DNA from: Protonemura montana
Lineage: Eukaryota; Arthropoda; Insecta; Plecoptera; Nemouridae
DNA length: 64,000 bases
Assembly (NCBI GenBank): GCA_947568835.1
Contig: OX387603.1
Location: 28,234,651-28,298,650, forward strand
Direction of reading: 5' to 3'
A program made the position numbers and the translations under genes. Positions 1 through 64,000 of the stretch are shown here, one piece after another. Positions within the stretch are counted from its first letter, which is position 1. Each line of letters begins with the position of its first letter. The notes beneath the pieces were generated by a model. It made no database searches, was not told the DNA's origin, and was given only the letters and a program-made list of their open reading frames with translations.

Positions 1-565
1 ACAAGGTATCTAGCCCTGTCGTCATGGAGTCTGTCAAAATCACCCGTCTTCTGTCAACAACTTTCTCCGACAACTTTGTTCGGAACAAAATATCATTCTT
101 TGAGGGATGAATTAGATGAGATGCTTAAGTTATGACAATGTCTCCAACTCTTATAGTATTGGATCTCCATGGATGAGAGATATATATTTTATATAATAAA
201 TCTTCAAATTTTCAGGTGTGATCAAAGGAAAAGGATCACAAGTCTTTTTCTTTAGCATATCATCTGTCCATCTATCCCGATTCTCAATGTCATTTCCGGT
301 TTTATAAGCTTTTGATGCCCAGAAATCATTCTGTTCTCTCAGATCTTGCATCGCGAAATTGCATTGCATTCCCAATTCAGGAGGACCTCAGAACAGCCGC
401 CATTGCTACCACGTTGGGAGGATTTGGCAGATATATTGTTAGATGAGAACAGTGGAGTATTATAATCATTTGCTCATTTATATATTTTTGGAGAGGTATT
501 CATTGAGTAAAGAGGATTGTTAAGGGGGAAAGTTCGGAGTTCGGTTTGATGAAAAGTGTATTTTA
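1..565. other. Left edge, no recognised gene
   Basis: AT-rich sequence in which I recognise no gene or element. The only open stretch of note is a 74-codon minus-strand frame at 151-375, with no domain I know and no neighbour to support it. The last ~30 bases (about 535-565) resemble the sequence just upstream of the second copy of the 300-bp repeat (about 4891-4920). They are therefore probably the left part of the repeat unit that the LINE interrupted. Confidence 0.5.
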
Positions 566-586
566 CAAGTTTCAAGTTTCTTTATT
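566..586 (-). other. LINE 3' end: AATAAA and AAACTTG tail repeats
   Basis: On the minus strand AATAAA (586-581) is followed at once by two copies of the 7-mer AAACTTG (579-566). CR1 and L2 elements typically end in a short tandem motif rather than poly(A), so this marks the 3' terminus. Confidence 0.7.
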
Positions 587-731
587 TTTTTATCTCTTCA
601 CCATGTACATATGGCATTAGACAAGTCAGTTTAGCTTACAATAATTACCAATTAATACAATTACAATACAATTACAAATTTAACTTACAATAATAATTTC
701 AATAATTATGCCTATATACATCGAACAAAAT

Positions 732-2069
732 CTACGTCATTTTAGATTTTAAAAACTCCTGCACTGAATAAAAGGCATGCTGAATTAAGAATATTTTTAA
801 ATTTGTTTTAAAAGCGTTCTTGTTGTTCTTGCTGTGAGTCAGTTGACAATCTAATAAAAGTTTATTATAAAAACATTTGCCATTTGCTATTGGACTTTTG
901 TTGCTGAATTTTGAATGTTTGTCAATCTTGAAAATGTTGTTAGTTCTTGTCCAATATTCATGCGTTTCATTTTGCTCAGATGTCAAATTCATGTTATCAA
1001 GTATATATATCACAGCATTATAAATATAGAGGCACGGCAAAGTTATAATACCAAATTGTATAAAAAGCGGTCTGCATGAATCTTTATAATATGTCCTTGC
1101 CGTACATGGGTTAAAACTTGCATTAGCTAAATACCTTACAGCCCTTTTTTGGAGGATAAAGAGTCTCTTTGTATTACAAGAATGACCCCAAAGTAAAATT
1201 CCGTAGGAAATTCGAGAATGGACAAAGGAATGGTACACCAATTTCGCTGTTGCCAAGTTACAAATTTGCATAATGCGTTTTATCAAAAAGCATCCAGATG
1301 CCATCTTTTTACTAATTATGTTGATATGGTCAGCCCAGTTTAATTTGTTGTCTAACATGATTCCTAAAAATTTTGTTGATTCTTTTAAGACAATACTTTG
1401 TCCATGAAGATAAATGAGAGGACTTGATAGCGAATGTAGATTATTTTTGGGATGGAATTGTATCATTACTGTTTTTGCTTTATTTAAAGATAGTTTATTT
1501 TGCGTCACCCATCGTGAAATTTGGTCCGTAGCTTCACTATTTTTATTAGGGAATGAACGATCATAATCTTCATCAACGGTGCTGTCAATGTTTAAAAAAT
1601 GAGTAGTATCATCGGCGAACTGGGTTAAATTACCTTTTGGCACATGTTCTGACATATCGTCTGTGAATAGTATAAATAATATAGGGGATATGGTTTCTCC
1701 TTGTGGAAGTCCTATGTCAAGAGTTATTTTGTCCGAAAAATGATTTATGCCATTTGAGTTAGTTAATTTTGTAATTTGTTTCCTATTTGTTAAGAATGAT
1801 TTTATCCAATCATTTGCGATTCCTCTTATGCCAAAATTTCGTAATTTCTCTAGTAAAATGCCATGGTCTATCATATCAAAAGCCTTTGGAAAGTCATAAA
1901 ATACTCCAATGGGCGATTCTCGATTTTCCAGTGATTTGTACAGAAGGTTTATGAAGTTTGTTATCGCAGTTATGGTGGATCTTCCTTGACGAAACCCATG
2001 TTGGCACTCTGTCATAGGTGAGTATTTGTCTAGGAAGGATAGTAATTTATTACAAAATATTTTTTCCAT
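732..2069 (-). pseudogene. LINE ORF2, downstream part: reverse transcriptase
   Basis: The second piece of the broken ORF2, 445 codons, in the same frame as the piece before it and separated only by a TGA at 2072-2070. It starts inside the RT fingers (MEKIFCNKLLSFL). It then shows the palm motif GVFYDFPKAFDMIDH with the first catalytic Asp, the primer-grip region LPQGETISPILFI, and the catalytic FADD box (QFADDTTHF) at about residue 150. The thumb and a C-terminal tail follow, with the motif HSRISYGILLWG typical of CR1/Jockey-group RTs. The catalytic residues are all present. The ATG at 2069 is probably an internal methionine rather than a true start. Confidence 0.88.
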
Positions 2070-3785
2070 TCATTTAGAAAAGACTGACAATAATGCGAGG
2101 GGTCGATAGTTGTTGACTACTTCACGACTCCCGTTTTTAAAAAGTGGTGTTACTACGGCGATCTTTAGTCTTTCTGGGAATATACCTGTCATAAACGAAT
2201 TATTGATTATAAATGATAACGGGTCTAATATATATATTCCTGCATGCTTTAGAATGTGACATGGGATACCATCATGACCAGCAGACTTTTTCTTTGTAAA
2301 TTTGTCAATTGCGTCCAAAAATTCCTTGCTACTAACTGGGGATAGAAAGAAATTTTTGTTGGTTTGACGTATCTTTGGTTTATAGTTAGGGGTGGTGTCC
2401 TTTGAGATTTCTTTTTTATTACTATTATTCTTTCTTATATTTTCATTTAGGACCGATAGAGCGCATTCTTTAAAATGTTGATTGAACATATTGGCCACGT
2501 CTGATATGCTTGTGATTTCTACATTATTGCTGTCAATTAATTTTATATCATTACTATGGGGGTTAATTCCTTTCATATTAGGCTTTATTGCCAGGTTCCA
2601 TGCTGATTTACATTTGTTATCAGATTTATAAATTTTATGGACATTAAAGTTTCTTATGCATTTTGATATTGCTGATCTATAGTTCCTTTTCATTTTAGAG
2701 TGGCATTTTTTATCATTTTGGTTGCCAGAAATTTTAGTTTTTATATGCAAGATACCCAATTTAATTGCCATTTCTTTAAGTTCCTGTGTGTACCAGCTAT
2801 TATGATGTCTTTTGGTTTGTTTTTTTATTGATTTGCGTTTTAAAGGAAATGCTTCATTGAATATTTTATTGAATATTTTTGTAAACTCCTCAAACATATC
2901 GTTCACGTCTTTTTTTATGTAAATGCTATCCCATATTGCAGTACTTAATAACATGACAAAAAGTTCAATTTGCGTTTCATTAAAGGATCGCTTGTTTACA
3001 GAGAGACTTTTTATATGATCATTCGGGACATTGACACTGAGTATCTGTATACAGTGATCAGACAGCCCCGCATCGATTGACCTTGCTGTACCAATATTAC
3101 CACTCGTAAAAATGTTATCAATACATGTACTCGATGTGCTTGTTATTCTAGTAGGTTCGTTGATTCTTAGTTGCAAGCCATAAGATGCAAATAAGTCTAC
3201 AATAGAGGAAGCATTTTTGCAATCCGAGTTAAAATTGGTATTGAAATCACCACAGACAATTAGTTGATTTTTTGTTGATCTTGTTAACGTGTGTAGTAAT
3301 TTGGTCAGGTTGTTTAAATATAATTCAAAATTCCCATTTGGTGATCTGTAGATACATAAAATAGAGTAATCTCCGTGGGAAGTATTTACTTCTATGGCTG
3401 TAAATTCAATATTTCTTTCCTCTGACAATTTTCTATCTAATATAATTGGTTTACATTTAATGTCAGATTTAACATATATTACTACTCCACCACGTTTAAA
3501 ATGTTCTCTACATTGCCAATTAATTGGTATGTAGTCCTGTAAATGACAATATTTTACTTCAGTATCTTTTAACCAATGCTCCGAAAAACATAGTACATCT
3601 ACTTGATTATCTTTAAAAAATATATCGAGCACATTAAGTTTATTTTTTATTGATTGAATATTGGTATGTAATAGGAATATCTTGTTTGTGCATTTTGGAT
3701 AACTTTTTCCGAAAAGAATTGTTTCTTTTAAAGCTATTACCTGACCTTTAGTATGTCTTAGTGATTTTTGGTTTGGATAATTCAT
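2070..3785 (-). pseudogene. LINE ORF2, upstream part: APE endonuclease and RT start
   Basis: 571 codons. Residues ~1-240 are an APE/EEP endonuclease that nicks target DNA. It shows HTNIQSIKNKLNVL (Asn of motif I), FSEHWL (Glu), YRSPNGN, VCGDFNTNF (Asp and Asn), STCIDNIF and the terminal GLSDHCIQI with its catalytic SDH. A linker follows, and from ~residue 490 the first RT motif (KKKSAGHDGIPCHILK, then NNYRPLALLSVFSK). The frame stops at TGA 2072-2070 exactly where RT domains of this group continue, and the rest of the RT lies directly downstream in frame. One nonsense change therefore splits an otherwise open ~1017-codon ORF2. The start ATG (3785-3783) overlaps the ORF1 stop as ATGA. Confidence 0.88.
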
Positions 3786-4561
3786 ACAAGTGTACTCAGC
3801 TGCTGGTATGGAGGCGAGTTCCTCCTCTTTGCATGCCGAAAATCCGTCGAATGGATCGTCGAATGGACCCCAGCGAGCTCACTTCTTCTCCCGAACACTG
3901 GTGTTTGTCTCGGGTCTGTCATTGGAGGCGGGATTCTTCCGGCTGTCGCTCGAAGATTCATCTTGGGGTTCCAGGCATGCTCTTTTCTTCCGCTTAGGCA
4001 ATACTGAGCATGTCTTGAGAGTTCACGCTGATTGTTTGTTTGCAGTGTCGCGTTCTTCACAAGGATGTGGTTGGGTCGCGAGAGTTTACATTGATTGTTT
4101 GCTAATACTGCCGCGTCCTTCACAGGTATGCGGTTAAGCTGCGAGAGATCACATTGATTGTTTGAATACGTTGTATTGGCTATCACAGAGGTGCATCGAG
4201 GCCGCGAGAGTTCACTTGAGTTATTTGATAACATTATAACGTCCTTCACAGGAACCCGAATGGCGGCGTTCATTGACTCTTGGGGGACGTTGATCCAATT
4301 TTGCGTTCGCTGCAATCGTGTATCGTTTCGTGGGCGCGGTACTAACGCAGGAAAATCTTCTTTCTCTTGATATTGAGGAAAGTACGATTGTGTTTCCCAT
4401 GCTGGGAGATCAGGCATTGTGATGAACGGGAATTTTGTTCTGTTGTTGGATGTGTTATTTATTAATGTGATCAGCTTTTCGCAAAGAGTCCTCTTACCAT
4501 TCTCGTTTAGGTGGAGGCCATGTTTCGTATAGCTAGTTCTAGGGATATCCGAGATATTCAC
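3782..4561 (-). pseudogene. LINE ORF1, C-terminal part of an SGNH esterase-type protein
   Basis: 259 codons from the first ATG, but the reading frame continues upstream to about 4611 without a start (IKSLNRFLRNN...), so the ATG is internal and the 5' part is missing. The first ~40 residues contain TKHGLHLNENGKRTLCEKL, the C-terminal block of the SGNH hydrolase (esterase) domain of CR1/L2-type ORF1 proteins, including its catalytic His. The remainder is low complexity, with four 21-residue repeats (see 4017-4268) and a basic tail. ORF1 proteins of this type bind the element RNA or lipids; the role here is inferred from family only. It ends at TGA 3784-3782, overlapping the ORF2 start. Confidence 0.72.
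4017..4268 (-). repeat. 63-bp (21-codon) repeats inside LINE ORF1, four copies
   Basis: On the plus strand GAGAG(T/A)T(T/C) recurs at 4017, 4080, 4143 and 4206, exactly 63 bp apart. On the coding strand this gives a diverged 21-residue repeat around PVKD and NNQ..LSRP. The copies differ clearly, so the expansion is old, but the frame has been kept. Confidence 0.7.
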
Positions 4562-4620
4562 GATCTGTAGGTGTGAATTGTTTCTTAGAAATCTATTTAA
4601 AGATTTAATAGAAATCTATT

Positions 4621-5103
4621 ACAACATATACCTGCTGAATTTAATTGCGATCATGAAGAAGTAAATGATTTGCAATCTTCCTTTGAAAATAAACAATTTT
4701 AATACAACATTTTGGGTACCTGGTTTCGTATTCCTAAGGCTAGCAGACGGACTAACCAGTCAACAAACTTACGATCTTCTTCTTTGGATTTTTGCGAAGT
4801 CATTCTATCCGCTCAGTTACTCCTTAGGTGAAACCCTTTGCTTTGAAGTTGTTTGTAGTTGGTTAACGCTCAACTAAAATGAGAAGATTTGAAAGGTTAG
4901 TTTGAGAACAAGTGTATATTACAACATCTACAGGCTGAATTTAATTGCGATCATGGAGAGGTAAATGATTCGCAATCTTCATTTAAAAATAAACAATTTT
5001 AATACAACATCTTGGGTGCCTGGTTTTGTATTCCTTAGGCGAGCCAATAGTCTAACTGGTCAACAAACTTACGATCCTCTTAGAATTTTTGCGAAGTCAT
5101 TCT
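4621..5103. repeat. Diverged ~300-bp tandem repeat, two copies
   Basis: The sequence at 4621-4806 (from ACAACAT to GCGAAGTCATTCT) recurs at 4921-5103, starting exactly 300 bp later with many substitutions and a 3-base deletion. The ~30 bases before the second copy match the bases left of the LINE at ~535-565. The LINE therefore appears to have inserted into the first copy. I cannot assign the repeat to a family. Confidence 0.75.
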
Positions 5104-5269
5104 TTTTGATATTTTATTTTTATTTGTTGATTTATTTGATGTAATTAGTTTAAACTTTCAACGATAGAATATATATCTAACTCCCTTCAATCCAACACGC
5201 GTCCGATCGTTAAAAATGTCATCTCTAGCGAGGATGCGATTTGTTTGAGTTAAATTCCCTCCTGTGTCC

Positions 5270-5550
5270 ACTGCTAGTGCTAGCTCCTTCTCCGTGAATT
5301 CGGGGACTTCTTCGGGGCCGGTACTCGCTTTTTCCTCTAGCCGGTCCCTTCGCGGGTGCGTCGGAAATAGGCCTCTTACCACGGTCTTTATGTTTCTGGG
5401 GACGCTGAGGTACGGGTCCGGGAGTGGCCTCGGAGCTTCTTGCGGATCAGTTTGTAGGGTAAAATTCACGGGTTTGCATTCACTGATTCGCAAAGTTCCT
5501 CCCAATAGCGTGCTTTACTGTCTTTGATGGCTAGTAGCGCTGGTCAGTAA
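5270..5550 (-). pseudogene. Relic of a LINE ORF2: endonuclease-RT linker (R1/I-like)
   Basis: On the minus strand one frame from ~5547 reads AIKDSKARYWEELCES, then a stop where a Trp is usual, then LPYKLIRKKLRG. After a frameshift the neighbouring frame reads RGLFPTHP and PEFTEKELALAVD. These blocks in this order are characteristic of the linker between endonuclease and RT in R1/I/Jockey-group LINEs. The coding match fades below ~5270 and above ~5550. The stop, the frameshift and the missing flanks mark it as an old fragment. It could belong to the same dead element as the relic at 6755-7740, which lies upstream on the same strand in the right order, but the gap of ~1.2 kb is longer than expected. 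Confidence 0.6.
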
Positions 5551-6754
5551 ATCTAACCTGTTCCAATCTGAGTTACTCATTAGTGTAGCTCCTTATGTGT
5601 TGCTGACAAATTTTTGACGCCTCCACATGGTTGTTGTTGGTTCGACGGGCCTGTCGATACACCGACAACATTTCGAGCCCGACCCGTCGCACACATTGGC
5701 GTTCCATATATATGCCATCAACTGCCGCATTTGGTCAGTCAGGCAGAAGACAGTCAGCATTGCTATAATCGAGTCCAGGCCCTGACTGGAAGGAGATCAC
5801 TTTTTTTTCTCTCTGACTTGCCACGAAGAATTGAAAGAAGAAAAAGAAAATAAAAGAAAATAGAAGCAGCGAATTGCTTTTTAATTTTCCACCGTCTTTA
5901 TCCTAGATACCGACAACCACCTGCACCGTCGCCTACTCTTCTGATGTTGACGATGATGCGCTGGATTTTGTCCAGACTTGACATTAGCGAAGAAATTCGG
6001 TCTCGGCGAGCAACGATTTCACTTGTTTGCAATGTATGCATCACGATCATTTGTGCGAGCTAGGTCGTTTACGAAAGATACATTCTCTTGCACTTAACAA
6101 AGGTCCGTAAGTTGACTGACGCAAGTCATCACCGCGCTTGCGTGGTGCGTACATGCATATCTGAACCTTCATATGGATATAGAAGGGTTGGCCATGTTAA
6201 AACATTCACTTTAAGCTGGCTGCACTCGCTCGTTAGACTGGAGACGGCCTGGCCTTTTCGACGCCTATATTTGTTCTGGCCGAAAATGCAACCTCGCAAA
6301 GACTTCTCGTCTAAGACAAGAAATAAATCGTTTCCTGATTTTCTTATTCATGCCAGGCGTAAAAATTGTACTCCTTGTATGCGTTATGCGTATTTCTAAA
6401 CTCTTGTGCATATCTCTTCTGATGATGATGCGATTGATTGGGAACCGTAGTGGAAGTCGGCGCCCCCATGTGCGCCCCTCCAGTGAACACTAGCAGCGCA
6501 TTGGTCCCTGAAGGAGACGTCGTGGCGGGTGCATTTGATGTTACATCCAAGCCCATGCTGTCGCTGCAGATGGACGCGCAGCGACATCAGACTTTTGTAC
6601 CAGTCGGAGAGCTCGGCGCAGTGAAGGCGATCTCGGCCAGTGACGGAGCGGCGGAGGTGAAGCCTCGGCGATGAAGTCGCTTACAGTCAGCCCGGTCCGT
6701 CGGTCTTTGTGCCGTGACACAAGTGACAGCGCACCCCCAGCGTTGACCTTAGCA
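5551..6754. other. Unassigned sequence between LINE relics
   Basis: About 1.2 kb with short open frames on both strands, none carrying a domain I recognise. Its base composition is less AT-rich than the Helitron spacers, like the flanking relics, so it may be decayed LINE sequence. A minus-strand frame at 6396-6587 has scattered Cys and His but no convincing zinc finger. Confidence 0.35.
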
Positions 6755-7414
6755 ATAAACTTCGTTCTCGGCTAAATCGATAATGGGAAAGTGGTCACTT
6801 CCACACAGGTCGTTGTGGACAGAGAATTGAAATAGGTGGTGCCACAGAGGAGGAACGAACACTTAAATCTTTTGCCGAGAGGTCCCCGTGAAAATAATTA
6901 AACCTAGTTTTTTGTCCGTTGTTTAAAAGTATTAGTTCGTTGTCGTCAATAAAAAATTTGAGCTTAGTGGAAGGGGTTCCACTACCGTCAGCCATTGTGT
7001 CAACCCACAGGAGGCTGTGTGCATTGAAGTCACTTACAAGCACATAGAAGTGGGGCAGTTGGTTTACAAGGGTCTGGAGGTTAGGGGTGTCATAGCTGGC
7101 GCCCATTCCGGCAAGTACACATTACAAAAGGTGATGTGTTGTGGGGCGTGGACTCGGAGTGCCACTGCCTGAAAAGATGTGAGTGGCAGTAGATTTGAGA
7201 AGATACTGTCCGAGACCGCCGCCGCCACGCCCCTGTGTGCAATGTTGCCAGTCAAGTCGGTAAAACGAAAAGTTCTTAAAAACGGGATTGTCAGAAGGCT
7301 TAAAATGTGTTTCTTGTAAAAGGAAACAGATGTGGTAAAATTTGAAATCAAAAGTTTAATTTCTTCTCGGCGAATGTTGTGACCACGAACATTCCACTGT
7401 AGGAGTGTAACCAT
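6755..7414 (-). pseudogene. Jockey-like LINE endonuclease relic
   Basis: From ATG 7414 the minus strand reads VTLLQWNVRGHNIRREEIKL, the start of a Jockey-clade APE endonuclease, and continues to FCNVYLPEW. The frame then shifts near 7105 to a neighbouring frame with LVSDFNAHSLLW (catalytic Asp/Asn block) and NNGQKTRFN. After another shift a third frame reads CGSDHFPIIDLAE at ~6811-6770, the catalytic SDH end of the domain. All landmarks of the nuclease are in order but in three frames, so the gene is dead. I see no reverse transcriptase after it. Confidence 0.75.
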
Positions 7415-7494
7415 TTTGAGAACTAAGGAGAGGGAGACGAGGGATTATTTATGGAGTATACACTTTTTTTTCCCTCCACGTTTTGTCGCAGTTG

Positions 7495-7740
7495 CTACAT
7501 CGTCACGGCTGCAGTCAAGGACGAAGGGGAGGACACAGAGGGGGCCTCCTTCCTTCCAAAGCTGCCGGCGGGCTTGGATGTCTGGGAAGTGTTAGAAGCT
7601 TTAGAAGCTTTGAGTTCTTCTTCCATTTTTTTATTTGGTTTTTTTAGCTCTTCGTTTTCCTTCCTAAGTAGCTTTATTTGTTTTGTCTGCTCTTCTATTT
7701 TCTTTGTCTATTCTTCAAGCTTCTGTTGTATTTCTTCTGC
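7495..7740 (-). pseudogene. Jockey-like LINE ORF1 tail (coiled coil)
   Basis: The minus strand reads a Lys/Glu-rich helix (AEEIQQKLEE, stop, TKKIEEQTKQIKLLRKENEE), then ELKASKASNTSQTSKPAG and a stop at 7497-7495. Eighty bases later comes the ORF2 start at 7414. A charged coiled-coil tail just upstream of ORF2 fits a Jockey-type gag-like ORF1. One internal TAG and a frameshift further upstream (~7770) show decay. The assignment rests mainly on position and composition. Confidence 0.5.
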
Positions 7741-7987
7741 TGGCAAGAAAAAAGAAGGGTCATCATATTCCTCAAGGTTTCAAGTTCTGATGAGCTCGGG
7801 GGATGCCTTACTTCAGTGCTGGGTGAAGGATTTTGGACTAGGAAGATTTGGACTGGGACAACGAAGGTTGTACTTTTTCCTAGCCTCAGGTTAGGAGATC
7901 TTCTCAATTTCTCGTTCTGCCAGACGCTGAAATACTCACTGGCAGTTCTCTCTCATTCGGCGGTAGATATCGAATTGCTTTGCTAGT

Positions 7988-8010
7988 TAATAATAATAAT
8001 AATAATAATA
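7988..8010. repeat. (TAA)n microsatellite
   Basis: About eight TAA units. It separates the LINE relics from a ~320-bp AT-rich stretch (8011-8332) in which I see nothing else before the Helitron array begins. Confidence 0.85.
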
Positions 8011-8332
8011 GTTTTTTTTATTTCAGATTGATTACATTGTAATATTAGAACGTCATGCTTTATACAATATTTTCATTTTAAAATTAAAATATTCAGTAAT
8101 TGAATAAAAACAATTATCCAATAGGAACTTTTTTAAAATGTTGGAAAACTGTCGTTTGATTTTTTTTTTGTTTCTTAAGGAAGCTTATTAAATATGTTCA
8201 CTCCTTTGTCAATTAGGCCTTTTTTACATGTTGCCGACACCAGATCATACATTTTTTTTCACTACATATTAAATTATACTCATGTTCCTCTTTTAAAACA
8301 TTGCCGACTAATTTGTTATTTTTCACATATAA

Positions 8333-8410
8333 TTAACCTTATATAAAAGCTTTAAAATTGTGATGTTCAACTTTTTAGTTTGTGGGTAGGTAGGTGGCTG
8401 GGATGTGACC
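8333..8410 (+). promoter_or_regulatory. Helitron 5' terminus with TATA-like box and TGG/TGGC microsatellite
   Basis: The terminal TTAACC is followed at once by TATATAAAAG (8340-8349), a good TATA-box match, then at +55 by a GGTAGGTGGCTGG run. The equivalents start at 22150, 33662, 43657, 46548 and 58948. There the run varies from unit to unit in its mix of GGGT, GGCT and GGAT tetramers. The terminus function is supported by six shared junctions; promoter activity is only inferred. Confidence 0.55.
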
Positions 8411-9253
8411 GGCCGCTCTACTGTTTATAGAAATTGCGAAATTCGACTCAAAACGTACGAAAATGGGCTAGAATTTTTCAGAATTAACTTTTACATTGGC
8501 GTGCGACATTTTCACAGCGATTAAAAATCGTTTTCATGGTGAAAAGTTGCTAAATATGACGGCAAGATATCTCAGAGCCAGGCGATGCAGCTCGATTTTA
8601 TAACTATTTTAATACTCAAGTTTTTCTAGCCTCGAGCTTTGCGGTGATTTTTCATGCATTCGTAATAAAGTTGTTGATGTAATTGAGCGAAAACACATTC
8701 AATTGCGATCGTTTTACGTGAAAAAGAATTAATTTTGCTAATACACTGACAGCTTTAATCAATTGTTTGCTATTTTGACACCACAGCAAGGTGTACGAAA
8801 TCGTGAATGTATCTTCTCAGCAGTGGATTATCAGGCCAAATTAAATGTCAAAATGGGTTGAAATGTCAAACTATCTACTAAAACCCCTTTGTTTTTGGCG
8901 AAAATCGGTCAAAAACGACAGGAAATGGTTATAATTTGTACATGATTTCGAAGCATGATATGAAACGCGACATTTTTAAGGTGAGTTGATGTCATACGGC
9001 GATTTGACAGGATTCCAAATGCCACTTCATATGAAACAGGTAGGTAAGGAAAAAGTTTGACTCTTTACAGGCGTAAAAATTGTATTTTTATTGCACATTT
9101 TGTGTTCAATTGAATTTCTTTAGTTTAATTGTGTTTCATAAAGGTATAAACATCTTGCCGATTTAAGCCGAAATTGTTCAAATACGACGCATACTATTCA
9201 ACCCCAGCCTAGACAAGATTCCACCACCAATTTCAAACGGAAATGATATTTCC

Positions 9254-9320
9254 GACTTTTATGCAAATCACCTGTGGGTTAACTTTCCATTGCTAGCAAC
9301 CTAAGCATGGAATATGGATT
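9254..9320 (+). repeat. 67-bp direct repeat, left of the GCATA satellite
   Basis: Runs from GACTTTTATGCAAATCACCTG to AATATGGATT. A diverged copy (GACTTTAATGCAAATC to TACGGATT) lies at 12112-12179 just after the satellite. The same pair brackets the satellite in U2 (23074-23140 and 23891-23957) and U4 (47483-47549 and 48925-48991). Confidence 0.75.
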
Positions 9321-9650
9321 TCTTAACAACCAAACTATACTAAACATGTTTTTTAGAGATTATTCCGACAAATCTTGATTTTGAGTGACAGATCGCAAAA
9401 ACAGGTGACAATTCTTTTGCATCGACGTAAGAAGCCGTGAAAAAAATTATAATTTTCAAGACTGCCGTGAATTAGCAACAGGTTTTCAAACGCAAAGTGT
9501 TTAGTGAGAACATTTTTATTTAAAAATTTTTTTTTACCGCGCAAATACGTAATTGGTACCTATATCAAGGTACCTATTAATTGTTTTGAATGCGAAAAAC
9601 AATGCATTCACAATTTCTTTGGCAATTTTAAAGGCTGTCCTGAACATTTG

Positions 9651-12108
9651 GCATAGCATAGCACAGCAAAGCATAGCATAGCATAGCAAAGCATAGCATA
9701 GCATAGCAAAGCATAGCACAGCATAGCATAGCAAAGCATAGCATAGCATAGCATAGCATAGCATAGCAAAGCATAGCATAGCATAGCATAGCAAAGCATA
9801 GCAAAGCATAGCATAGCATAGCATAGCAAAGCATAGCATAGCATTGCAAAGCATAGCATAGCATAGCATAGCATAGCATTGCATAGCATAGCATATCATA
9901 GCAAAGCATAGCATAGCATAGCAAAGCATAGCATAGCAAAGCATAGAATAGCAAAGCATAGCATAGCTTATCAAAGCATAGCATAGCAAAGCATAGCATA
10001 GCATAGCATAGCAAAGCAAAGCAAAGCATAGCATAGCTTATCAAAGCATAGCATAGCAGAGCATATCATAGCATAGCATAGCATAGCATAGCATAGCATA
10101 GAAAAGCAAAGCATAGCATAACATAACATAGCATAGCATAGCAAAGCATAGCAAAGCATAGCATAGCAAAGCATAGCAAAGCATAGCATAGCAAAGCATA
10201 GCAAAGCATAGCAAAGCATAGCATAGCAAAGCATAGCAAAGCATAGCATAGCAAAGCATAGCAAAGCATAGCAAAGCATAGCATAGAATAGCAAAGCATA
10301 GCTTATCAAAGCATAGCAAAGCATAGCAAAGCATAGCATAGCATAGCATAGCATAGCATAGCATAGCATAGCATAGCATAGCATAGCATAGCATAGCATA
10401 GCAAAGCATAGAATAGCAAAGCATAGCATAGCTTATCAAAGCATAGCATAGCAAAGCATAGCATAGCATAGCATAGCAAAGCAAAGCAAAGCATAGCATA
10501 GCTTATCAAAGCATAGCATAGCAGAGCATAGCATAGCATATCATAGCAAAGCATAGAATAGCAAAGCATAGCAAAGCGTAGAATAGCAAAGCATAGCATA
10601 GCTTATCAAAGCATAGCATAGCAAAGCATAGCATAGCATAGCATAGCAAAGCAAAGCATAGCATAGCATAGCATAGCAAAGCATAGAATAGCAAAGCATA
10701 GCATAGCTTATCAAAGCATAGCATAGCAAAGCATAGCATAGCATAGCATAGCAAAGCAAAGCAAAGCATAGCAAACTTATCAAAGCATAGCATAGCAGAG
10801 CAAAGCATAGCATAGCATAGCATAGCATAGCATAGCATAGAAAAGCATAGCATAGCAAAGCTTATCAAAGCATAGCATAGCATAGCAAAGCATATCATAG
10901 CAAAGCATAGCAAAGCATAGCAAAGCATAGCATAGCAAAGCATAGCAAAGCATAGCATAACATAGCATAGCATAGCATAGCAAAGCAAAGCATAGCATAG
11001 CAAAGCATAGCAAAGCATAGCAAAGCATAGCATAGCATAGCATAGCATAGCAGAGCATAGCAAAGCATAGCATAGCATTGCAAAGCATAGCATAGCATAG
11101 CATAGCATAGCATAGCATAGCATATCATAGCAAAGCATAGCATAGAATAGCATAGCATAGCATAGTTTATCAAAGCATAGCATGGCAAAGCATAGCATAG
11201 CATAGCTTATCAAAGCATAGCATAGCAAAGCAAAGCAAAGCATAGCATAGCAAAGCATAGCAAAGCATAGCAAAGCATAGCATAGCATAGCATAGCATAG
11301 CAAGGCATAGCAAAGCATAGCATAGCATTGCAAAGCATAGCATAGCATAGCATAGCATAGCAAAGCAAAGCATATCATAGCAAAGCATAGCATAGAATAG
11401 CATAGCATAGCATAGCTTATCAAAGCATAGCATAGCAAAGCATAGCATAGCATAGCTTATCAAAGCATAGCATAGCATAGCTTATCAAAGCATAGCATAG
11501 CAGAGCATAGCATAGCATAGCATAGCATAGCATAGCATAGCATAGAAAAGCATAGCATAGCTTATCAAAGCATAGCATAGCATAGCAAAGCATATCATAG
11601 CAAAGCATAGCAAAGCATAGCATAGCATAGCAAAGCATAGCAAAGCATAGCATAGCATAGCATAGCATAGCTTATCAAAGCATAGCATAGCATAGCAAAG
11701 CATATCATAGCAAAGCAAAGCATAGCAAAGCATAGCATAGCATAGCATAGCATAGCTTATCAAAGCATAGCATAGCATAGCAAAGCATATCATAGCAAAG
11801 CATAGCATAGCAAAGCATAGCAAAGCATAGCAAAGCATAGCATAGCATAGCATAGCATAGCAAAGCATAGCATAGCATAGCAAAGCATAGCAAAGCAAAG
11901 CAAAGCATAGCATAGCAAAGCATAGCATAACATAGCATAGCATAGCATAGCATAGCATAGAATAACAAAGCATAGCATAGCATAGCAAAGCAAAGCATAG
12001 CATAGCATAGCAAAGCATAGCAAAGCAAAGCAAAGCATAGCATAGCAAAGCATAGCATAACATAACATAGCATAGCATAGCATAGCATAGAATAACAAAG
12101 CATAGCAA
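9651..12108 (+). repeat. GCATA pentamer satellite of U1, ~2.46 kb
   Basis: About 490 pentamers, mainly GCATA with GCAAA variants. Interspersed 'GCTTATCAAA' and 'GAATA' variants recur and suggest a higher-order repeat. A 15-base period without stops leaves every minus-strand frame open as LCYAM-type peptides, which are not proteins. Confidence 0.97.
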
Positions 12109-12208
12109 TCTGACTTTAATGCAAATCACCTGTGGGTTTAATTTCTATTGCTAGCAACCTCAGCATGGAATACGGATTTTACAGGTTTTATATCTAGAGC
12201 TCTATTCA

Positions 12209-13520
12209 TGTTATTTGAGATCAGCTGGCTGGATCCTATGCTCTATCCAGGTTATTTGAGATCAGCTGGCTGGATCCTATGCTCTATCCAGGTTATTTGG
12301 GATCAGCTGGCTGGATCCTATGCTCTATCCAGGTTATTTGAGATCAGCTGGCTGGATCCTATGCTCTATCCAGGTTATTTGAGATCAGCTGGCTGGATCC
12401 TATGCTCTATCCAGGTTATTTGAGATCAGCTGGGTGGATCCTATGCTCTATCCAGGTTATTTGAGATCAGCTGGCTGGATCCTATGCTCTATCCAGGTTA
12501 TTTGAGATCAGCTGGCTGGATCCTATGCTCTATCCAGGTTATTTGAGATCAGCTGGCTGGATCCTATGCTCTATCCAGGTTATTTGAGATCAGCTGGCTG
12601 GATCCTATGCTCTATCCAGGTTATTTGAGATCAGCTGGCTGGATCCTATGCTCTATCCAGGTTATTTGAGATCAGCTGGGTGGATCCTATGCTCTATCCA
12701 GGTTATTTGAGATCAGCTGGCTGGATCCTATGGTCTATCCAGGTTATTTGAGATTAGCTGGCTGGATCCTATGCTCTATCCAGGTTATTTGAGATCAGCT
12801 GGCTGGATCCTATGCTCTATCCAGGTTATTTGAGATCAGCTGACTAGATCCTATGCTCTATCCAGATTATTTAAGATCAGCTGGCTGGATCCTATGCTCT
12901 ATCCAGGTTATTTGAGATCAGCTGGCTGGATCCTATGCTCTATCCAGGTTATTTGAGATCAGCTAGCTGGATCCTATGCTCTATCCAGGTTATTTGAGAT
13001 AAGCTGGCTGGATCCTATGCTCTATCCAGGTTATTTGAGATCAGCTGGGTGGATCCTATGCTCTATCCAGGTTATTTGAGATCAGCTGACTGGATCCTAT
13101 ACTCTATCCAGGTTATTTGAGATCAGCTGGCTGGATCCTATGCTCTATCCAGGTTATTTGAGATCAGCTAGCTGGATCCTATGCTCTATCCAGGTTATTT
13201 GAGATCAGCTGGCTGGATCCTATGCTCTATCCAGGTTATTTGAGATCAGCTGACTGGATTCTATGCTCTTTTCAGGTTATTTGAGATCAGCTGGGTGGAT
13301 CCTATGTTCTATTCAGGTTATCTGAGATCAGCTGGCTGGATCCTATGCTCTATCCATGTTATTTGAGATCAGCTGGCTGGATCCTATGCTCTATCCAGGT
13401 TATTTGAGATCAGCTGGCTGGATCCTATGCTCTATCCAGGTTATTTGAGATCAGCTGGCTGGATCCTATGCTCTATCCATGTTATTTGAGATCAGCTGGC
13501 TGGATCCTATGCTCTATCCA
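12209..13520 (+). repeat. 41-bp tandem repeat of U1, 32 copies
   Basis: The unit starts GGTTATTTGAGATCAGCTGG and ends CTCTATCCA. 1312 bp divided by 41 is exactly 32, so there is no net indel. Copies differ by scattered single substitutions. Most units carry GGATCC and CAGCTG palindromes. The copies are directly contiguous. Confidence 0.96.
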
Positions 13521-14029
13521 GATTTTTTTAAATCAGCAGTTTGTATCTTTACATCTATTGGGCAATGGGCTTTAATAATGCCTTCTGAATGTACATTAAA
13601 AGACATATTTTAAAAAGAAATATATCCCAGGTCTGAGGACCTAGGTAATGGACTAGGGCCATATTTGAGTAATGATCTGGCCATCGGGCATGCCCGCAGA
13701 GCATAGGGTAGCTACTGGTGAAGAGGCAAAATGCTTATTTAAATCGAAAGGGCCAAAAACTATATTTTCTTATTTATTTTCTTAGTTCTTTGGGTGGTGG
13801 TCCCATAAAAGGCTTTAAAAAGGCACAGGTGCATATTTTGTGTTCAATTGTGTTTCTTTAATGAGTTTTCAGATAAATTTAGTAGTGATTTAACGCGTAA
13901 TTAATTAGTTAACCTCTAAAGACATATTATTATGATCACTGACCACAATAATTTGACTTCTGGCTTCATTCATTTACAGCGTGTAGCATCGACAGCTTCT
14001 TATGGCACGTAATTTAAATCGTCGCGCGT

Positions 14030-14730
14030 GGTGTTCAAGTTTGAATTTGCGTGACGTCATTTTACGTAGCGGGTTGTTGGTTACCGCTTTTTGATCGGCA
14101 TCCACGCTCGGCAATTAGTCACACTCCCAAAGCTCGCCAACCGCCATTTGCTATAGCAGTTAGTATAGCATGAGAGTGCGGATTACCTACACGGCGAAAC
14201 ACTCTTGTGGGGAAGAATTTCGTCGCTATTCAAGGTAATCTTATTTCAGATTTAATTTGCATGTCACAATATCCAGTAATAGTCAACCACTGATATCATC
14301 AAGTGATTCAATTATTTATAGTGATTTTATAGCGTTTAGCTACTTAATTATTAAAATTATCGTTCATCATCAAGACTGGAAAGCATACATTTTGCCCGTC
14401 TTGTGGATATTTCCATGACGTCATTTTTACGTAACATGATGCAATCGCTCGACGCGATTCTCATCCCCCTCCCCAACCCTCCCATGCCCACCGTTCCAAC
14501 AATTAGAAGTGTGTTCAACATGGCGTCCAAGCTCGCATTCGAAGCAAATTAGCATATTTCTTTGTAAAGAAACTGAAGTGATTGTTGTGCATATTAAAGC
14601 ATACATTTAGCCTGGCATGATATTTGCGTGAGGTCACTTTTATTGAACATGGCGGTCGGTTCGTGCTCAGCCATTCCCGCGTCAGCTCGGCTACGCTAGG
14701 CATTACTAAAGCCTCGCTTTCTTTACACAG
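14030..14730 (+). promoter_or_regulatory. 5' regulatory region of U1 Rep/helicase: two CREs and 5'UTR intron
   Basis: Two perfect TGACGTCA palindromes (14052-14059 and 14416-14423), each followed within 3-5 bases by TACGTA. A candidate YY1-like CCGCCATTT lies at ~14149. A consensus donor CAAG|GTAAT at 14234/14235 and a pyrimidine-rich acceptor ending CAG at 14728-14730 would define a 496-nt intron ending immediately before the ATG. The splice sites and CREs are conserved in all five complete 5' regions; use in vivo is inferred. Confidence 0.6.
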
Positions 14731-17700
14731 ATGCCACCTAAGAAGCGTGTAAATCTGACGTCTCGGAAGGGCGGGAAAGGTGCAACGGCAAGAGCGGTGA
14801 GCGCGGCGGCGAGGAAAAGGGCTGCTGCTGACGAGAGAGCGAGGACGAGAGAGACGGCCGAGCACGCCGACCATCAGGCGACTGCAAGCCCGTCGACGTC
14901 GACGCTCGACGAGCAGCGTCCTTTTCTTTCCGCTGTTCTTAGAGAAGCCCCGGTGAGTGTCTTTAAGCATGATTCATTATTAGAACAGGCCGCCCCCGCT
15001 TCTCTTCCAGCTTTTTATGATCAACCCTCTACAAGCCGCTATATGCATTCCTTTTCCGACAATTTGCCGTCTATACTCCCATCCCTTGACCAGACTCACA
15101 TCCTAGAAAATTCAGTTGGCCAGCTCCAAGAGGACAAGAACGTGCAAGTAGCAGCAAACGAACGGAGTGCCCGACTAGCGGAAAAAGCTAGAAATGCTCG
15201 CCAGCGCAGAAAGGCTGAGGATGAGGCCCAGCGTCTTCTGCGTCTGGCTCAGGTTGCCGAGTCGAAGCGTCGACGACTAGACGAAGCTTCTGAGGGACGA
15301 CGCCTACAGCTTCTTGCTGAAAAGGCCGAGTCTGAGCGCCTCCGCTTGGCAAAATGTACGGAAGAACAGCGCCTTCAGCGACTAGCCCTTAAGGCAGAGT
15401 CAAAGCGTCGCCGCTTGAGTGACGAAGCTGACGAACAGCGCCTTCAGCGACTAGCCCTTATGGCAGAGTCAAAGCGTCGCCGCTTGAGTAACGAAGCTGA
15501 CGAACAGCGCCTTCAGCGACTAGCCCTTATGGCAGAGTTCAAGCGTCGCCGCTTGAGCGACGAAGCTGAGGAACAGCGCCTTCAGCGATTAAGCCAGAAG
15601 GCAGTTCAAACGCAGTGTGAAAGGCAGCATGAGACTACAGAGGCGCGCGAGAGCCGATTAGTCGCCGCGCGGGAGCGATCTCAGCAGTGTCGAAATATAG
15701 AGACCAGGGATAAGCTCGCGGCGTTCGAAGTGGAAGTCTCTCAGCGCGCTGAGGAGGAGGCGTCTCAACGCGCCCAAGAGGCTGAACTAGAGCAAAGCCA
15801 GCGAGTCGCGGTCGAGGCTATTGACGTGGCAGACGATCAGTTCGAACCTGATCTTGCTCCAGTGAACCTTCATCCTTTCCACTTGGAGGCTGCACGGCAA
15901 GACGTCGCTGACGTCGCCCTTTTTCACTGCGGCAGAATGGACGAAGTATGCAGGGTGTGCGGCGCTCTGTACTTCGCAGGAGAGCGTCCTTCTGACAAAA
16001 TTTACAAACTCTGTTGTCACTCGGGCAACGTAATCCTCGAGCCTCTCCTCGCGTATCCCGATTTAATGCATGCGTTGCTGACTGGAGACCATTGCGAGTC
16101 TAAGAACTTCCGCAAAAACATCCGGTCGTACAACAGTTCGCTCTCCTTCGCTTCAGTCGGAGTTAAGACGGACATCCCCCAGGGCCGTGGCACATACTGT
16201 TTTCGTGTCCATGGCAACATCCAGCACAGGATCGGCCATATGGGGCAGGCGGTGCAGAAGCCACTCTATTCGCACCTGTACTTTCTTGACGCGGAACAAG
16301 CGAAGACGCATCGAATGGACAGGCGCCAGAATGCTAATCTGCTACCCAACCTGCTTCATGAGCTGGACGCGCTGGTTCGCGAAATAAATCCTTTTGCCCA
16401 AGGGCTTAAAACGTTAGGTCAGGTGGAGGCCGACGACAGGATCCGTGCAGCTGCCGAGGGGCGACCCGAGGTCATGGCCGAACTGCGTTTCGTGGATGAC
16501 CGACGGCGGCTGTACGAAAATCCTACGGCCCACGAGGTGGCCGTTGTCTATCAGAGCGTTGACGGTGGCATGCCTCCTCTAGGACGTGATATTCGTATCC
16601 ATACTCGTGGCGGATTTATTGAGCAGCTGTCTGTCCTGTCGCCCAACACGGATCCGCTCAGCTACGTGCTGTTGTTCCCGCGTGGAGAACCCGGCTGGCA
16701 ACGAGGTATGCCGCACACCAGGCAATCTAAGCACAGCGTCGTCACTCTAATGGAGTTTTATAGCCATCGACTCCACGAGCGTGTCGGCGCCTTCCATCCA
16801 GTGCTGCACGCCGGCAAGCTGACGCAGCAGTTTATGGTAGACGCCTATATCAAGGTTGAGGGCAATCGCCTTGAGTTCGTCATCAGGAACCAGAAAACGC
16901 TGCGCGCCGAACTCTACAGTGGGCTCATGGACCACTTGGCGAACCGTGCTGAGCGGCAGGGCTGCAATGTCGGGAAGATGGTGATTCTGCCTTCCAGTTT
17001 CATCGGAAGCCCCAGGCATTGCCAGCAGCTATATCAAGACGCTATGAGTATCGTCACCAAGTTTGGAAAACCCGATCTTTTCCTTACTATGACGTGTAAT
17101 CCGAAGTGGCCTGAGATTCAGACGAGCCTAGCGGCGTACGAAAGGGCAGAAGACCGACCCGATCTCACCGCGCGAGTATTCCAACTTAAACTCAAGGAGC
17201 TCATGTCTGATCTCACCAAGAGGCACGTGCTGGGCGTTCCCATGGCTCACTTCCACGTGATCGAGTTCCAAAAACGTGGACTCCCTCACGCTCACATCCT
17301 GGTAATCCTTCGCGACGAGGACAAGATCCGCACTCCCGAGGAGGTAGACGCACTTATCTGTGCCGAGTTGCCCGATCCGGTGACCGAGGAGAGACTGCAC
17401 AAGGTCATCGTGTCGTCGATGATCCACGGCCCGTGCGGCGCTCGGAACATGTCCTCTGTGTGCATGGAGGACGGAAAGTGTAAGAAGAAGTTCCCCAAGT
17501 CGTTCACAGATGTGACTGTGGTCAACGAGGGGGGTTTCACCGTCTATCGCCGTCGAGAGAGCGGGCAGACGCATACCATCTCAGGAAGAGTGGTCGACAA
17601 CCGAGACGTAGTGCCTTACAACAAGTACTTAAGCTCCAAGTTTGACTGCCACCTGAACATCGAGCACTGTGGATCCGCGAAGACGGTCAAGTACCTGTGC

Positions 17701-20205
17701 AAGTACGTGTACAAAGGTCACGACTGTGCCAGGGTCCAGCTCCGCGTCTCTGTCCCCGCGGAGGGCGATCATGAGCCACGTCCAGCGCACGGTGCCCAGC
17801 AAGAGTTGGTGTGGGACGAGGTCTCACAGTTCATCGACTCTCGCTACGTGAGTCCCCAAGAGGCTGCGTGGAGAATTTTCGGATTTGAAATGCACGAAAA
17901 GTCGCACACTATCATCCGTTTGGCGATCCACCTCGAGGGTGACCACATGGTCACGTTCCGTCCTGGAGACGAGGAAGCCGCAGCAGAACGCGGCAGGGCT
18001 GCGCTGACTACGCTGACGGCATGGTTTGCGCTGAATAGTAGCAACCCGGCGGCACGGCAGTACAAGTACATCGACATCCCGTACCACTTCCGTTTCGAGG
18101 GCAAAGCGTGGAAGCCACGAAAGCGAGGTGCCGGCTCCATCATCAGCCGAATGTACTCCGTGACGCCCCGGCAGATCGAGCGATACCATCTTCGTCTCCT
18201 TTTGCTACACGTCGCCGGCGCCACCTCATTCGAGGACGTGCGCACGTTCCAGGGTAGGGTTTACGCTACCTTCAAGGAAGCTGCCATCGCACGCAACCTG
18301 CTAATGGACGACGATGAGTGGCAGAAATGTCTGCAGGAGGCGGTTGCTATAAAGATGCCAAACGAACTTCGTCAGCTGTTTGCTATCATTTGCGCGTTCT
18401 GTCAGCCTCTTGACCCGCTGTCTCTATGGGAGCGTTTCAAGGGCGATTTCTGCGAAGATTTCGCCCGAGAACACGACCCCATCGAGGCAGAACAGTTGGC
18501 CCTGAATTCCATCCAGTCCGTCCTTGCCCTACACCGCCTGACCAACGCCGAAATCGGTTTGCCAGCGCCTCGAGTGCCAGTCATCGTTGCTGTCGACGAG
18601 CAGTTCGACCAGACCGCCGAAAGGGAAGAGGCCGAGGAGAACTTGGTGAAGCTCAACGGCAGACAGCGCGTGGCATTCGACGCGGTGATGGCAGCAATCG
18701 ACGACCCGAACGCCGAGCAGAGGTGCTTCTACCTGGACGGCCCGGGCGGCAGCGGGAAGACCTTCCTATACAACACCCTCATCAGCACGCTGCGAGCCCG
18801 AGGCGAGCGAGCCGTGGCCGTCGCGTGGACGGGCATTGCGGCGACGTTACTGAAGGGAGGGAGGACCTGCCACTCGCGATTTCGATTACCTGTTCCGATT
18901 GTGGAAAACAGCACGTCTGGCGTGAAGCCCAACTCCGCCGAGGGCGCTTCGCTGAGGGCGGCCAAGGTCATCATCTTGGATGAAGGACCCATGGCGCCTC
19001 TGCTGGCCCTGAACGTGATCGAGCGGACGCTAAGAGACGTGACAAACGATGAGCGTCCGTTCGGCGGAAAGGTGATCGTTATCGGCGGGGATTTTAGGCA
19101 GTGCCTCCCAGTCGTTCGAAATGGCAACCGAACGACCATAGTCGAGCAATGCATTAAGCGTGGCGCGCTTTGGTCGTTGTTCCGCACCCTCGAGCTGCGC
19201 GCGAACATGCGCGCCAACCCAGGCGAAGTAGAGTTTGTCGAGTGGCTCTTGCGTGTCGGAAACGGCGAGATTTTGAATGACTGCCACCTCCCGGATGACA
19301 CCATCGCATTACCTGTCCAATGCGTCGTGGACTGCGTCATTGACGCCGTCTTCGGCACGAGCATTAGTGCTGCCGAGATGGCCGTGATGCAAGACCATGC
19401 CATCCTCTGCCCGAAGAACGTGGAGTCTTTGAACATCAATGACAACGTTCTTGAGCGCCTCGAAGGTGACGTGTTCGAATACTGCAGCGCCGACACTGTC
19501 GATGTCAGTGAAGGCGAAGATGGCGACGTTTTGGCTACCGATTATCCCGTAGAATATCTAAATTCATTAACGCCATCCGGGATGCCACCGCACAAGCTTC
19601 GTCTGAAAGTTCATGCAATCGTGATGCTCATGAGGAACGTCGACGTGAGAGCCGGCCTATGCAATGGGACTCGACTCAGCGTTGTTGCACTCCACGAGCA
19701 CGTGATCGACTGCAGGATCATCGGAGGGCGCTGTGCGGGACGACGCACTTTCCTATGTAGAGTCAACCTAACTCCCTCGGACATTGGCATGCCCTTTACG
19801 ATGACAAGGCGCCAGTTTCCGATCCGTCTGGCATTCGCCATGACCATCAATAAAGCCCAGGGTCAATCTTTAAAGAGGGTGGGAATTCATTTAGAAAAAC
19901 CAGTATTCGGACACGGTCAGCTATACGTGGCGCTTTCTCGGGCTCGCTCTTTGGACTCAATCTTCGTGGCAGTCGCCGGTAACGAGGCGCAGGGCAAGTT
20001 GATCGTCTCGAGCAACACCACCTTCACCAAGAACATCGTGTACCAGGAGGTGCTCGAGATTCATGCGCCGGACCACCAGGCAGCGGATCCTTCCTCGCGT
20101 AGTGGCTATCAAGAGGCTGACCAGCAGGCCCTTGAGCAGTCGCTTAGTCAACTCGCTGTATCGGATGCGGATGAAGAAGTTCCAATGGACGCCTCCTCCT
20201 CCTAA
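14731..20205 (+). CDS. Helitron Rep/PIF1-like helicase, copy 1 (1824 aa)
   Basis: The transposase of the element: it would nick, covalently hold and unwind DNA for rolling-circle transposition. Order: basic N-terminus (MPPKKRVNLTSRKGGKG, likely nuclear signal); Arg/Glu-rich helical region with three 23-residue repeats (~212-280); a Cys cluster (C407, C410, C428, C429, H430), probably zinc-binding; Helitron_like_N region from ~670; HUH motif PHAHI (H853, H855); two-tyrosine motif KYLCKYVYKG (Y988, Y992); PIF1-type helicase with Walker A GPGGSGKT (K1343), Walker B IILDE (D1417, E1418), GGDFRQCLP, TINKAQGQS (~1705) and YVALSR (~1732). No endonuclease domain is fused, unlike in Helentrons. The ATG directly follows a splice acceptor and is shared by all copies. 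The frame is intact, with no missing key residue. This copy has the fewest N-terminal repeats. Confidence 0.97.
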   Translation: MPPKKRVNLTSRKGGKGATARAVSAAARKRAAADERARTRETAEHADHQATASPSTSTLDEQRPFLSAVLREAPVSVFKHDSLLEQAAPASLPAFYDQPSTSRYMHSFSDNLPSILPSLDQTHILENSVGQLQEDKNVQVAANERSARLAEKARNARQRRKAEDEAQRLLRLAQVAESKRRRLDEASEGRRLQLLAEKAESERLRLAKCTEEQRLQRLALKAESKRRRLSDEADEQRLQRLALMAESKRRRLSNEADEQRLQRLALMAEFKRRRLSDEAEEQRLQRLSQKAVQTQCERQHETTEARESRLVAARERSQQCRNIETRDKLAAFEVEVSQRAEEEASQRAQEAELEQSQRVAVEAIDVADDQFEPDLAPVNLHPFHLEAARQDVADVALFHCGRMDEVCRVCGALYFAGERPSDKIYKLCCHSGNVILEPLLAYPDLMHALLTGDHCESKNFRKNIRSYNSSLSFASVGVKTDIPQGRGTYCFRVHGNIQHRIGHMGQAVQKPLYSHLYFLDAEQAKTHRMDRRQNANLLPNLLHELDALVREINPFAQGLKTLGQVEADDRIRAAAEGRPEVMAELRFVDDRRRLYENPTAHEVAVVYQSVDGGMPPLGRDIRIHTRGGFIEQLSVLSPNTDPLSYVLLFPRGEPGWQRGMPHTRQSKHSVVTLMEFYSHRLHERVGAFHPVLHAGKLTQQFMVDAYIKVEGNRLEFVIRNQKTLRAELYSGLMDHLANRAERQGCNVGKMVILPSSFIGSPRHCQQLYQDAMSIVTKFGKPDLFLTMTCNPKWPEIQTSLAAYERAEDRPDLTARVFQLKLKELMSDLTKRHVLGVPMAHFHVIEFQKRGLPHAHILVILRDEDKIRTPEEVDALICAELPDPVTEERLHKVIVSSMIHGPCGARNMSSVCMEDGKCKKKFPKSFTDVTVVNEGGFTVYRRRESGQTHTISGRVVDNRDVVPYNKYLSSKFDCHLNIEHCGSAKTVKYLCKYVYKGHDCARVQLRVSVPAEGDHEPRPAHGAQQELVWDEVSQFIDSRYVSPQEAAWRIFGFEMHEKSHTIIRLAIHLEGDHMVTFRPGDEEAAAERGRAALTTLTAWFALNSSNPAARQYKYIDIPYHFRFEGKAWKPRKRGAGSIISRMYSVTPRQIERYHLRLLLLHVAGATSFEDVRTFQGRVYATFKEAAIARNLLMDDDEWQKCLQEAVAIKMPNELRQLFAIICAFCQPLDPLSLWERFKGDFCEDFAREHDPIEAEQLALNSIQSVLALHRLTNAEIGLPAPRVPVIVAVDEQFDQTAEREEAEENLVKLNGRQRVAFDAVMAAIDDPNAEQRCFYLDGPGGSGKTFLYNTLISTLRARGERAVAVAWTGIAATLLKGGRTCHSRFRLPVPIVENSTSGVKPNSAEGASLRAAKVIILDEGPMAPLLALNVIERTLRDVTNDERPFGGKVIVIGGDFRQCLPVVRNGNRTTIVEQCIKRGALWSLFRTLELRANMRANPGEVEFVEWLLRVGNGEILNDCHLPDDTIALPVQCVVDCVIDAVFGTSISAAEMAVMQDHAILCPKNVESLNINDNVLERLEGDVFEYCSADTVDVSEGEDGDVLATDYPVEYLNSLTPSGMPPHKLRLKVHAIVMLMRNVDVRAGLCNGTRLSVVALHEHVIDCRIIGGRCAGRRTFLCRVNLTPSDIGMPFTMTRRQFPIRLAFAMTINKAQGQSLKRVGIHLEKPVFGHGQLYVALSRARSLDSIFVAVAGNEAQGKLIVSSNTTFTKNIVYQEVLEIHAPDHQAADPSSRSGYQEADQQALEQSLSQLAVSDADEEVPMDASSS

Positions 20206-20508
20206 ATCCTATCATTGTACTATCCCTTACATTTGCAATAGCGGTAACATTTCCTAGATAAATTTAAATTCAGTAAGGCTAGGTAGGGCAGACCAGGAAC
20301 CGTGACTAGCACGGCAGGTAGCAACCCAATTCCCATATATTTCACCATGCTGACACGCTTTTCTGCTGCAGGTATAAAGCACCGGACGCCGCATAGCCCT
20401 TTAACTTCACGACCATTGCGCTCGCATGTGGACACTCTAACGGAACTGCTCCTCCCAGAGCTAGACAATTATGCATGTACATTAATTGATAGATTATATT
20501 GTACATAC

Positions 20509-20978
20509 ATTTAGTAAAGTAGTTACTTCTAACTAATAGTATTAGAAATGCAGCCTGCTGTTTTCCATCTGCATGTCATGCATGTTCAAAAAAACAAAAA
20601 AACAAAAAAAAAATCATAGATTTAGTAAAGTAGTTACTAAGTAGTAAGTAGTAGTAGTTGGTAAGTAAGTAGTTAATAGTTATGCAACCTGCTGTTTTCC
20701 ATCTGCATGACATGCATGTTCAAAAAAACAAAAAAACAAAAAAAAAATCATAGATTTAGTAAAGTAGTTACTACGTAGTAAGTAGTAGTAGTTGGTTAGT
20801 AAGTAGTTAATAGTTATGCAACCTGCTGTTTTCTATCTGCATGACATGCATGTTCAAAAAAACAAAAAAACAAAAAAAATATCATAGATTTAGTAAAGTA
20901 GTTACTAAGTAGTAAGTAGTAGTAGTAGTTGGTTAGTAAGTAGTTAATAGTTATGCAACCTGCTGTTTTCTATCTGCA
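20509..20978 (+). repeat. ~134-bp 3' tandem repeats of U1, four copies
   Basis: Units begin ATTTAGTAAAGTAG at 20509, 20620, 20754 and 20888. Each holds a TAGTAAGTAG run, the motif CCTGCTGTTTTC(C/T)ATCTGCATG and an A-rich CAAAAAAACAAAA tail. The first unit is shorter. They lie ~300 bp after the stop codon, so are probably transcribed 3'UTR or readthrough. Confidence 0.9.
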
Positions 20979-21263
20979 TGTTTGCAATTTTTTAACGTCA
21001 CAATCTTACTTTCGTGTCGGTCTTTTTACTGCATGTTTCTCTTTTCTTGATTCTATCTTGGAATGTCAAACCAACTAACCACCAAGCATGATAGCATTGC
21101 ATCAGTCTAAAAACTGAACAATGCATCCTACCTATCCGACACAGTTGATCCTTGCATGAATCCTTGCATGTCCGCACATCAGAGATTCCTGTTGCTTGCA
21201 ACGGGCTGCACAATCTTTGATAGTGTAAGGCAGAGGCGATGTAGTGTGCGACGATCGCCATGC

Positions 21264-21290
21264 TGCCGGGGCGGGATGGGGGCCCCGGCA
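21264..21290 (+). other. GC-rich 9-bp hairpin in U1 3' region
   Basis: TGCCGGGGC and GCCCCGGCA are perfect inverted repeats with a 9-base purine loop. Identical hairpins occur at 32776-32802, 42768-42794 and 58062-58088. It is ~860 bp from the 3' end, too far to be the Helitron terminal hairpin. It might act on the transcript. Confidence 0.7.
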
Positions 21291-22120
21291 TAACAATTAT
21301 TTTTAAAATTCTCTCACTTAACAGCTTGAATACATTTAGAAACTTTTTATTTCTCCAAGAATGGTGCCTCTCTCTTGCCGTCTTTTTTATTTTGTTTTAG
21401 ACCCCCCCTCCCCCTGCCAATCGTAGAGAAGGAACTTCTTCATGGCACCATTGCGGAGATTACTTTCAATTACGAATGAACAGTGGCGGTACTGCGACAT
21501 GGCTGGTCTGCATTGACTGTTGCTTTCAAATGGTCAAAGTTTTCAACGCAAATCGTCGTAAACATGTGAATATTTCTTATATTTGTAAGAATGATCATAA
21601 TATTGGCAAATAAAAATTACAATAATTAATAGGTACATTTTTTTTTGTTTAATCTTCAAAAAAAAAACCTTCGTTACTGAAACCAAACCAAAAATATTTG
21701 TAATGATTCCTTTCTGTCCAAAAAGCACACCAAATGGTTGTGTCCTTATAAGCAATGCTGCTGGTTAGCCATCATCGTTGAAGGTACTGGCGGAAATCAG
21801 GTATAGTATGGTACATCAAGTCGTAATGGCATAATACTTTGTTTTCTTGACATTTTCTCAGTACTTTATTTTGTTGTCCCATAAAAGTTTCTTAAATGTA
21901 TGCGTAGAGGCTACATTAAGTGTAAAGTCTCAGTTCGGTCCCAGGGCTTAGGGACTAGATTTTGGCCTAGGCCCATATATTTTTGTCATGATCTATCCTA
22001 TCGGCATATGCCCTATGGGCATAGGGTACTAGAAAAACAGTAGTGAGCTATTTGTAATTGTTAATCCAAGTTCAAAGACAATACTAATACTAAAATAAAA
22101 CCACTAGGGATAAGAACAAC

Positions 22121-22149
22121 AGGTGCCGTTAGGCATCGGGTTCTGCTAG
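22121..22149 (+). other. Helitron 3' terminus of U1 (hairpin plus CTAG)
   Basis: GTGCC-GTTA-GGCAT forms a 5-bp stem (one G-T pair), then 9 nt and CTAG, matching the canonical Helitron 3' end (hairpin ~10 nt before CTRR). The same 29-bp sequence, with one or no change, ends U2 (33633-33661), U3 (43628-43656), U3b (46519-46547) and U4 (58919-58947). Confidence 0.9.
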
Positions 22150-23473
22150 TTAACCTTATATAAAAGCCTTAAAATGTGATGTTCAACTTTTTAGTTTGTG
22201 GGTGGGTGGCTGGCTGGCTGGCTGGGATGTAACCGGCCGCTCTACTGGTTATGGAAATTGTGAAATGAGACTCAAAACGTACGAAAATGGGCTAGAATTT
22301 TTCAGTATTAACTTTTCCATTGGCAGGCGTCATTTTCACAGCGATTTAAAATCGTTTTCATGGTGAAAAGTTGCTAAATATGACGGCAAGATATCTCAGA
22401 GCCAGGTGATGCAGCTCAATTTTTATAACTCTTTTAATACTGAAGTTTGTCTAGCCTCGAGCTTTGCGTTGATTTTTCATGCATTCGTAATAAAGTTGAT
22501 GATGTAATTGAGCGAAAACACATTCAATTGCGATCGTTTTACGTGAAAAAGAATTAATTTTGCAAATAAACTGACAGCTTTGATCAATTGTTTGCTATTT
22601 TGACACCACGGCAAGGTGTACGAAATCGTGAATGTATCTTCTCAGCAGTGGATCATCAGGCCAAATTAAATGTCAAAATGGGTTGAAATGTCAAACTATC
22701 TACTAAAACCCCTTTGTTTCTGGCGAAAATCGGTTAAAAACGACGGGAAATGGTTATAATTTGTACATGATTTCGAAGCATTATATGGAACGCGACATTT
22801 TTAAGGTGAGTTGATGGCATACGGCGATTTGACAGGATTCCAAATACAACTTCATATGAAACAGGTAGGTAAGGAAACAGTTTGACTCTTTACATGCGTA
22901 AAAATTGTATTTTTATTGCACATTTTGTGTTCAATTGAATTTCTTTAGTTTAATTGTGTTTCATAAAGGTATAAACATCTTGCCGATTTTAGCCGAAATT
23001 GTTCAAATACGACGCATACAACCCCAGCCTAGACAAGATTCCACCACCAATTTCAAACGGAAATGATATTTCCGACTTTTATGCAAATCACCTGTGGGTT
23101 AACTTTCCATTGCTAGCAACCTAAGCATGGAATATGGATTTCTTAACAACCAAACTATACTAAACATGTTTTTTAGAGATTATTCCGACAAATCTTGATT
23201 TTGAGTGACAGATCGCAAAAACAGGTGACAATTCTTTTCCATCGACGTAAGAAGCCCTGAAAAAAATAATAATTTTCAAGACTGCCGTGAATTTGCAACA
23301 GGTTTTCAAACGCAAAGTGTTTAGCGAGAACATTTTTATTTAAATTTGTGTTTTTTTTACCGCGCAAATACGTAATTGGTACCTATATCAAGGTACCTAT
23401 TAATTGTTTTGAATGCGAAAAACAATGCATTCACAATTTCTTTGGCAGATTTAAAGGCTGTCCTGAACATTTG

Positions 23474-23887
23474 GCATAGCATAGGACAGCAAAGCATAGC
23501 ATAGCATAGCAAAGCATAGCATAGCATAGCATAGCATAGCATAGCATAGCATAGCATAGCATAGCATAGCAAAGCATAGCATAGCATAGCATAGCATAGC
23601 AAAGCATAGCAAAGCAAAGCAAAGCATAGCTTATCAAAGCAAAGCATAGCAAAGCATAGCATAGCATGGCATAGCATAGCATAGCATAGAATAGCATAGC
23701 ATAGCATAGCATAGCATAGAATAGCATAGAATAGCATAGCATAGCTTATCAAAGCATAGCATAGCATAGCAAAGCATATCATAGCAAAGCATAGCATAGC
23801 AAAGCATAGCAAAGCATAGCAAAGCATAGCAAAGCAAAGCAAAGCATAGCATAGCAAAGCATAGCATAGAATAACAAAGCATAGCAA
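23474..23887 (+). repeat. GCATA pentamer satellite of U2, ~0.41 kb
   Basis: Same pentamers as in U1 but six-fold shorter, with the same flanks. The length difference shows that the array expands or contracts between otherwise near-identical units. Confidence 0.96.
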
Positions 23888-23987
23888 TCTGACTTTAATG
23901 CAAATCACCTGTGGGTTTAATTTCTATTGCTAGCATCCTAAGCATGGAATACGGATTTTACAGGTTTTATATCTAGAGCTCTATTCA

Positions 23988-24561
23988 GGTTATTTGAGAT
24001 CAGCTGGCTGGACCCTATGTTCTATCCAGGTTATTTGAGATCAGCTGGCTGGATCCTATGCTCTATCCAGGTTATTTGAGATCAGCTGGCTGGATCCTAT
24101 GCTCTATCCAGGTTATTTGAGATCAGCTGGCTGGACCCTATGTTCTATCCATGTTATTTGAGATCAGCTGGCTGGATCCTATGCTCTATCCAGGTTATTT
24201 GAGATCAGCTAGCTGGATCCTATGCTCTATCCAGGTTATTTGAGATCAGCTGGCTGGATCCTATGCTCTATCCAGGTTATTTGAGATCAGCTGGCTGGAT
24301 CCTATGCTCTATCCAGGTTATTTGAGATCAGCTGACTGGATTCTATGCTCTTTTCAGGTTATTTGAAATCAGCAGGCTGGATCCTATGCTCTATCCAGGT
24401 TATTTGAGATCAGCTGACTGGATCTTATACTCTATCCAGGTTATTTGAGATCAGCTGGCTGGATCCTATGCTCTATCCAGGTTATTTGAGATCAGCTGGC
24501 TGGATCCTATGCTCTATCCAGGTTATTTGAGATCAGCTGGCTGGATCCTATGCTCTATCCA
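23988..24561 (+). repeat. 41-bp tandem repeat of U2, 14 copies
   Basis: 574 bp, exactly 14 units. It contains the variants GGACCCTATGTTC (first and fourth units) and GACTGGATTCTATGCTCTTT, which recur in the same order in U4. Confidence 0.96.
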
Positions 24562-25090
24562 GGTTATTTTAAATCAGCAGTTTGTATCTTTACATCTATT
24601 GGGCAATGGGCTTTAATAATGCCTTCTGAATGTATATTAAAAGACATATTTTAAAAAGAAATATATCCCAGGTCTGAGGACCTAGGTAATGGCCTAGGGC
24701 CATATTTGAGTAATGATCTGGCCATCGGGCATGCCCGCAGAGCATAGGATAGCTACTGGTGAAGAGGCAAAAGGCTTATTTATCGAAAGGGCCCAAAACT
24801 ATATTTTCTTATTCATTTTCTTAGTTCTTTAGGTGGTGGTCCCATAAAAGGCTTTAAAAAGGCACAGGTGCACATTTTGTGCTCAATTGTGTTTCTTTAA
24901 TGAGTTTTCAGATGAATTTAGTAGTGATTTAAGGCGTAATTAATTAGCTAACCTCTAAAGACACATTATTATGATCACTGACCACAATAATTTGACTTCT
25001 GGCTTCATTCATTTACAGCGTGTAGCATTGACAGCTTCTTATGGCACGTAATTCAAATCGTCGCGCCTGGTGTTCAAGTTTGAATTTGCG

Positions 25091-25771
25091 TGACGTCATT
25101 TTACGTAGCGGGATGTTGGCTTAGCGCTTTTTGATCGGCATCTACGCTCGGCAATTAGTCACACTCCCAAAGCCCGCCAGCCGCCATTTGCTATAGCAGT
25201 TAGTATAGCATGAGAGTGCGGATTACCTACACGGCGAAACACTCTTGTGGGGAAGAATTCCGTCGCTATTCAAGGTAATTTCATTTCATATTTAATTTGC
25301 ATGTCACAATATCCAGTAATAGTCAACCCCTAATATCATCAAGTGATTCAATTATTTATAGTGATATTATAGCGTTTAGCTTCTAAATTATTATTAAAAT
25401 TATCGTTCATCATCAAGACTGGAAAGCATACATTTTGCCCGTCTTGTGGATATTTCCATGACGTCACTTTTACGTAACATGATGCAATCGCTCGACGCGA
25501 TTCTCATCCCCCTCCCCAACCCTCCCATTCCCACCGTTCCAACAATTAGAAGTGTGTTCAACATGGCGTCCAAGCTCGCATTCGAAGCAAATTAGCATAT
25601 TTCTTTGTAAAGAAACTAAAGTGATTGTTGTGCATATTAAAGCATGCATTTAGACTGGCATGATATTTGGGTGAGGTCAATTTTGCGAAACATGGCGGTT
25701 GGTTCGTCCTTAGCCACGCTCCGCTTCAGTTTGGCGACGCTAGGCACTAAAACCTCGCTTTCTTCACACAG
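25091..25771 (+). promoter_or_regulatory. 5' regulatory region of U2
   Basis: CRE palindromes at 25091-25098 and 25459-25466; donor GT at 25275; acceptor CAG ending 25771 (497-nt putative intron). Just upstream of the ATG it differs from U1 and U4 in reading CACTAAAACC instead of CATTACTAAAGCC. Confidence 0.6.
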
Positions 25772-28700
25772 ATGCCACCTAAGAAGCGTGTAAATCTGAC
25801 GTCTCGGAAAGGCGGGAAAGGTGCAACGGCAAGAGCGGAGAGCGCGGCGGCGAAGAAAAGGGCTGCTGCTGACGAGAGAGCGAGGACGAGAGAGACGGCC
25901 GAGCATGCCGACCATCAGGCGACTGCTAGCCAGTCGACGTCGACGCTCGACGAGCAGCGTCCTTTTCTTTCCGCTATTCTCGAAGAAGCCCCGGTGAGTG
26001 TCTTAAAGCATGATTCATTATTAGAACAGGCCGCCCCCGCTTCTCTTCCAGCTTTTTATGATCAACCCTCTACAAGCCGCTATATGCATTCCTTTCCCGA
26101 CAATGTGCCATCTGTGCTCCCATCCCTTGACCAGACCCAGATCCTGGAAAATTCAGTTGGCCAGCTCCAAGAGGACAAGAACGTTCAAGTAGCAGCAAAC
26201 GAACGGAGTGCCCGACTAGCGGAAAAAGCTAGAAATGCTCGCCAGCGCAGAAAGGCTGAGGATGAGGCCCAGCGTCTTCTGCGTCTGGCCCAGGTTGCCG
26301 AGTCGAAGCGTCGACGACTAGACGAAGCTTCTGAGGGACGACGCCTACAGCTTCTTGCTGAAAAGGCTGAGTCTGAGCGCCTCCGCTTGACAAAATGTAC
26401 CGAAGAACAGCGCCTTCAGCGACTGGCCCTTAAGGCAGAGGCAGAGCGTCGCCGCTTGAGTGACGAAGCTGACCAACAGCGCCTTCAGCGACTAGCCCTT
26501 AAGGCAGAGTTAAAGCGTTGCCGCTTGAGTGACGAAACTGACGAACAGCGCCTTCAGCGACTGGCCCTTAAGGCAGAGTCAAAGCGTCATCGCTTGAGTC
26601 ACGAAGCTGACGAACAGCGCCTTCAGCGACTAGCCCTTAAGGCAGAGGCAGAGCGTCATCGTTTGAGTGACGAAGCTGACGAACAGCGCCTTCAGCGATT
26701 GGCCCTTAAGGCAGAGTCAGAGCGTCGCCGCTTGAGTGACGAAGCTGACGAACAGCGCCGTCAGCGACTAGCCCTTAAGGCAGAGGCAGAGCGTCATCGC
26801 TTGAGTGCCGAATCTGACGATCAGCGCCTTCAGCGATTAAGCCAGAAGGCAGTCCAAACGCAGTCTGAAAGGCAGCATGAGACTCCAGAGGCGCGCGAGA
26901 GCCGATTAGTTGCCGCGCGGGAGCGATCTCAGCAGCGTCGAAATGCCGAGACCAGGGATAAGCTCGCGGCGTTCGAAGTGGAAGTCTCTCAGCGCGCTGA
27001 GGAGGAGGCGTCTCAACGCGCCCAAGAGGCTGAACTAGAGCAAAGCCAGCGAGTCGCGGTCGAGGCTATTGACGTGGCAGACGATCAGTTCGAACCTGAT
27101 CTTGCTCCAGTAAACCTTCATCCTTTCCACTTGGAGGCTGCACGGCAAGACGTCGCTGACGTCGCCCTCTTTCACTGCGGCAGCATGGACGAAGTATGCA
27201 GGGTGTGCGGCGCTCTGTACTTCGCAGGAGAGCGTCCATCTGACAAAATTTACAAACTCTGTTGTCACTCGGGCAACGTAATCCTCGAGCCTCTCCTCGC
27301 GTATCCCGATTTAATGCATGCGTTGCTGACCGGAGATCATTGCGAGTCTAAGAACTTCCGCAAAAACATCCGGTCGTACAACAGTTCGCTCTCCTTCGCT
27401 TCAGTCGGAGTTAAGACGGACATCCCCCAGGGCCGTGGCACATACTGTTTTCGTGTCCATGGCAACATCCAGCACAGGATCGGCCATATGGGGCAGGCGG
27501 TGCAGAAGCCCCTCTATTCGCACCTGTACTTTCTTGACGCGGAACAAGCTAAGATGCATCGAATGGACAGGCGCCAGAATGCTAATCTGCTACCCAACCT
27601 GCTTCATGAGCTGGACGCGCTGGTTCGCGAAATAAATCCTTTTGCCCAAGGGCTTAAAACGCTAGGTCAGGTGGAGGCCGACGACAGGATCCGTGCAGCT
27701 GCCGAGGGGCGACCCGAGGTCATGGCCGAACTGCGTTTCGTGGATGACCGACGGCGGCTGTACGAAAATCCTACGGCCCACGAGGTGGCCGTTGTTTATC
27801 AGAGCGTTGACGGTGGCATGCCTCCTCTAGGACGTGATATTCGTATCCATACTCGTGGCGGATTTATTGAGCAGCTGTCTGTCCTGTCGCCCAACACGGA
27901 TCCGCTAAGCTACGTGCTGTTGTTCCCGCGTGGAGAACCCGGCTGGCAACGAGGTATGCCGCACACCAGGCAATCTAAGCACAGCGTCGTCACTCTAATG
28001 GAGTTTTATAGCCATCGACTCCACGAGCGTGTCGGCGCCTTCTACTCAGTGCTGCACGCCGGCAAGCTGACGCAGCAGTTTATGGTAGACGCCTATATCA
28101 AGGTTGAGGGCAATCGCCTTGAGTTCGTCATCAGGAACCAGAAAACGCTGCGCGCCGAACTCTACAGTGGGCTCATGGACCACTTGGCGAACCGTGCTGA
28201 GCGGCAGGGCTGCAATGTCGGGAAGATGGTGATTCTGCCTTCCAGTTTCATCGGAAGCCCCAGGCATTGCCAGCAGCTATATCAAGACGCCATGAGTATC
28301 GTCACCAAGTTTGGAAAACCCGATCTTTTCCTTACTATGACGTGTAATCCGAAGTGGCCTGAGATTCAGACGAGCCTAGCGGCGTACGAAAGGGCAGAAG
28401 ACCGACCCGATCTCACCGCGCGAGTATTCCAACTTAAACTCAAGGAGCTCATGTTTGATCTCACCAAGAGGCACGTGCTGGGCGTTCCCATGGCTCACTT
28501 CCACGTGATCGAGTTCCAAAAACGTGGACTCCCTCACGCCCACATCCTGGTAATCCTTCGCGACGAGGACAAGATCCGCACTCCCGAGGAGGTAGACGCA
28601 CTTATCTGTGCCGAGTTGCCCGATCCGGTGACCGAGGAGAGGCTGCACAAGGTCATCGTGTCGTCGATGATCCACGGCCCGTGCGGCGCTCGGAACATGT

Positions 28701-31453
28701 CCTCTGTGTGCATGGAGGACGGAAAGTGTAAGAAGAAGTTCCCCAAGTCGTTCACAGATGTGACTGTGGTCAACGAGGGGGGTTTCACCGTCTATCGCCG
28801 TCGAGAGAGCGGGCAGACGCATACCATCTCAGGAAGAGTGGTCGACAACCGAGACGTAGTGCCTTACAACAAGTACTTAAGCTCCAAGTTTGACTGCCAC
28901 CTGAACATCGAGCACTGTGGATCCGCGAAGACGGTCAAGTACCTGTGCAAGTACGTGTACAAAGGTCACGACTGTGCCAGGGTCCAGCTCCGCGTCTCTG
29001 TCCCCGCGGAGGGCGATCATGAGCCACGTCCAGCGCACGGTGCCCAGCAAGAGTTGGTGTGGGACGAGGTCTCACAGTTCATCGACTCTCGCTACGTGAG
29101 TCCCCAAGAGGCTGCGTGGAGAATTTTCGGATTTGAAATGCACGAAAAGTCGCACACTATCATCCGTTTGGCGATCCACCTCGAGGGTGACCACATGGTC
29201 ACGTTCCGTCCTGGAGACGAGGAAGCCGCAGCAGAACGCGGCAGGGCTGCGCTGACTACGCTGACGGCATGGTTTGCGCTGAATAGTAGCAACCCGGCGG
29301 CACGGCAGTACAAGTACATCGACATCCCGTACCACTTCCGTTTCGAGGGCAAAGCGTGGAAGCCACGAAAGCGAGGTGCCGGCTCCATCATCAGCCGAAT
29401 GTACTCCGTGACGCCCCGGCAGATCGAGCGATACCATCTTCGTCTCCTTTTGCTACACGTCGCCGGCGCCACCTCATTCGAGGACGTGCGCACGTTCCAG
29501 GGTAGGGTTTACGCTACCTTCAAGGAAGCTGCCATCGCACGCAACCTGCTAATGGACGACGACGAGTGGCAGAAATGTCTGCAGGAGGCGGTTGCTATAA
29601 AGATGCCAAACGAACTTCGTCAGCTGTTTGCTATCATTTGCGCGTTCTGTCAGCCTCTTGACCCGCTGTCTCTGTGGGAGCGTTTCAAGGACGATTTCTG
29701 CGAAGATTTCGCCCGAGAACACGACCCCATCGAGGCAGAACAGTTGGCCCTGAATTCCATCCAGTCCGTCCTTGCCCTACACCGCCTGACCAACGCCGAA
29801 ATCGGTTTGCCGGCGCCTCGAGTGCCAGTCATCGTTGCTGTCGACGAGCAGTTCGACCAGACCGCCGAAAGGGAAGAGGCCGAGGAGAACTTGGTGAAGC
29901 TCAACGGCAGGCAGCGCGTGGCATTCGACGCGGTGATGGCAGCAATCGACGACCCGAACGCCGAGCAGAGGTGCTTCTACCTGGACGGCCCGGGCGGCAG
30001 CGGGAAGACCTTCCTATACAACACCCTCATCAGCACGCTGCGAGCCCGAGGCGAGCGAGCCGTGGCCGTCGCGTGGACGGGCATTGCGGCGACGTTACTG
30101 AAGGGAGGGAGGACCTGCCACTCGCGATTTCGATTGCCTGTTCCGATTGTGGAAAACAGCACGTCTGGCGTGAAGCCCAACTCCGCCGAGGGCGCTTCGC
30201 TGAGGGCGGCCAAGGTCATCATCTTGGATGAAGGACCCATGGCGCCTCTGCTGGCCCTGAACGTGATCGAGCGGACGCTAAGAGACGTGACCAACGATGA
30301 GCGTCCGTTCGGCGGAAAGGTGATCGTTATCGGCGGGGATTTTAGGCAGTGCCTCCCAGTCGTTCGAAATGGCAACCGAACGACCATTGTCGAGCAATGC
30401 ATTAAGCGTGGCGCGCTTTGGTCGTTGTTCCGCACCCTCGAGCTGCGCGCGAACATGCGCGCCAACCCAGGCGAAGTAGAGTTCGTCGAGTGGCTCTTGC
30501 GTGTCGGAAACGGCGAGATTTTGAATGACTGCCACCTCCCGGATGACACCATCGCATTACCTGTCCAATGCGTCGTGGACTGCGTCATTGACGCCGTCTT
30601 CGGCACGAGCATTAGTGCTGCCGAGATGGCCGTGATGCAAGACCATGCCATCCTCTGCCCGAAGAACGTGGAGTCTTTGAACATCAATGACAACGTTCTT
30701 GAGCGCCTCGAAGGTGACGTGTTCGAATACTGCAGCGCCGACACTGTCGATGTCAGTGAAGGCGAAGATGGCGACGTTTTGGCTACCGATTATCCCGTAG
30801 AATATCTAAATTCATTAACGCCATCCGGGATGCCACCGCACAAGCTTCGTCTGAAAGTTCATGCAATCGTGATGCTCATGAGGAACGTCAACGTGAGAGC
30901 CGGCCTATGCAATGGGACTCGACTAAGCGTTGTAGCACTCCACGAGCACGTGATCGACTGCAGGATCATCGGAGGGCGCTGTGCGGGACGACGCACTTTC
31001 CTATGTAGAGTCAATTTAACTCCCTCGGACATTGGCATGCCCTTTACGATGACAAGGCGCCAGTTTCCGATCCGTCTGGCATTCGCCATGACCATCAATA
31101 AAGCCCAGGGGCAATCTTTAAAGAGGGTGGGAATTCATTTAGAAAAACCAGTATTCGGACACGGTCAGCTATACGTGGCGCTTTCTCGGGCTCGCTCTTT
31201 GGACTCGATCTTCGTGGCAGTCGCCGGTAACGAGGCGCAGGGCAAGTTGATCGTCTCGAGCAACACCACCTTCACCAAGAACATCGTGTACCAGGAGGTG
31301 CTCGAGATTCATGCGCCGGACCACCAGGCAGCGGATCCTTCCTCGCGTAGTGGCTATCAAGAGGCTGACCAGCAGGCCCTTGAGCAGTCGCTTAGTCAAC
31401 TCGCTGTATCGGATGCGAATGAAGAAGTTCCAATGGACGCCTCCTCCTCCTAA
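25772..31453 (+). CDS. Helitron Rep/PIF1-like helicase, copy 2 (1893 aa)
   Basis: Same architecture as copy 1 but 69 residues longer, fully explained by six instead of three 23-residue repeats (26405-26818). Key residues shift by 69: HUH H922/H924, tyrosines Y1057/Y1061, Walker A Lys 1412. All are present and the frame is uninterrupted. Private substitutions (FYSVLHAG for FHPVLHAG, ELMFDL, FKDDF, MRNVNVRAG) avoid the catalytic motifs. The N-terminus (SQSTSTLDEQ, SAILEEAPVS) and the repeat variants ELKRCRLSDETD and EAERHRLSAESD are shared with copy 4, its closest relative at that end. Confidence 0.97.
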   Translation: MPPKKRVNLTSRKGGKGATARAESAAAKKRAAADERARTRETAEHADHQATASQSTSTLDEQRPFLSAILEEAPVSVLKHDSLLEQAAPASLPAFYDQPSTSRYMHSFPDNVPSVLPSLDQTQILENSVGQLQEDKNVQVAANERSARLAEKARNARQRRKAEDEAQRLLRLAQVAESKRRRLDEASEGRRLQLLAEKAESERLRLTKCTEEQRLQRLALKAEAERRRLSDEADQQRLQRLALKAELKRCRLSDETDEQRLQRLALKAESKRHRLSHEADEQRLQRLALKAEAERHRLSDEADEQRLQRLALKAESERRRLSDEADEQRRQRLALKAEAERHRLSAESDDQRLQRLSQKAVQTQSERQHETPEARESRLVAARERSQQRRNAETRDKLAAFEVEVSQRAEEEASQRAQEAELEQSQRVAVEAIDVADDQFEPDLAPVNLHPFHLEAARQDVADVALFHCGSMDEVCRVCGALYFAGERPSDKIYKLCCHSGNVILEPLLAYPDLMHALLTGDHCESKNFRKNIRSYNSSLSFASVGVKTDIPQGRGTYCFRVHGNIQHRIGHMGQAVQKPLYSHLYFLDAEQAKMHRMDRRQNANLLPNLLHELDALVREINPFAQGLKTLGQVEADDRIRAAAEGRPEVMAELRFVDDRRRLYENPTAHEVAVVYQSVDGGMPPLGRDIRIHTRGGFIEQLSVLSPNTDPLSYVLLFPRGEPGWQRGMPHTRQSKHSVVTLMEFYSHRLHERVGAFYSVLHAGKLTQQFMVDAYIKVEGNRLEFVIRNQKTLRAELYSGLMDHLANRAERQGCNVGKMVILPSSFIGSPRHCQQLYQDAMSIVTKFGKPDLFLTMTCNPKWPEIQTSLAAYERAEDRPDLTARVFQLKLKELMFDLTKRHVLGVPMAHFHVIEFQKRGLPHAHILVILRDEDKIRTPEEVDALICAELPDPVTEERLHKVIVSSMIHGPCGARNMSSVCMEDGKCKKKFPKSFTDVTVVNEGGFTVYRRRESGQTHTISGRVVDNRDVVPYNKYLSSKFDCHLNIEHCGSAKTVKYLCKYVYKGHDCARVQLRVSVPAEGDHEPRPAHGAQQELVWDEVSQFIDSRYVSPQEAAWRIFGFEMHEKSHTIIRLAIHLEGDHMVTFRPGDEEAAAERGRAALTTLTAWFALNSSNPAARQYKYIDIPYHFRFEGKAWKPRKRGAGSIISRMYSVTPRQIERYHLRLLLLHVAGATSFEDVRTFQGRVYATFKEAAIARNLLMDDDEWQKCLQEAVAIKMPNELRQLFAIICAFCQPLDPLSLWERFKDDFCEDFAREHDPIEAEQLALNSIQSVLALHRLTNAEIGLPAPRVPVIVAVDEQFDQTAEREEAEENLVKLNGRQRVAFDAVMAAIDDPNAEQRCFYLDGPGGSGKTFLYNTLISTLRARGERAVAVAWTGIAATLLKGGRTCHSRFRLPVPIVENSTSGVKPNSAEGASLRAAKVIILDEGPMAPLLALNVIERTLRDVTNDERPFGGKVIVIGGDFRQCLPVVRNGNRTTIVEQCIKRGALWSLFRTLELRANMRANPGEVEFVEWLLRVGNGEILNDCHLPDDTIALPVQCVVDCVIDAVFGTSISAAEMAVMQDHAILCPKNVESLNINDNVLERLEGDVFEYCSADTVDVSEGEDGDVLATDYPVEYLNSLTPSGMPPHKLRLKVHAIVMLMRNVNVRAGLCNGTRLSVVALHEHVIDCRIIGGRCAGRRTFLCRVNLTPSDIGMPFTMTRRQFPIRLAFAMTINKAQGQSLKRVGIHLEKPVFGHGQLYVALSRARSLDSIFVAVAGNEAQGKLIVSSNTTFTKNIVYQEVLEIHAPDHQAADPSSRSGYQEADQQALEQSLSQLAVSDANEEVPMDASSS

Positions 31454-31756
31454 ATCCTATCATTGTACTATCCCTTACATTTGCAATAGCGGTAACATTT
31501 CCTAGATAAATTTAAATTCAGTAAGGCTAGGTAGGGCAGACCAGGAACCGTGACTAGCACGGCAGGTAGCAACCCAATTCCCATATATTTCACCATGCTG
31601 ACACGCTTTTCTGCTGCAGGTATAAAGCACCGGACGCCGCATAGCCCTTTAACTTCACGACCATTGCGCTCGCATGTGGACACTCTAACGGAACTGCTCC
31701 TCCCAGAGCTAGACAATTATGCATGTAAATTAATTGATAGATTATATTGTACATAC

Positions 31757-32361
31757 ATTTAGTAAAGTAGTTACTTCTAACTAATAGTATTAGAAATGCA
31801 GCCTGCTGTTTTCCATCTGCATGTCATGCATGTTCCAAAAAAATAAATAAATAAATAAAAAAACATATCGTACATTTAGTAAAGTAGTTACTAAGTAGTA
31901 AGTAGTAGTAGTTGGTAAGCAAGTAGTTGATAGTTATGCAACCTGCTGTTTTCCATCTGCATGTCATGCATGTTCAAAAAAACAAAAAAAAAAATATCAT
32001 AGATTTAGTAAAGTAGTTACTAAGTAGTAAGTAGTAGTAGTTGGTAAGCAAGTAGTTAATAGTTATGCAACCTGCTGTTTTCCATCTGCATGTCATGCAT
32101 GTTCAAAAAAACAAAAAAAAAAAAAAAAAATCATAGATTTAGTAAAGTAGTTACTAAGTAGTAAGTAGTAGTAGTTGGTTAGTAAGTAGTTAATAGTTAT
32201 GCAACCTGCTGTTTTCTATCTGCATGTCATGCATGTTCAAAAAAACAAAAAAACAAAAAAAAAATCATAGATTTAGTAAAGTAGTTACTAAGTAGTAAGT
32301 AGTAGTAGTTGGTAAGTAAGTAGTTAATAGTTATGCAACCTGCTGTTTTCTATCTGCATGT
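31757..32361 (+). repeat. ~134-bp 3' tandem repeats of U2, five copies
   Basis: Unit starts at 31757, 31873, 32002, 32137 and 32270. The A-rich tails vary from AAATAAATAAATAAA to a pure 18-A run, the fastest-changing part. Confidence 0.9.
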
Positions 32362-32425
32362 TTGCAATTTTTTTAAGGTCACAATCTTACTTTCGTGTCG
32401 GTCTTTTTACTGCATGTTTCTCTTT

Positions 32426-32687
32426 TCTTGATTCCATCTTGGAATGCCAAACCAACTAACAACCAAGCATGATAGCATTGCATCAGTCTAAAAACTGAAC
32501 AATGCATCCTACCTATCCGACACAGTTGATCCTTGCATGAATCCTTGCATCTCTCTTCTTGATTCTATCTTGGAATGCCAAACCAACTAACCACCAAGCA
32601 TGATAGCATTGCACCAGTCTAAAAACTGAACAATGCATCCTACCTATCCGACACAGTTGATCCTTGCATGAATCCTTGCATGTCCGC
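32426..32687 (+). repeat. 131-bp tandem duplication private to U2
   Basis: TCTTGATTC(C/T)ATCTTGG starts at 32426 and again at 32557, and both copies run to CCTTGCATGAATCCTTGCAT. Other units have one copy. A few differences (CAACTAACAACC against CAACTAACCACC) show that it is not brand new. Confidence 0.85.
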
Positions 32688-32775
32688 ACATCAGAGATTC
32701 CTGTTGCTTGCAACGGGCTGCACAATCTTTGATAGTGTAAGGCAGAGGCGATGTAGTGTGCGACGATCGCCATGC

Positions 32776-32802
32776 TGCCGGGGCGGGATGGGGGCCCCGG
32801 CA
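32776..32802 (+). other. GC-rich 9-bp hairpin in U2 3' region
   Basis: Same stem and loop as in U1. Confidence 0.65.
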
Positions 32803-33632
32803 TAACAATTATTTTTAAAATTCTCTCAATTAACAGCTTGAATACATTTAGAAACTTTTTATTTCTCCAAGAATGGTGCCTCTCTCTTGCCGTCTTTTTT
32901 TATTTTGTTTTAGACAGCCCCTCCCCCTGCCAATCGCGGAGAAGGAACTTCTTCATGGCACCATTGCGGAGATTACTTTCAATTACGGATGAACAGTGGC
33001 GATACTGCGACATGGCTGGTCTGAATTTACTGTTGCTTTCAAATGGTCAAAGTTTTCAACGCAAATCGTCGTAAACATGTGAATATTTCTTATATTTGTA
33101 AGAATGATCATAATATTGGCAAATAAAAATTACAATAATTAATAGGTACATTTTTTTTTGTTTAATCTTCAAAAAAAAACCTTCGTCACTGAAACCAAAC
33201 CAAAAATATTTGTAATGATTCCTTTCTGTCCAAAAAGCACACCAAATGGTTGTGTCCTTATAAGCAATGCTGCTGGTTAGCCATCATCGTTGAAGGTACT
33301 GGCGGAAATCAGGCATAGTATGGTATATCAAGTCGTAAGGGCACAATACTTTGTTTTCTCGCCATTTTTTCAGTACTTTATTTTGTTGTCCCATAAAAGT
33401 TTTTTAAATGTATGCGTAGAGGCTACATTAAGTGTTAAGTCTCAGTTCGGTCCCAGGGCTTAGGGACTAAATTTTGGCCTAGGCCCATATATTTTTGTCA
33501 TGATCTATCCTATCGGCATATGCCCTATGGGCATAGGGTACTAGAAAAACAGTAGTGAGCTATTTGTAATTGTTAATCCAAGTTCAAAGACAATACTAAT
33601 ACTAAAATAAAACCACTCGGGATAAGAACAAC

Positions 33633-33661
33633 AGGTGCCGTTAGGCATCGGGTACTGCTAG
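33633..33661 (+). other. Helitron 3' terminus of U2
   Basis: Hairpin GTGCC/GGCAT, 9-nt spacer (CGGGTACTG) and CTAG at 33658-33661; U3 starts at the next base. Confidence 0.88.
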
Positions 33662-34890
33662 TTAACCTTATATAAAAGCTTTAAAATGCGATGTTCAACT
33701 TTTTAGTTTGTGGGTATATGGGTGGGTGGATGGCTGGCTGGCTGGGATGTAACCGGCCGCTCTACTGGTTATGGAAATTGCGAAATGCGACTGAAAACGT
33801 ACGGAAATGGGCTAGAATTTTTCAGAATTAACTTTTCCATTGGCAGGCGACATTTTCACAGCGATTTAAAATCGTTTTCATGGTGAAAAGTTGCTTAATA
33901 TGACGGCAAGATATCTCAGAGCCAGGCGATGCAGCTCGATTTTATAATTCTTTTAATACTCAAGTTTTTCTAGCCTCGAGCTCCACGGTGATTTTTCATG
34001 CATTCGTATTAAAGTTGTTGATGTAATTGAGCGAAAACACATTCAATTGCGAACGTTTTAAGTGCAAAAAGAATTAATTTTGCTAATAAACTGACAGCTT
34101 TGATCAATTGTTTGCTATTTTGACACCACGGCAAGGTGTACGAAATCGTGAATGTATCTTTTCAGCAGTGGATCATCAGGCCAAATTAAACGTCAAAATG
34201 GGTTGAAATGTCAAACTCTCAACTAAAACCCCTTTGTTTCTGGCGAAAATCTGTCAAAAACGACAGGAAATGGTTATAATTTGTACATGATTTCAAAGCA
34301 CTTTATGAAACGCGACATTTGTAAGGTGAGTTGATGGGATACGGCGATTTTAACAGGATTTTAAATTAAACTTCTTATGAAACAGGTGAGTTAGGAAAAA
34401 GTTTGACTTATAACAGGCGTAAAAATCGTATTTTTACGTATTGTATGTAATATTTATAAATATAAATATTTTATTGTATTGTATTGTATACAAAAGACAA
34501 AAAATTCTTTAAAATACGACGATTTTACTCCATCCCCGGCCTAGACAAGATCACGCAGTTGATTCCAAGCGATCAATGATATTTGCGGCATTAATGCAAA
34601 TTATCAGTAACTTTAACGGATTTCGCAAGCTTTAAAGGCATAAAATATAGTTTTTTCAACAACTAAGACACACTTGATTAGTTTTTTATTGATAATTTTG
34701 CCAAAACTAGATTTAAAGTGACACTGACAGATCAAAGGTAAACATTTGATGGATGTTTTTCATCGACTCAGGATGCCGTGGATATTTATTTTATTTTCGA
34801 GAATGCCGTGATCGTTCAACAGGTATTTAAATTCAAGACGTCATTAATTACAGAGAGCAGTTTAAACAAATCTGATCCAAATACGCAATC

Positions 34891-35164
34891 TATGGTTTAA
34901 TATGGTTTTCTATGGAATTGTATGGTATTGTATGGTACTTTTTGGTTTTATATGGTATTCTATGGTATTACGTGATATTATGTGGTATTGTTTGGTTATT
35001 TATGGTATTCTATGGAATTGTACGGTTTTGTATTGTATGGTATTCTATGGTATTCTATGATATTGTATGGAAATGTATGGTATCGTTTGGTATTCTATGG
35101 TTTTCTTTGGTATTGTGTGTTATATGTTATTCAATGGTATTCATTGGTATTGTATGGTTTTTTT
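34891..35164 (+). repeat. TATGG/TATTx pentamer satellite of U3, ~0.27 kb
   Basis: Imperfect pentamers TATGG, TATTC, TATTG and TATTA in one phase. It starts after AATACGCAATC and ends at the poly-T before the conserved AGGCGTA(C/A)AAATTG block. It stands where U1, U2 and U4 carry the GCATA and 41-bp repeats. Confidence 0.9.
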
Positions 35165-35412
35165 AAAAGGCGTACAAATTGTATTTTTATTGCATATTTT
35201 GTGTTCAATTGTGTTTCTTTAATGAGTTTTCAGAAATATTTGGTAGTGATTTAAACCGTAATTAATTAGCTAACTTCTAAAGACACATTATTATGATCAC
35301 TGACCGCAATAATTTGACTTCTGGCTTTATTCATTTACAGCGTGTAGCATCGACAGCTTCTTATGGCACGTAATTTAAATCGTCGCGCGTGGTGTTCAAG
35401 TTTGAATTTGCG

Positions 35413-36093
35413 TGACGTCATTTTACGTAGCGGGATATTGGTTTAGCGCTTTTTGATCGGCATCTACGCTCGGCAATTAGTCACACTCCCAAAGCTCGCC
35501 AACCGCCATTTGCTATAGCAGTTAGTATAGCATGAGAGTGCGGATTACCTACACGGCGAAACACTCTTGTGGGGAAGAATTTCGTCGCTATTCAAGGTAA
35601 TCTACTTTCATATTTAATTTGCATGTCACAATATCCAGTAATAGTCAACCCCTAATATCATGAAGTGATTCAATTATTTATAGTGATATTATAGCGTTTA
35701 GCTTCTAAATTATTATTAAAATAATCGTTCATCATCAAGACTGGAAAGCATACATTTTGCCCGTCTTGTGAAAATTTCCGTGACGTCACTTTTACGTAAC
35801 ATGATGCAATCGCTCGACGCGATTCTCATCCCCCTCCCCAACCCTCCCATGCCCACCGTTCCAACAATTAGAAGTGTGTTCAACATGGCGTCCAAGCTCG
35901 CATTCGAAGCAAATTAGCATATTTCTTTGTAAAGAAACTGAAGTGATTGTTGTGCATATTAAAGCATACATTTAGCCTGGCATGATATTTGCATGAGGTC
36001 ATTTTTACAAAACATGGCGGTTGGTTCGTGCTCAGCCACGCTCCGCTTCAGCTCGGCGACGCTAGGCACTAAAACCTAGCTTTCTTCACACAG
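35413..36093 (+). promoter_or_regulatory. 5' regulatory region of U3
   Basis: CREs at 35413-35420 and 35781-35788; donor GT at 35597; acceptor CAG ending 36093 (497-nt putative intron). Confidence 0.6.
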
Positions 36094-39000
36094 ATGCCAC
36101 CTAAGAAGCGTGTAAATCTGACGTCTCGGAAAGGCGGGAAAGGTGCAACGGCAAGAGCAGAGAGCGCGGCGGCAAAGAAAAGGGCTGCTGCTGACGAGAG
36201 AGCGAGGACGAGAGAGACGGCCGAGCACGCCGACCATCAGGCGACTGCTAGCCCGTCGACGTCGACGCTCGACGAGCAGCGTCCTTTTCTTTCCGCTGTT
36301 CTCAGAGAAGCCCCGGTGAGTGTCTTAAAGCATGATTTCTTATTAGAACAGGCCGCCCCCGCTACTCTTCCAGCTTTTTATGATAAACCCTCTACAAGCC
36401 GCTATATGCATTCCTTTCCCGACAATGTGCCATCTGAACTCCCATCCCTTGACCAGACTCAGATCCTGGAAAATTCAGTTGGCCAGCTCCAAGAGGACAA
36501 GAACGTGCAAGTAACAGCAAACGAACGGAGTGCCCGACTAGCGGAAAAAGCTAGAAATGCTCGCCAGCGCAGAAAGGCTGAGGATGAGGCCCAACGTCTT
36601 CTGCGTCTGGCTCAGGTTGCCGAGTCGAAGCGTCGACGACTAGACGAAGCTTCTGAGGGACGACGCCTACAGCTTCTTGCTGAAAAGGCCGAGTCTGAGC
36701 GCCTCCGCTTGGCAAAATGTACGGAAGAACAGCGCCTTCAGCGACTGGCCCTTAAGGCAGAGGCAGAGCGTCACCGCTTGAGTGGCGAAGCTGACGAACA
36801 GCGCCTTCAGCGATTGGCCCTTAAGGCAGAGGCAGAGCGTCGCCGCTTGAGTGACGAAGCTGACCAACAGCGCCTTCAGCGACTAGCCCTTAAGGCTGAG
36901 GCAGAGCGTCGCCGCTTGAGTGACGAAGCTGACCAACAGCGCCTTCAGCGACTAGCCCTTAAGGCAGAGTCAAAGCGTCGCCACTTGAGTGACGAAGCTG
37001 ACGAACAGCGCCTTCAGCGACTAGCCCTTAAGGCAGAGTCAAAGCGTCGCCGCTTGAGTGACGAAGCTGACGAACAGCGCCTTCAGCGACTAGCCCTTAA
37101 GGCAGAGTCAGAGCGTCGCCGCTTGAGTGACGAAGCTGACCAACAGCGGCTTCAGAGACTAGCCCTTATGGCAGAGTCCAAGCGTCGCCGCTTGAGTGAC
37201 GAATCTGAGGAACAGCGCCTTCAGCGATTAAGCCAGAAGGCAGTTCAAACGCAGTCTGAAAGGCAGCATGAGACTCCAGAGGCGCGCGAGAGCCGTATAG
37301 TCGCCGCGCGGGAGCGATCTCAGCAGCGTCGAAATGCCGAGACCAGGGAAAAGCTCGCGGCGTTCGAAGTGGAAGTCTCTCAGCGCGCTGAGGAGGAGGC
37401 GTCTCAACGCGCCCAAGAGGCTGAACTAGAGCAAAGCCAGCGAGTCGCGGTCGAGGCTATTGACGTGGCAGACGATCAGTTCGAACCTGATCTTGCTCCA
37501 GTGAACCTTCATCCTTTCCACTTGGAGGCTGCACGGCAAGACGTCGCTGACGTCGCCCTCTTTCACTGCGGCAGCATGGACGAAGTATGCAGGGTTTGCG
37601 GCGCTCTGTACTTCGCAGGAGAGCGTCCATCTGACAAAATTTACAAACTCTGTTGTCACTCGGGCAACGTAATCCTCGAGCCTCTCCTCGCGTATCCCGA
37701 TTTAATGCATGCGTTGCTGACCGGAGACCATTGCGAGTCTAAGAACTTCCGCAAAAACATCCGGTCGTACAACAGTTCGCTCTCCTTCGCTTCAGTCGGA
37801 GTTAAGACGGACATCCCCCAGGGCCGTGGCACATACTGTTTTCGTGTCCATGGCAACATCCAGCATAGGATCGGCCATATGGGGCAGGCGGTGCAGAAGC
37901 CCCTCTATTCGCACCTGTACTTTCTTGATGCGGAACAAGCGAAGACGCATCGAATGGACAGGCGCCAGAATGCTAATCTGCTACCCAACCTGCTTCATGA
38001 GCTGGACGCGCTGGTTCGCGAAATAAATCCTTTTGCCCAAGGGCTTAAAACGTTAGGTCAGGTGGAGGCCGACGACAGGATCCGTGCAGCTGCCGAGGGG
38101 CGACCCGAGGTCATGGCCGAACTGCGTTTCGTGGATGACCGACGGCGGCTGTACGAAAATCCTACGGCCCACGAGGTGGCCGTTGTTTATCAGAGCGTTG
38201 ACGGTGGCATGCCTCCTCTAGGACGTGATATTCGTATCCATACTCGTGGCGGATTTATTGAGCAGCTGTCTGTCCTGTCGCCCAACACGGATCCGCTCAG
38301 CTACGTGCTGTTGTTCCCGCGTGGAGAACCCGGCTGGCAACGAGGTATGCCGCACACCAGGCAATCTAAGCACAGCGTCGTCACTCTAATGGAGTTTTAT
38401 AGCCATCGACTCCACGAGCGTGTCGGCGCCTTCCATCCAGTGCTGCACGCCGGCAAGCTGACGCAGCAGTTTATGGTAGACGCCTATATCAAGGTTGAGG
38501 GCAATCGCCTTGAGTTCGTCATCAGGAACCAGAAAACGCTGCGCGCCGAACTCTACAGTGGGCTCATGGACCACTTGGCGAACCGTGCTGAGCGGCAGGG
38601 CTGCAATGTCGGGAAGATGGTGATTCTGCCTTCCAGTTTCATCGGAAGCCCCAGGCATTGCCAGCAGCTATATCAAGACGCTATGAGTATCGTCACCAAG
38701 TTTGGAAAACCCGATCTTTTCCTTACTATGACGTGTAATCCGAAGTGGCCTGAGATTCAGACGAGCCTAGCGGCGTACGAAAGGGCAGAAGACCGACCCG
38801 ATCTCACCGCGCGAGTATTCCAACTTAAACTCAAGGAGCTCATGTCTGATCTCACCAAGAGGCACGTGCTGGGCGTTCCCATGGCTCACTTCCACGTGAT
38901 CGAGTTCCAAAAACGTGGACTCCCTCACGCTCACATCCTGGTAATCCTTCGCGACGAGGACAAGATCCGCACTCCCGAGGAGGTAGACGCACTTATCTGT

Positions 39001-41844
39001 GCCGAGTTGCCCGATCCGGTGACCGAGGAGAGACTGCACAAGGTCATCGTGTCGTCGATGATCCACGGCCCGTGCGGCGCTCGGAACATGTCCTCTGTGT
39101 GCATGGAGGACGGAAAGTGTAAGAAGAAGTTCCCCAAGTCGTTCACAGATGTGACTGTGGTCAACGAGGGGGGTTTCACCGTCTATCGCCGTCGAGAGAG
39201 CGGGCAGACGCATACCATCTCAGGAAGAGTGGTCGACAACCGAGACGTAGTGCCTTACAACAAGTACTTAAGCTCCAAGTTTGACTGCCACCTGAACATC
39301 GAGCACTGTGGATCCGCGAAGACGGTCAAGTACCTGTGCAAGTACGTGTACAAAGGTCACGACTGTGCCAGGGTCCAGCTCCGCGTCTCTGTCCCCGCGG
39401 AGGGCGATCATGAGCCACGTCCAGCGCACGGTGCCCAGCAAGAGTTGGTGTGGGACGAGGTCTCACAGTTCATCGACTCTCGCTACGTGAGTCCCCAAGA
39501 GGCTGCGTGGAGAATTTTCGGATTTGAAATGCACGAAAAGTCGCACACTATCATCCGTTTGGCGATCCACCTCGAGGGTGACCACATGGTCACGTTCCGT
39601 CCTGGAGACGAGGAAGCCGCAGCAGAACGCGGCAGGGCTGCGCTGACTACGCTGACGGCATGGTTTGCGCTGAATAGTAGCAACCCGGCGGCACGGCAGT
39701 ACAAGTACATCGACATCCCGTACCACTTCCGTTTCGAGGGCAAAGCGTGGAAGCCACGAAAGCGAGGTGCCGGCTCCATCATCAGCCGAATGTACTCCGT
39801 GACGCCCCGGCAGATCGAGCGATACCATCTTCGTCTCCTTTTGCTACACGTCGCCGGCGCCACCTCATTCGAGGACGTGCGCACGTTCCAGGGTAGGGTT
39901 TACGCTACCTTCAAGGAAGCTGCCATCGCACGCAACCTGCTAATGGACGACGATGAGTGGCAGAAATGTCTGCAGGAGGCGGTTGCTATAAAGATGCCAA
40001 ACGAACTTCGTCAGCTGTTTGCTATCATTTGCGCGTTCTGTCAGCCTCTTGACCCGCTGTCTCTATGGGAGCGTTTCAAGGGCGATTTCTGCGAAGATTT
40101 CGCCCGAGAACACGACCCCATCGAGGCAGAACAGTTGGCCCTGAATTCCATCCAGTCCGTCCTTGCCCTACACCGCCTGACCAACGCCGAAATCGGTTTG
40201 CCAGCGCCTCGAGTGCCAGTCATCGTTGCTGTCGACGAGCAGTTCGACCAGACCGCCGAAAGGGAAGAGGCCGAGGAGAACTTGGTGAAGCTCAACGGCA
40301 GACAGCGCGTGGCATTCGACGCGGTGATGGCAGCAATCGACGACCCGAACGCCGAGCAGAGGTGCTTCTACCTGGACGGCCCGGGCGGCAGCGGGAAGAC
40401 CTTCCTATACAACACCCTCATCAGCACGCTGCGAGCCCGAGGCGAGCGAGCCGTGGCCGTCGCGTGGACGGGCATTGCGGCGACGTTACTGAAGGGAGGG
40501 AGGACCTGCCACTCGCGATTTCGATTGCCTGTTCCGATTGTGGAAAACAGCACGTCTGGCGTGAAGCCCAACTCCGCCGAGGGCGCTTCGCTGAGGGCGG
40601 CCAAGGTCATCATCTTGGATGAAGGACCCATGGCGCCTCTGCTGGCCCTGAACGTGATCGAGCGGACGCTAAGAGACGTGACCAACGATGAGCGTCCGTT
40701 CGGCGGAAAGGTGATCGTTATCGGCGGGGATTTTAGGCAGTGCCTCCCAGTCGTTCGAAATGGCAACCGAACGACCATAGTCGAGCAATGCATTAAGCGT
40801 GGCGCGCTTTGGTCGTTGTTCCGCACCCTCGAGCTGCGCGCGAACATGCGCGCCAACCCAGGCGAAGTAGAGTTTGTCGAGTGGCTCTTGCGTGTCGGAA
40901 ACGGCGAGATTTTGAATGACTGCCACCTCCCGGATGACACCATCGCATTACCTGTCCAATGCGTCGTGGACTGCGTCATTGACGCCGTCTTCGGCACGAG
41001 CATTAGTGCTGCCGAGATGGCCGTGATGCAAGACCATGCCATCCTCTGCCCGAAGAACGTGGAGTCTTTGAACATCAATGACAACGTTCTTGAGCGCCTC
41101 GAAGGTGACGTGTTCGAATACTGCAGCGCCGACACTGTCGATGTCAGTGAAGGCGAAGATGGCGACGTTTTGGCTACCGATTATCCCGTAGAATATCTAA
41201 ATTCATTAACGCCATCCGGGATGCCACCGCACAAGCTTCGTCTGAAAGTTCATGCAATCGTGATGCTCATGAGGAACGTCGACGTGAGAGCCGGCCTATG
41301 CAATGGGACTCGACTCAGCGTTGTTGCACTCCACGAGCACGTGATCGACTGCAGGATCATCGGAGGGCGCTGTGCGGGACGACGCACTTTCCTATGTAGA
41401 GTCAACCTAACTCCCTCGGACATTGGCATGCCCTTTACGATGACAAGGCGCCAGTTTCCGATCCGTCTGGCATTCGCCATGACCATCAATAAAGCCCAGG
41501 GTCAATCTTTAAAGAGGGTGGGAATTAATTTAGAAAAACCAGTATTCGGACACGGTCAGCTATACGTGGCGCTTTCTCGGGCTCGCTCTTTGGACTCGAT
41601 CTTCGTGGCAGTCGCCGGTAACGAGGCGCAGGGCAAGTTGATCGTCTCGAGCAACACCACCTTCACCAAGAACATCGTGTACCAGGAGGTGCTCGAGATT
41701 CATGCGCCGGACCACCAGGCAGCGGATCCTTCCTCGCGTAGTGGCTATCAAGAGGCTGACCAGCAGGCCCTTGAGCAGTCGCTTAGTCAACTCGCTGTAT
41801 CGGATGCGGATGAAGAAGTTCCAATGGACGCCTCCTCCTCCTAA
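36094..41844 (+). CDS. Helitron Rep/PIF1-like helicase, copy 3 (1916 aa)
   Basis: Seven 23-residue repeats (36727-37209) account for its 92 extra residues over copy 1. HUH H945/H947, Y1080/Y1084 and Walker A Lys 1435 are intact, and there is no stop or frameshift. From the Cys cluster onward it differs from copy 1 at only a few residues by eye (for example GSMDEV for GRMDEV, and VGINLEKP for VGIHLEKP, the latter shared with copy 4). The N-terminus carries private changes (HDFLLEQAAPATL, YDKPSTS, NVPSELPS). The repeats include two successive QQRLQRL units, consistent with local duplication. Confidence 0.97.
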   Translation: MPPKKRVNLTSRKGGKGATARAESAAAKKRAAADERARTRETAEHADHQATASPSTSTLDEQRPFLSAVLREAPVSVLKHDFLLEQAAPATLPAFYDKPSTSRYMHSFPDNVPSELPSLDQTQILENSVGQLQEDKNVQVTANERSARLAEKARNARQRRKAEDEAQRLLRLAQVAESKRRRLDEASEGRRLQLLAEKAESERLRLAKCTEEQRLQRLALKAEAERHRLSGEADEQRLQRLALKAEAERRRLSDEADQQRLQRLALKAEAERRRLSDEADQQRLQRLALKAESKRRHLSDEADEQRLQRLALKAESKRRRLSDEADEQRLQRLALKAESERRRLSDEADQQRLQRLALMAESKRRRLSDESEEQRLQRLSQKAVQTQSERQHETPEARESRIVAARERSQQRRNAETREKLAAFEVEVSQRAEEEASQRAQEAELEQSQRVAVEAIDVADDQFEPDLAPVNLHPFHLEAARQDVADVALFHCGSMDEVCRVCGALYFAGERPSDKIYKLCCHSGNVILEPLLAYPDLMHALLTGDHCESKNFRKNIRSYNSSLSFASVGVKTDIPQGRGTYCFRVHGNIQHRIGHMGQAVQKPLYSHLYFLDAEQAKTHRMDRRQNANLLPNLLHELDALVREINPFAQGLKTLGQVEADDRIRAAAEGRPEVMAELRFVDDRRRLYENPTAHEVAVVYQSVDGGMPPLGRDIRIHTRGGFIEQLSVLSPNTDPLSYVLLFPRGEPGWQRGMPHTRQSKHSVVTLMEFYSHRLHERVGAFHPVLHAGKLTQQFMVDAYIKVEGNRLEFVIRNQKTLRAELYSGLMDHLANRAERQGCNVGKMVILPSSFIGSPRHCQQLYQDAMSIVTKFGKPDLFLTMTCNPKWPEIQTSLAAYERAEDRPDLTARVFQLKLKELMSDLTKRHVLGVPMAHFHVIEFQKRGLPHAHILVILRDEDKIRTPEEVDALICAELPDPVTEERLHKVIVSSMIHGPCGARNMSSVCMEDGKCKKKFPKSFTDVTVVNEGGFTVYRRRESGQTHTISGRVVDNRDVVPYNKYLSSKFDCHLNIEHCGSAKTVKYLCKYVYKGHDCARVQLRVSVPAEGDHEPRPAHGAQQELVWDEVSQFIDSRYVSPQEAAWRIFGFEMHEKSHTIIRLAIHLEGDHMVTFRPGDEEAAAERGRAALTTLTAWFALNSSNPAARQYKYIDIPYHFRFEGKAWKPRKRGAGSIISRMYSVTPRQIERYHLRLLLLHVAGATSFEDVRTFQGRVYATFKEAAIARNLLMDDDEWQKCLQEAVAIKMPNELRQLFAIICAFCQPLDPLSLWERFKGDFCEDFAREHDPIEAEQLALNSIQSVLALHRLTNAEIGLPAPRVPVIVAVDEQFDQTAEREEAEENLVKLNGRQRVAFDAVMAAIDDPNAEQRCFYLDGPGGSGKTFLYNTLISTLRARGERAVAVAWTGIAATLLKGGRTCHSRFRLPVPIVENSTSGVKPNSAEGASLRAAKVIILDEGPMAPLLALNVIERTLRDVTNDERPFGGKVIVIGGDFRQCLPVVRNGNRTTIVEQCIKRGALWSLFRTLELRANMRANPGEVEFVEWLLRVGNGEILNDCHLPDDTIALPVQCVVDCVIDAVFGTSISAAEMAVMQDHAILCPKNVESLNINDNVLERLEGDVFEYCSADTVDVSEGEDGDVLATDYPVEYLNSLTPSGMPPHKLRLKVHAIVMLMRNVDVRAGLCNGTRLSVVALHEHVIDCRIIGGRCAGRRTFLCRVNLTPSDIGMPFTMTRRQFPIRLAFAMTINKAQGQSLKRVGINLEKPVFGHGQLYVALSRARSLDSIFVAVAGNEAQGKLIVSSNTTFTKNIVYQEVLEIHAPDHQAADPSSRSGYQEADQQALEQSLSQLAVSDADEEVPMDASSS

Positions 41845-42146
41845 TTCCTATCATTGTACTATCCCTTACATTTGCAATAGCGGTAACATTTCCTAGATAA
41901 ATTTAAATTCAGTAAGGCTAGGTAGGGCAGACCAGGAACCGTGACTAGCACGGCAGGTAGCAACCCAATTCCCATATATTTCACCATGCTGACACGCTTT
42001 TCTGCTGCAGGTATAAAGCACCGGACGCCGCATAGCCCTTTAACTTCACGACCATTGCGCTCGCATGTGGACACTCTAACGGAACTGCTCCTCCCAGAGC
42101 TAGACAATTATGCATGTACATTAATTGATAGATTATATTGTACATA

Positions 42147-42485
42147 CATTTAGTAAAGTAGTTACTTCTAACTAATAGTATTAGAAATGCAGCCTGCTGT
42201 TTTCCATCTGCATGTCATGCATGTTCAAAAAAACAAAAAAACAAAAAAAAAATCATAGATTTAGTAAAGTAGTTACTAAGTAGTAAGTAGTAGTAGTTGG
42301 TAAGCAAGTAGTTAATAGTTATGCAACCTGCTGTTTTCCATCTGCATGTCATGCATGTTCAAAAAAACAAAAAAACAAAAAAAAATATCATAGATTTAGT
42401 AAAGTAGCTACTAAGTAGTAAGTAGTAGTAGTTGGTAAGTAAGTAGTTAATAGTTATGCAACCTGCTGTTTTCTATCTGCATGTT
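42147..42485 (+). repeat. ~134-bp 3' tandem repeats of U3, three copies
   Basis: Unit starts at 42147, 42259 and 42393; the lowest copy number in the array. Confidence 0.9.
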
Positions 42486-42767
42486 TGCAATTTTTTTAAG
42501 GTCACAATCTTACTTTCGTGTCGGTCTTTTTACTGCATGTTTCTCTTTTCTTGATTCCATCTTGGAATGTCAAACCAACTAACTACCAAGCATGATAGCA
42601 TTGCATCAGTCTAAAAACTGAACAATGCATCCTACCTATCCGACACAGTTGATCCTTGCATGAATCCTTGCATGTCCGCACATCAGAGATTCCTGTTGCT
42701 TGCAACGGGCTGCACAATCTTTGGTAGTGTAAGGCAGAGGCGATGTAGTGTGCGACGATCGCCATGC

Positions 42768-42794
42768 TGCCGGGGCGGGATGGGGGCCCCGGCA
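42768..42794 (+). other. GC-rich 9-bp hairpin in U3 3' region
   Basis: Same stem and loop as in U1. Confidence 0.65.
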
Positions 42795-43627
42795 TAACAA
42801 ATATTTTTAAAATTCTCTCAATTAACAGCTTGAATACATTTAGAAACTTTTCATTTCTCCAAGAATGGTGCCTCTCTTGCCGTCTATTTTTATTTTGTTT
42901 TAGACCCCCCCTCCCCCTGCCAATCGTAGAGAAGGAACTTCTTCATGGCACCATTGCGGAGATTACTTTCAATTACGAATGAACAGTGGCGCTACTGCGA
43001 CATGGCAGGTCTGCATTGACTGTTGCTTTCAAATGGTCAAAGTTTTCAACGCAAATCGTCGTAACCATGTGAATATTTCTTATATTTGTAAGAATGATAA
43101 TAATATTGGCAAATAAAAATTACAATAATTAATAGGTACATTTTTTTTTTGTTTAATCTTCAAAAAAAAAAACCTTCGTCACTGAAACCAAACCAAAAAT
43201 ATTTGTAATGATTCCTTTCTGTCCAAAAAGCACACCAAATGGTTGTGTCCCCTTATAAGCAATGCTGCTGGTTAGCCATCATCGTTGAAGGTACTGGCGG
43301 AAATCAGGTATAGTATGGTATATCAAGTCGTAAGGGCATAATACTTTGTTTTCTTGACATTTTCTCAGTACTTTATTTTGTTGTCCCATAAAAGTTTCTT
43401 AAATGTATGCGTAGAGGCTACATTAAGTGTAAAGTCTCAGTTCGGTCCCAGGGCTTAGGGACTAGATTTTGGCCTAGGCCCATATATTTTTGTCATGATC
43501 TATCCTATCGGCATATGCCCTATGGGCATAGGGTACTAGAAAAACAGTAGTGAGCTTTTTGTAATTGTTAATCCAAGTTCAAAGACAATACTAATACTAA
43601 AATAAAACCACTAGGGATAAGAACAAC

Positions 43628-43656
43628 AGGTGCCGTTAGGCATCGGGTACTGCTAG
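43628..43656 (+). other. Helitron 3' terminus of U3
   Basis: Hairpin and CTAG (43653-43656), followed directly by the TTAACC start of the non-autonomous unit. Confidence 0.88.
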
Positions 43657-44403
43657 TTAACCTTATATAAAAGCTTTAAAATTGTGATGTTCAACTTTTT
43701 AGTTTGTGGGTGGGTGGCTGGGTGGATGGGTGGCTGGGATGTAACCGGCCGCTCTACTGGTTATGGAAATTGCGAAATGCCACTCAAAACGTACGGAAAT
43801 GGGCTAGAATTTTTCAGAATTAACTTTTCCATTGGCAGGCGACATTTTGACAGCGATTTGAAATCGTTTTCATGGTGAAAAGTTGCTAAATATGACGGCA
43901 AGATATCTCAGAGCCAGGCGATACAGCTCGATTTTTAAAACTCTTTTTATACCAAAGTTTTTCTAGCCTTGAGCTCCACGGTTATTTTTCATGCATTTGT
44001 AATAAAGTTGTTGATGTAATTGAGCAAAAACACATGCAATTGCGATCGTTTAACGTGAAAAAGAATTAATTTTGCTAATAAACTGACAGCTTTGATCAAT
44101 TGTTTGCATTTTTGACACCACGGCAAGGTGTACGAAATCGTGAATGTATCTTTTCGGCAGTGCATTCAGGAAATTCAAACGTCAAATTTAAACGTCAAAG
44201 TCAATGTCAAATTCAATTTCAAAATCTCCAAAACTGAACGGAAAACGTGTGAAATTGGCTTCTATTGTTCAAATACAGTTTAACATCCTGCTACGTCTTT
44301 TTCACGATGATTTAAAAGTGTTTTAGTAAAGTAAAGTATCAAAAATATTGTTGGTGTTCGGCTAGCAAGATACAAAAGAGTCACTTGATTCATCTCGACA
44401 TTG

Positions 44404-46464
44404 CATGGTATTGTATATGATTGTATTATACTGCATGGTATTGTATGGTATTTTATTGTTATGTATTGTATTCTTTGGTGTTGGATGTTTTTGGATGGTA
44501 TTTTATATTATTGTTTGATATTGTATGGTATTCTTTAGTATTCGACAGTATTCTATGGTATTCTATGGTATTCTATGGTATTCTATGGTATTCTATGGTG
44601 TTCTATGGTGTTCTATGGTGATCTATGGTGTTCTATGGTATCCCATGGTATTCTTTGGTATTCTATGGTATTCTATAATATTCTATGAATTTCTATGGTA
44701 TTGTATGGTATTGTATGGTATTGTATGGTATTCTAAGGTATTCTTTGGTATTCTTTGGTGTTCTATGGTGTTCTATGGTGTTCTATGGTATTCTATGGTA
44801 TTCTATGGTATTCTATAATATTCTATGACGTTCTATGGTATTCTATGATATTGTATGGTATTGTATGGTATTGTATGGTATTCTATGGTATTTAATGGTA
44901 TTCTATGGAGTTATATGGTATTCTATGATATTGTATGGTATTCTATGGTCTTCTACGGTATTCTATGGTATTCTATGGTATTCTTTTGTATAATATAATA
45001 TTATATAGTATTCTATGGTATTCAATGGTATTCTATGGTATTTTATAATATTCTTCGGAGTTCTATGGTATTATATGGAGTTAATGGTATTCTATGGTGT
45101 TCTATGGTGTTCTATGGTGTTTTATGGTATTTTATTGTGTTCTTTGGTGTTCTATGGTATACTATGGTATTCTTTGGTGTTCCATGGTGTTCTATAGTAT
45201 TCTATGGTATTCTATGGTATTCTATTGTGTTCTATGGTATTCCATGGAGTTCTATGGTATTCTATGGTATTCTTTAGTATTCTATGGAGTTATATAGTAT
45301 TCTATTATATACTATGGTATTCTATAGAGTTCTATGGTGTTCTATGATATTCTATGGTATTCTATGGTCTTCTATGGTATTCTATGGTATTCTATGGTAA
45401 TCTTTGGTGTTCTATGGTATTCTATGGTGTTCTATGGTATTCTAAGGTATTCTATGGTATTCTTTAGTATTCCATGGTATTCTAAGGTATTCTATGGAGT
45501 TCTATGGTATTCTTTGATATTGTATGGTATTCTATGGTATTCTATGGAATTCTATGATATTGTATGGCATTGTATGGTGTTCTATGGTATTCTATGGTAT
45601 TCTATGATATTCTACGGTATTCTATGGTATTCTATGGTATTTTATGGTATTCTATGGTATTATTTGGTATTCTATGGTAATCCATGGTATTCTATGGTAT
45701 TCTTTGGTATTCTAAGGTATTCTTTGGTATTCTATGGTGTTATTTGGTATTCTATGGTATTCTTTGATATTGTATGGTGTTCTATGGTATTCTATGGAAT
45801 TCTATGATATTGTATGGCATTGTGTGGTATTCTATGGTATTCTATGGTATTCTTTGATATTGTATGGTATTATATGGTATTCTTTGGAATTTTATGATAT
45901 TGTATGGTATTCTATGGTATTCTATGGTATTTTATTGTATTGTATTGTATTCTATGGTATTCTATGGTATTGTATGGTATTGTTCGGTTTTGTTTGGAAG
46001 TGTATGGTATTAAATGTTTTTGGATGGTATTCTATGAAATTTTATGGGCTTCTTTGATATAATATGTTTCTTTATGGTATTTTAAAGTATTCGATAGTAT
46101 TATTTGGTATCCTATGATGTTGTATGGAATGGTATGGTATTCCATATGTTCCTATGGGGTATTATATTATTTTATGGTAGTTTTTGGTATCCTCTGGTAT
46201 TTTATGACTTTCAATAGATTTCTATTGTATAAGAAGATACTTTATGGTGTTGTTAGGAAATGAATGGTATTCGATGATACAGTTTGGTATTTTTAGGTAT
46301 TCTATTGTATTGTATGGTATTCTAGGTCCCATTTGGTATTGTATGATATTGTGTGGTATTTAATGGGTTTGTTTGGTTTTTTATGGCATTTTATGGTATT
46401 GTATTGTATTGAATGGAATTTTATGGTTTTCTTAGGGTTTCTTTGGTATTGAATGGTTTTCTAT
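44404..46464 (+). repeat. TATGGTATTC pentamer satellite of U3b, ~2.06 kb
   Basis: About 410 pentamers alternating TATGG with TATTC/TATTG/TGTTC, frequently as a 10-mer TATGGTATTC. It is best ordered at 44560-45900 and decays towards 46464. The open plus-strand frames rich in VFYGILWYSM are artefacts of the repeat. Confidence 0.95.
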
Positions 46465-46518
46465 CAAAGAAAACTCGAGACACGTTTAAACCAAAATTCC
46501 CACTCCCTCAAAATCGTA

Positions 46519-46547
46519 AGGTGCCGTTAGGCATCGGGTACTGCTAG
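46519..46547 (+). other. Helitron 3' terminus of U3b
   Basis: AGGTGCCGTTAGGCATCGGG and the following bases through CTAG (46544-46547) match the other units, while the sequence before 46519 does not. This independently delimits the minimal 3' end to about 29 bp. Confidence 0.9.
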
Positions 46548-47882
46548 TTAACCTTATATAAAAGCTTTAAAATGCAATGTTCAACTTTTTAGTTTGTGGC
46601 TGGCTGGCTGGCTGGCTGGGTGGGTGGCTGGCTGGGATGTAACCGGCTGCTCTACTGTCTATGGAAATTGCGAAATGCGACTCAATACGTACGGAAATGG
46701 GCTAGAATTTTTCAGAATGAACTTTTACATTGGCAAGCGAGATTTTCACAGCGATTTAAAATCGTTTTCATGGTGAAAAGTTGCTAAATATGACGGCAAG
46801 ATATCTCAGAGCCAGGCGATGCAGCTCGATTTTAAAACTCTTTTAATACTGAAGTTTGTCTAGCCTCGAGCTCTGCGTTGATTTTTCATGCATTCGTAAT
46901 AAAGTTGATGATGTAATTGAGCGAAAACACATTCAATTGCGATCGTTTTACGTGAAAAAGAATTAATTTTGCAAATAAACTGACAGCTTTGATCAATTGT
47001 TTGCTATTTTGACACCACGGCAAGGTGTACGAAATCGTGAATGTATCTTCTCAGCAGTGGATCATCAGGCCAAATTAAATGTCAAAATGGGTTGAAATGT
47101 CAAACTATCTACTAAAACCCCTTTGTTTCTGGCGAAAATCGGTCAAAAACGACGGGAAATGGTTATAATTTGTACATGATTTCGAAGCATTATATGGAAC
47201 GCGACATTTTTAAGGTGAGTTGATGGCATACAGCGATTTGACAGGATTCCAAATACAACTTCATATGAAACAGGTAGGTAAGGAAACAGTTTGACTCTTT
47301 ACATGCGTAAAAATTGTATTTTTATTGCACATTTTGTGTTCAATTGAATTTCTTTAGTTTAATTGTGTTTCATAAAGGTATAAACATCTTGCCGATTTTA
47401 GCCGAAATTGTTCAAATACGACGCATACAACCCCAGCCTAGACAAGATTCCACCACCAATTTCAAACGGAAATGATATTTCCGACTTTTATGCAAATCAC
47501 CTGTGGGTTAACTTTCCATTGCTAGCAACCTAAGCATGGAATATGGATTTCTTAACAACCAAACTATACTAAACATGTTTTTTAGAGATTATTCCGACAA
47601 ATCTTGATTTTGAGTGACAGATCGCAAAAACAGGTGACAATTCTTTTCCATCGACGTAAGAAGCCCTGAAAAAAATAATAATTTTCAAGACTGCCGTGAA
47701 TTTGCAACAGGTTTTCAAACGCAAAGTGTTTAGCGAGAACATTTTTATTTAAATTTGTGTTTTTTTTACCGCGCAAATACGTAATTGGTACCTATATCAA
47801 GGTACCTATTAATTGTTTTGAATGCGAAAAACAATGCATTCACAATTTCTTTGGCAATTTTAAAGGCTGTCCTGAACATTTG

Positions 47883-48921
47883 GCATAGCATAGGACAGCA
47901 AAGCATAGCATAGCATAGCAAAGCATAGCATAGCATAGCATAGCATAGCATAGCATAGCATAGCATAGCATAGCATAGCATAGCATAGCATAGCATAGCA
48001 TAGCATAGCAAAGCATAGCATAGCATAGCATAGCATAGCAAAGCATAGCAAAGCAAAGCAAAGCATAGCTTATCAAAGCAAAGCATAGCAAAGCATAGCA
48101 TAGCATGGCATAGCATAGCATAGCATAGAATAGCATAGCATAGCATAGAATAGCATAGAATAGCATAGCATAGCATAGCATAGCATAGCATAGCATAGCA
48201 TAGCATAGCATAGCATAGAATAGCATAGCATAGCATAGCATAGCTTATCAAAGCATAGCTTATCAAAGCAAAGCATAGCAAAGCATAGCATAGCATGGCA
48301 TAGCATAGCATAGCATAGCATAGCATAGCATAGCATAGCTTATCAAAGCATAGCTTATCAAAGCAAAGCATAGCAAAGCATAGCATAGCATGGCATAGCA
48401 TAGCATAGCATAGAATAGCATAGCATAGCATAGCATAGCATGGCTTAGCATAGCATAGCATAGCATAGCATAGAATAGCATAGCATAGCATAGCATAGCA
48501 TAGCAAAGCATAGCATAGAATAGCATAGCATAGCATAGCATAGCATAGCATAGCATAGCATAGCATAGCATAGAATAGCATAGCATAGCATAGCATAGCA
48601 TGGCATAGCATAGCATAGCATAGCATAGCATAGCATAGCATAGCATAGCTTATCAAAGCATAGCTTATCAAAGCATAGCTTATCAAAGCAAAGCATAGCA
48701 AAGCATAGCATAGCATGGCATAGCATAGCATAGCATAGAATAGCATAGCATAGCATAGCATAGCATAGAATAGCATAGAATAGCATAGCATAGCTTATCA
48801 AAGCATAGCATAGCATAGCAAAGCATAGCATAGCAAAGCATAGCAAAGCATAGCAAAGCATAGCAAAGCAAAGCAAAGCATAGCATAGCAAAGCATAGCA
48901 TAGAATAACAAAGCATAGCAA
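47883..48921 (+). repeat. GCATA pentamer satellite of U4, ~1.04 kb
   Basis: About 208 pentamers. The block GCTTATCAAAGCAAAGCATA followed by ...CATGGCATAG recurs at ~48066, 48257, 48354 and 48678, so the array grew by copying multi-pentamer segments. The U2 array contains one such block. Confidence 0.96.
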
Positions 48922-49021
48922 TCTGACTTTAATGCAAATCACCTGTGGGTTTAATTTCTATTGCTAGCATCCTAAGCATGGAATACGGATTTTACAGGTT
49001 TTATATCTAGAGCTCTATTCA

Positions 49022-49636
49022 GGTTATTTGAGATCAGCTGGCTGGACCCTATGTTCTATCCAGGTTATTTGAGATCAGCTGGCTGGATCCTATGCTCTAT
49101 CCAGGTTATTTGAGATCAGCTGGCTGGATCCTATGCTCTATCCAGGTTATTTGAGATCAGCTGGCTGGACCCTATGTTCTATCCATGTTATTTGAGATCA
49201 GCTGGCTGGATCCTATGCTCTATCCAGGTTATTTGAGATCAGCTAGCTGGATCCTATGCTCTATCCAGGTTATTTGAGATCAGCTGGCTGGATCCTATGC
49301 TCTATCCAGGTTATTTGAGATCAGCTGGCTGGATCCTATGCTCTATCCAGGTTATTTGAGATCAGCTGACTGGATTCTATGCTCTTTTCAGGTTATTTGA
49401 AATCAGCAGGCTGGATCCTATGCTCTATCTAGGTTATTTGAGATCAGCTGACTGGATCTTATACTCTATCCAGGTTATTTGAGATCAGCTGGCTGGATCC
49501 TATGCTCTATCCAGGTTATTTGAGATCAGCTGGCTGGATCCTATGCTCTATCCAGGTCATTTGAGATCAGCTAGCTGGATCCTATGCTCTATCCAGGTTA
49601 TTTGAGATCAGCTGGCTGGATCCTATGCTCTATCCA
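49022..49636 (+). repeat. 41-bp tandem repeat of U4, 15 copies
   Basis: 615 bp, exactly 15 units. The variant order matches U2, with one extra unit near the right end. Confidence 0.96.
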
Positions 49637-50165
49637 GGTTATTTTAAATCAGCAGTTTGTATCTTTACATCTATTGGGCAATGGGCTTTAATAATGCCTT
49701 CTGAATGTATATTAAAAGACATATTTTAAAAAGAAATATATCCCAGGTCTGAGGACCTAGGTAATGGCCTAGGGCCATATTTGAGTAATGATCTGGCCAT
49801 CGGGCATGCCCGCAGAGCATAGGATAGCTACTGGTGAAGAGGCAAAAGGCTTATTTATCGAAAGGGCCCAAAACTATATTTTCTTATTCATTTTCTTAGT
49901 TCTTTAGGTGGTGGTCCCATAAAAGGCTTTAAAAAGGCACAGGTGCACATTTTGTGCTCAATTGTGTTTCTTTAATGAGTTTTCAGATGAATTTAGTAGT
50001 GATTTAAGGCGTAATTAATTAGCTAACCTCTAAAGACACATTATTATGATCACTGACCACAATAATTTGACTTCTGGCTTCATTCATTTACAGCGTGTAG
50101 CATTGACAGCTTCTTATGGCACGTAATTCAAATCGTCGCGCCTGGTGTTCAAGTTTGAATTTGCG

Positions 50166-50848
50166 TGACGTCATTTTACGTAGCGGGATGTTGGCTTAGC
50201 GCTTTTTGATCGGCATCTACGCTCGGCAATAAGTCACACTCCCAAAGCCCGCCAGCCGCCATTTGCTATAGCAGTTAGTATAGCATGAGAGTGCGGATTA
50301 CCTACACGGCGAAACACTCTTGTGGGGAAGAATTCCGTCGCTATTCAAGGTAATTTCATTTCATATTTAATTTGCATGTCACAATATCCAGTAATAGTCA
50401 ACCCCTAATATCATCAAGTGATTCAATTATTTATAGTGATATTATAGCGTTTAGCTTCTAAATTATTATTAAAATTATCGTTCATCATCAAGACTGGAAA
50501 GCATACATTTTGCCCGTCTTGTGGATATTTCCATGACGTCACTTTTACGTAACATGATGCAATCGCTCGACGCGATTCTCATCCCCCTCCCCAACCCTCC
50601 CATGCCCACCGTTCCAACAATTAGAAGTGTGTTCAACATGGCGTCCAAGCTCGCATTCGAAGCAAATTAGCATATTTCTTTGTAAAGAAACTGAATTGAT
50701 TGTTGTGCATATTAAAGCATACATTTAGCCTGGCATGATATTTGCGTGAGGTCATTTTTATTGAACATGGCAGTCGGTTCGTGCTCAGCCATTCCCGCTT
50801 CAGCTCGGCGACGCTAGGCATTACTAAAGCCTCGCTTTCTTTACACAG
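50166..50848 (+). promoter_or_regulatory. 5' regulatory region of U4
   Basis: CREs at 50166-50173 and 50534-50541; donor GT at 50350; acceptor CAG ending 50848 (499-nt putative intron). Confidence 0.6.
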
Positions 50849-53800
50849 ATGCCACCTAAGAAGCGTGTAAATCTGACGTCTCGGAAAGGCGGGAAAGGTG
50901 CAACGGCACGAGCAGAGAGCGCGGCGGCGAAGAAAAGGGCTGCTGCTGACGAGAGAGCGAGGACGAGAGAGACGGCCGAGCATGCCGACCATCAGGCGAC
51001 TGCTAGCCAGTCGACGTCGACGCTCGACGAGCAGCGTCCTTTTCTTTCCGCTATTCTCGAAGAAGCCCCGGTGAGTGTCTTAAAGCATGATTCATTATTA
51101 GAACAGGCCGCCCCCGCTTCTCTTCCAGCTTTTTATGATCAACCCTCTACAAGCCGCTATATGCATTCCTTTCCCGACAATGTGCCATCTGTGCTCCCAT
51201 CCCTTGACCAGACCCAGATCCTGGAAAATTCAGTTGGCCAGCTCCAAGAGGACAAGAACGTTCAAGTAGCAGCAAACGAACGGAGTGCCCGACTAGCGGA
51301 AAAAGCTAGAAATGCTCGCCAGCGCAGAAAGGCTGAGGATGAGGCCCAGCGTCTTCTGCGTCTGGCCCAGGTTGCCGAGTCGAAGCGTCGACGACTAGAC
51401 GAAGCTTCTGAGGGACGACGCCTACAGCTTCTTGCTGAAAAGGCTGAGTCTGAGCGCCTCCGCTTGACAAAATGTACCGAAGAACAGCGCCTTCAGCGAC
51501 TGGCCCTTAAGGCAGAGGCAGAGCGTCGCCGCTTGAGTGACGAAGCTGACCAACAGCGCCTTCAGCGACTAGCCCTTAAGGCAGAGTTAAAGCGTTGCCG
51601 CTTGAGTGACGAAACTGACGAACAGCGCCTTCAGCGACTGGCCCTTAAGGCAGAGTCAAAGCGTCGCCGCTTGAGTAACGAAGCTGACGAACAGCGCCTT
51701 CAACGATTGGCCCTTAAGGCAGAGGCAGAGCGTCATCGTTTGAGTGACGAAGCTGACGAACAGCGCCTTCAGCGACTAGCCCTTAAGGCAGAGGCAGAGC
51801 GTCATCGCTTGAGTCACGAAGCTGACGAACAGCGCCTTCAGCGACTAGCCCTTAAGGCAGAGGCAGAGCGTCATCGTTTGAGTGACGAAGCTGACGAACA
51901 GCGCCTTCAGCGATTGGCCCTTAAGGCAGAGTCAGAGCGTCGCCGCTTGAGTGACGAAGCTGACGAACAGCGCCGTCAGCGACTAGCCCTTAAGGCAGAG
52001 GCAGAGCGTCATCGCTTGAGTGCCGAATCTGACGATCAGCGCCTTCAGCGATTAAGCCAGAAGGCAGTCCAAACGCAGTCTGAAAGGCAGCATGAGACTC
52101 CAGAGGCGCGCGAGAGCCGATTAGTTGCCGCGCGGGAGCGATCTCAGCAGCGTCGAAATGCCGAGACCAGGGATAAGCTCGCGGCGTTCGAAGTGGAAGT
52201 CTCTCAGCGCGCTGAGGAGGAGGCGTCTCAACGCGCGCAAGAGGCTGAACTAGAGCAAAGCCAGCGAGTCGCGGTCGAGGCTATTGACGTGGCAGACGAT
52301 CAGTTCGAACCTGATCTTGCTCCAGTAAACCTTCATCCTTTCCACTTGGAGGCTGCACGGCAAGACGTCGCTGACGTCGCCCTCTTTCACTGCGGCAGCA
52401 TGGACGAAGTATGCAGGGTGTGCGGCGCTCTGTACTTCGCAGGAGAGCGTCCATCTGACAAAATTTACAAACTCTGTTGTCACTCGGGCAACGTAATCCT
52501 CGAGCCTCTCCTCGCGTATCCCGATTTAATGCATGCGTTGCTGACCGGAGATCATTGCGAGTCTAAGAACTTCCGCAAAAACATCCGGTCGTACAACAGT
52601 TCGCTCTCCTTCGCTTCAGTCGGAGTTAAGACGGACATCCCCCAGGGCCGTGGCACATACTGTTTTCGTGTCCATGGCAACATCCAGCACAGGATCGGCC
52701 ATATGGGGCAGGCGGTGCAGAAGCCCCTCTATTCGCACCTGTACTTTCTTGACGCGGAACAAGCTAAGATGCATCGAATGGACAGGCGCCAGAATGCTAA
52801 TCTGCTACCCAACCTGCTTCATGAGCTGGACGCGCTGGTTCGCGAAATAAATCCTTTTGCCCAAGGGCTTAAAACGTTAGGTCAGGTGGAGGCCGACGAC
52901 AGGATCCGTGCAGCTGCCGAGGGGCGACCCGAGGTCATGGCCGAACTGCGTTTCGTGGATGACCGACGGCGGCTGTACGAAAATCCTACGGCCCACGAGG
53001 TGGCCGTTGTTTATCAGAGCGTTGACGGTGGCATGCCTCCTCTAGGACGTGATATTCGTATCCATACTCGTGGCGGATTTATTGAGCAGCTGTCTGTCCT
53101 GTCGCCCAACACGGATCCGCTCAGCTACGTGCTGTTGTTCCCGCGTGGAGAACCCGGCTGGCAACGAGGTATGCCGCACACCAGGCAATCTAAGCACAGC
53201 GTCGTCACTCTAATGGAGTTTTATAGCCATCGACTCCACGAGCGTGTCGGCGCCTTCCATCCAGTGCTGCACGCCGGCAAGCTGACGCAGCAGTTTATGG
53301 TAGACGCCTATATCAAGGTTGAGGGAAATCGCCTTGAGTTCGTCATCAGGAACCAGAAAACGCTGCGCGCCGAACTCTACAGTGGGCTCATGGACCACTT
53401 GGCGAACCGTGCTGAGCGGCAGGGCTGCAATGTCGGGAAGCTGGTGATTCTGCCTTCCAGTTTCATCGGAAGCCCCAGGCATTGCCAGCAGCTATATCAA
53501 GACGCTATGAGTATCGTCACCAAGTTTGGAAAACCCGATCTTTTCCTTACTATGACGTGTAATCCGAAGTGGCCTGAGATTCAGACGAGCCTAGCGGCGT
53601 ACGAAAGGGCAGAAGACCGACCCGATCTCACCGCGCGAGTATTCCAACTTAAACTCAAGGAGCTCATGACTGATCTCACCAAGAGGCACGTGCTGGGCGT
53701 TCCCATGGCTCACTTCCACGTGATCGAGTTCCAAAAACGTGGACTCCCTCACGCCCACATCCTGGTAATCCTTCGCGACGAGGACAAGATCCGCACTCCC

Positions 53801-56668
53801 GAGGAGGTAGACGCACTTATCTGTGCCGAGTTGCCCGATCCGGTGACCGAGGAGAGACTGCACAAGGTCATCGTGTCGTCGATGATCCACGGCCCGTGCG
53901 GCGCTCGGAACATGTCCTCTGTGTGCATGGAGGACGGAAAGTGTAAGAAGAAGTTCCCCAAGTCGTTCACAGATGTGACTGTGGTCAACGAGGGGGGTTT
54001 CACCGTCTATCGCCGTCGAGAGAGCGGGCAGACGCATACCATCTCAGGAAGAGTGGTCGACAACCGAGACGTAGTGCCTTACAACAAGTACTTAAGCTCC
54101 ACGTTTGACTGCCACCTGAACATCGAGCACTGTGGATCCGCGAAGACGGTCAAGTACCTGTGCAAGTACGTGTACAAAGGTCACGACTGTGCCAGGGTCC
54201 AGCTCCGCGTCTCTGTCCCCGCGGAGGGCGATCATGAGCCACGTCCAGCGCACGGTGCCCAGCAAGAGTTGGTGTGGGACGAGGTCTCACAGTTCATCGA
54301 CTCTCGCTACGTGAGTCCCCAAGAGGCTGCGTGGAGAATTTTCGGATTTGAAATGCACGAAAAGTCGCACACTATCATCCGTTTGGCGATCCACCTCGAG
54401 GGTGACCACATGGTCACGTTCCGTCCTGGAGACGAGGAAGCCGCAGCAGAACGCGGCAGGGCTGCGCTGACTACGCTGACGGCATGGTTTGCGCTGAATA
54501 GTAGCAACCCGGCGGCACGGCAGTACAAGTACATCGACATCCCGTACCACTTCCGTTTCGAGGGCAAAGCGTGGAAGCCACGTAAGCGAGGTGCCGGCTC
54601 CATCATCAGCCGAATGTACTCCGTGACGCCCCGGCAGATCGAGCGATACCATCTTCGTCTCCTTTTGCTACACGTCGCCGGCGCCACCTCATTCGAGGAC
54701 GTGCGCACGTTCCAGGGTAGGGTTTACGCTACCTTCAAGGAAGCTGCCGTGGCACGCAACCTGCTTATGGACGACGACGAGTGGCAGAAATGTCTGCAGG
54801 AGGCGGTTGCTATAAAGATGCCAAACGAACTTCGTCAGCTGTTTGCTATCATTTGCGCGTTCTGTCAGCCTCTTGACCCGCTGTCTCTGTGGGAGCGTTT
54901 CAAGGGCGATTTCTGCGAAGATTTCGCCCGAGAACACGACCCCATCGAGGCAGAACAGTTGGCCCTGAATTCCATCCAGTCCGTCCTTGCCCTACACCGC
55001 CTGACCAACGCCGAAATCGGTTTGCCGGCGCCTCGAGTGCCAGTCATCGTTGCTGTCGACGAGCAGTTCGACCAGACCGCCGAAAGGGAAGAGGCCGAGG
55101 AGAACGTGGTGAAGCTCAACGGCAGGCAGCGCGTGGCATTCGACGCGGTGATGGCAGCAATCGACGACCCGAACGCCGAGCAGAGGTGCTTCTACCTGGA
55201 CGGCCCGGGCGGCAGCGGGAAGACCTTCCTATACAACACCCTCATCAGCACGCTGCGAGCCCGAGGCGAGCGAGCCGTGGCCGTCGCGTGGACGGGCATT
55301 GCGGCGACGTTACTGAAGGGAGGGAGGACCTGCCACTCGCGATTTCGATTGCCTGTTCCGATTGTGGAAAACAGCACGTCTGGCGTGAAGCCCAACTCCG
55401 CCGAGGGCGCTTCGCTGAGGGCGGCCAAGGTCATCATCTTGGATGAAGGACCCATGGCGCCTCTGCTGGCCCTGAACGTGATCGAGCGGACGCTAAGAGA
55501 CGTGACCAACGATGAGCGTCCGTTCGGCGGAAAGGTGATCGTTATCGGCGGGGATTTTAGGCAGTGCCTCCCAGTCGTTCGAAATGGCAACCGAACGACC
55601 ATTGTCGAGCAATGCATTAAGCGTGGCGCGCTTTGGTCGTTGTTCCGCACCCTCGAGCTGCGCGCGAACATGCGCGCCAACCCAGGCGAAGTAGAGTTCG
55701 TCGAGTGGCTCTTGCGTGTCGGAAACGGCGAGATTTTGAATGACTGCCACCTCCCGGATGACACCATCGCATTACCTGTCCAATGCGTCGTGGACTGCGT
55801 CATTGACGCCGTCTTCGGCACGAGCATTAGTGCTGCCGAGATGGCCGTGATGCAAGACCATGCCATCCTCTGCCCGAAGAACGTGGAGTCTTTGAACATC
55901 AATGACAACGTTCTTGAGCGCCTCGAAGGTGACGTGTTCGAATACTGCAGCGCCGACACTGTCGATGTCAGTGAAGGCGAAGATGGCGACGTTTTGGCTA
56001 CCGATTATCCCGTAGAATATCTAAATTCATTAACGCCATCCGGGATGCCACCGCACAAGCTTCGTCTGAAAGTTCATGCAATCGTGATGCTCATGAGGAA
56101 AGTCGACGTGAGAGCCGGCCTATGCAATGGGACTCGACTCAGCGTTGTTGCACTCCACGAGCACGTGATCGACTGCAGGATCATCGGAGGGCGCTGTGCG
56201 GGACGACGCACTTTCCTATGTAGAGTCAACCTAACTCCCTCGGACATTGGCATGCCCTTTACGATGACAAGGCGCCAGTTTCCGATCCGTCTGGCATTCG
56301 CCATGACCATCAATAAAGCCCAGGGTCAATCTTTAAAGAGGGTGGGAATTAATTTAGAAAAACCAGTATTCGGACACGGTCAGCTATACGTGGCGCTTTC
56401 TCGGGCTCGCTCTTTGGACTCGATCTTCGTGGCAGTCGCCGGTAACGAGGCGCAGGGCAAGTTGATCGTCTCGAGCAACACCACCTTCACCAAGAACATC
56501 GTGTACCAGGAGGTGCTCGAGATTCATGCGCCGGACCACCAGGCAGCGGATCCTTCCTCGCGTAGTGGCTATCAAGAGGCTGACCAGCAGGCCCTTGAGC
56601 AGTCGCTTAGTCAACTCGCTGTATCGGATGCGGATGAAGAAGTTCCAATGGACGCCTCCTCCTCCTAA
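50849..56668 (+). CDS. Helitron Rep/PIF1-like helicase, copy 4 (1939 aa)
   Basis: The longest copy: eight 23-residue repeats (51482-52033), 115 residues more than copy 1. HUH H968/H970, Y1103/Y1107 and Walker A Lys 1458 are present, and the frame is intact. Relative to copy 2 it has two more repeats, an EAERHRLSDEAD/EAERHRLSHEAD pair in the middle, as if a two-unit segment was duplicated. Private substitutions are GKLVILPSS, ELMTDL, SSTFDCHLN, AAVARNLL, EENVVKL and MRKVDVRAG. The 3' half carries VGINLEKP as in copy 3, although the 5' half groups with copy 2, so this gene looks mosaic. Confidence 0.97.
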   Translation: MPPKKRVNLTSRKGGKGATARAESAAAKKRAAADERARTRETAEHADHQATASQSTSTLDEQRPFLSAILEEAPVSVLKHDSLLEQAAPASLPAFYDQPSTSRYMHSFPDNVPSVLPSLDQTQILENSVGQLQEDKNVQVAANERSARLAEKARNARQRRKAEDEAQRLLRLAQVAESKRRRLDEASEGRRLQLLAEKAESERLRLTKCTEEQRLQRLALKAEAERRRLSDEADQQRLQRLALKAELKRCRLSDETDEQRLQRLALKAESKRRRLSNEADEQRLQRLALKAEAERHRLSDEADEQRLQRLALKAEAERHRLSHEADEQRLQRLALKAEAERHRLSDEADEQRLQRLALKAESERRRLSDEADEQRRQRLALKAEAERHRLSAESDDQRLQRLSQKAVQTQSERQHETPEARESRLVAARERSQQRRNAETRDKLAAFEVEVSQRAEEEASQRAQEAELEQSQRVAVEAIDVADDQFEPDLAPVNLHPFHLEAARQDVADVALFHCGSMDEVCRVCGALYFAGERPSDKIYKLCCHSGNVILEPLLAYPDLMHALLTGDHCESKNFRKNIRSYNSSLSFASVGVKTDIPQGRGTYCFRVHGNIQHRIGHMGQAVQKPLYSHLYFLDAEQAKMHRMDRRQNANLLPNLLHELDALVREINPFAQGLKTLGQVEADDRIRAAAEGRPEVMAELRFVDDRRRLYENPTAHEVAVVYQSVDGGMPPLGRDIRIHTRGGFIEQLSVLSPNTDPLSYVLLFPRGEPGWQRGMPHTRQSKHSVVTLMEFYSHRLHERVGAFHPVLHAGKLTQQFMVDAYIKVEGNRLEFVIRNQKTLRAELYSGLMDHLANRAERQGCNVGKLVILPSSFIGSPRHCQQLYQDAMSIVTKFGKPDLFLTMTCNPKWPEIQTSLAAYERAEDRPDLTARVFQLKLKELMTDLTKRHVLGVPMAHFHVIEFQKRGLPHAHILVILRDEDKIRTPEEVDALICAELPDPVTEERLHKVIVSSMIHGPCGARNMSSVCMEDGKCKKKFPKSFTDVTVVNEGGFTVYRRRESGQTHTISGRVVDNRDVVPYNKYLSSTFDCHLNIEHCGSAKTVKYLCKYVYKGHDCARVQLRVSVPAEGDHEPRPAHGAQQELVWDEVSQFIDSRYVSPQEAAWRIFGFEMHEKSHTIIRLAIHLEGDHMVTFRPGDEEAAAERGRAALTTLTAWFALNSSNPAARQYKYIDIPYHFRFEGKAWKPRKRGAGSIISRMYSVTPRQIERYHLRLLLLHVAGATSFEDVRTFQGRVYATFKEAAVARNLLMDDDEWQKCLQEAVAIKMPNELRQLFAIICAFCQPLDPLSLWERFKGDFCEDFAREHDPIEAEQLALNSIQSVLALHRLTNAEIGLPAPRVPVIVAVDEQFDQTAEREEAEENVVKLNGRQRVAFDAVMAAIDDPNAEQRCFYLDGPGGSGKTFLYNTLISTLRARGERAVAVAWTGIAATLLKGGRTCHSRFRLPVPIVENSTSGVKPNSAEGASLRAAKVIILDEGPMAPLLALNVIERTLRDVTNDERPFGGKVIVIGGDFRQCLPVVRNGNRTTIVEQCIKRGALWSLFRTLELRANMRANPGEVEFVEWLLRVGNGEILNDCHLPDDTIALPVQCVVDCVIDAVFGTSISAAEMAVMQDHAILCPKNVESLNINDNVLERLEGDVFEYCSADTVDVSEGEDGDVLATDYPVEYLNSLTPSGMPPHKLRLKVHAIVMLMRKVDVRAGLCNGTRLSVVALHEHVIDCRIIGGRCAGRRTFLCRVNLTPSDIGMPFTMTRRQFPIRLAFAMTINKAQGQSLKRVGINLEKPVFGHGQLYVALSRARSLDSIFVAVAGNEAQGKLIVSSNTTFTKNIVYQEVLEIHAPDHQAADPSSRSGYQEADQQALEQSLSQLAVSDADEEVPMDASSS

Positions 56669-57037
56669 ATCCTATCATTGTACTATCCCTTACATTTGCA
56701 ATAGCGGTAACATTTCCTAGATAAATTTAAATTCAGTAAGGCTAGGTAGGGCAGACCAGGAACCGTGACTAGCACGGCAGGTAGCAACCCAATTCCCATA
56801 TATTTCACCATGCTGACACGCTTTTCTGCTGCAGGTATAAAGCACCGGACGCCGCATAGCCCTTTAACTTCACGACCATTGCGCTCGCATGTGGACACTC
56901 TAACGGAACTGCTCCTCCCAGAGCTAGACAATAATGCATGTAAATTAATTGATTGCCCTATCGTAGATTTGGTAAAGGTACTTCAAATTTGAATGCTGTT
57001 TAAAAAAAAAAAAAATAAAATAAAATATTGTACATAC

Positions 57038-57780
57038 ATTTAGTAAAGTAGTTACTTCTAACTAATAGTTTTAGAAATGCAGCCTGCTGTTTTCTATCTG
57101 CATGTCATGCATGTTCAAAAAAAAAAATAAAAATAAAAAAACATATCGTAGATTTAGTAAAGTAGTGATTCAGTAGTTAGTAGTAGTAGTTGGTAAGCAA
57201 GTAGTTAATAGTTATGCAACCTGCTGTTTTCCATCTGCATGTCATGCATGTTCAAAAAAACAAAAAAACAAAAAAAAAATCATAGATTTAGTAAAGTAGT
57301 TACTAAGTAGTAAGTAGTAGAAGTTGGTAAGCAAGTAGTTTATAGTTATGCAACCTGCTGTTTTCCATCTGCATGTCATGGATGTTCAAAAAAACAAAAA
57401 AACAAAAAAAAAATCATAGATTTAGTAAAGTAGTTACTAAGTAGTAAGTAGTAGAAGTTGGTAAGTAAGTAGTTAATAGTTATGCGACCTGCTTTTTTCC
57501 ATCTGCATGTCATGCATGTTCAAAAAAACAAAAAAACAAAAAAAAATCATAGATTTAGTAAAGTAGTTACTAAGTAGTAAGTAGTAGAAGTTGGTAAGTA
57601 AGTAGTTAATAGTTATGCAACCTGCTGTTTTCCATCTGCATGTCATGCATGTTCAAAAAAACAAAAAAACAAAAAAAAATACCATAGATTTAGTAAAGTA
57701 GTAACTAAGTAGTAATAAGTAGTAGTTGGTTAGTAAGTAGTTAATAGTTATGCAACCTGCTGTTTTCTATCTGCATGTTT
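57038..57780 (+). repeat. ~134-bp 3' tandem repeats of U4, six copies
   Basis: Unit starts at 57038, 57151, 57285, 57416, 57551 and 57688. An extra A-rich insertion (about 56952-57030, not in other units) precedes the first. Several units share the variant GTAGAAGTTGG, pointing to recent duplication inside this array. Confidence 0.9.
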
Positions 57781-58061
57781 GCAATTTTTTTAAGGTCACA
57801 ATCTTACTTTCGTGTCGGTCTTTTTACTGCATGTTTCTCTTTTCTTGATTCTATCTTGGAATGTCAAACCAACTAACCACCAAGCATGATAGCATTGCTT
57901 CAGTCTTAAAACTGAACAATGCATCCTACCTATCCGACACAGTTGATCCTTGCATGAATCCTTGCATGTCCGCACATCAGAGATTCCTGTTGCTTGCAAC
58001 GGGCTGCACAATCTTTGATAGTGTAAGGCAGAGGCGATGTAGTGTGCGACGATCGCCATGC

Positions 58062-58088
58062 TGCCGGGGCGGGATGGGGGCCCCGGCA
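58062..58088 (+). other. GC-rich 9-bp hairpin in U4 3' region
   Basis: Same stem and loop as in U1. Confidence 0.65.
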
Positions 58089-58918
58089 TAACAATTATTT
58101 TTAAAATTCTCTCACTTAACAGCTTGAATACAATTAGAAACTTTTCATTTCTCCAAGAATGGTGCCTCTCTCTTGCCGTCTATTTTTATTTTGTTTTAGA
58201 CCCCCCCTCCCCCTGCCAATCGTGGAGAAGGAACTTCTTCATGGCACCATTGCGGAGATTACTTTCAATTACGAATGAACAGTGGCGATACTGCGACATG
58301 GCTGGTCTGCATTGACTGTTGCTTTCAAATGGTCAAAGTTTTCAACGCAAATCGTCGTAAACATGTGAATATTTCTTATATTTGTAAAAATGATCATAAT
58401 ATTGGCAAATAAAAATTACAATAATTAATAGGTACATTTTTTGTGTGTTTAATCTTCAAAAAAAACCTTCGTCACTGAAACCAAACCAAAAATATTTGTA
58501 ATGATTCCTTTCTGTCCAAAAAGCACACCAAATGGTTGTGTCCTTATAAGCAATGCTGCTGGTTAGCCATCATCGTTGAAAGTACTGGCGGAAATCAGGC
58601 ATAGTATGGTATATCAAGTCGTAAGGGCACAATACTTTGTTTTCTTGCCATTTTTTCAGTACTTTATTTTGTTGTCCCATAAAAGTTTCTTAAATGTATG
58701 CGTAGAGGCTACATTAAGTGTTAAGTCTCAGTTCGGTCCCAGGGCTTAGGGACTAGATTTTGGCTTAGGCCCATATATTTTTGTCACGACTTATCCTATC
58801 GGCACATGCCCTATGGGCATAGGGTACTAGAAAAATAGTAGTGAGCTATTTGTCATTGTTAATCAAAGTTCAAAGACAATACTAATACTAAAATAAAACC
58901 ACTAGGGATAAGAACAAC

Positions 58919-58947
58919 AGGTGCCGTTAGGCATCGGGTACTGCTAG
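58919..58947 (+). other. Helitron 3' terminus of U4
   Basis: Hairpin and CTAG (58944-58947); U5 begins at 58948. Confidence 0.88.
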
Positions 58948-60211
58948 TTAACCTTATATAAAAGCCTTAATTTGGCGATGTTCAACTTTTTAGTTTGTGG
59001 GTAGGTAGGTGGGTCTCTGGGATGTAACCGGCCGCTCTACTGGTTATGGAAATTGTGAAATTAGACTCAAAACGTATGGAAATGGGCTAGAATTTTTCAG
59101 AATTAACTTTTACATTGGCAGGCGACATTTTCACAGCGATTTAAAATCGTTTTCATGGTGAAAAGTTGCTAAATATGACGGCAAGATATCTCAGAGCCAG
59201 GCGATGCAGCTCGATTTGATAATTCTTTTAATACTCAAGTTTTTCTAGCCTGGAGCTCCACGGCGCATTTTCATACATTCGTATTAAAGTTGTTGATGTA
59301 ATTGAGCGAAAACATATTCAATTGCGATCGTTTCACGTGAAAAAGAATTAATTTTGCTAATAAACTGACAGCTTTGTTCAAATGTTTGCTATTTTGTCAC
59401 CTCGGCAAGGTGTACGAAATCGTGAATGTATCTTCTCAGCAGTGGATTATCAGGCCAAATTAAACGTCAAATTCAAACGTCAAAGTCAACGTCAATGTCA
59501 AATTATTTTCGAAATCTCCAGAACTGAAGGAAAAACGTGTGAAATTGGCTTACATTGGTTCATAATTCAGGTTTACATCCCGCTACGTCTTTTTCACGGT
59601 AATTTCAAAGTGCATTATTATAGTAAAGTATCAAAAATATTGTTGGTGTCAATTGGCTAGCAAGATGAAAAAGAGCCACTTGACAAGCCCGCAACATTCT
59701 CGTGGAGGTTATTTACACGTCAAAAACGTTTGGAAAGTTAAAAAATCTATTAACACCACTGTTGGAATCTATTGTAAATATATTTAAAGATATTTTTTGT
59801 AAATAGTATACGAAAGACGAGAAATTTCGTGAAAATACGACGATTTTTCTTCATCCCCAGTCTAGACAAGATCACACAGTTGATTCCAAGCCATCAATGA
59901 TATTTGTGACAATTATGTAAATCAATAGCAATCCTATAAACTTTCTTTGCAGGTCTTTAAGACATTAAATAGGGTTTTTAAACAAACAAAACACACTTGA
60001 ATTGTTTTTTATTGAAAATTTTACCAAAACTAGATTTAAAGTGACATTGACAGATCAAAGATAAAAATTGACAGATATCTTTCATTGACTCAGGACGCCG
60101 TGGATATTTATTTTATTTTCGAGAATGCCGTGATCATTCAACAGGTATTTAATTCAAAACGTCATTAATTACAGAGTGCAGCTTTAAAAAATCTGATCCA
60201 AATACGCAATC

Positions 60212-60520
60212 TATGGTTTAATATGGTTTTCTATGGAATTGTATGGTATTGTATAGTACTCTTTGGTGTTATATGGTAGTCTATGGTATTACGTGATATT
60301 ATATGGTATTGTTTGGTTATTTACGGTATTCTATGGAATTGTACAGTATTTTATGGTATTGCATGGTAAAGTATGGTATTTTACGGTATTCTATGATATT
60401 CTATGGTATTGTATGGTATTGTTTGGTATAATATGGAATTGTATGGTATTTTATGGTATAATATGGTATTGCATGGTATTGCAAGCTAAAGTATGGTATT
60501 CTATGGTATTCAATGGTTTT
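60212..60520 (+). repeat. TATGG/TATTx pentamer satellite of U5, ~0.31 kb
   Basis: Begins after AATACGCAATC with nearly the same first ten pentamers as U3, so U3 and U5 share an origin here. It is followed by the conserved AGGCGTAAAAATTGTAT block. Confidence 0.9.
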
Positions 60521-60769
60521 TTACAGGCGTAAAAATTGTATGTTTATAGAACATTTTGTGTTCAATTGTGTTTCTTTCATGAGTTTTCAGATAAATTTAG
60601 TAGTGATTTAACCCGTAATTAATAAGCTAACCTCTAAAGACACATTATTACGATCACTGTCCGCAATAATTTTACTTCTGACTTCATTCATTTACAGCGT
60701 GTAGCATCGACAGCTTCTTATGGCACGTAATTTAAATCGTCGCGCGTGGTGTAAAAGTTTGAATTTGCG

Positions 60770-61450
60770 TGACGTCATTTTACGTAGCGGGATGATGGTT
60801 TAGCGCTTTTTGATCGGCATCTACGCTCGGCAATTAGTCACACTCCCAAAGCCCGCCAGCCGCCATTTGCTATAGCAGTTAGTCTAGCATGAGAGTGCGG
60901 ATTACCTACACGGCGAAACACTCTTGTGGGGAAGAATTTCGTCGCTATTCAAGGTAATCTTATTTCAGATTTAATTTGCATGTCACAATATCCTCTAATA
61001 GTCAACCCCTAATATCATCAAGTGATTCAATTATTTATAGTGATTTTATAGCGTTTAGCTTCTAAATTATTCTTAAAATTATCGTTCATCATCAAGACTG
61101 GAAAGCATACATTTTGCCCGTCTTGTGGATATTTCCATGACGTCATTTTTACGTAACATGATGCAATCGCTCGACGCGATTCTCATCCCCCTCCCCAACC
61201 CTCCCATGCCCTACGTTCCAACAATTAGAAGTGTGTTCAACATGGCGTCCAAGCTCGCATTCGAAGCAAATTAGCATATTTCTTTGTAAAGAAACTGAAG
61301 TGATTGTTGTGCATATTAAAGCATACATTTAGCCTGGCATGATATTTGCATGAGGTCATTTTTACAAAACATGGCGGTTGGTTCGCGCTCAGCCACGCTC
61401 CGCTTCAGCTCGGCGACGCTAGGCACTAAAGCATCGTTTTCTTTACACAG
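60770..61450 (+). promoter_or_regulatory. 5' regulatory region of U5
   Basis: CREs at 60770-60777 and 61138-61145; donor GT at 60954; acceptor CAG ending 61450 (497-nt putative intron). Several bases (CTTATTTCAGATTT after the donor, TGATTTTATAGCG) match U1 rather than its neighbours. Confidence 0.6.
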
Positions 61451-64000
61451 ATGCCACCTAAGAAGCGTGTAAATCTGACGTCTCGGAAAGGCGGAAAAGG
61501 TGCAACGGCAAGAGCAGAGAGCGCGGCGGCGAAGAAAAGGGCTGCTGCTGACGAGAGGGCGAGGACGAGAGAGACGGCCGAGCACGCCGACCATCAGGCA
61601 ACTGCTAGCCCGTCGACGTCGACGCTCGACGAGCAGCGTCCTTTTCTTTCCGCTATTCTCGAAGAAGCCCCGGTGAGTGTCTTAAAGCATGATTCATTAT
61701 TAGAACAGGCCGCCCCCGCTTCTCTTCCAGCTTTTTATGATCAACCCTCTACAAGCCGCTATATGCATTCATTTCCCGACAATGTGCCATCTGTACTACC
61801 ATCCCTTGACCAAACTCAGATCCTGGAAAATTCAGTTGGCCAGCTCCATGAGGACAAGAAAGTGCAAGTAGCAGCAAACGAACGGAGTGCCCGACTAGCG
61901 GAAAAAGCTAGAAATGCTCGCCAGCGCAGAAAGGCTGAGGATGAGGCCCAGCGTCTTCTGCGTCTGGCCCAGGTTGCCGAGTCGAAGCGTCGACGACTAG
62001 ACGAAGCTTCTGAGGGACGACGCCTACAGCTTCTTGCTGAAAAGGCTGAGTCTGAGCGCCTCCGCTTGACAAAATGTACCGAAGAACAGCGCCTTCAGCG
62101 ACTAGCCCTTCAGGCAGAGTCAAAGCGTCGCCGCTTGAGTGACGAAGCTGACAAACAGCGCCTCCAGCGACTAGCCCTTAAGGCAGAGTCAAAGCGTCGC
62201 CACTTGAGTCACGAAGCTGACGAACAGCGCCTTCAGCGACTAGCCCTTATGGCAGAGTCCAAGCGTTGCCGCTTGAGTGATGAATCTGACGAACAGCGCC
62301 TTCAGCGACTAGCCCTTATGGCAGAGTCAAAGCGTCACCGCTTGAGCGACGAAGCTGAGGAACAGCGCCTTCAGCGATTAAGCCAGAAGGCAGTTCAAAC
62401 GCAGTGTGAAAGGCAGCATGAGACTACAGAGGCGCGCGAGAGCCGATTAGTCGCCGCGCGGGAGCGATCTCAGCAGCGTCGAAATGCCGAGACCAGGGAT
62501 AAGCTCGCGGCGTTCGAAGTGGAAGTCTCTCAGCGCGCTGAGGAGGAGGCGTCTCAACGCGCCCAAGAGGCTGAACTAGAGCAAAGCCAGCGAGTCGCGG
62601 TCGAGGCTATTGACGTGGCAGACGATCAGTTCGAACCTGATCTTGCTCCAGTGAACCTTCATCCTTTCCACTTGGAGGCTGCACGGCAAGACGTCGCTGA
62701 CGTCGCCCTCTTTCACTGCGGCAGCATGGACGAAGTATGCAGGGTGTGCGGCGCTCTGTACTTCGCAGGAGAGCGTCCATCTGACAAAATTTACAAACTC
62801 TGTTGTCACTCGGGCAACGTAATCCTCGAGCCTCTCCTCGCGTATCCCGATTTAATGCATGCGTTGCTGACCGGAGATCATTGCGAGTCTAAGAACTTCC
62901 GCAAAAACATCCGGTCGTACAACAGTTCGCTCTCCTTCGCTTCAGTCGGAGTTAAGACGGACATCCCCCAGGGCCGTGGCACATACTGTTTTCGTGTCCA
63001 TGGCAACATCCAGCACAGGATCGGCCATATGGGGCAGGCGGTGCAGAAGCCCCTCTATTCGCACCTGTACTTTCTTGACGCGGAACAAGCGAAGACGCAT
63101 CGAATGGACAGGCGCCAGAATGCTAATCTGCTACCCAACCTGCTTCATGAGCTGGACGCGCTGGTTCGCGAAATAAATCCTTTTGCCCAAGGGCTTAAAA
63201 CGTTAGGTCAGGTGGAGGCCGACGACAGGATCCGTGCAGCTGCCGAGGGGCGACCCGAGGTCATGGCCGAACTGCGTTTCGTGGATGACCGACGGCGGCT
63301 GTACGAAAATCCTACGGCCCACGAGGTGGCCGTTGTCTATCAGAGCGTTGACGGTGGCATGCCTCCTCTAGGACGTGATATTCGTATCCATACTCGTGGC
63401 GGATTTATTGAGCAGCTGTCTGTCCTGTCGCCCAACACGGATCCGCTCAGCTACGTGCTGTTGTTCCCGCGTGGAGAACCCGGCTGGCAACGAGGTATGC
63501 CGCACACCAGGCAATCTAAGCACAGCGTCGTCACTCTAATGGAGTTTTATAGCCATCGACTCCACGAGCGTGTCGGCGCCTTCCATCCAGTGCTGCACGC
63601 CGGCAAGCTGACGCAGCAGTTTATGGTAGACGCCTATATCAAGGTTGAGGGCAATCGCCTTGAGTTCGTCATCAGGAACCAGAAAACGCTGCGCGCCGAA
63701 CTCTACAGTGGGCTCATGGACCACTTGGCGAACCGTGCTGAGCGGCAGGGCTGCAATGTCGGGAAGATGGTGATTCTGCCTTCCAGTTTCATCGGAAGCC
63801 CCAGGCATTGCCAGCAGCTATATCAAGACGCTATGAGTATCGTCACCAAGTTTGGAAAACCCGATCTTTTCCTTACTATGACGTGTAATCCGAAGTGGCC
63901 TGAGATTCAGACGAGCCTAGCGGCGTACGAAAGGGCAGAAGACCGACCCGATCTCACCGCGCGAGTATTCCAACTTAAACTCAAGGAGCTCATGTCTGAT
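61451..64000 (+). CDS. Helitron Rep/PIF1-like helicase, copy 5 (partial, 850 codons)
   Basis: Same start as the other copies and open to the last base. Aligning its end with copy 1 (offset 2549 against 2480) gives a difference of exactly 69 bp, one 23-residue repeat, so it has four repeats (62084-62359) and no net frameshift. It includes the basic N-terminus, the helical repeats, the Cys cluster and part of the Helitron_like_N region. It ends at ELMSD, about 26 codons before the HUH motif, so catalytic competence cannot be judged. The CERQHETTEARES segment is shared with copy 1, while SAILEEAPVS is shared with copies 2 and 4. Confidence 0.92.
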   Translation, partial: MPPKKRVNLTSRKGGKGATARAESAAAKKRAAADERARTRETAEHADHQATASPSTSTLDEQRPFLSAILEEAPVSVLKHDSLLEQAAPASLPAFYDQPSTSRYMHSFPDNVPSVLPSLDQTQILENSVGQLHEDKKVQVAANERSARLAEKARNARQRRKAEDEAQRLLRLAQVAESKRRRLDEASEGRRLQLLAEKAESERLRLTKCTEEQRLQRLALQAESKRRRLSDEADKQRLQRLALKAESKRRHLSHEADEQRLQRLALMAESKRCRLSDESDEQRLQRLALMAESKRHRLSDEAEEQRLQRLSQKAVQTQCERQHETTEARESRLVAARERSQQRRNAETRDKLAAFEVEVSQRAEEEASQRAQEAELEQSQRVAVEAIDVADDQFEPDLAPVNLHPFHLEAARQDVADVALFHCGSMDEVCRVCGALYFAGERPSDKIYKLCCHSGNVILEPLLAYPDLMHALLTGDHCESKNFRKNIRSYNSSLSFASVGVKTDIPQGRGTYCFRVHGNIQHRIGHMGQAVQKPLYSHLYFLDAEQAKTHRMDRRQNANLLPNLLHELDALVREINPFAQGLKTLGQVEADDRIRAAAEGRPEVMAELRFVDDRRRLYENPTAHEVAVVYQSVDGGMPPLGRDIRIHTRGGFIEQLSVLSPNTDPLSYVLLFPRGEPGWQRGMPHTRQSKHSVVTLMEFYSHRLHERVGAFHPVLHAGKLTQQFMVDAYIKVEGNRLEFVIRNQKTLRAELYSGLMDHLANRAERQGCNVGKMVILPSSFIGSPRHCQQLYQDAMSIVTKFGKPDLFLTMTCNPKWPEIQTSLAAYERAEDRPDLTARVFQLKLKELMSD

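Follow-up and report, generated by a model that had tools for sequence, protein, structure and literature searches.

The locus examined here, a 64,000-nucleotide stretch of the Protonemura montana genome (hereafter the window), raises the question of how Helitrons come to lie head to tail without any host DNA between them. A preliminary description had reported such an array, joined by five CTGCTAG junctions on the plus strand and meeting the host at A|T, and each of these points was borne out. Five exact 25-base copies of the CTGCTAG|TTAACC junction (CTGCTAG|TTAACCTTATATAAAAGC), all on the + strand, are located at 22143..22167, 33655..33679, 43650..43674, 46541..46565 and 58941..58965, no bases intervene between the units, and RepHel proteins are encoded in them. 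The junction found no match in 100 dinucleotide shuffles, even with three mismatches permitted. Six copies of the 18-base 5' end are found in the window, the first at 8333, where it is preceded by host sequence (...ACATATAA) ending in an A at 8332. The right-hand end of the array, which that description placed beyond its reach, was located past the window at window coordinate 72214 and is followed by a flank beginning with T (TATAATAC), which brings the count to seven units. Units 1 (8333..22149, 13817 bp), 2 (22150..33661, 11512 bp), 3 (33662..43656, 9995 bp), 5 (46548..58947, 12400 bp) and 6 (58948..64000, running on to window coordinate 68943, 9996 bp) are coding elements, while unit 4 (43657..46547, 2891 bp, G+C 0.315) is non-coding, with about 2 kb consisting of a 10-bp satellite. 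Unit 7 (3271 bp) follows unit 6 across a sixth junction and ends at 72214. All seven units lie on the + strand, and both ends are present in each.

The array had also been described as consisting of full-length coding Helitrons, which holds for units 1, 2, 3, 5 and 6 but not for unit 4, which lacks any ORF of at least 200 aa in the ORF list of the window, or for unit 7, which at 3.3 kb is too short for a RepHel-sized gene. Open RepHel ORFs were thus present in five of the seven units, encoding 1824 aa in unit 1 (14731..20205; STPR repeats, HUH nuclease and PIF1-type helicase), 1893 aa in unit 2 (25772..31453), 1916 aa in unit 3 (36094..41844), 1939 aa in unit 5 (50849..56668) and 1847 aa in unit 6 (61451..64000, ending at window coordinate 66994), all on the + strand. 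The motifs PHAHI, YLCKY and GPGGSGKT were found in all five, and YLCKY aligned to Helraiser. Helitron_like_N and PIF1 domains were detected in both ORFs scanned, and two ORFs matched some 1490 residues of Helraiser (PDB 7lcc) with scores of 1275 and 1284.5 bits. The protein accordingly has the HUH Rep, two catalytic tyrosines and PIF1-type helicase of a Helitron1 RepHel. Since dN/dS between the RepHel genes of the array ranged from 0.06 to 0.29, the units diverged as functioning lineages. Minus-strand ORFs of 214-341 aa within the units overlap satellites or the RepHel gene. Some units were far more diverged in their 5' parts than in their coding parts, units 1 and 3 being 80.9% identical over the first 1.2 kb and 98.4% over the gene-bearing block.

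The 3' end (right terminal sequence, RTS) of unit 1 (22123..22149, +) consists of the hairpin GTGCC-GTTA-GGCAT, nine nucleotides and CTAG, and is shared by units 2-5 save for one T/A difference; one form of it has 629 exact copies in the genome. Folding of a single end gave a z of -2.66 (5 of 200 shuffles equally good), and an end together with the next 5' end gave -1.25 (26 of 200). A CTRR 3' end with a short hairpin upstream (here CTAG, with the stem GTGCC/GGCAT 9 nt upstream) and insertion at A|T without target-site duplication are both features of Helitron1, whose 5' TC is replaced by TTAACC in the window units and the copies read. We therefore treat the family as a variant of Helitron1 and not as a canonical member (5' end TT, not TC), copies elsewhere having been searched by the TTAACC sequence, which other 5' ends would escape. 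Helentrons and Helitron2 insert between T and T, and this assignment was rejected because of the A|T sites, observed in 36 of 37 closed chains, and the Helraiser match. A T followed all 37 closed chains read, the one exception to A|T being a nested copy at T|T; among 100 listed of 310 5' ends not flanked by G, 98 were preceded by A and two by T, and one of at least 629 exact 3' ends had no T following. A paralogue without the element, about 85% identical and with a 15-bp indel some 2 bp to the left of the insertion point, exhibits the empty A|T site (CA|TCCCC), and a second paralogue (C16) matches in its left flank alone. For the window array itself, partial copies of the 350-bp left flank exist, and among the 40 matches listed only its own locus reaches the insertion point. 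Solo copies with ends other than TTAACC and CTAG, named beforehand as evidence against the array, were absent among the solo copies read, all of which were found by those ends, so that copies with others would have been missed. The elements are thus a Helraiser-type Helitron family with non-autonomous relatives.

Exact junctions are not confined to this locus. In the 258-megabase genome, 637 of 969 exact 5' ends abut CTGCTAG, compared with about 0.01 expected if each had chosen a random AT, and tandem arrays are therefore characteristic of the family. Within the 5' end (left terminal sequence, LTS), the AT after base 11 served as a site only twice (the AT after base 9 lies outside this test) and no exact head-to-head junction occurs in the genome, which makes the site both exact and strand-specific. 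Such repeats are difficult to assemble and the analysis draws solely on the assembly, yet an artefact is extremely unlikely, because the 637 junctions, which in the rows listed fall on several contigs, connect units of unlike kinds, and because a T follows every closed chain read.

The preliminary description had proposed repeated passes around a circle, or missed termination, as the origin of the array. Such rolling-circle concatemers, in which repeated copying of one element round a circle, or failure to stop at its terminator, yields a product that is inserted in one step, would bear the CTAG-LTS junction reported for Helitron circles (PMC4778049, PMC5876387), and the units of one array would stem from one element. 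Outside the window array, where units were defined by having both ends and truncated ones would be missed, this was observed locally in parts of two loci, L017, with two adjacent units (99.7%), and L039, with four units in a repeated two-unit period (99.4 and 99.8%). Of 66 array units for which the sample contained a full-length relative, these six alone had their best one in their own chain, a number not significantly above the shuffle mean (3.3, P 0.15); for five it lay in a neighbouring chain of the A01 locus and for 55 at another locus. Unit lengths differed by more than 10% in 17 of 22 closed arrays, and window units 1, 2, 3, 5 and 6 differ by dS of up to 0.026. Unit 7 matches a solo copy from another part of its contig at 99.6% identity, and a 930-bp element with 100% rounded identity was found at seven loci, once solo and six times in arrays, beside neighbours of five different kinds, with two loci sharing one kind. 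The arrays read are mixtures of different elements, some of them coding, and mostly not concatemers of one element, which makes this origin very unlikely as a general account. Missed termination of an existing pair does fit one dimer (939/939 and 928/930 identical), which occupies two sites whose left flanks are unrelated, so that this part of the proposal may hold in a single case, while repeated passes as the main source are opposed by the mostly different neighbours and by the extra units on the 5' side of the array at the C4 locus detailed below.

Some local contribution was nevertheless apparent. Adjacent pairs belonged to the same size class in 23 of 54 cases, against an expected fraction of 0.29, and within the two short classes neighbours were 95.0% alike (n 18) versus 91.3% for unlinked pairs (n 769), which indicates that local duplication or co-movement contributes. 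A private-substitution test of relative age covered 80 pairs, of which 36 had the older unit on the right, 32 had it on the left and 12 were tied; given the lack of a trend along the arrays, these ages are not used as support.

A natural experiment on array formation was provided by a duplicated host site on C4. Its two copies differ at 0 of 320 bp in the left flank and 1 of 450 in the right, and their arrays have a common right-hand suffix of units with 0, 0 and 1 mismatches and one 1-bp gap. In one copy, three extra units fit without a gap between the host A, common to both copies, and the resident LTS, and the resident beside them is identical to its counterpart over 923 bp. We infer that this difference is a gain, although it could in principle reflect a precise loss from the other copy instead. 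The copy without the extra units had undergone one unequal crossover, in agreement with the earlier suggestion that unequal exchange could alter copy number. Near-identical copies of a second region (C1:282-297k) likewise differ in their 5' units, which fits addition on the 5' side.

Two further routes to mixed arrays have to be weighed against these loci. HUH transposases hold a 5' end on a tyrosine and link a 3' end to it. If 3' ends were joined in trans to the 5' ends of other elements during excision, mixed circles inserted in one step would yield mixed arrays with exact junctions, but at C4 three units stand beside an otherwise common array and at C1:282-297k otherwise near-identical copies differ in their 5' units; moreover, end-joining alone gives no account of why additions respect the boundary of the resident, and we regard it as very unlikely. 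Entry of an extrachromosomal circle by homologous recombination with a resident element is distinctly unlikely. Recombination between units does occur, as the unit Y3 is a single-crossover hybrid with eight markers of one parent followed by 17 of the other, and the divergent 5' parts of some window units point the same way. Entry by this route would be expected to leave hybrids at the entry point, whereas the C4 resident is identical over 923 bp and the crossover would need to fall within the first 18 bp, which are common to all these units; neighbours belong to different size classes in 31 of 54 pairs.

The arrays were probably built by serial exact insertion at the LTS of resident copies, followed by unequal exchange and occasional movement of blocks. 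To start transposition, the transposase normally cuts the plus strand immediately before the first T of the element, and the resident LTS would thereby offer a ready-made nick site. Joining of the CTAG end of an incoming element to the first T of the resident would create CTAG|TTAACC without host DNA and in constant orientation, so that the founder would be the right-most unit and the array would grow 5'-ward; later homologous recombination between units would change the copy number and a pair of units may occasionally move as a block. We infer that Rep cleavage of the resident LTS causes the stacking. Helraiser is reported to make plus-strand cuts both at the LTS and where RTS and LTS are joined (PMC4778049, PMC5876387), and TrwC, an HUH relaxase of R388, to integrate DNA at copies of the site that it nicks itself (PMC3264647), the latter in bacterial conjugation and thus a mechanistic analogy that implies no kinship. 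The fuller reading, in which arrays become stacks with foreign elements gathering on the 5' side and ends swapped via recombination, is only slightly favored.

Among known systems, the bat elements Helraiser and Helibat1 (Helitron1 type) share the RepHel protein, the CTAG 3' end with hairpin and A|T insertion, and a CTAG|LTS circle junction is reported for Helraiser (PMC4778049, PMC5876387). The present family differs in its 5' TT instead of TC, in N-terminal 23-aa STPR repeats that vary in number, and in having 637 of 969 exact 5' ends in head-to-tail junctions. Head-to-tail tandem Helitrons are described in bat, Drosophila, rice and maize, where they have been put forward in favor of rolling-circle transposition (PMC5876387, PMC5148889); the arrays read here, in contrast to the earlier tandems, mix different elements, some coding. 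The portions available of Helitron papers on wheat, Cotesia and poplar had no bearing on the junctions; in the poplar paper, Helitrons are proposed to generate tandem gene copies. The arrays of centromeric plant Helitrons of Xiong et al. 2016 (via PMC12628747, PMC5148889) are described as truncated, many with several 5' ends but one 3' end, whereas in the window array each of the seven units carries both. FoHeli of Fusarium and a three-copy tandem of Metarhizium (PMC5148889) are non-canonical Helitrons and single cases, compared with the hundreds of junctions here and the difference on the 5' side at a duplicated locus, and the Fusarium study, in its discussion of tandems, leaves the choice between 5' insertion and rolling circle open (PMC5148889). 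Repeated insertion into one site is also given as the main source of the transposable element dimers of McGurk and Barbash (via PMC12628747); in that review's account, the double-insertion route depends on target-site duplications, which Helitrons do not produce, the site being completed by the first T of the element itself. In the portions available of the openly licensed papers on tandem or self-inserting Helitrons, the Fusarium discussion was found but no genome-wide case of exact self-targeting.

Tandem Helitrons as such are therefore already known, and repeated passes round one circle are largely unsupported as their source here. Because this family offers hundreds of junctions, and a duplicated locus whose copies differ in array state, 5' insertion and rolling circle become testable against each other within one genome. 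If serial insertion is true, exact head-to-tail junctions would by themselves be no evidence for rolling-circle concatemers. For the host, stacking at existing copies could limit damage to genes, and for the family it could bring different elements together for recombination.

The joining of the CTGCTAG 3' end of one Helitron directly to the TTAACC 5' end of the next extends throughout the genome. Among the 969 exact 18-base 5' ends in the 258 Mb surveyed (34 contigs), 310 without and 659 with a preceding G, exact CTGCTAG junctions were found at 637, a count that leaves out diverged ends and is inflated by segmentally duplicated arrays such as those on contig C14. Random choice of AT sites would yield ~0.01 junctions, calculated with an AT frequency of 0.085, which lies between the values measured for the window (0.080) and its host part (0.091). 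A head-to-head junction in its exact form was absent from the genome search. The AT following base 11 of the left terminal sequence (LTS) was used twice (C1:282869-282897 and C4:685870-685898), each time with the first 11 bases of another 5' end upstream, as if an inner A|T of a left end had served as the site. On C14, unit groups at C14:941495-975857 and C14:11831815-11855478 recur with equal match scores at spacings of ~31.3 kb and 18.4 kb and are probably segmental duplications.

The 3' end of the element consists of a hairpin followed by CTAG, and since the 5' end begins with TT instead of the usual TC, the family is referred to as a variant Helitron. The A|T insertion site proposed in the preliminary description is backed by both flanks: among the 100 listed of the 310 5' ends that lack a preceding G, the preceding base was A in 98 and T in 2, and a T followed the exact 3' ends genome-wide with one exception among at least 629. 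One of the two T-flanked ends belongs to a nested copy (L037, C2:3102500-3108000), which lies at a T|T site ~22 bp inside the 5' end of another element and is oriented opposite to it.

The window spans C2:28234651-28298650; its five exact junctions were present where they had been placed, and none occurred in 100 shuffles. The array, described as at least six units, comprises seven when the sequence is read on rightward, with a sixth junction at 68943 and the right-hand end at 72214, beyond the window. Its host flanks read ...ACATATAA on the left and TATAATAC on the right; ORFs for a LINE-like reverse transcriptase and endonuclease occupy the minus strand of the left flank (732-4561). The description of full-length coding units held for units 1, 2, 3, 5 and 6 but not for unit 4, which has no ORF of 200 aa, while unit 7, which has a 99.6% identical solo counterpart at C2:13.43 Mb, is shorter than the RepHel gene would need. 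RepHel ORFs with N-terminal 23-residue STPR repeats were located at 14731-20205, 25772-31453, 36094-41844, 50849-56668 and 61451-64000, and all five retained the HUH motif, two tyrosines and the Walker A motif. Both ORFs scanned (units 1 and 5) contained Helitron_like_N and PIF1 helicase domains as well as Pfam PF21107 (STPR), and they resemble Helraiser, matching its protein across ~1490 residues. The STPR repeats are encoded by a 69-bp minisatellite, and no two of the five coding units have the same number of copies (3.3-8.3, TRF). In FMBP-1, such repeats have a DNA-binding role. Pairwise dS among the coding units was 0.010-0.026 and dN/dS 0.06-0.29, which indicates that selection acted on their genes as the units diverged and that they are not decaying duplicates. 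Internal satellites of the units (5-bp GCATA, 41-bp and 10-bp; 9651-12107, 12199-13537, 23474-24578, 44435-46464 and 47883-49653) are large and vary strongly in length from unit to unit.

The composition of arrays was analyzed in 41 chains from stretches chosen by position (throughout C1 and the first 17.3 Mb of C2, together with the window array), with units defined by the presence of both ends. Closed chains numbered 37 and held 90 units in total: 22 were arrays, each with 2-9 units, and 15 were single copies, two of them nested as a pair. Unit lengths were more than 10% apart within 17 of the 22 closed arrays, and for the 66 array units with a sampled full-length relative, the best relative resided at another locus in 55 cases, in a chain next to its own within the duplicated A01 locus in five and in the same chain in six (3.3 in shuffles, P 0.15). 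Copies of a 930-bp unit with 100% identity (rounded) were present at seven loci in a genome-wide search, the solo query and six in arrays, whose neighbours were common to two and different in the others. Private substitutions in 80 pairs along arrays gave no age trend, with the right unit older in 36, younger in 32 and tied in 12. Of 54 neighbouring pairs, 23 shared a size class (expected fraction 0.29), mean identity in the two short size classes was 95.0% for adjacent versus 91.3% for unlinked pairs, and a two-unit period recurs in chain L039 with 99.4-99.8% identity; some local duplication thus contributes.

Two arrays on C4, X (C4:388415-394266, six units) and Y (C4:555898-560498, five units), sit at one duplicated host site, with flanks that differ at 0 of 320 bp on the left and 1 of 450 bp on the right. 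They represent two states of one site, whether the duplication is genuine or both haplotypes were placed next to each other in the assembly. X4 and Y1 exhibited no differences across 923 bp, X5 matched Y2 and Y4 without mismatches and with a 1-bp gap, X6 differed from Y5 by one mismatch, and Y3 is a hybrid that follows X6 in the first 8 of 25 informative columns and X4 in the next 17. Y can be obtained from an X4-X5-X6 array by a single unequal crossover with Y3 as the hybrid product, in keeping with the earlier proposal that unequal exchange alters copy number. Three further X units (1089, 914 and 1088 bp) lie exactly between the shared host A and X4, the third being 99.9% identical to a C1 unit. 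Recombinational loss of these units from Y would need a crossover in the first 18 bp, which are common to all units, because Y1 shows no mixing from base 19 onward. Two diverged paralogues were compared: that at C2:4978 kb (~85% identical) continues across the site without an element, as CA|TCCCC, and has an indel of 15 bp ~2 bp left of it, whereas the match of the one on C16 is limited to the left flank.

A change on the 5' side again fits the pattern at C1:282-297 kb, where two 375-bp spacers differ by one base and each copy has its own, different elements as the two units separating spacer from shared suffix. Within the suffix, the last unit had 0 or 1 differing columns across three copies, while the penultimate unit had 6 differences between copies 1 and 2 and 17 between copies 2 and 3, with 16 of these 17 falling within columns 1-100. 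The third copy, though, has a different right flank, and the history of this locus is more complex. Sites C2:18.65 Mb and C4:16.48 Mb share two adjacent units (939/939 and 928/930 identities), and the left flanks of the two sites are unrelated (63 identities in 144 aligned bases). The pair is followed by a third unit at the former and, after a second unit without its last G, by host DNA at the latter. Independent assembly of the pair at each site is the alternative to its joint movement through the inner terminator, which these data suggest can take place.

Tandem Helitrons have been described before, and a Fusarium study names two alternative routes, 5' insertion and rolling circle (PMC5148889); searches of the openly licensed literature turned up no genome-wide case of exact Helitron self-targeting. 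Helraiser is described as cleaving the plus strand where the flank meets the 5' end as well as at the joined junction of right terminal sequence and LTS, and its circles as active (PMC4778049, PMC5876387). A resident left end, with either A or CTAG ahead of it, is therefore a cleavage site. An incoming element joined at a resident left end would generate the observed junction, its orientation and growth on the 5' side, much as the TrwC relaxase is reported to integrate DNA at copies of its nick site (PMC3264647), and we infer that Rep cleavage of resident left ends is the cause in this family.
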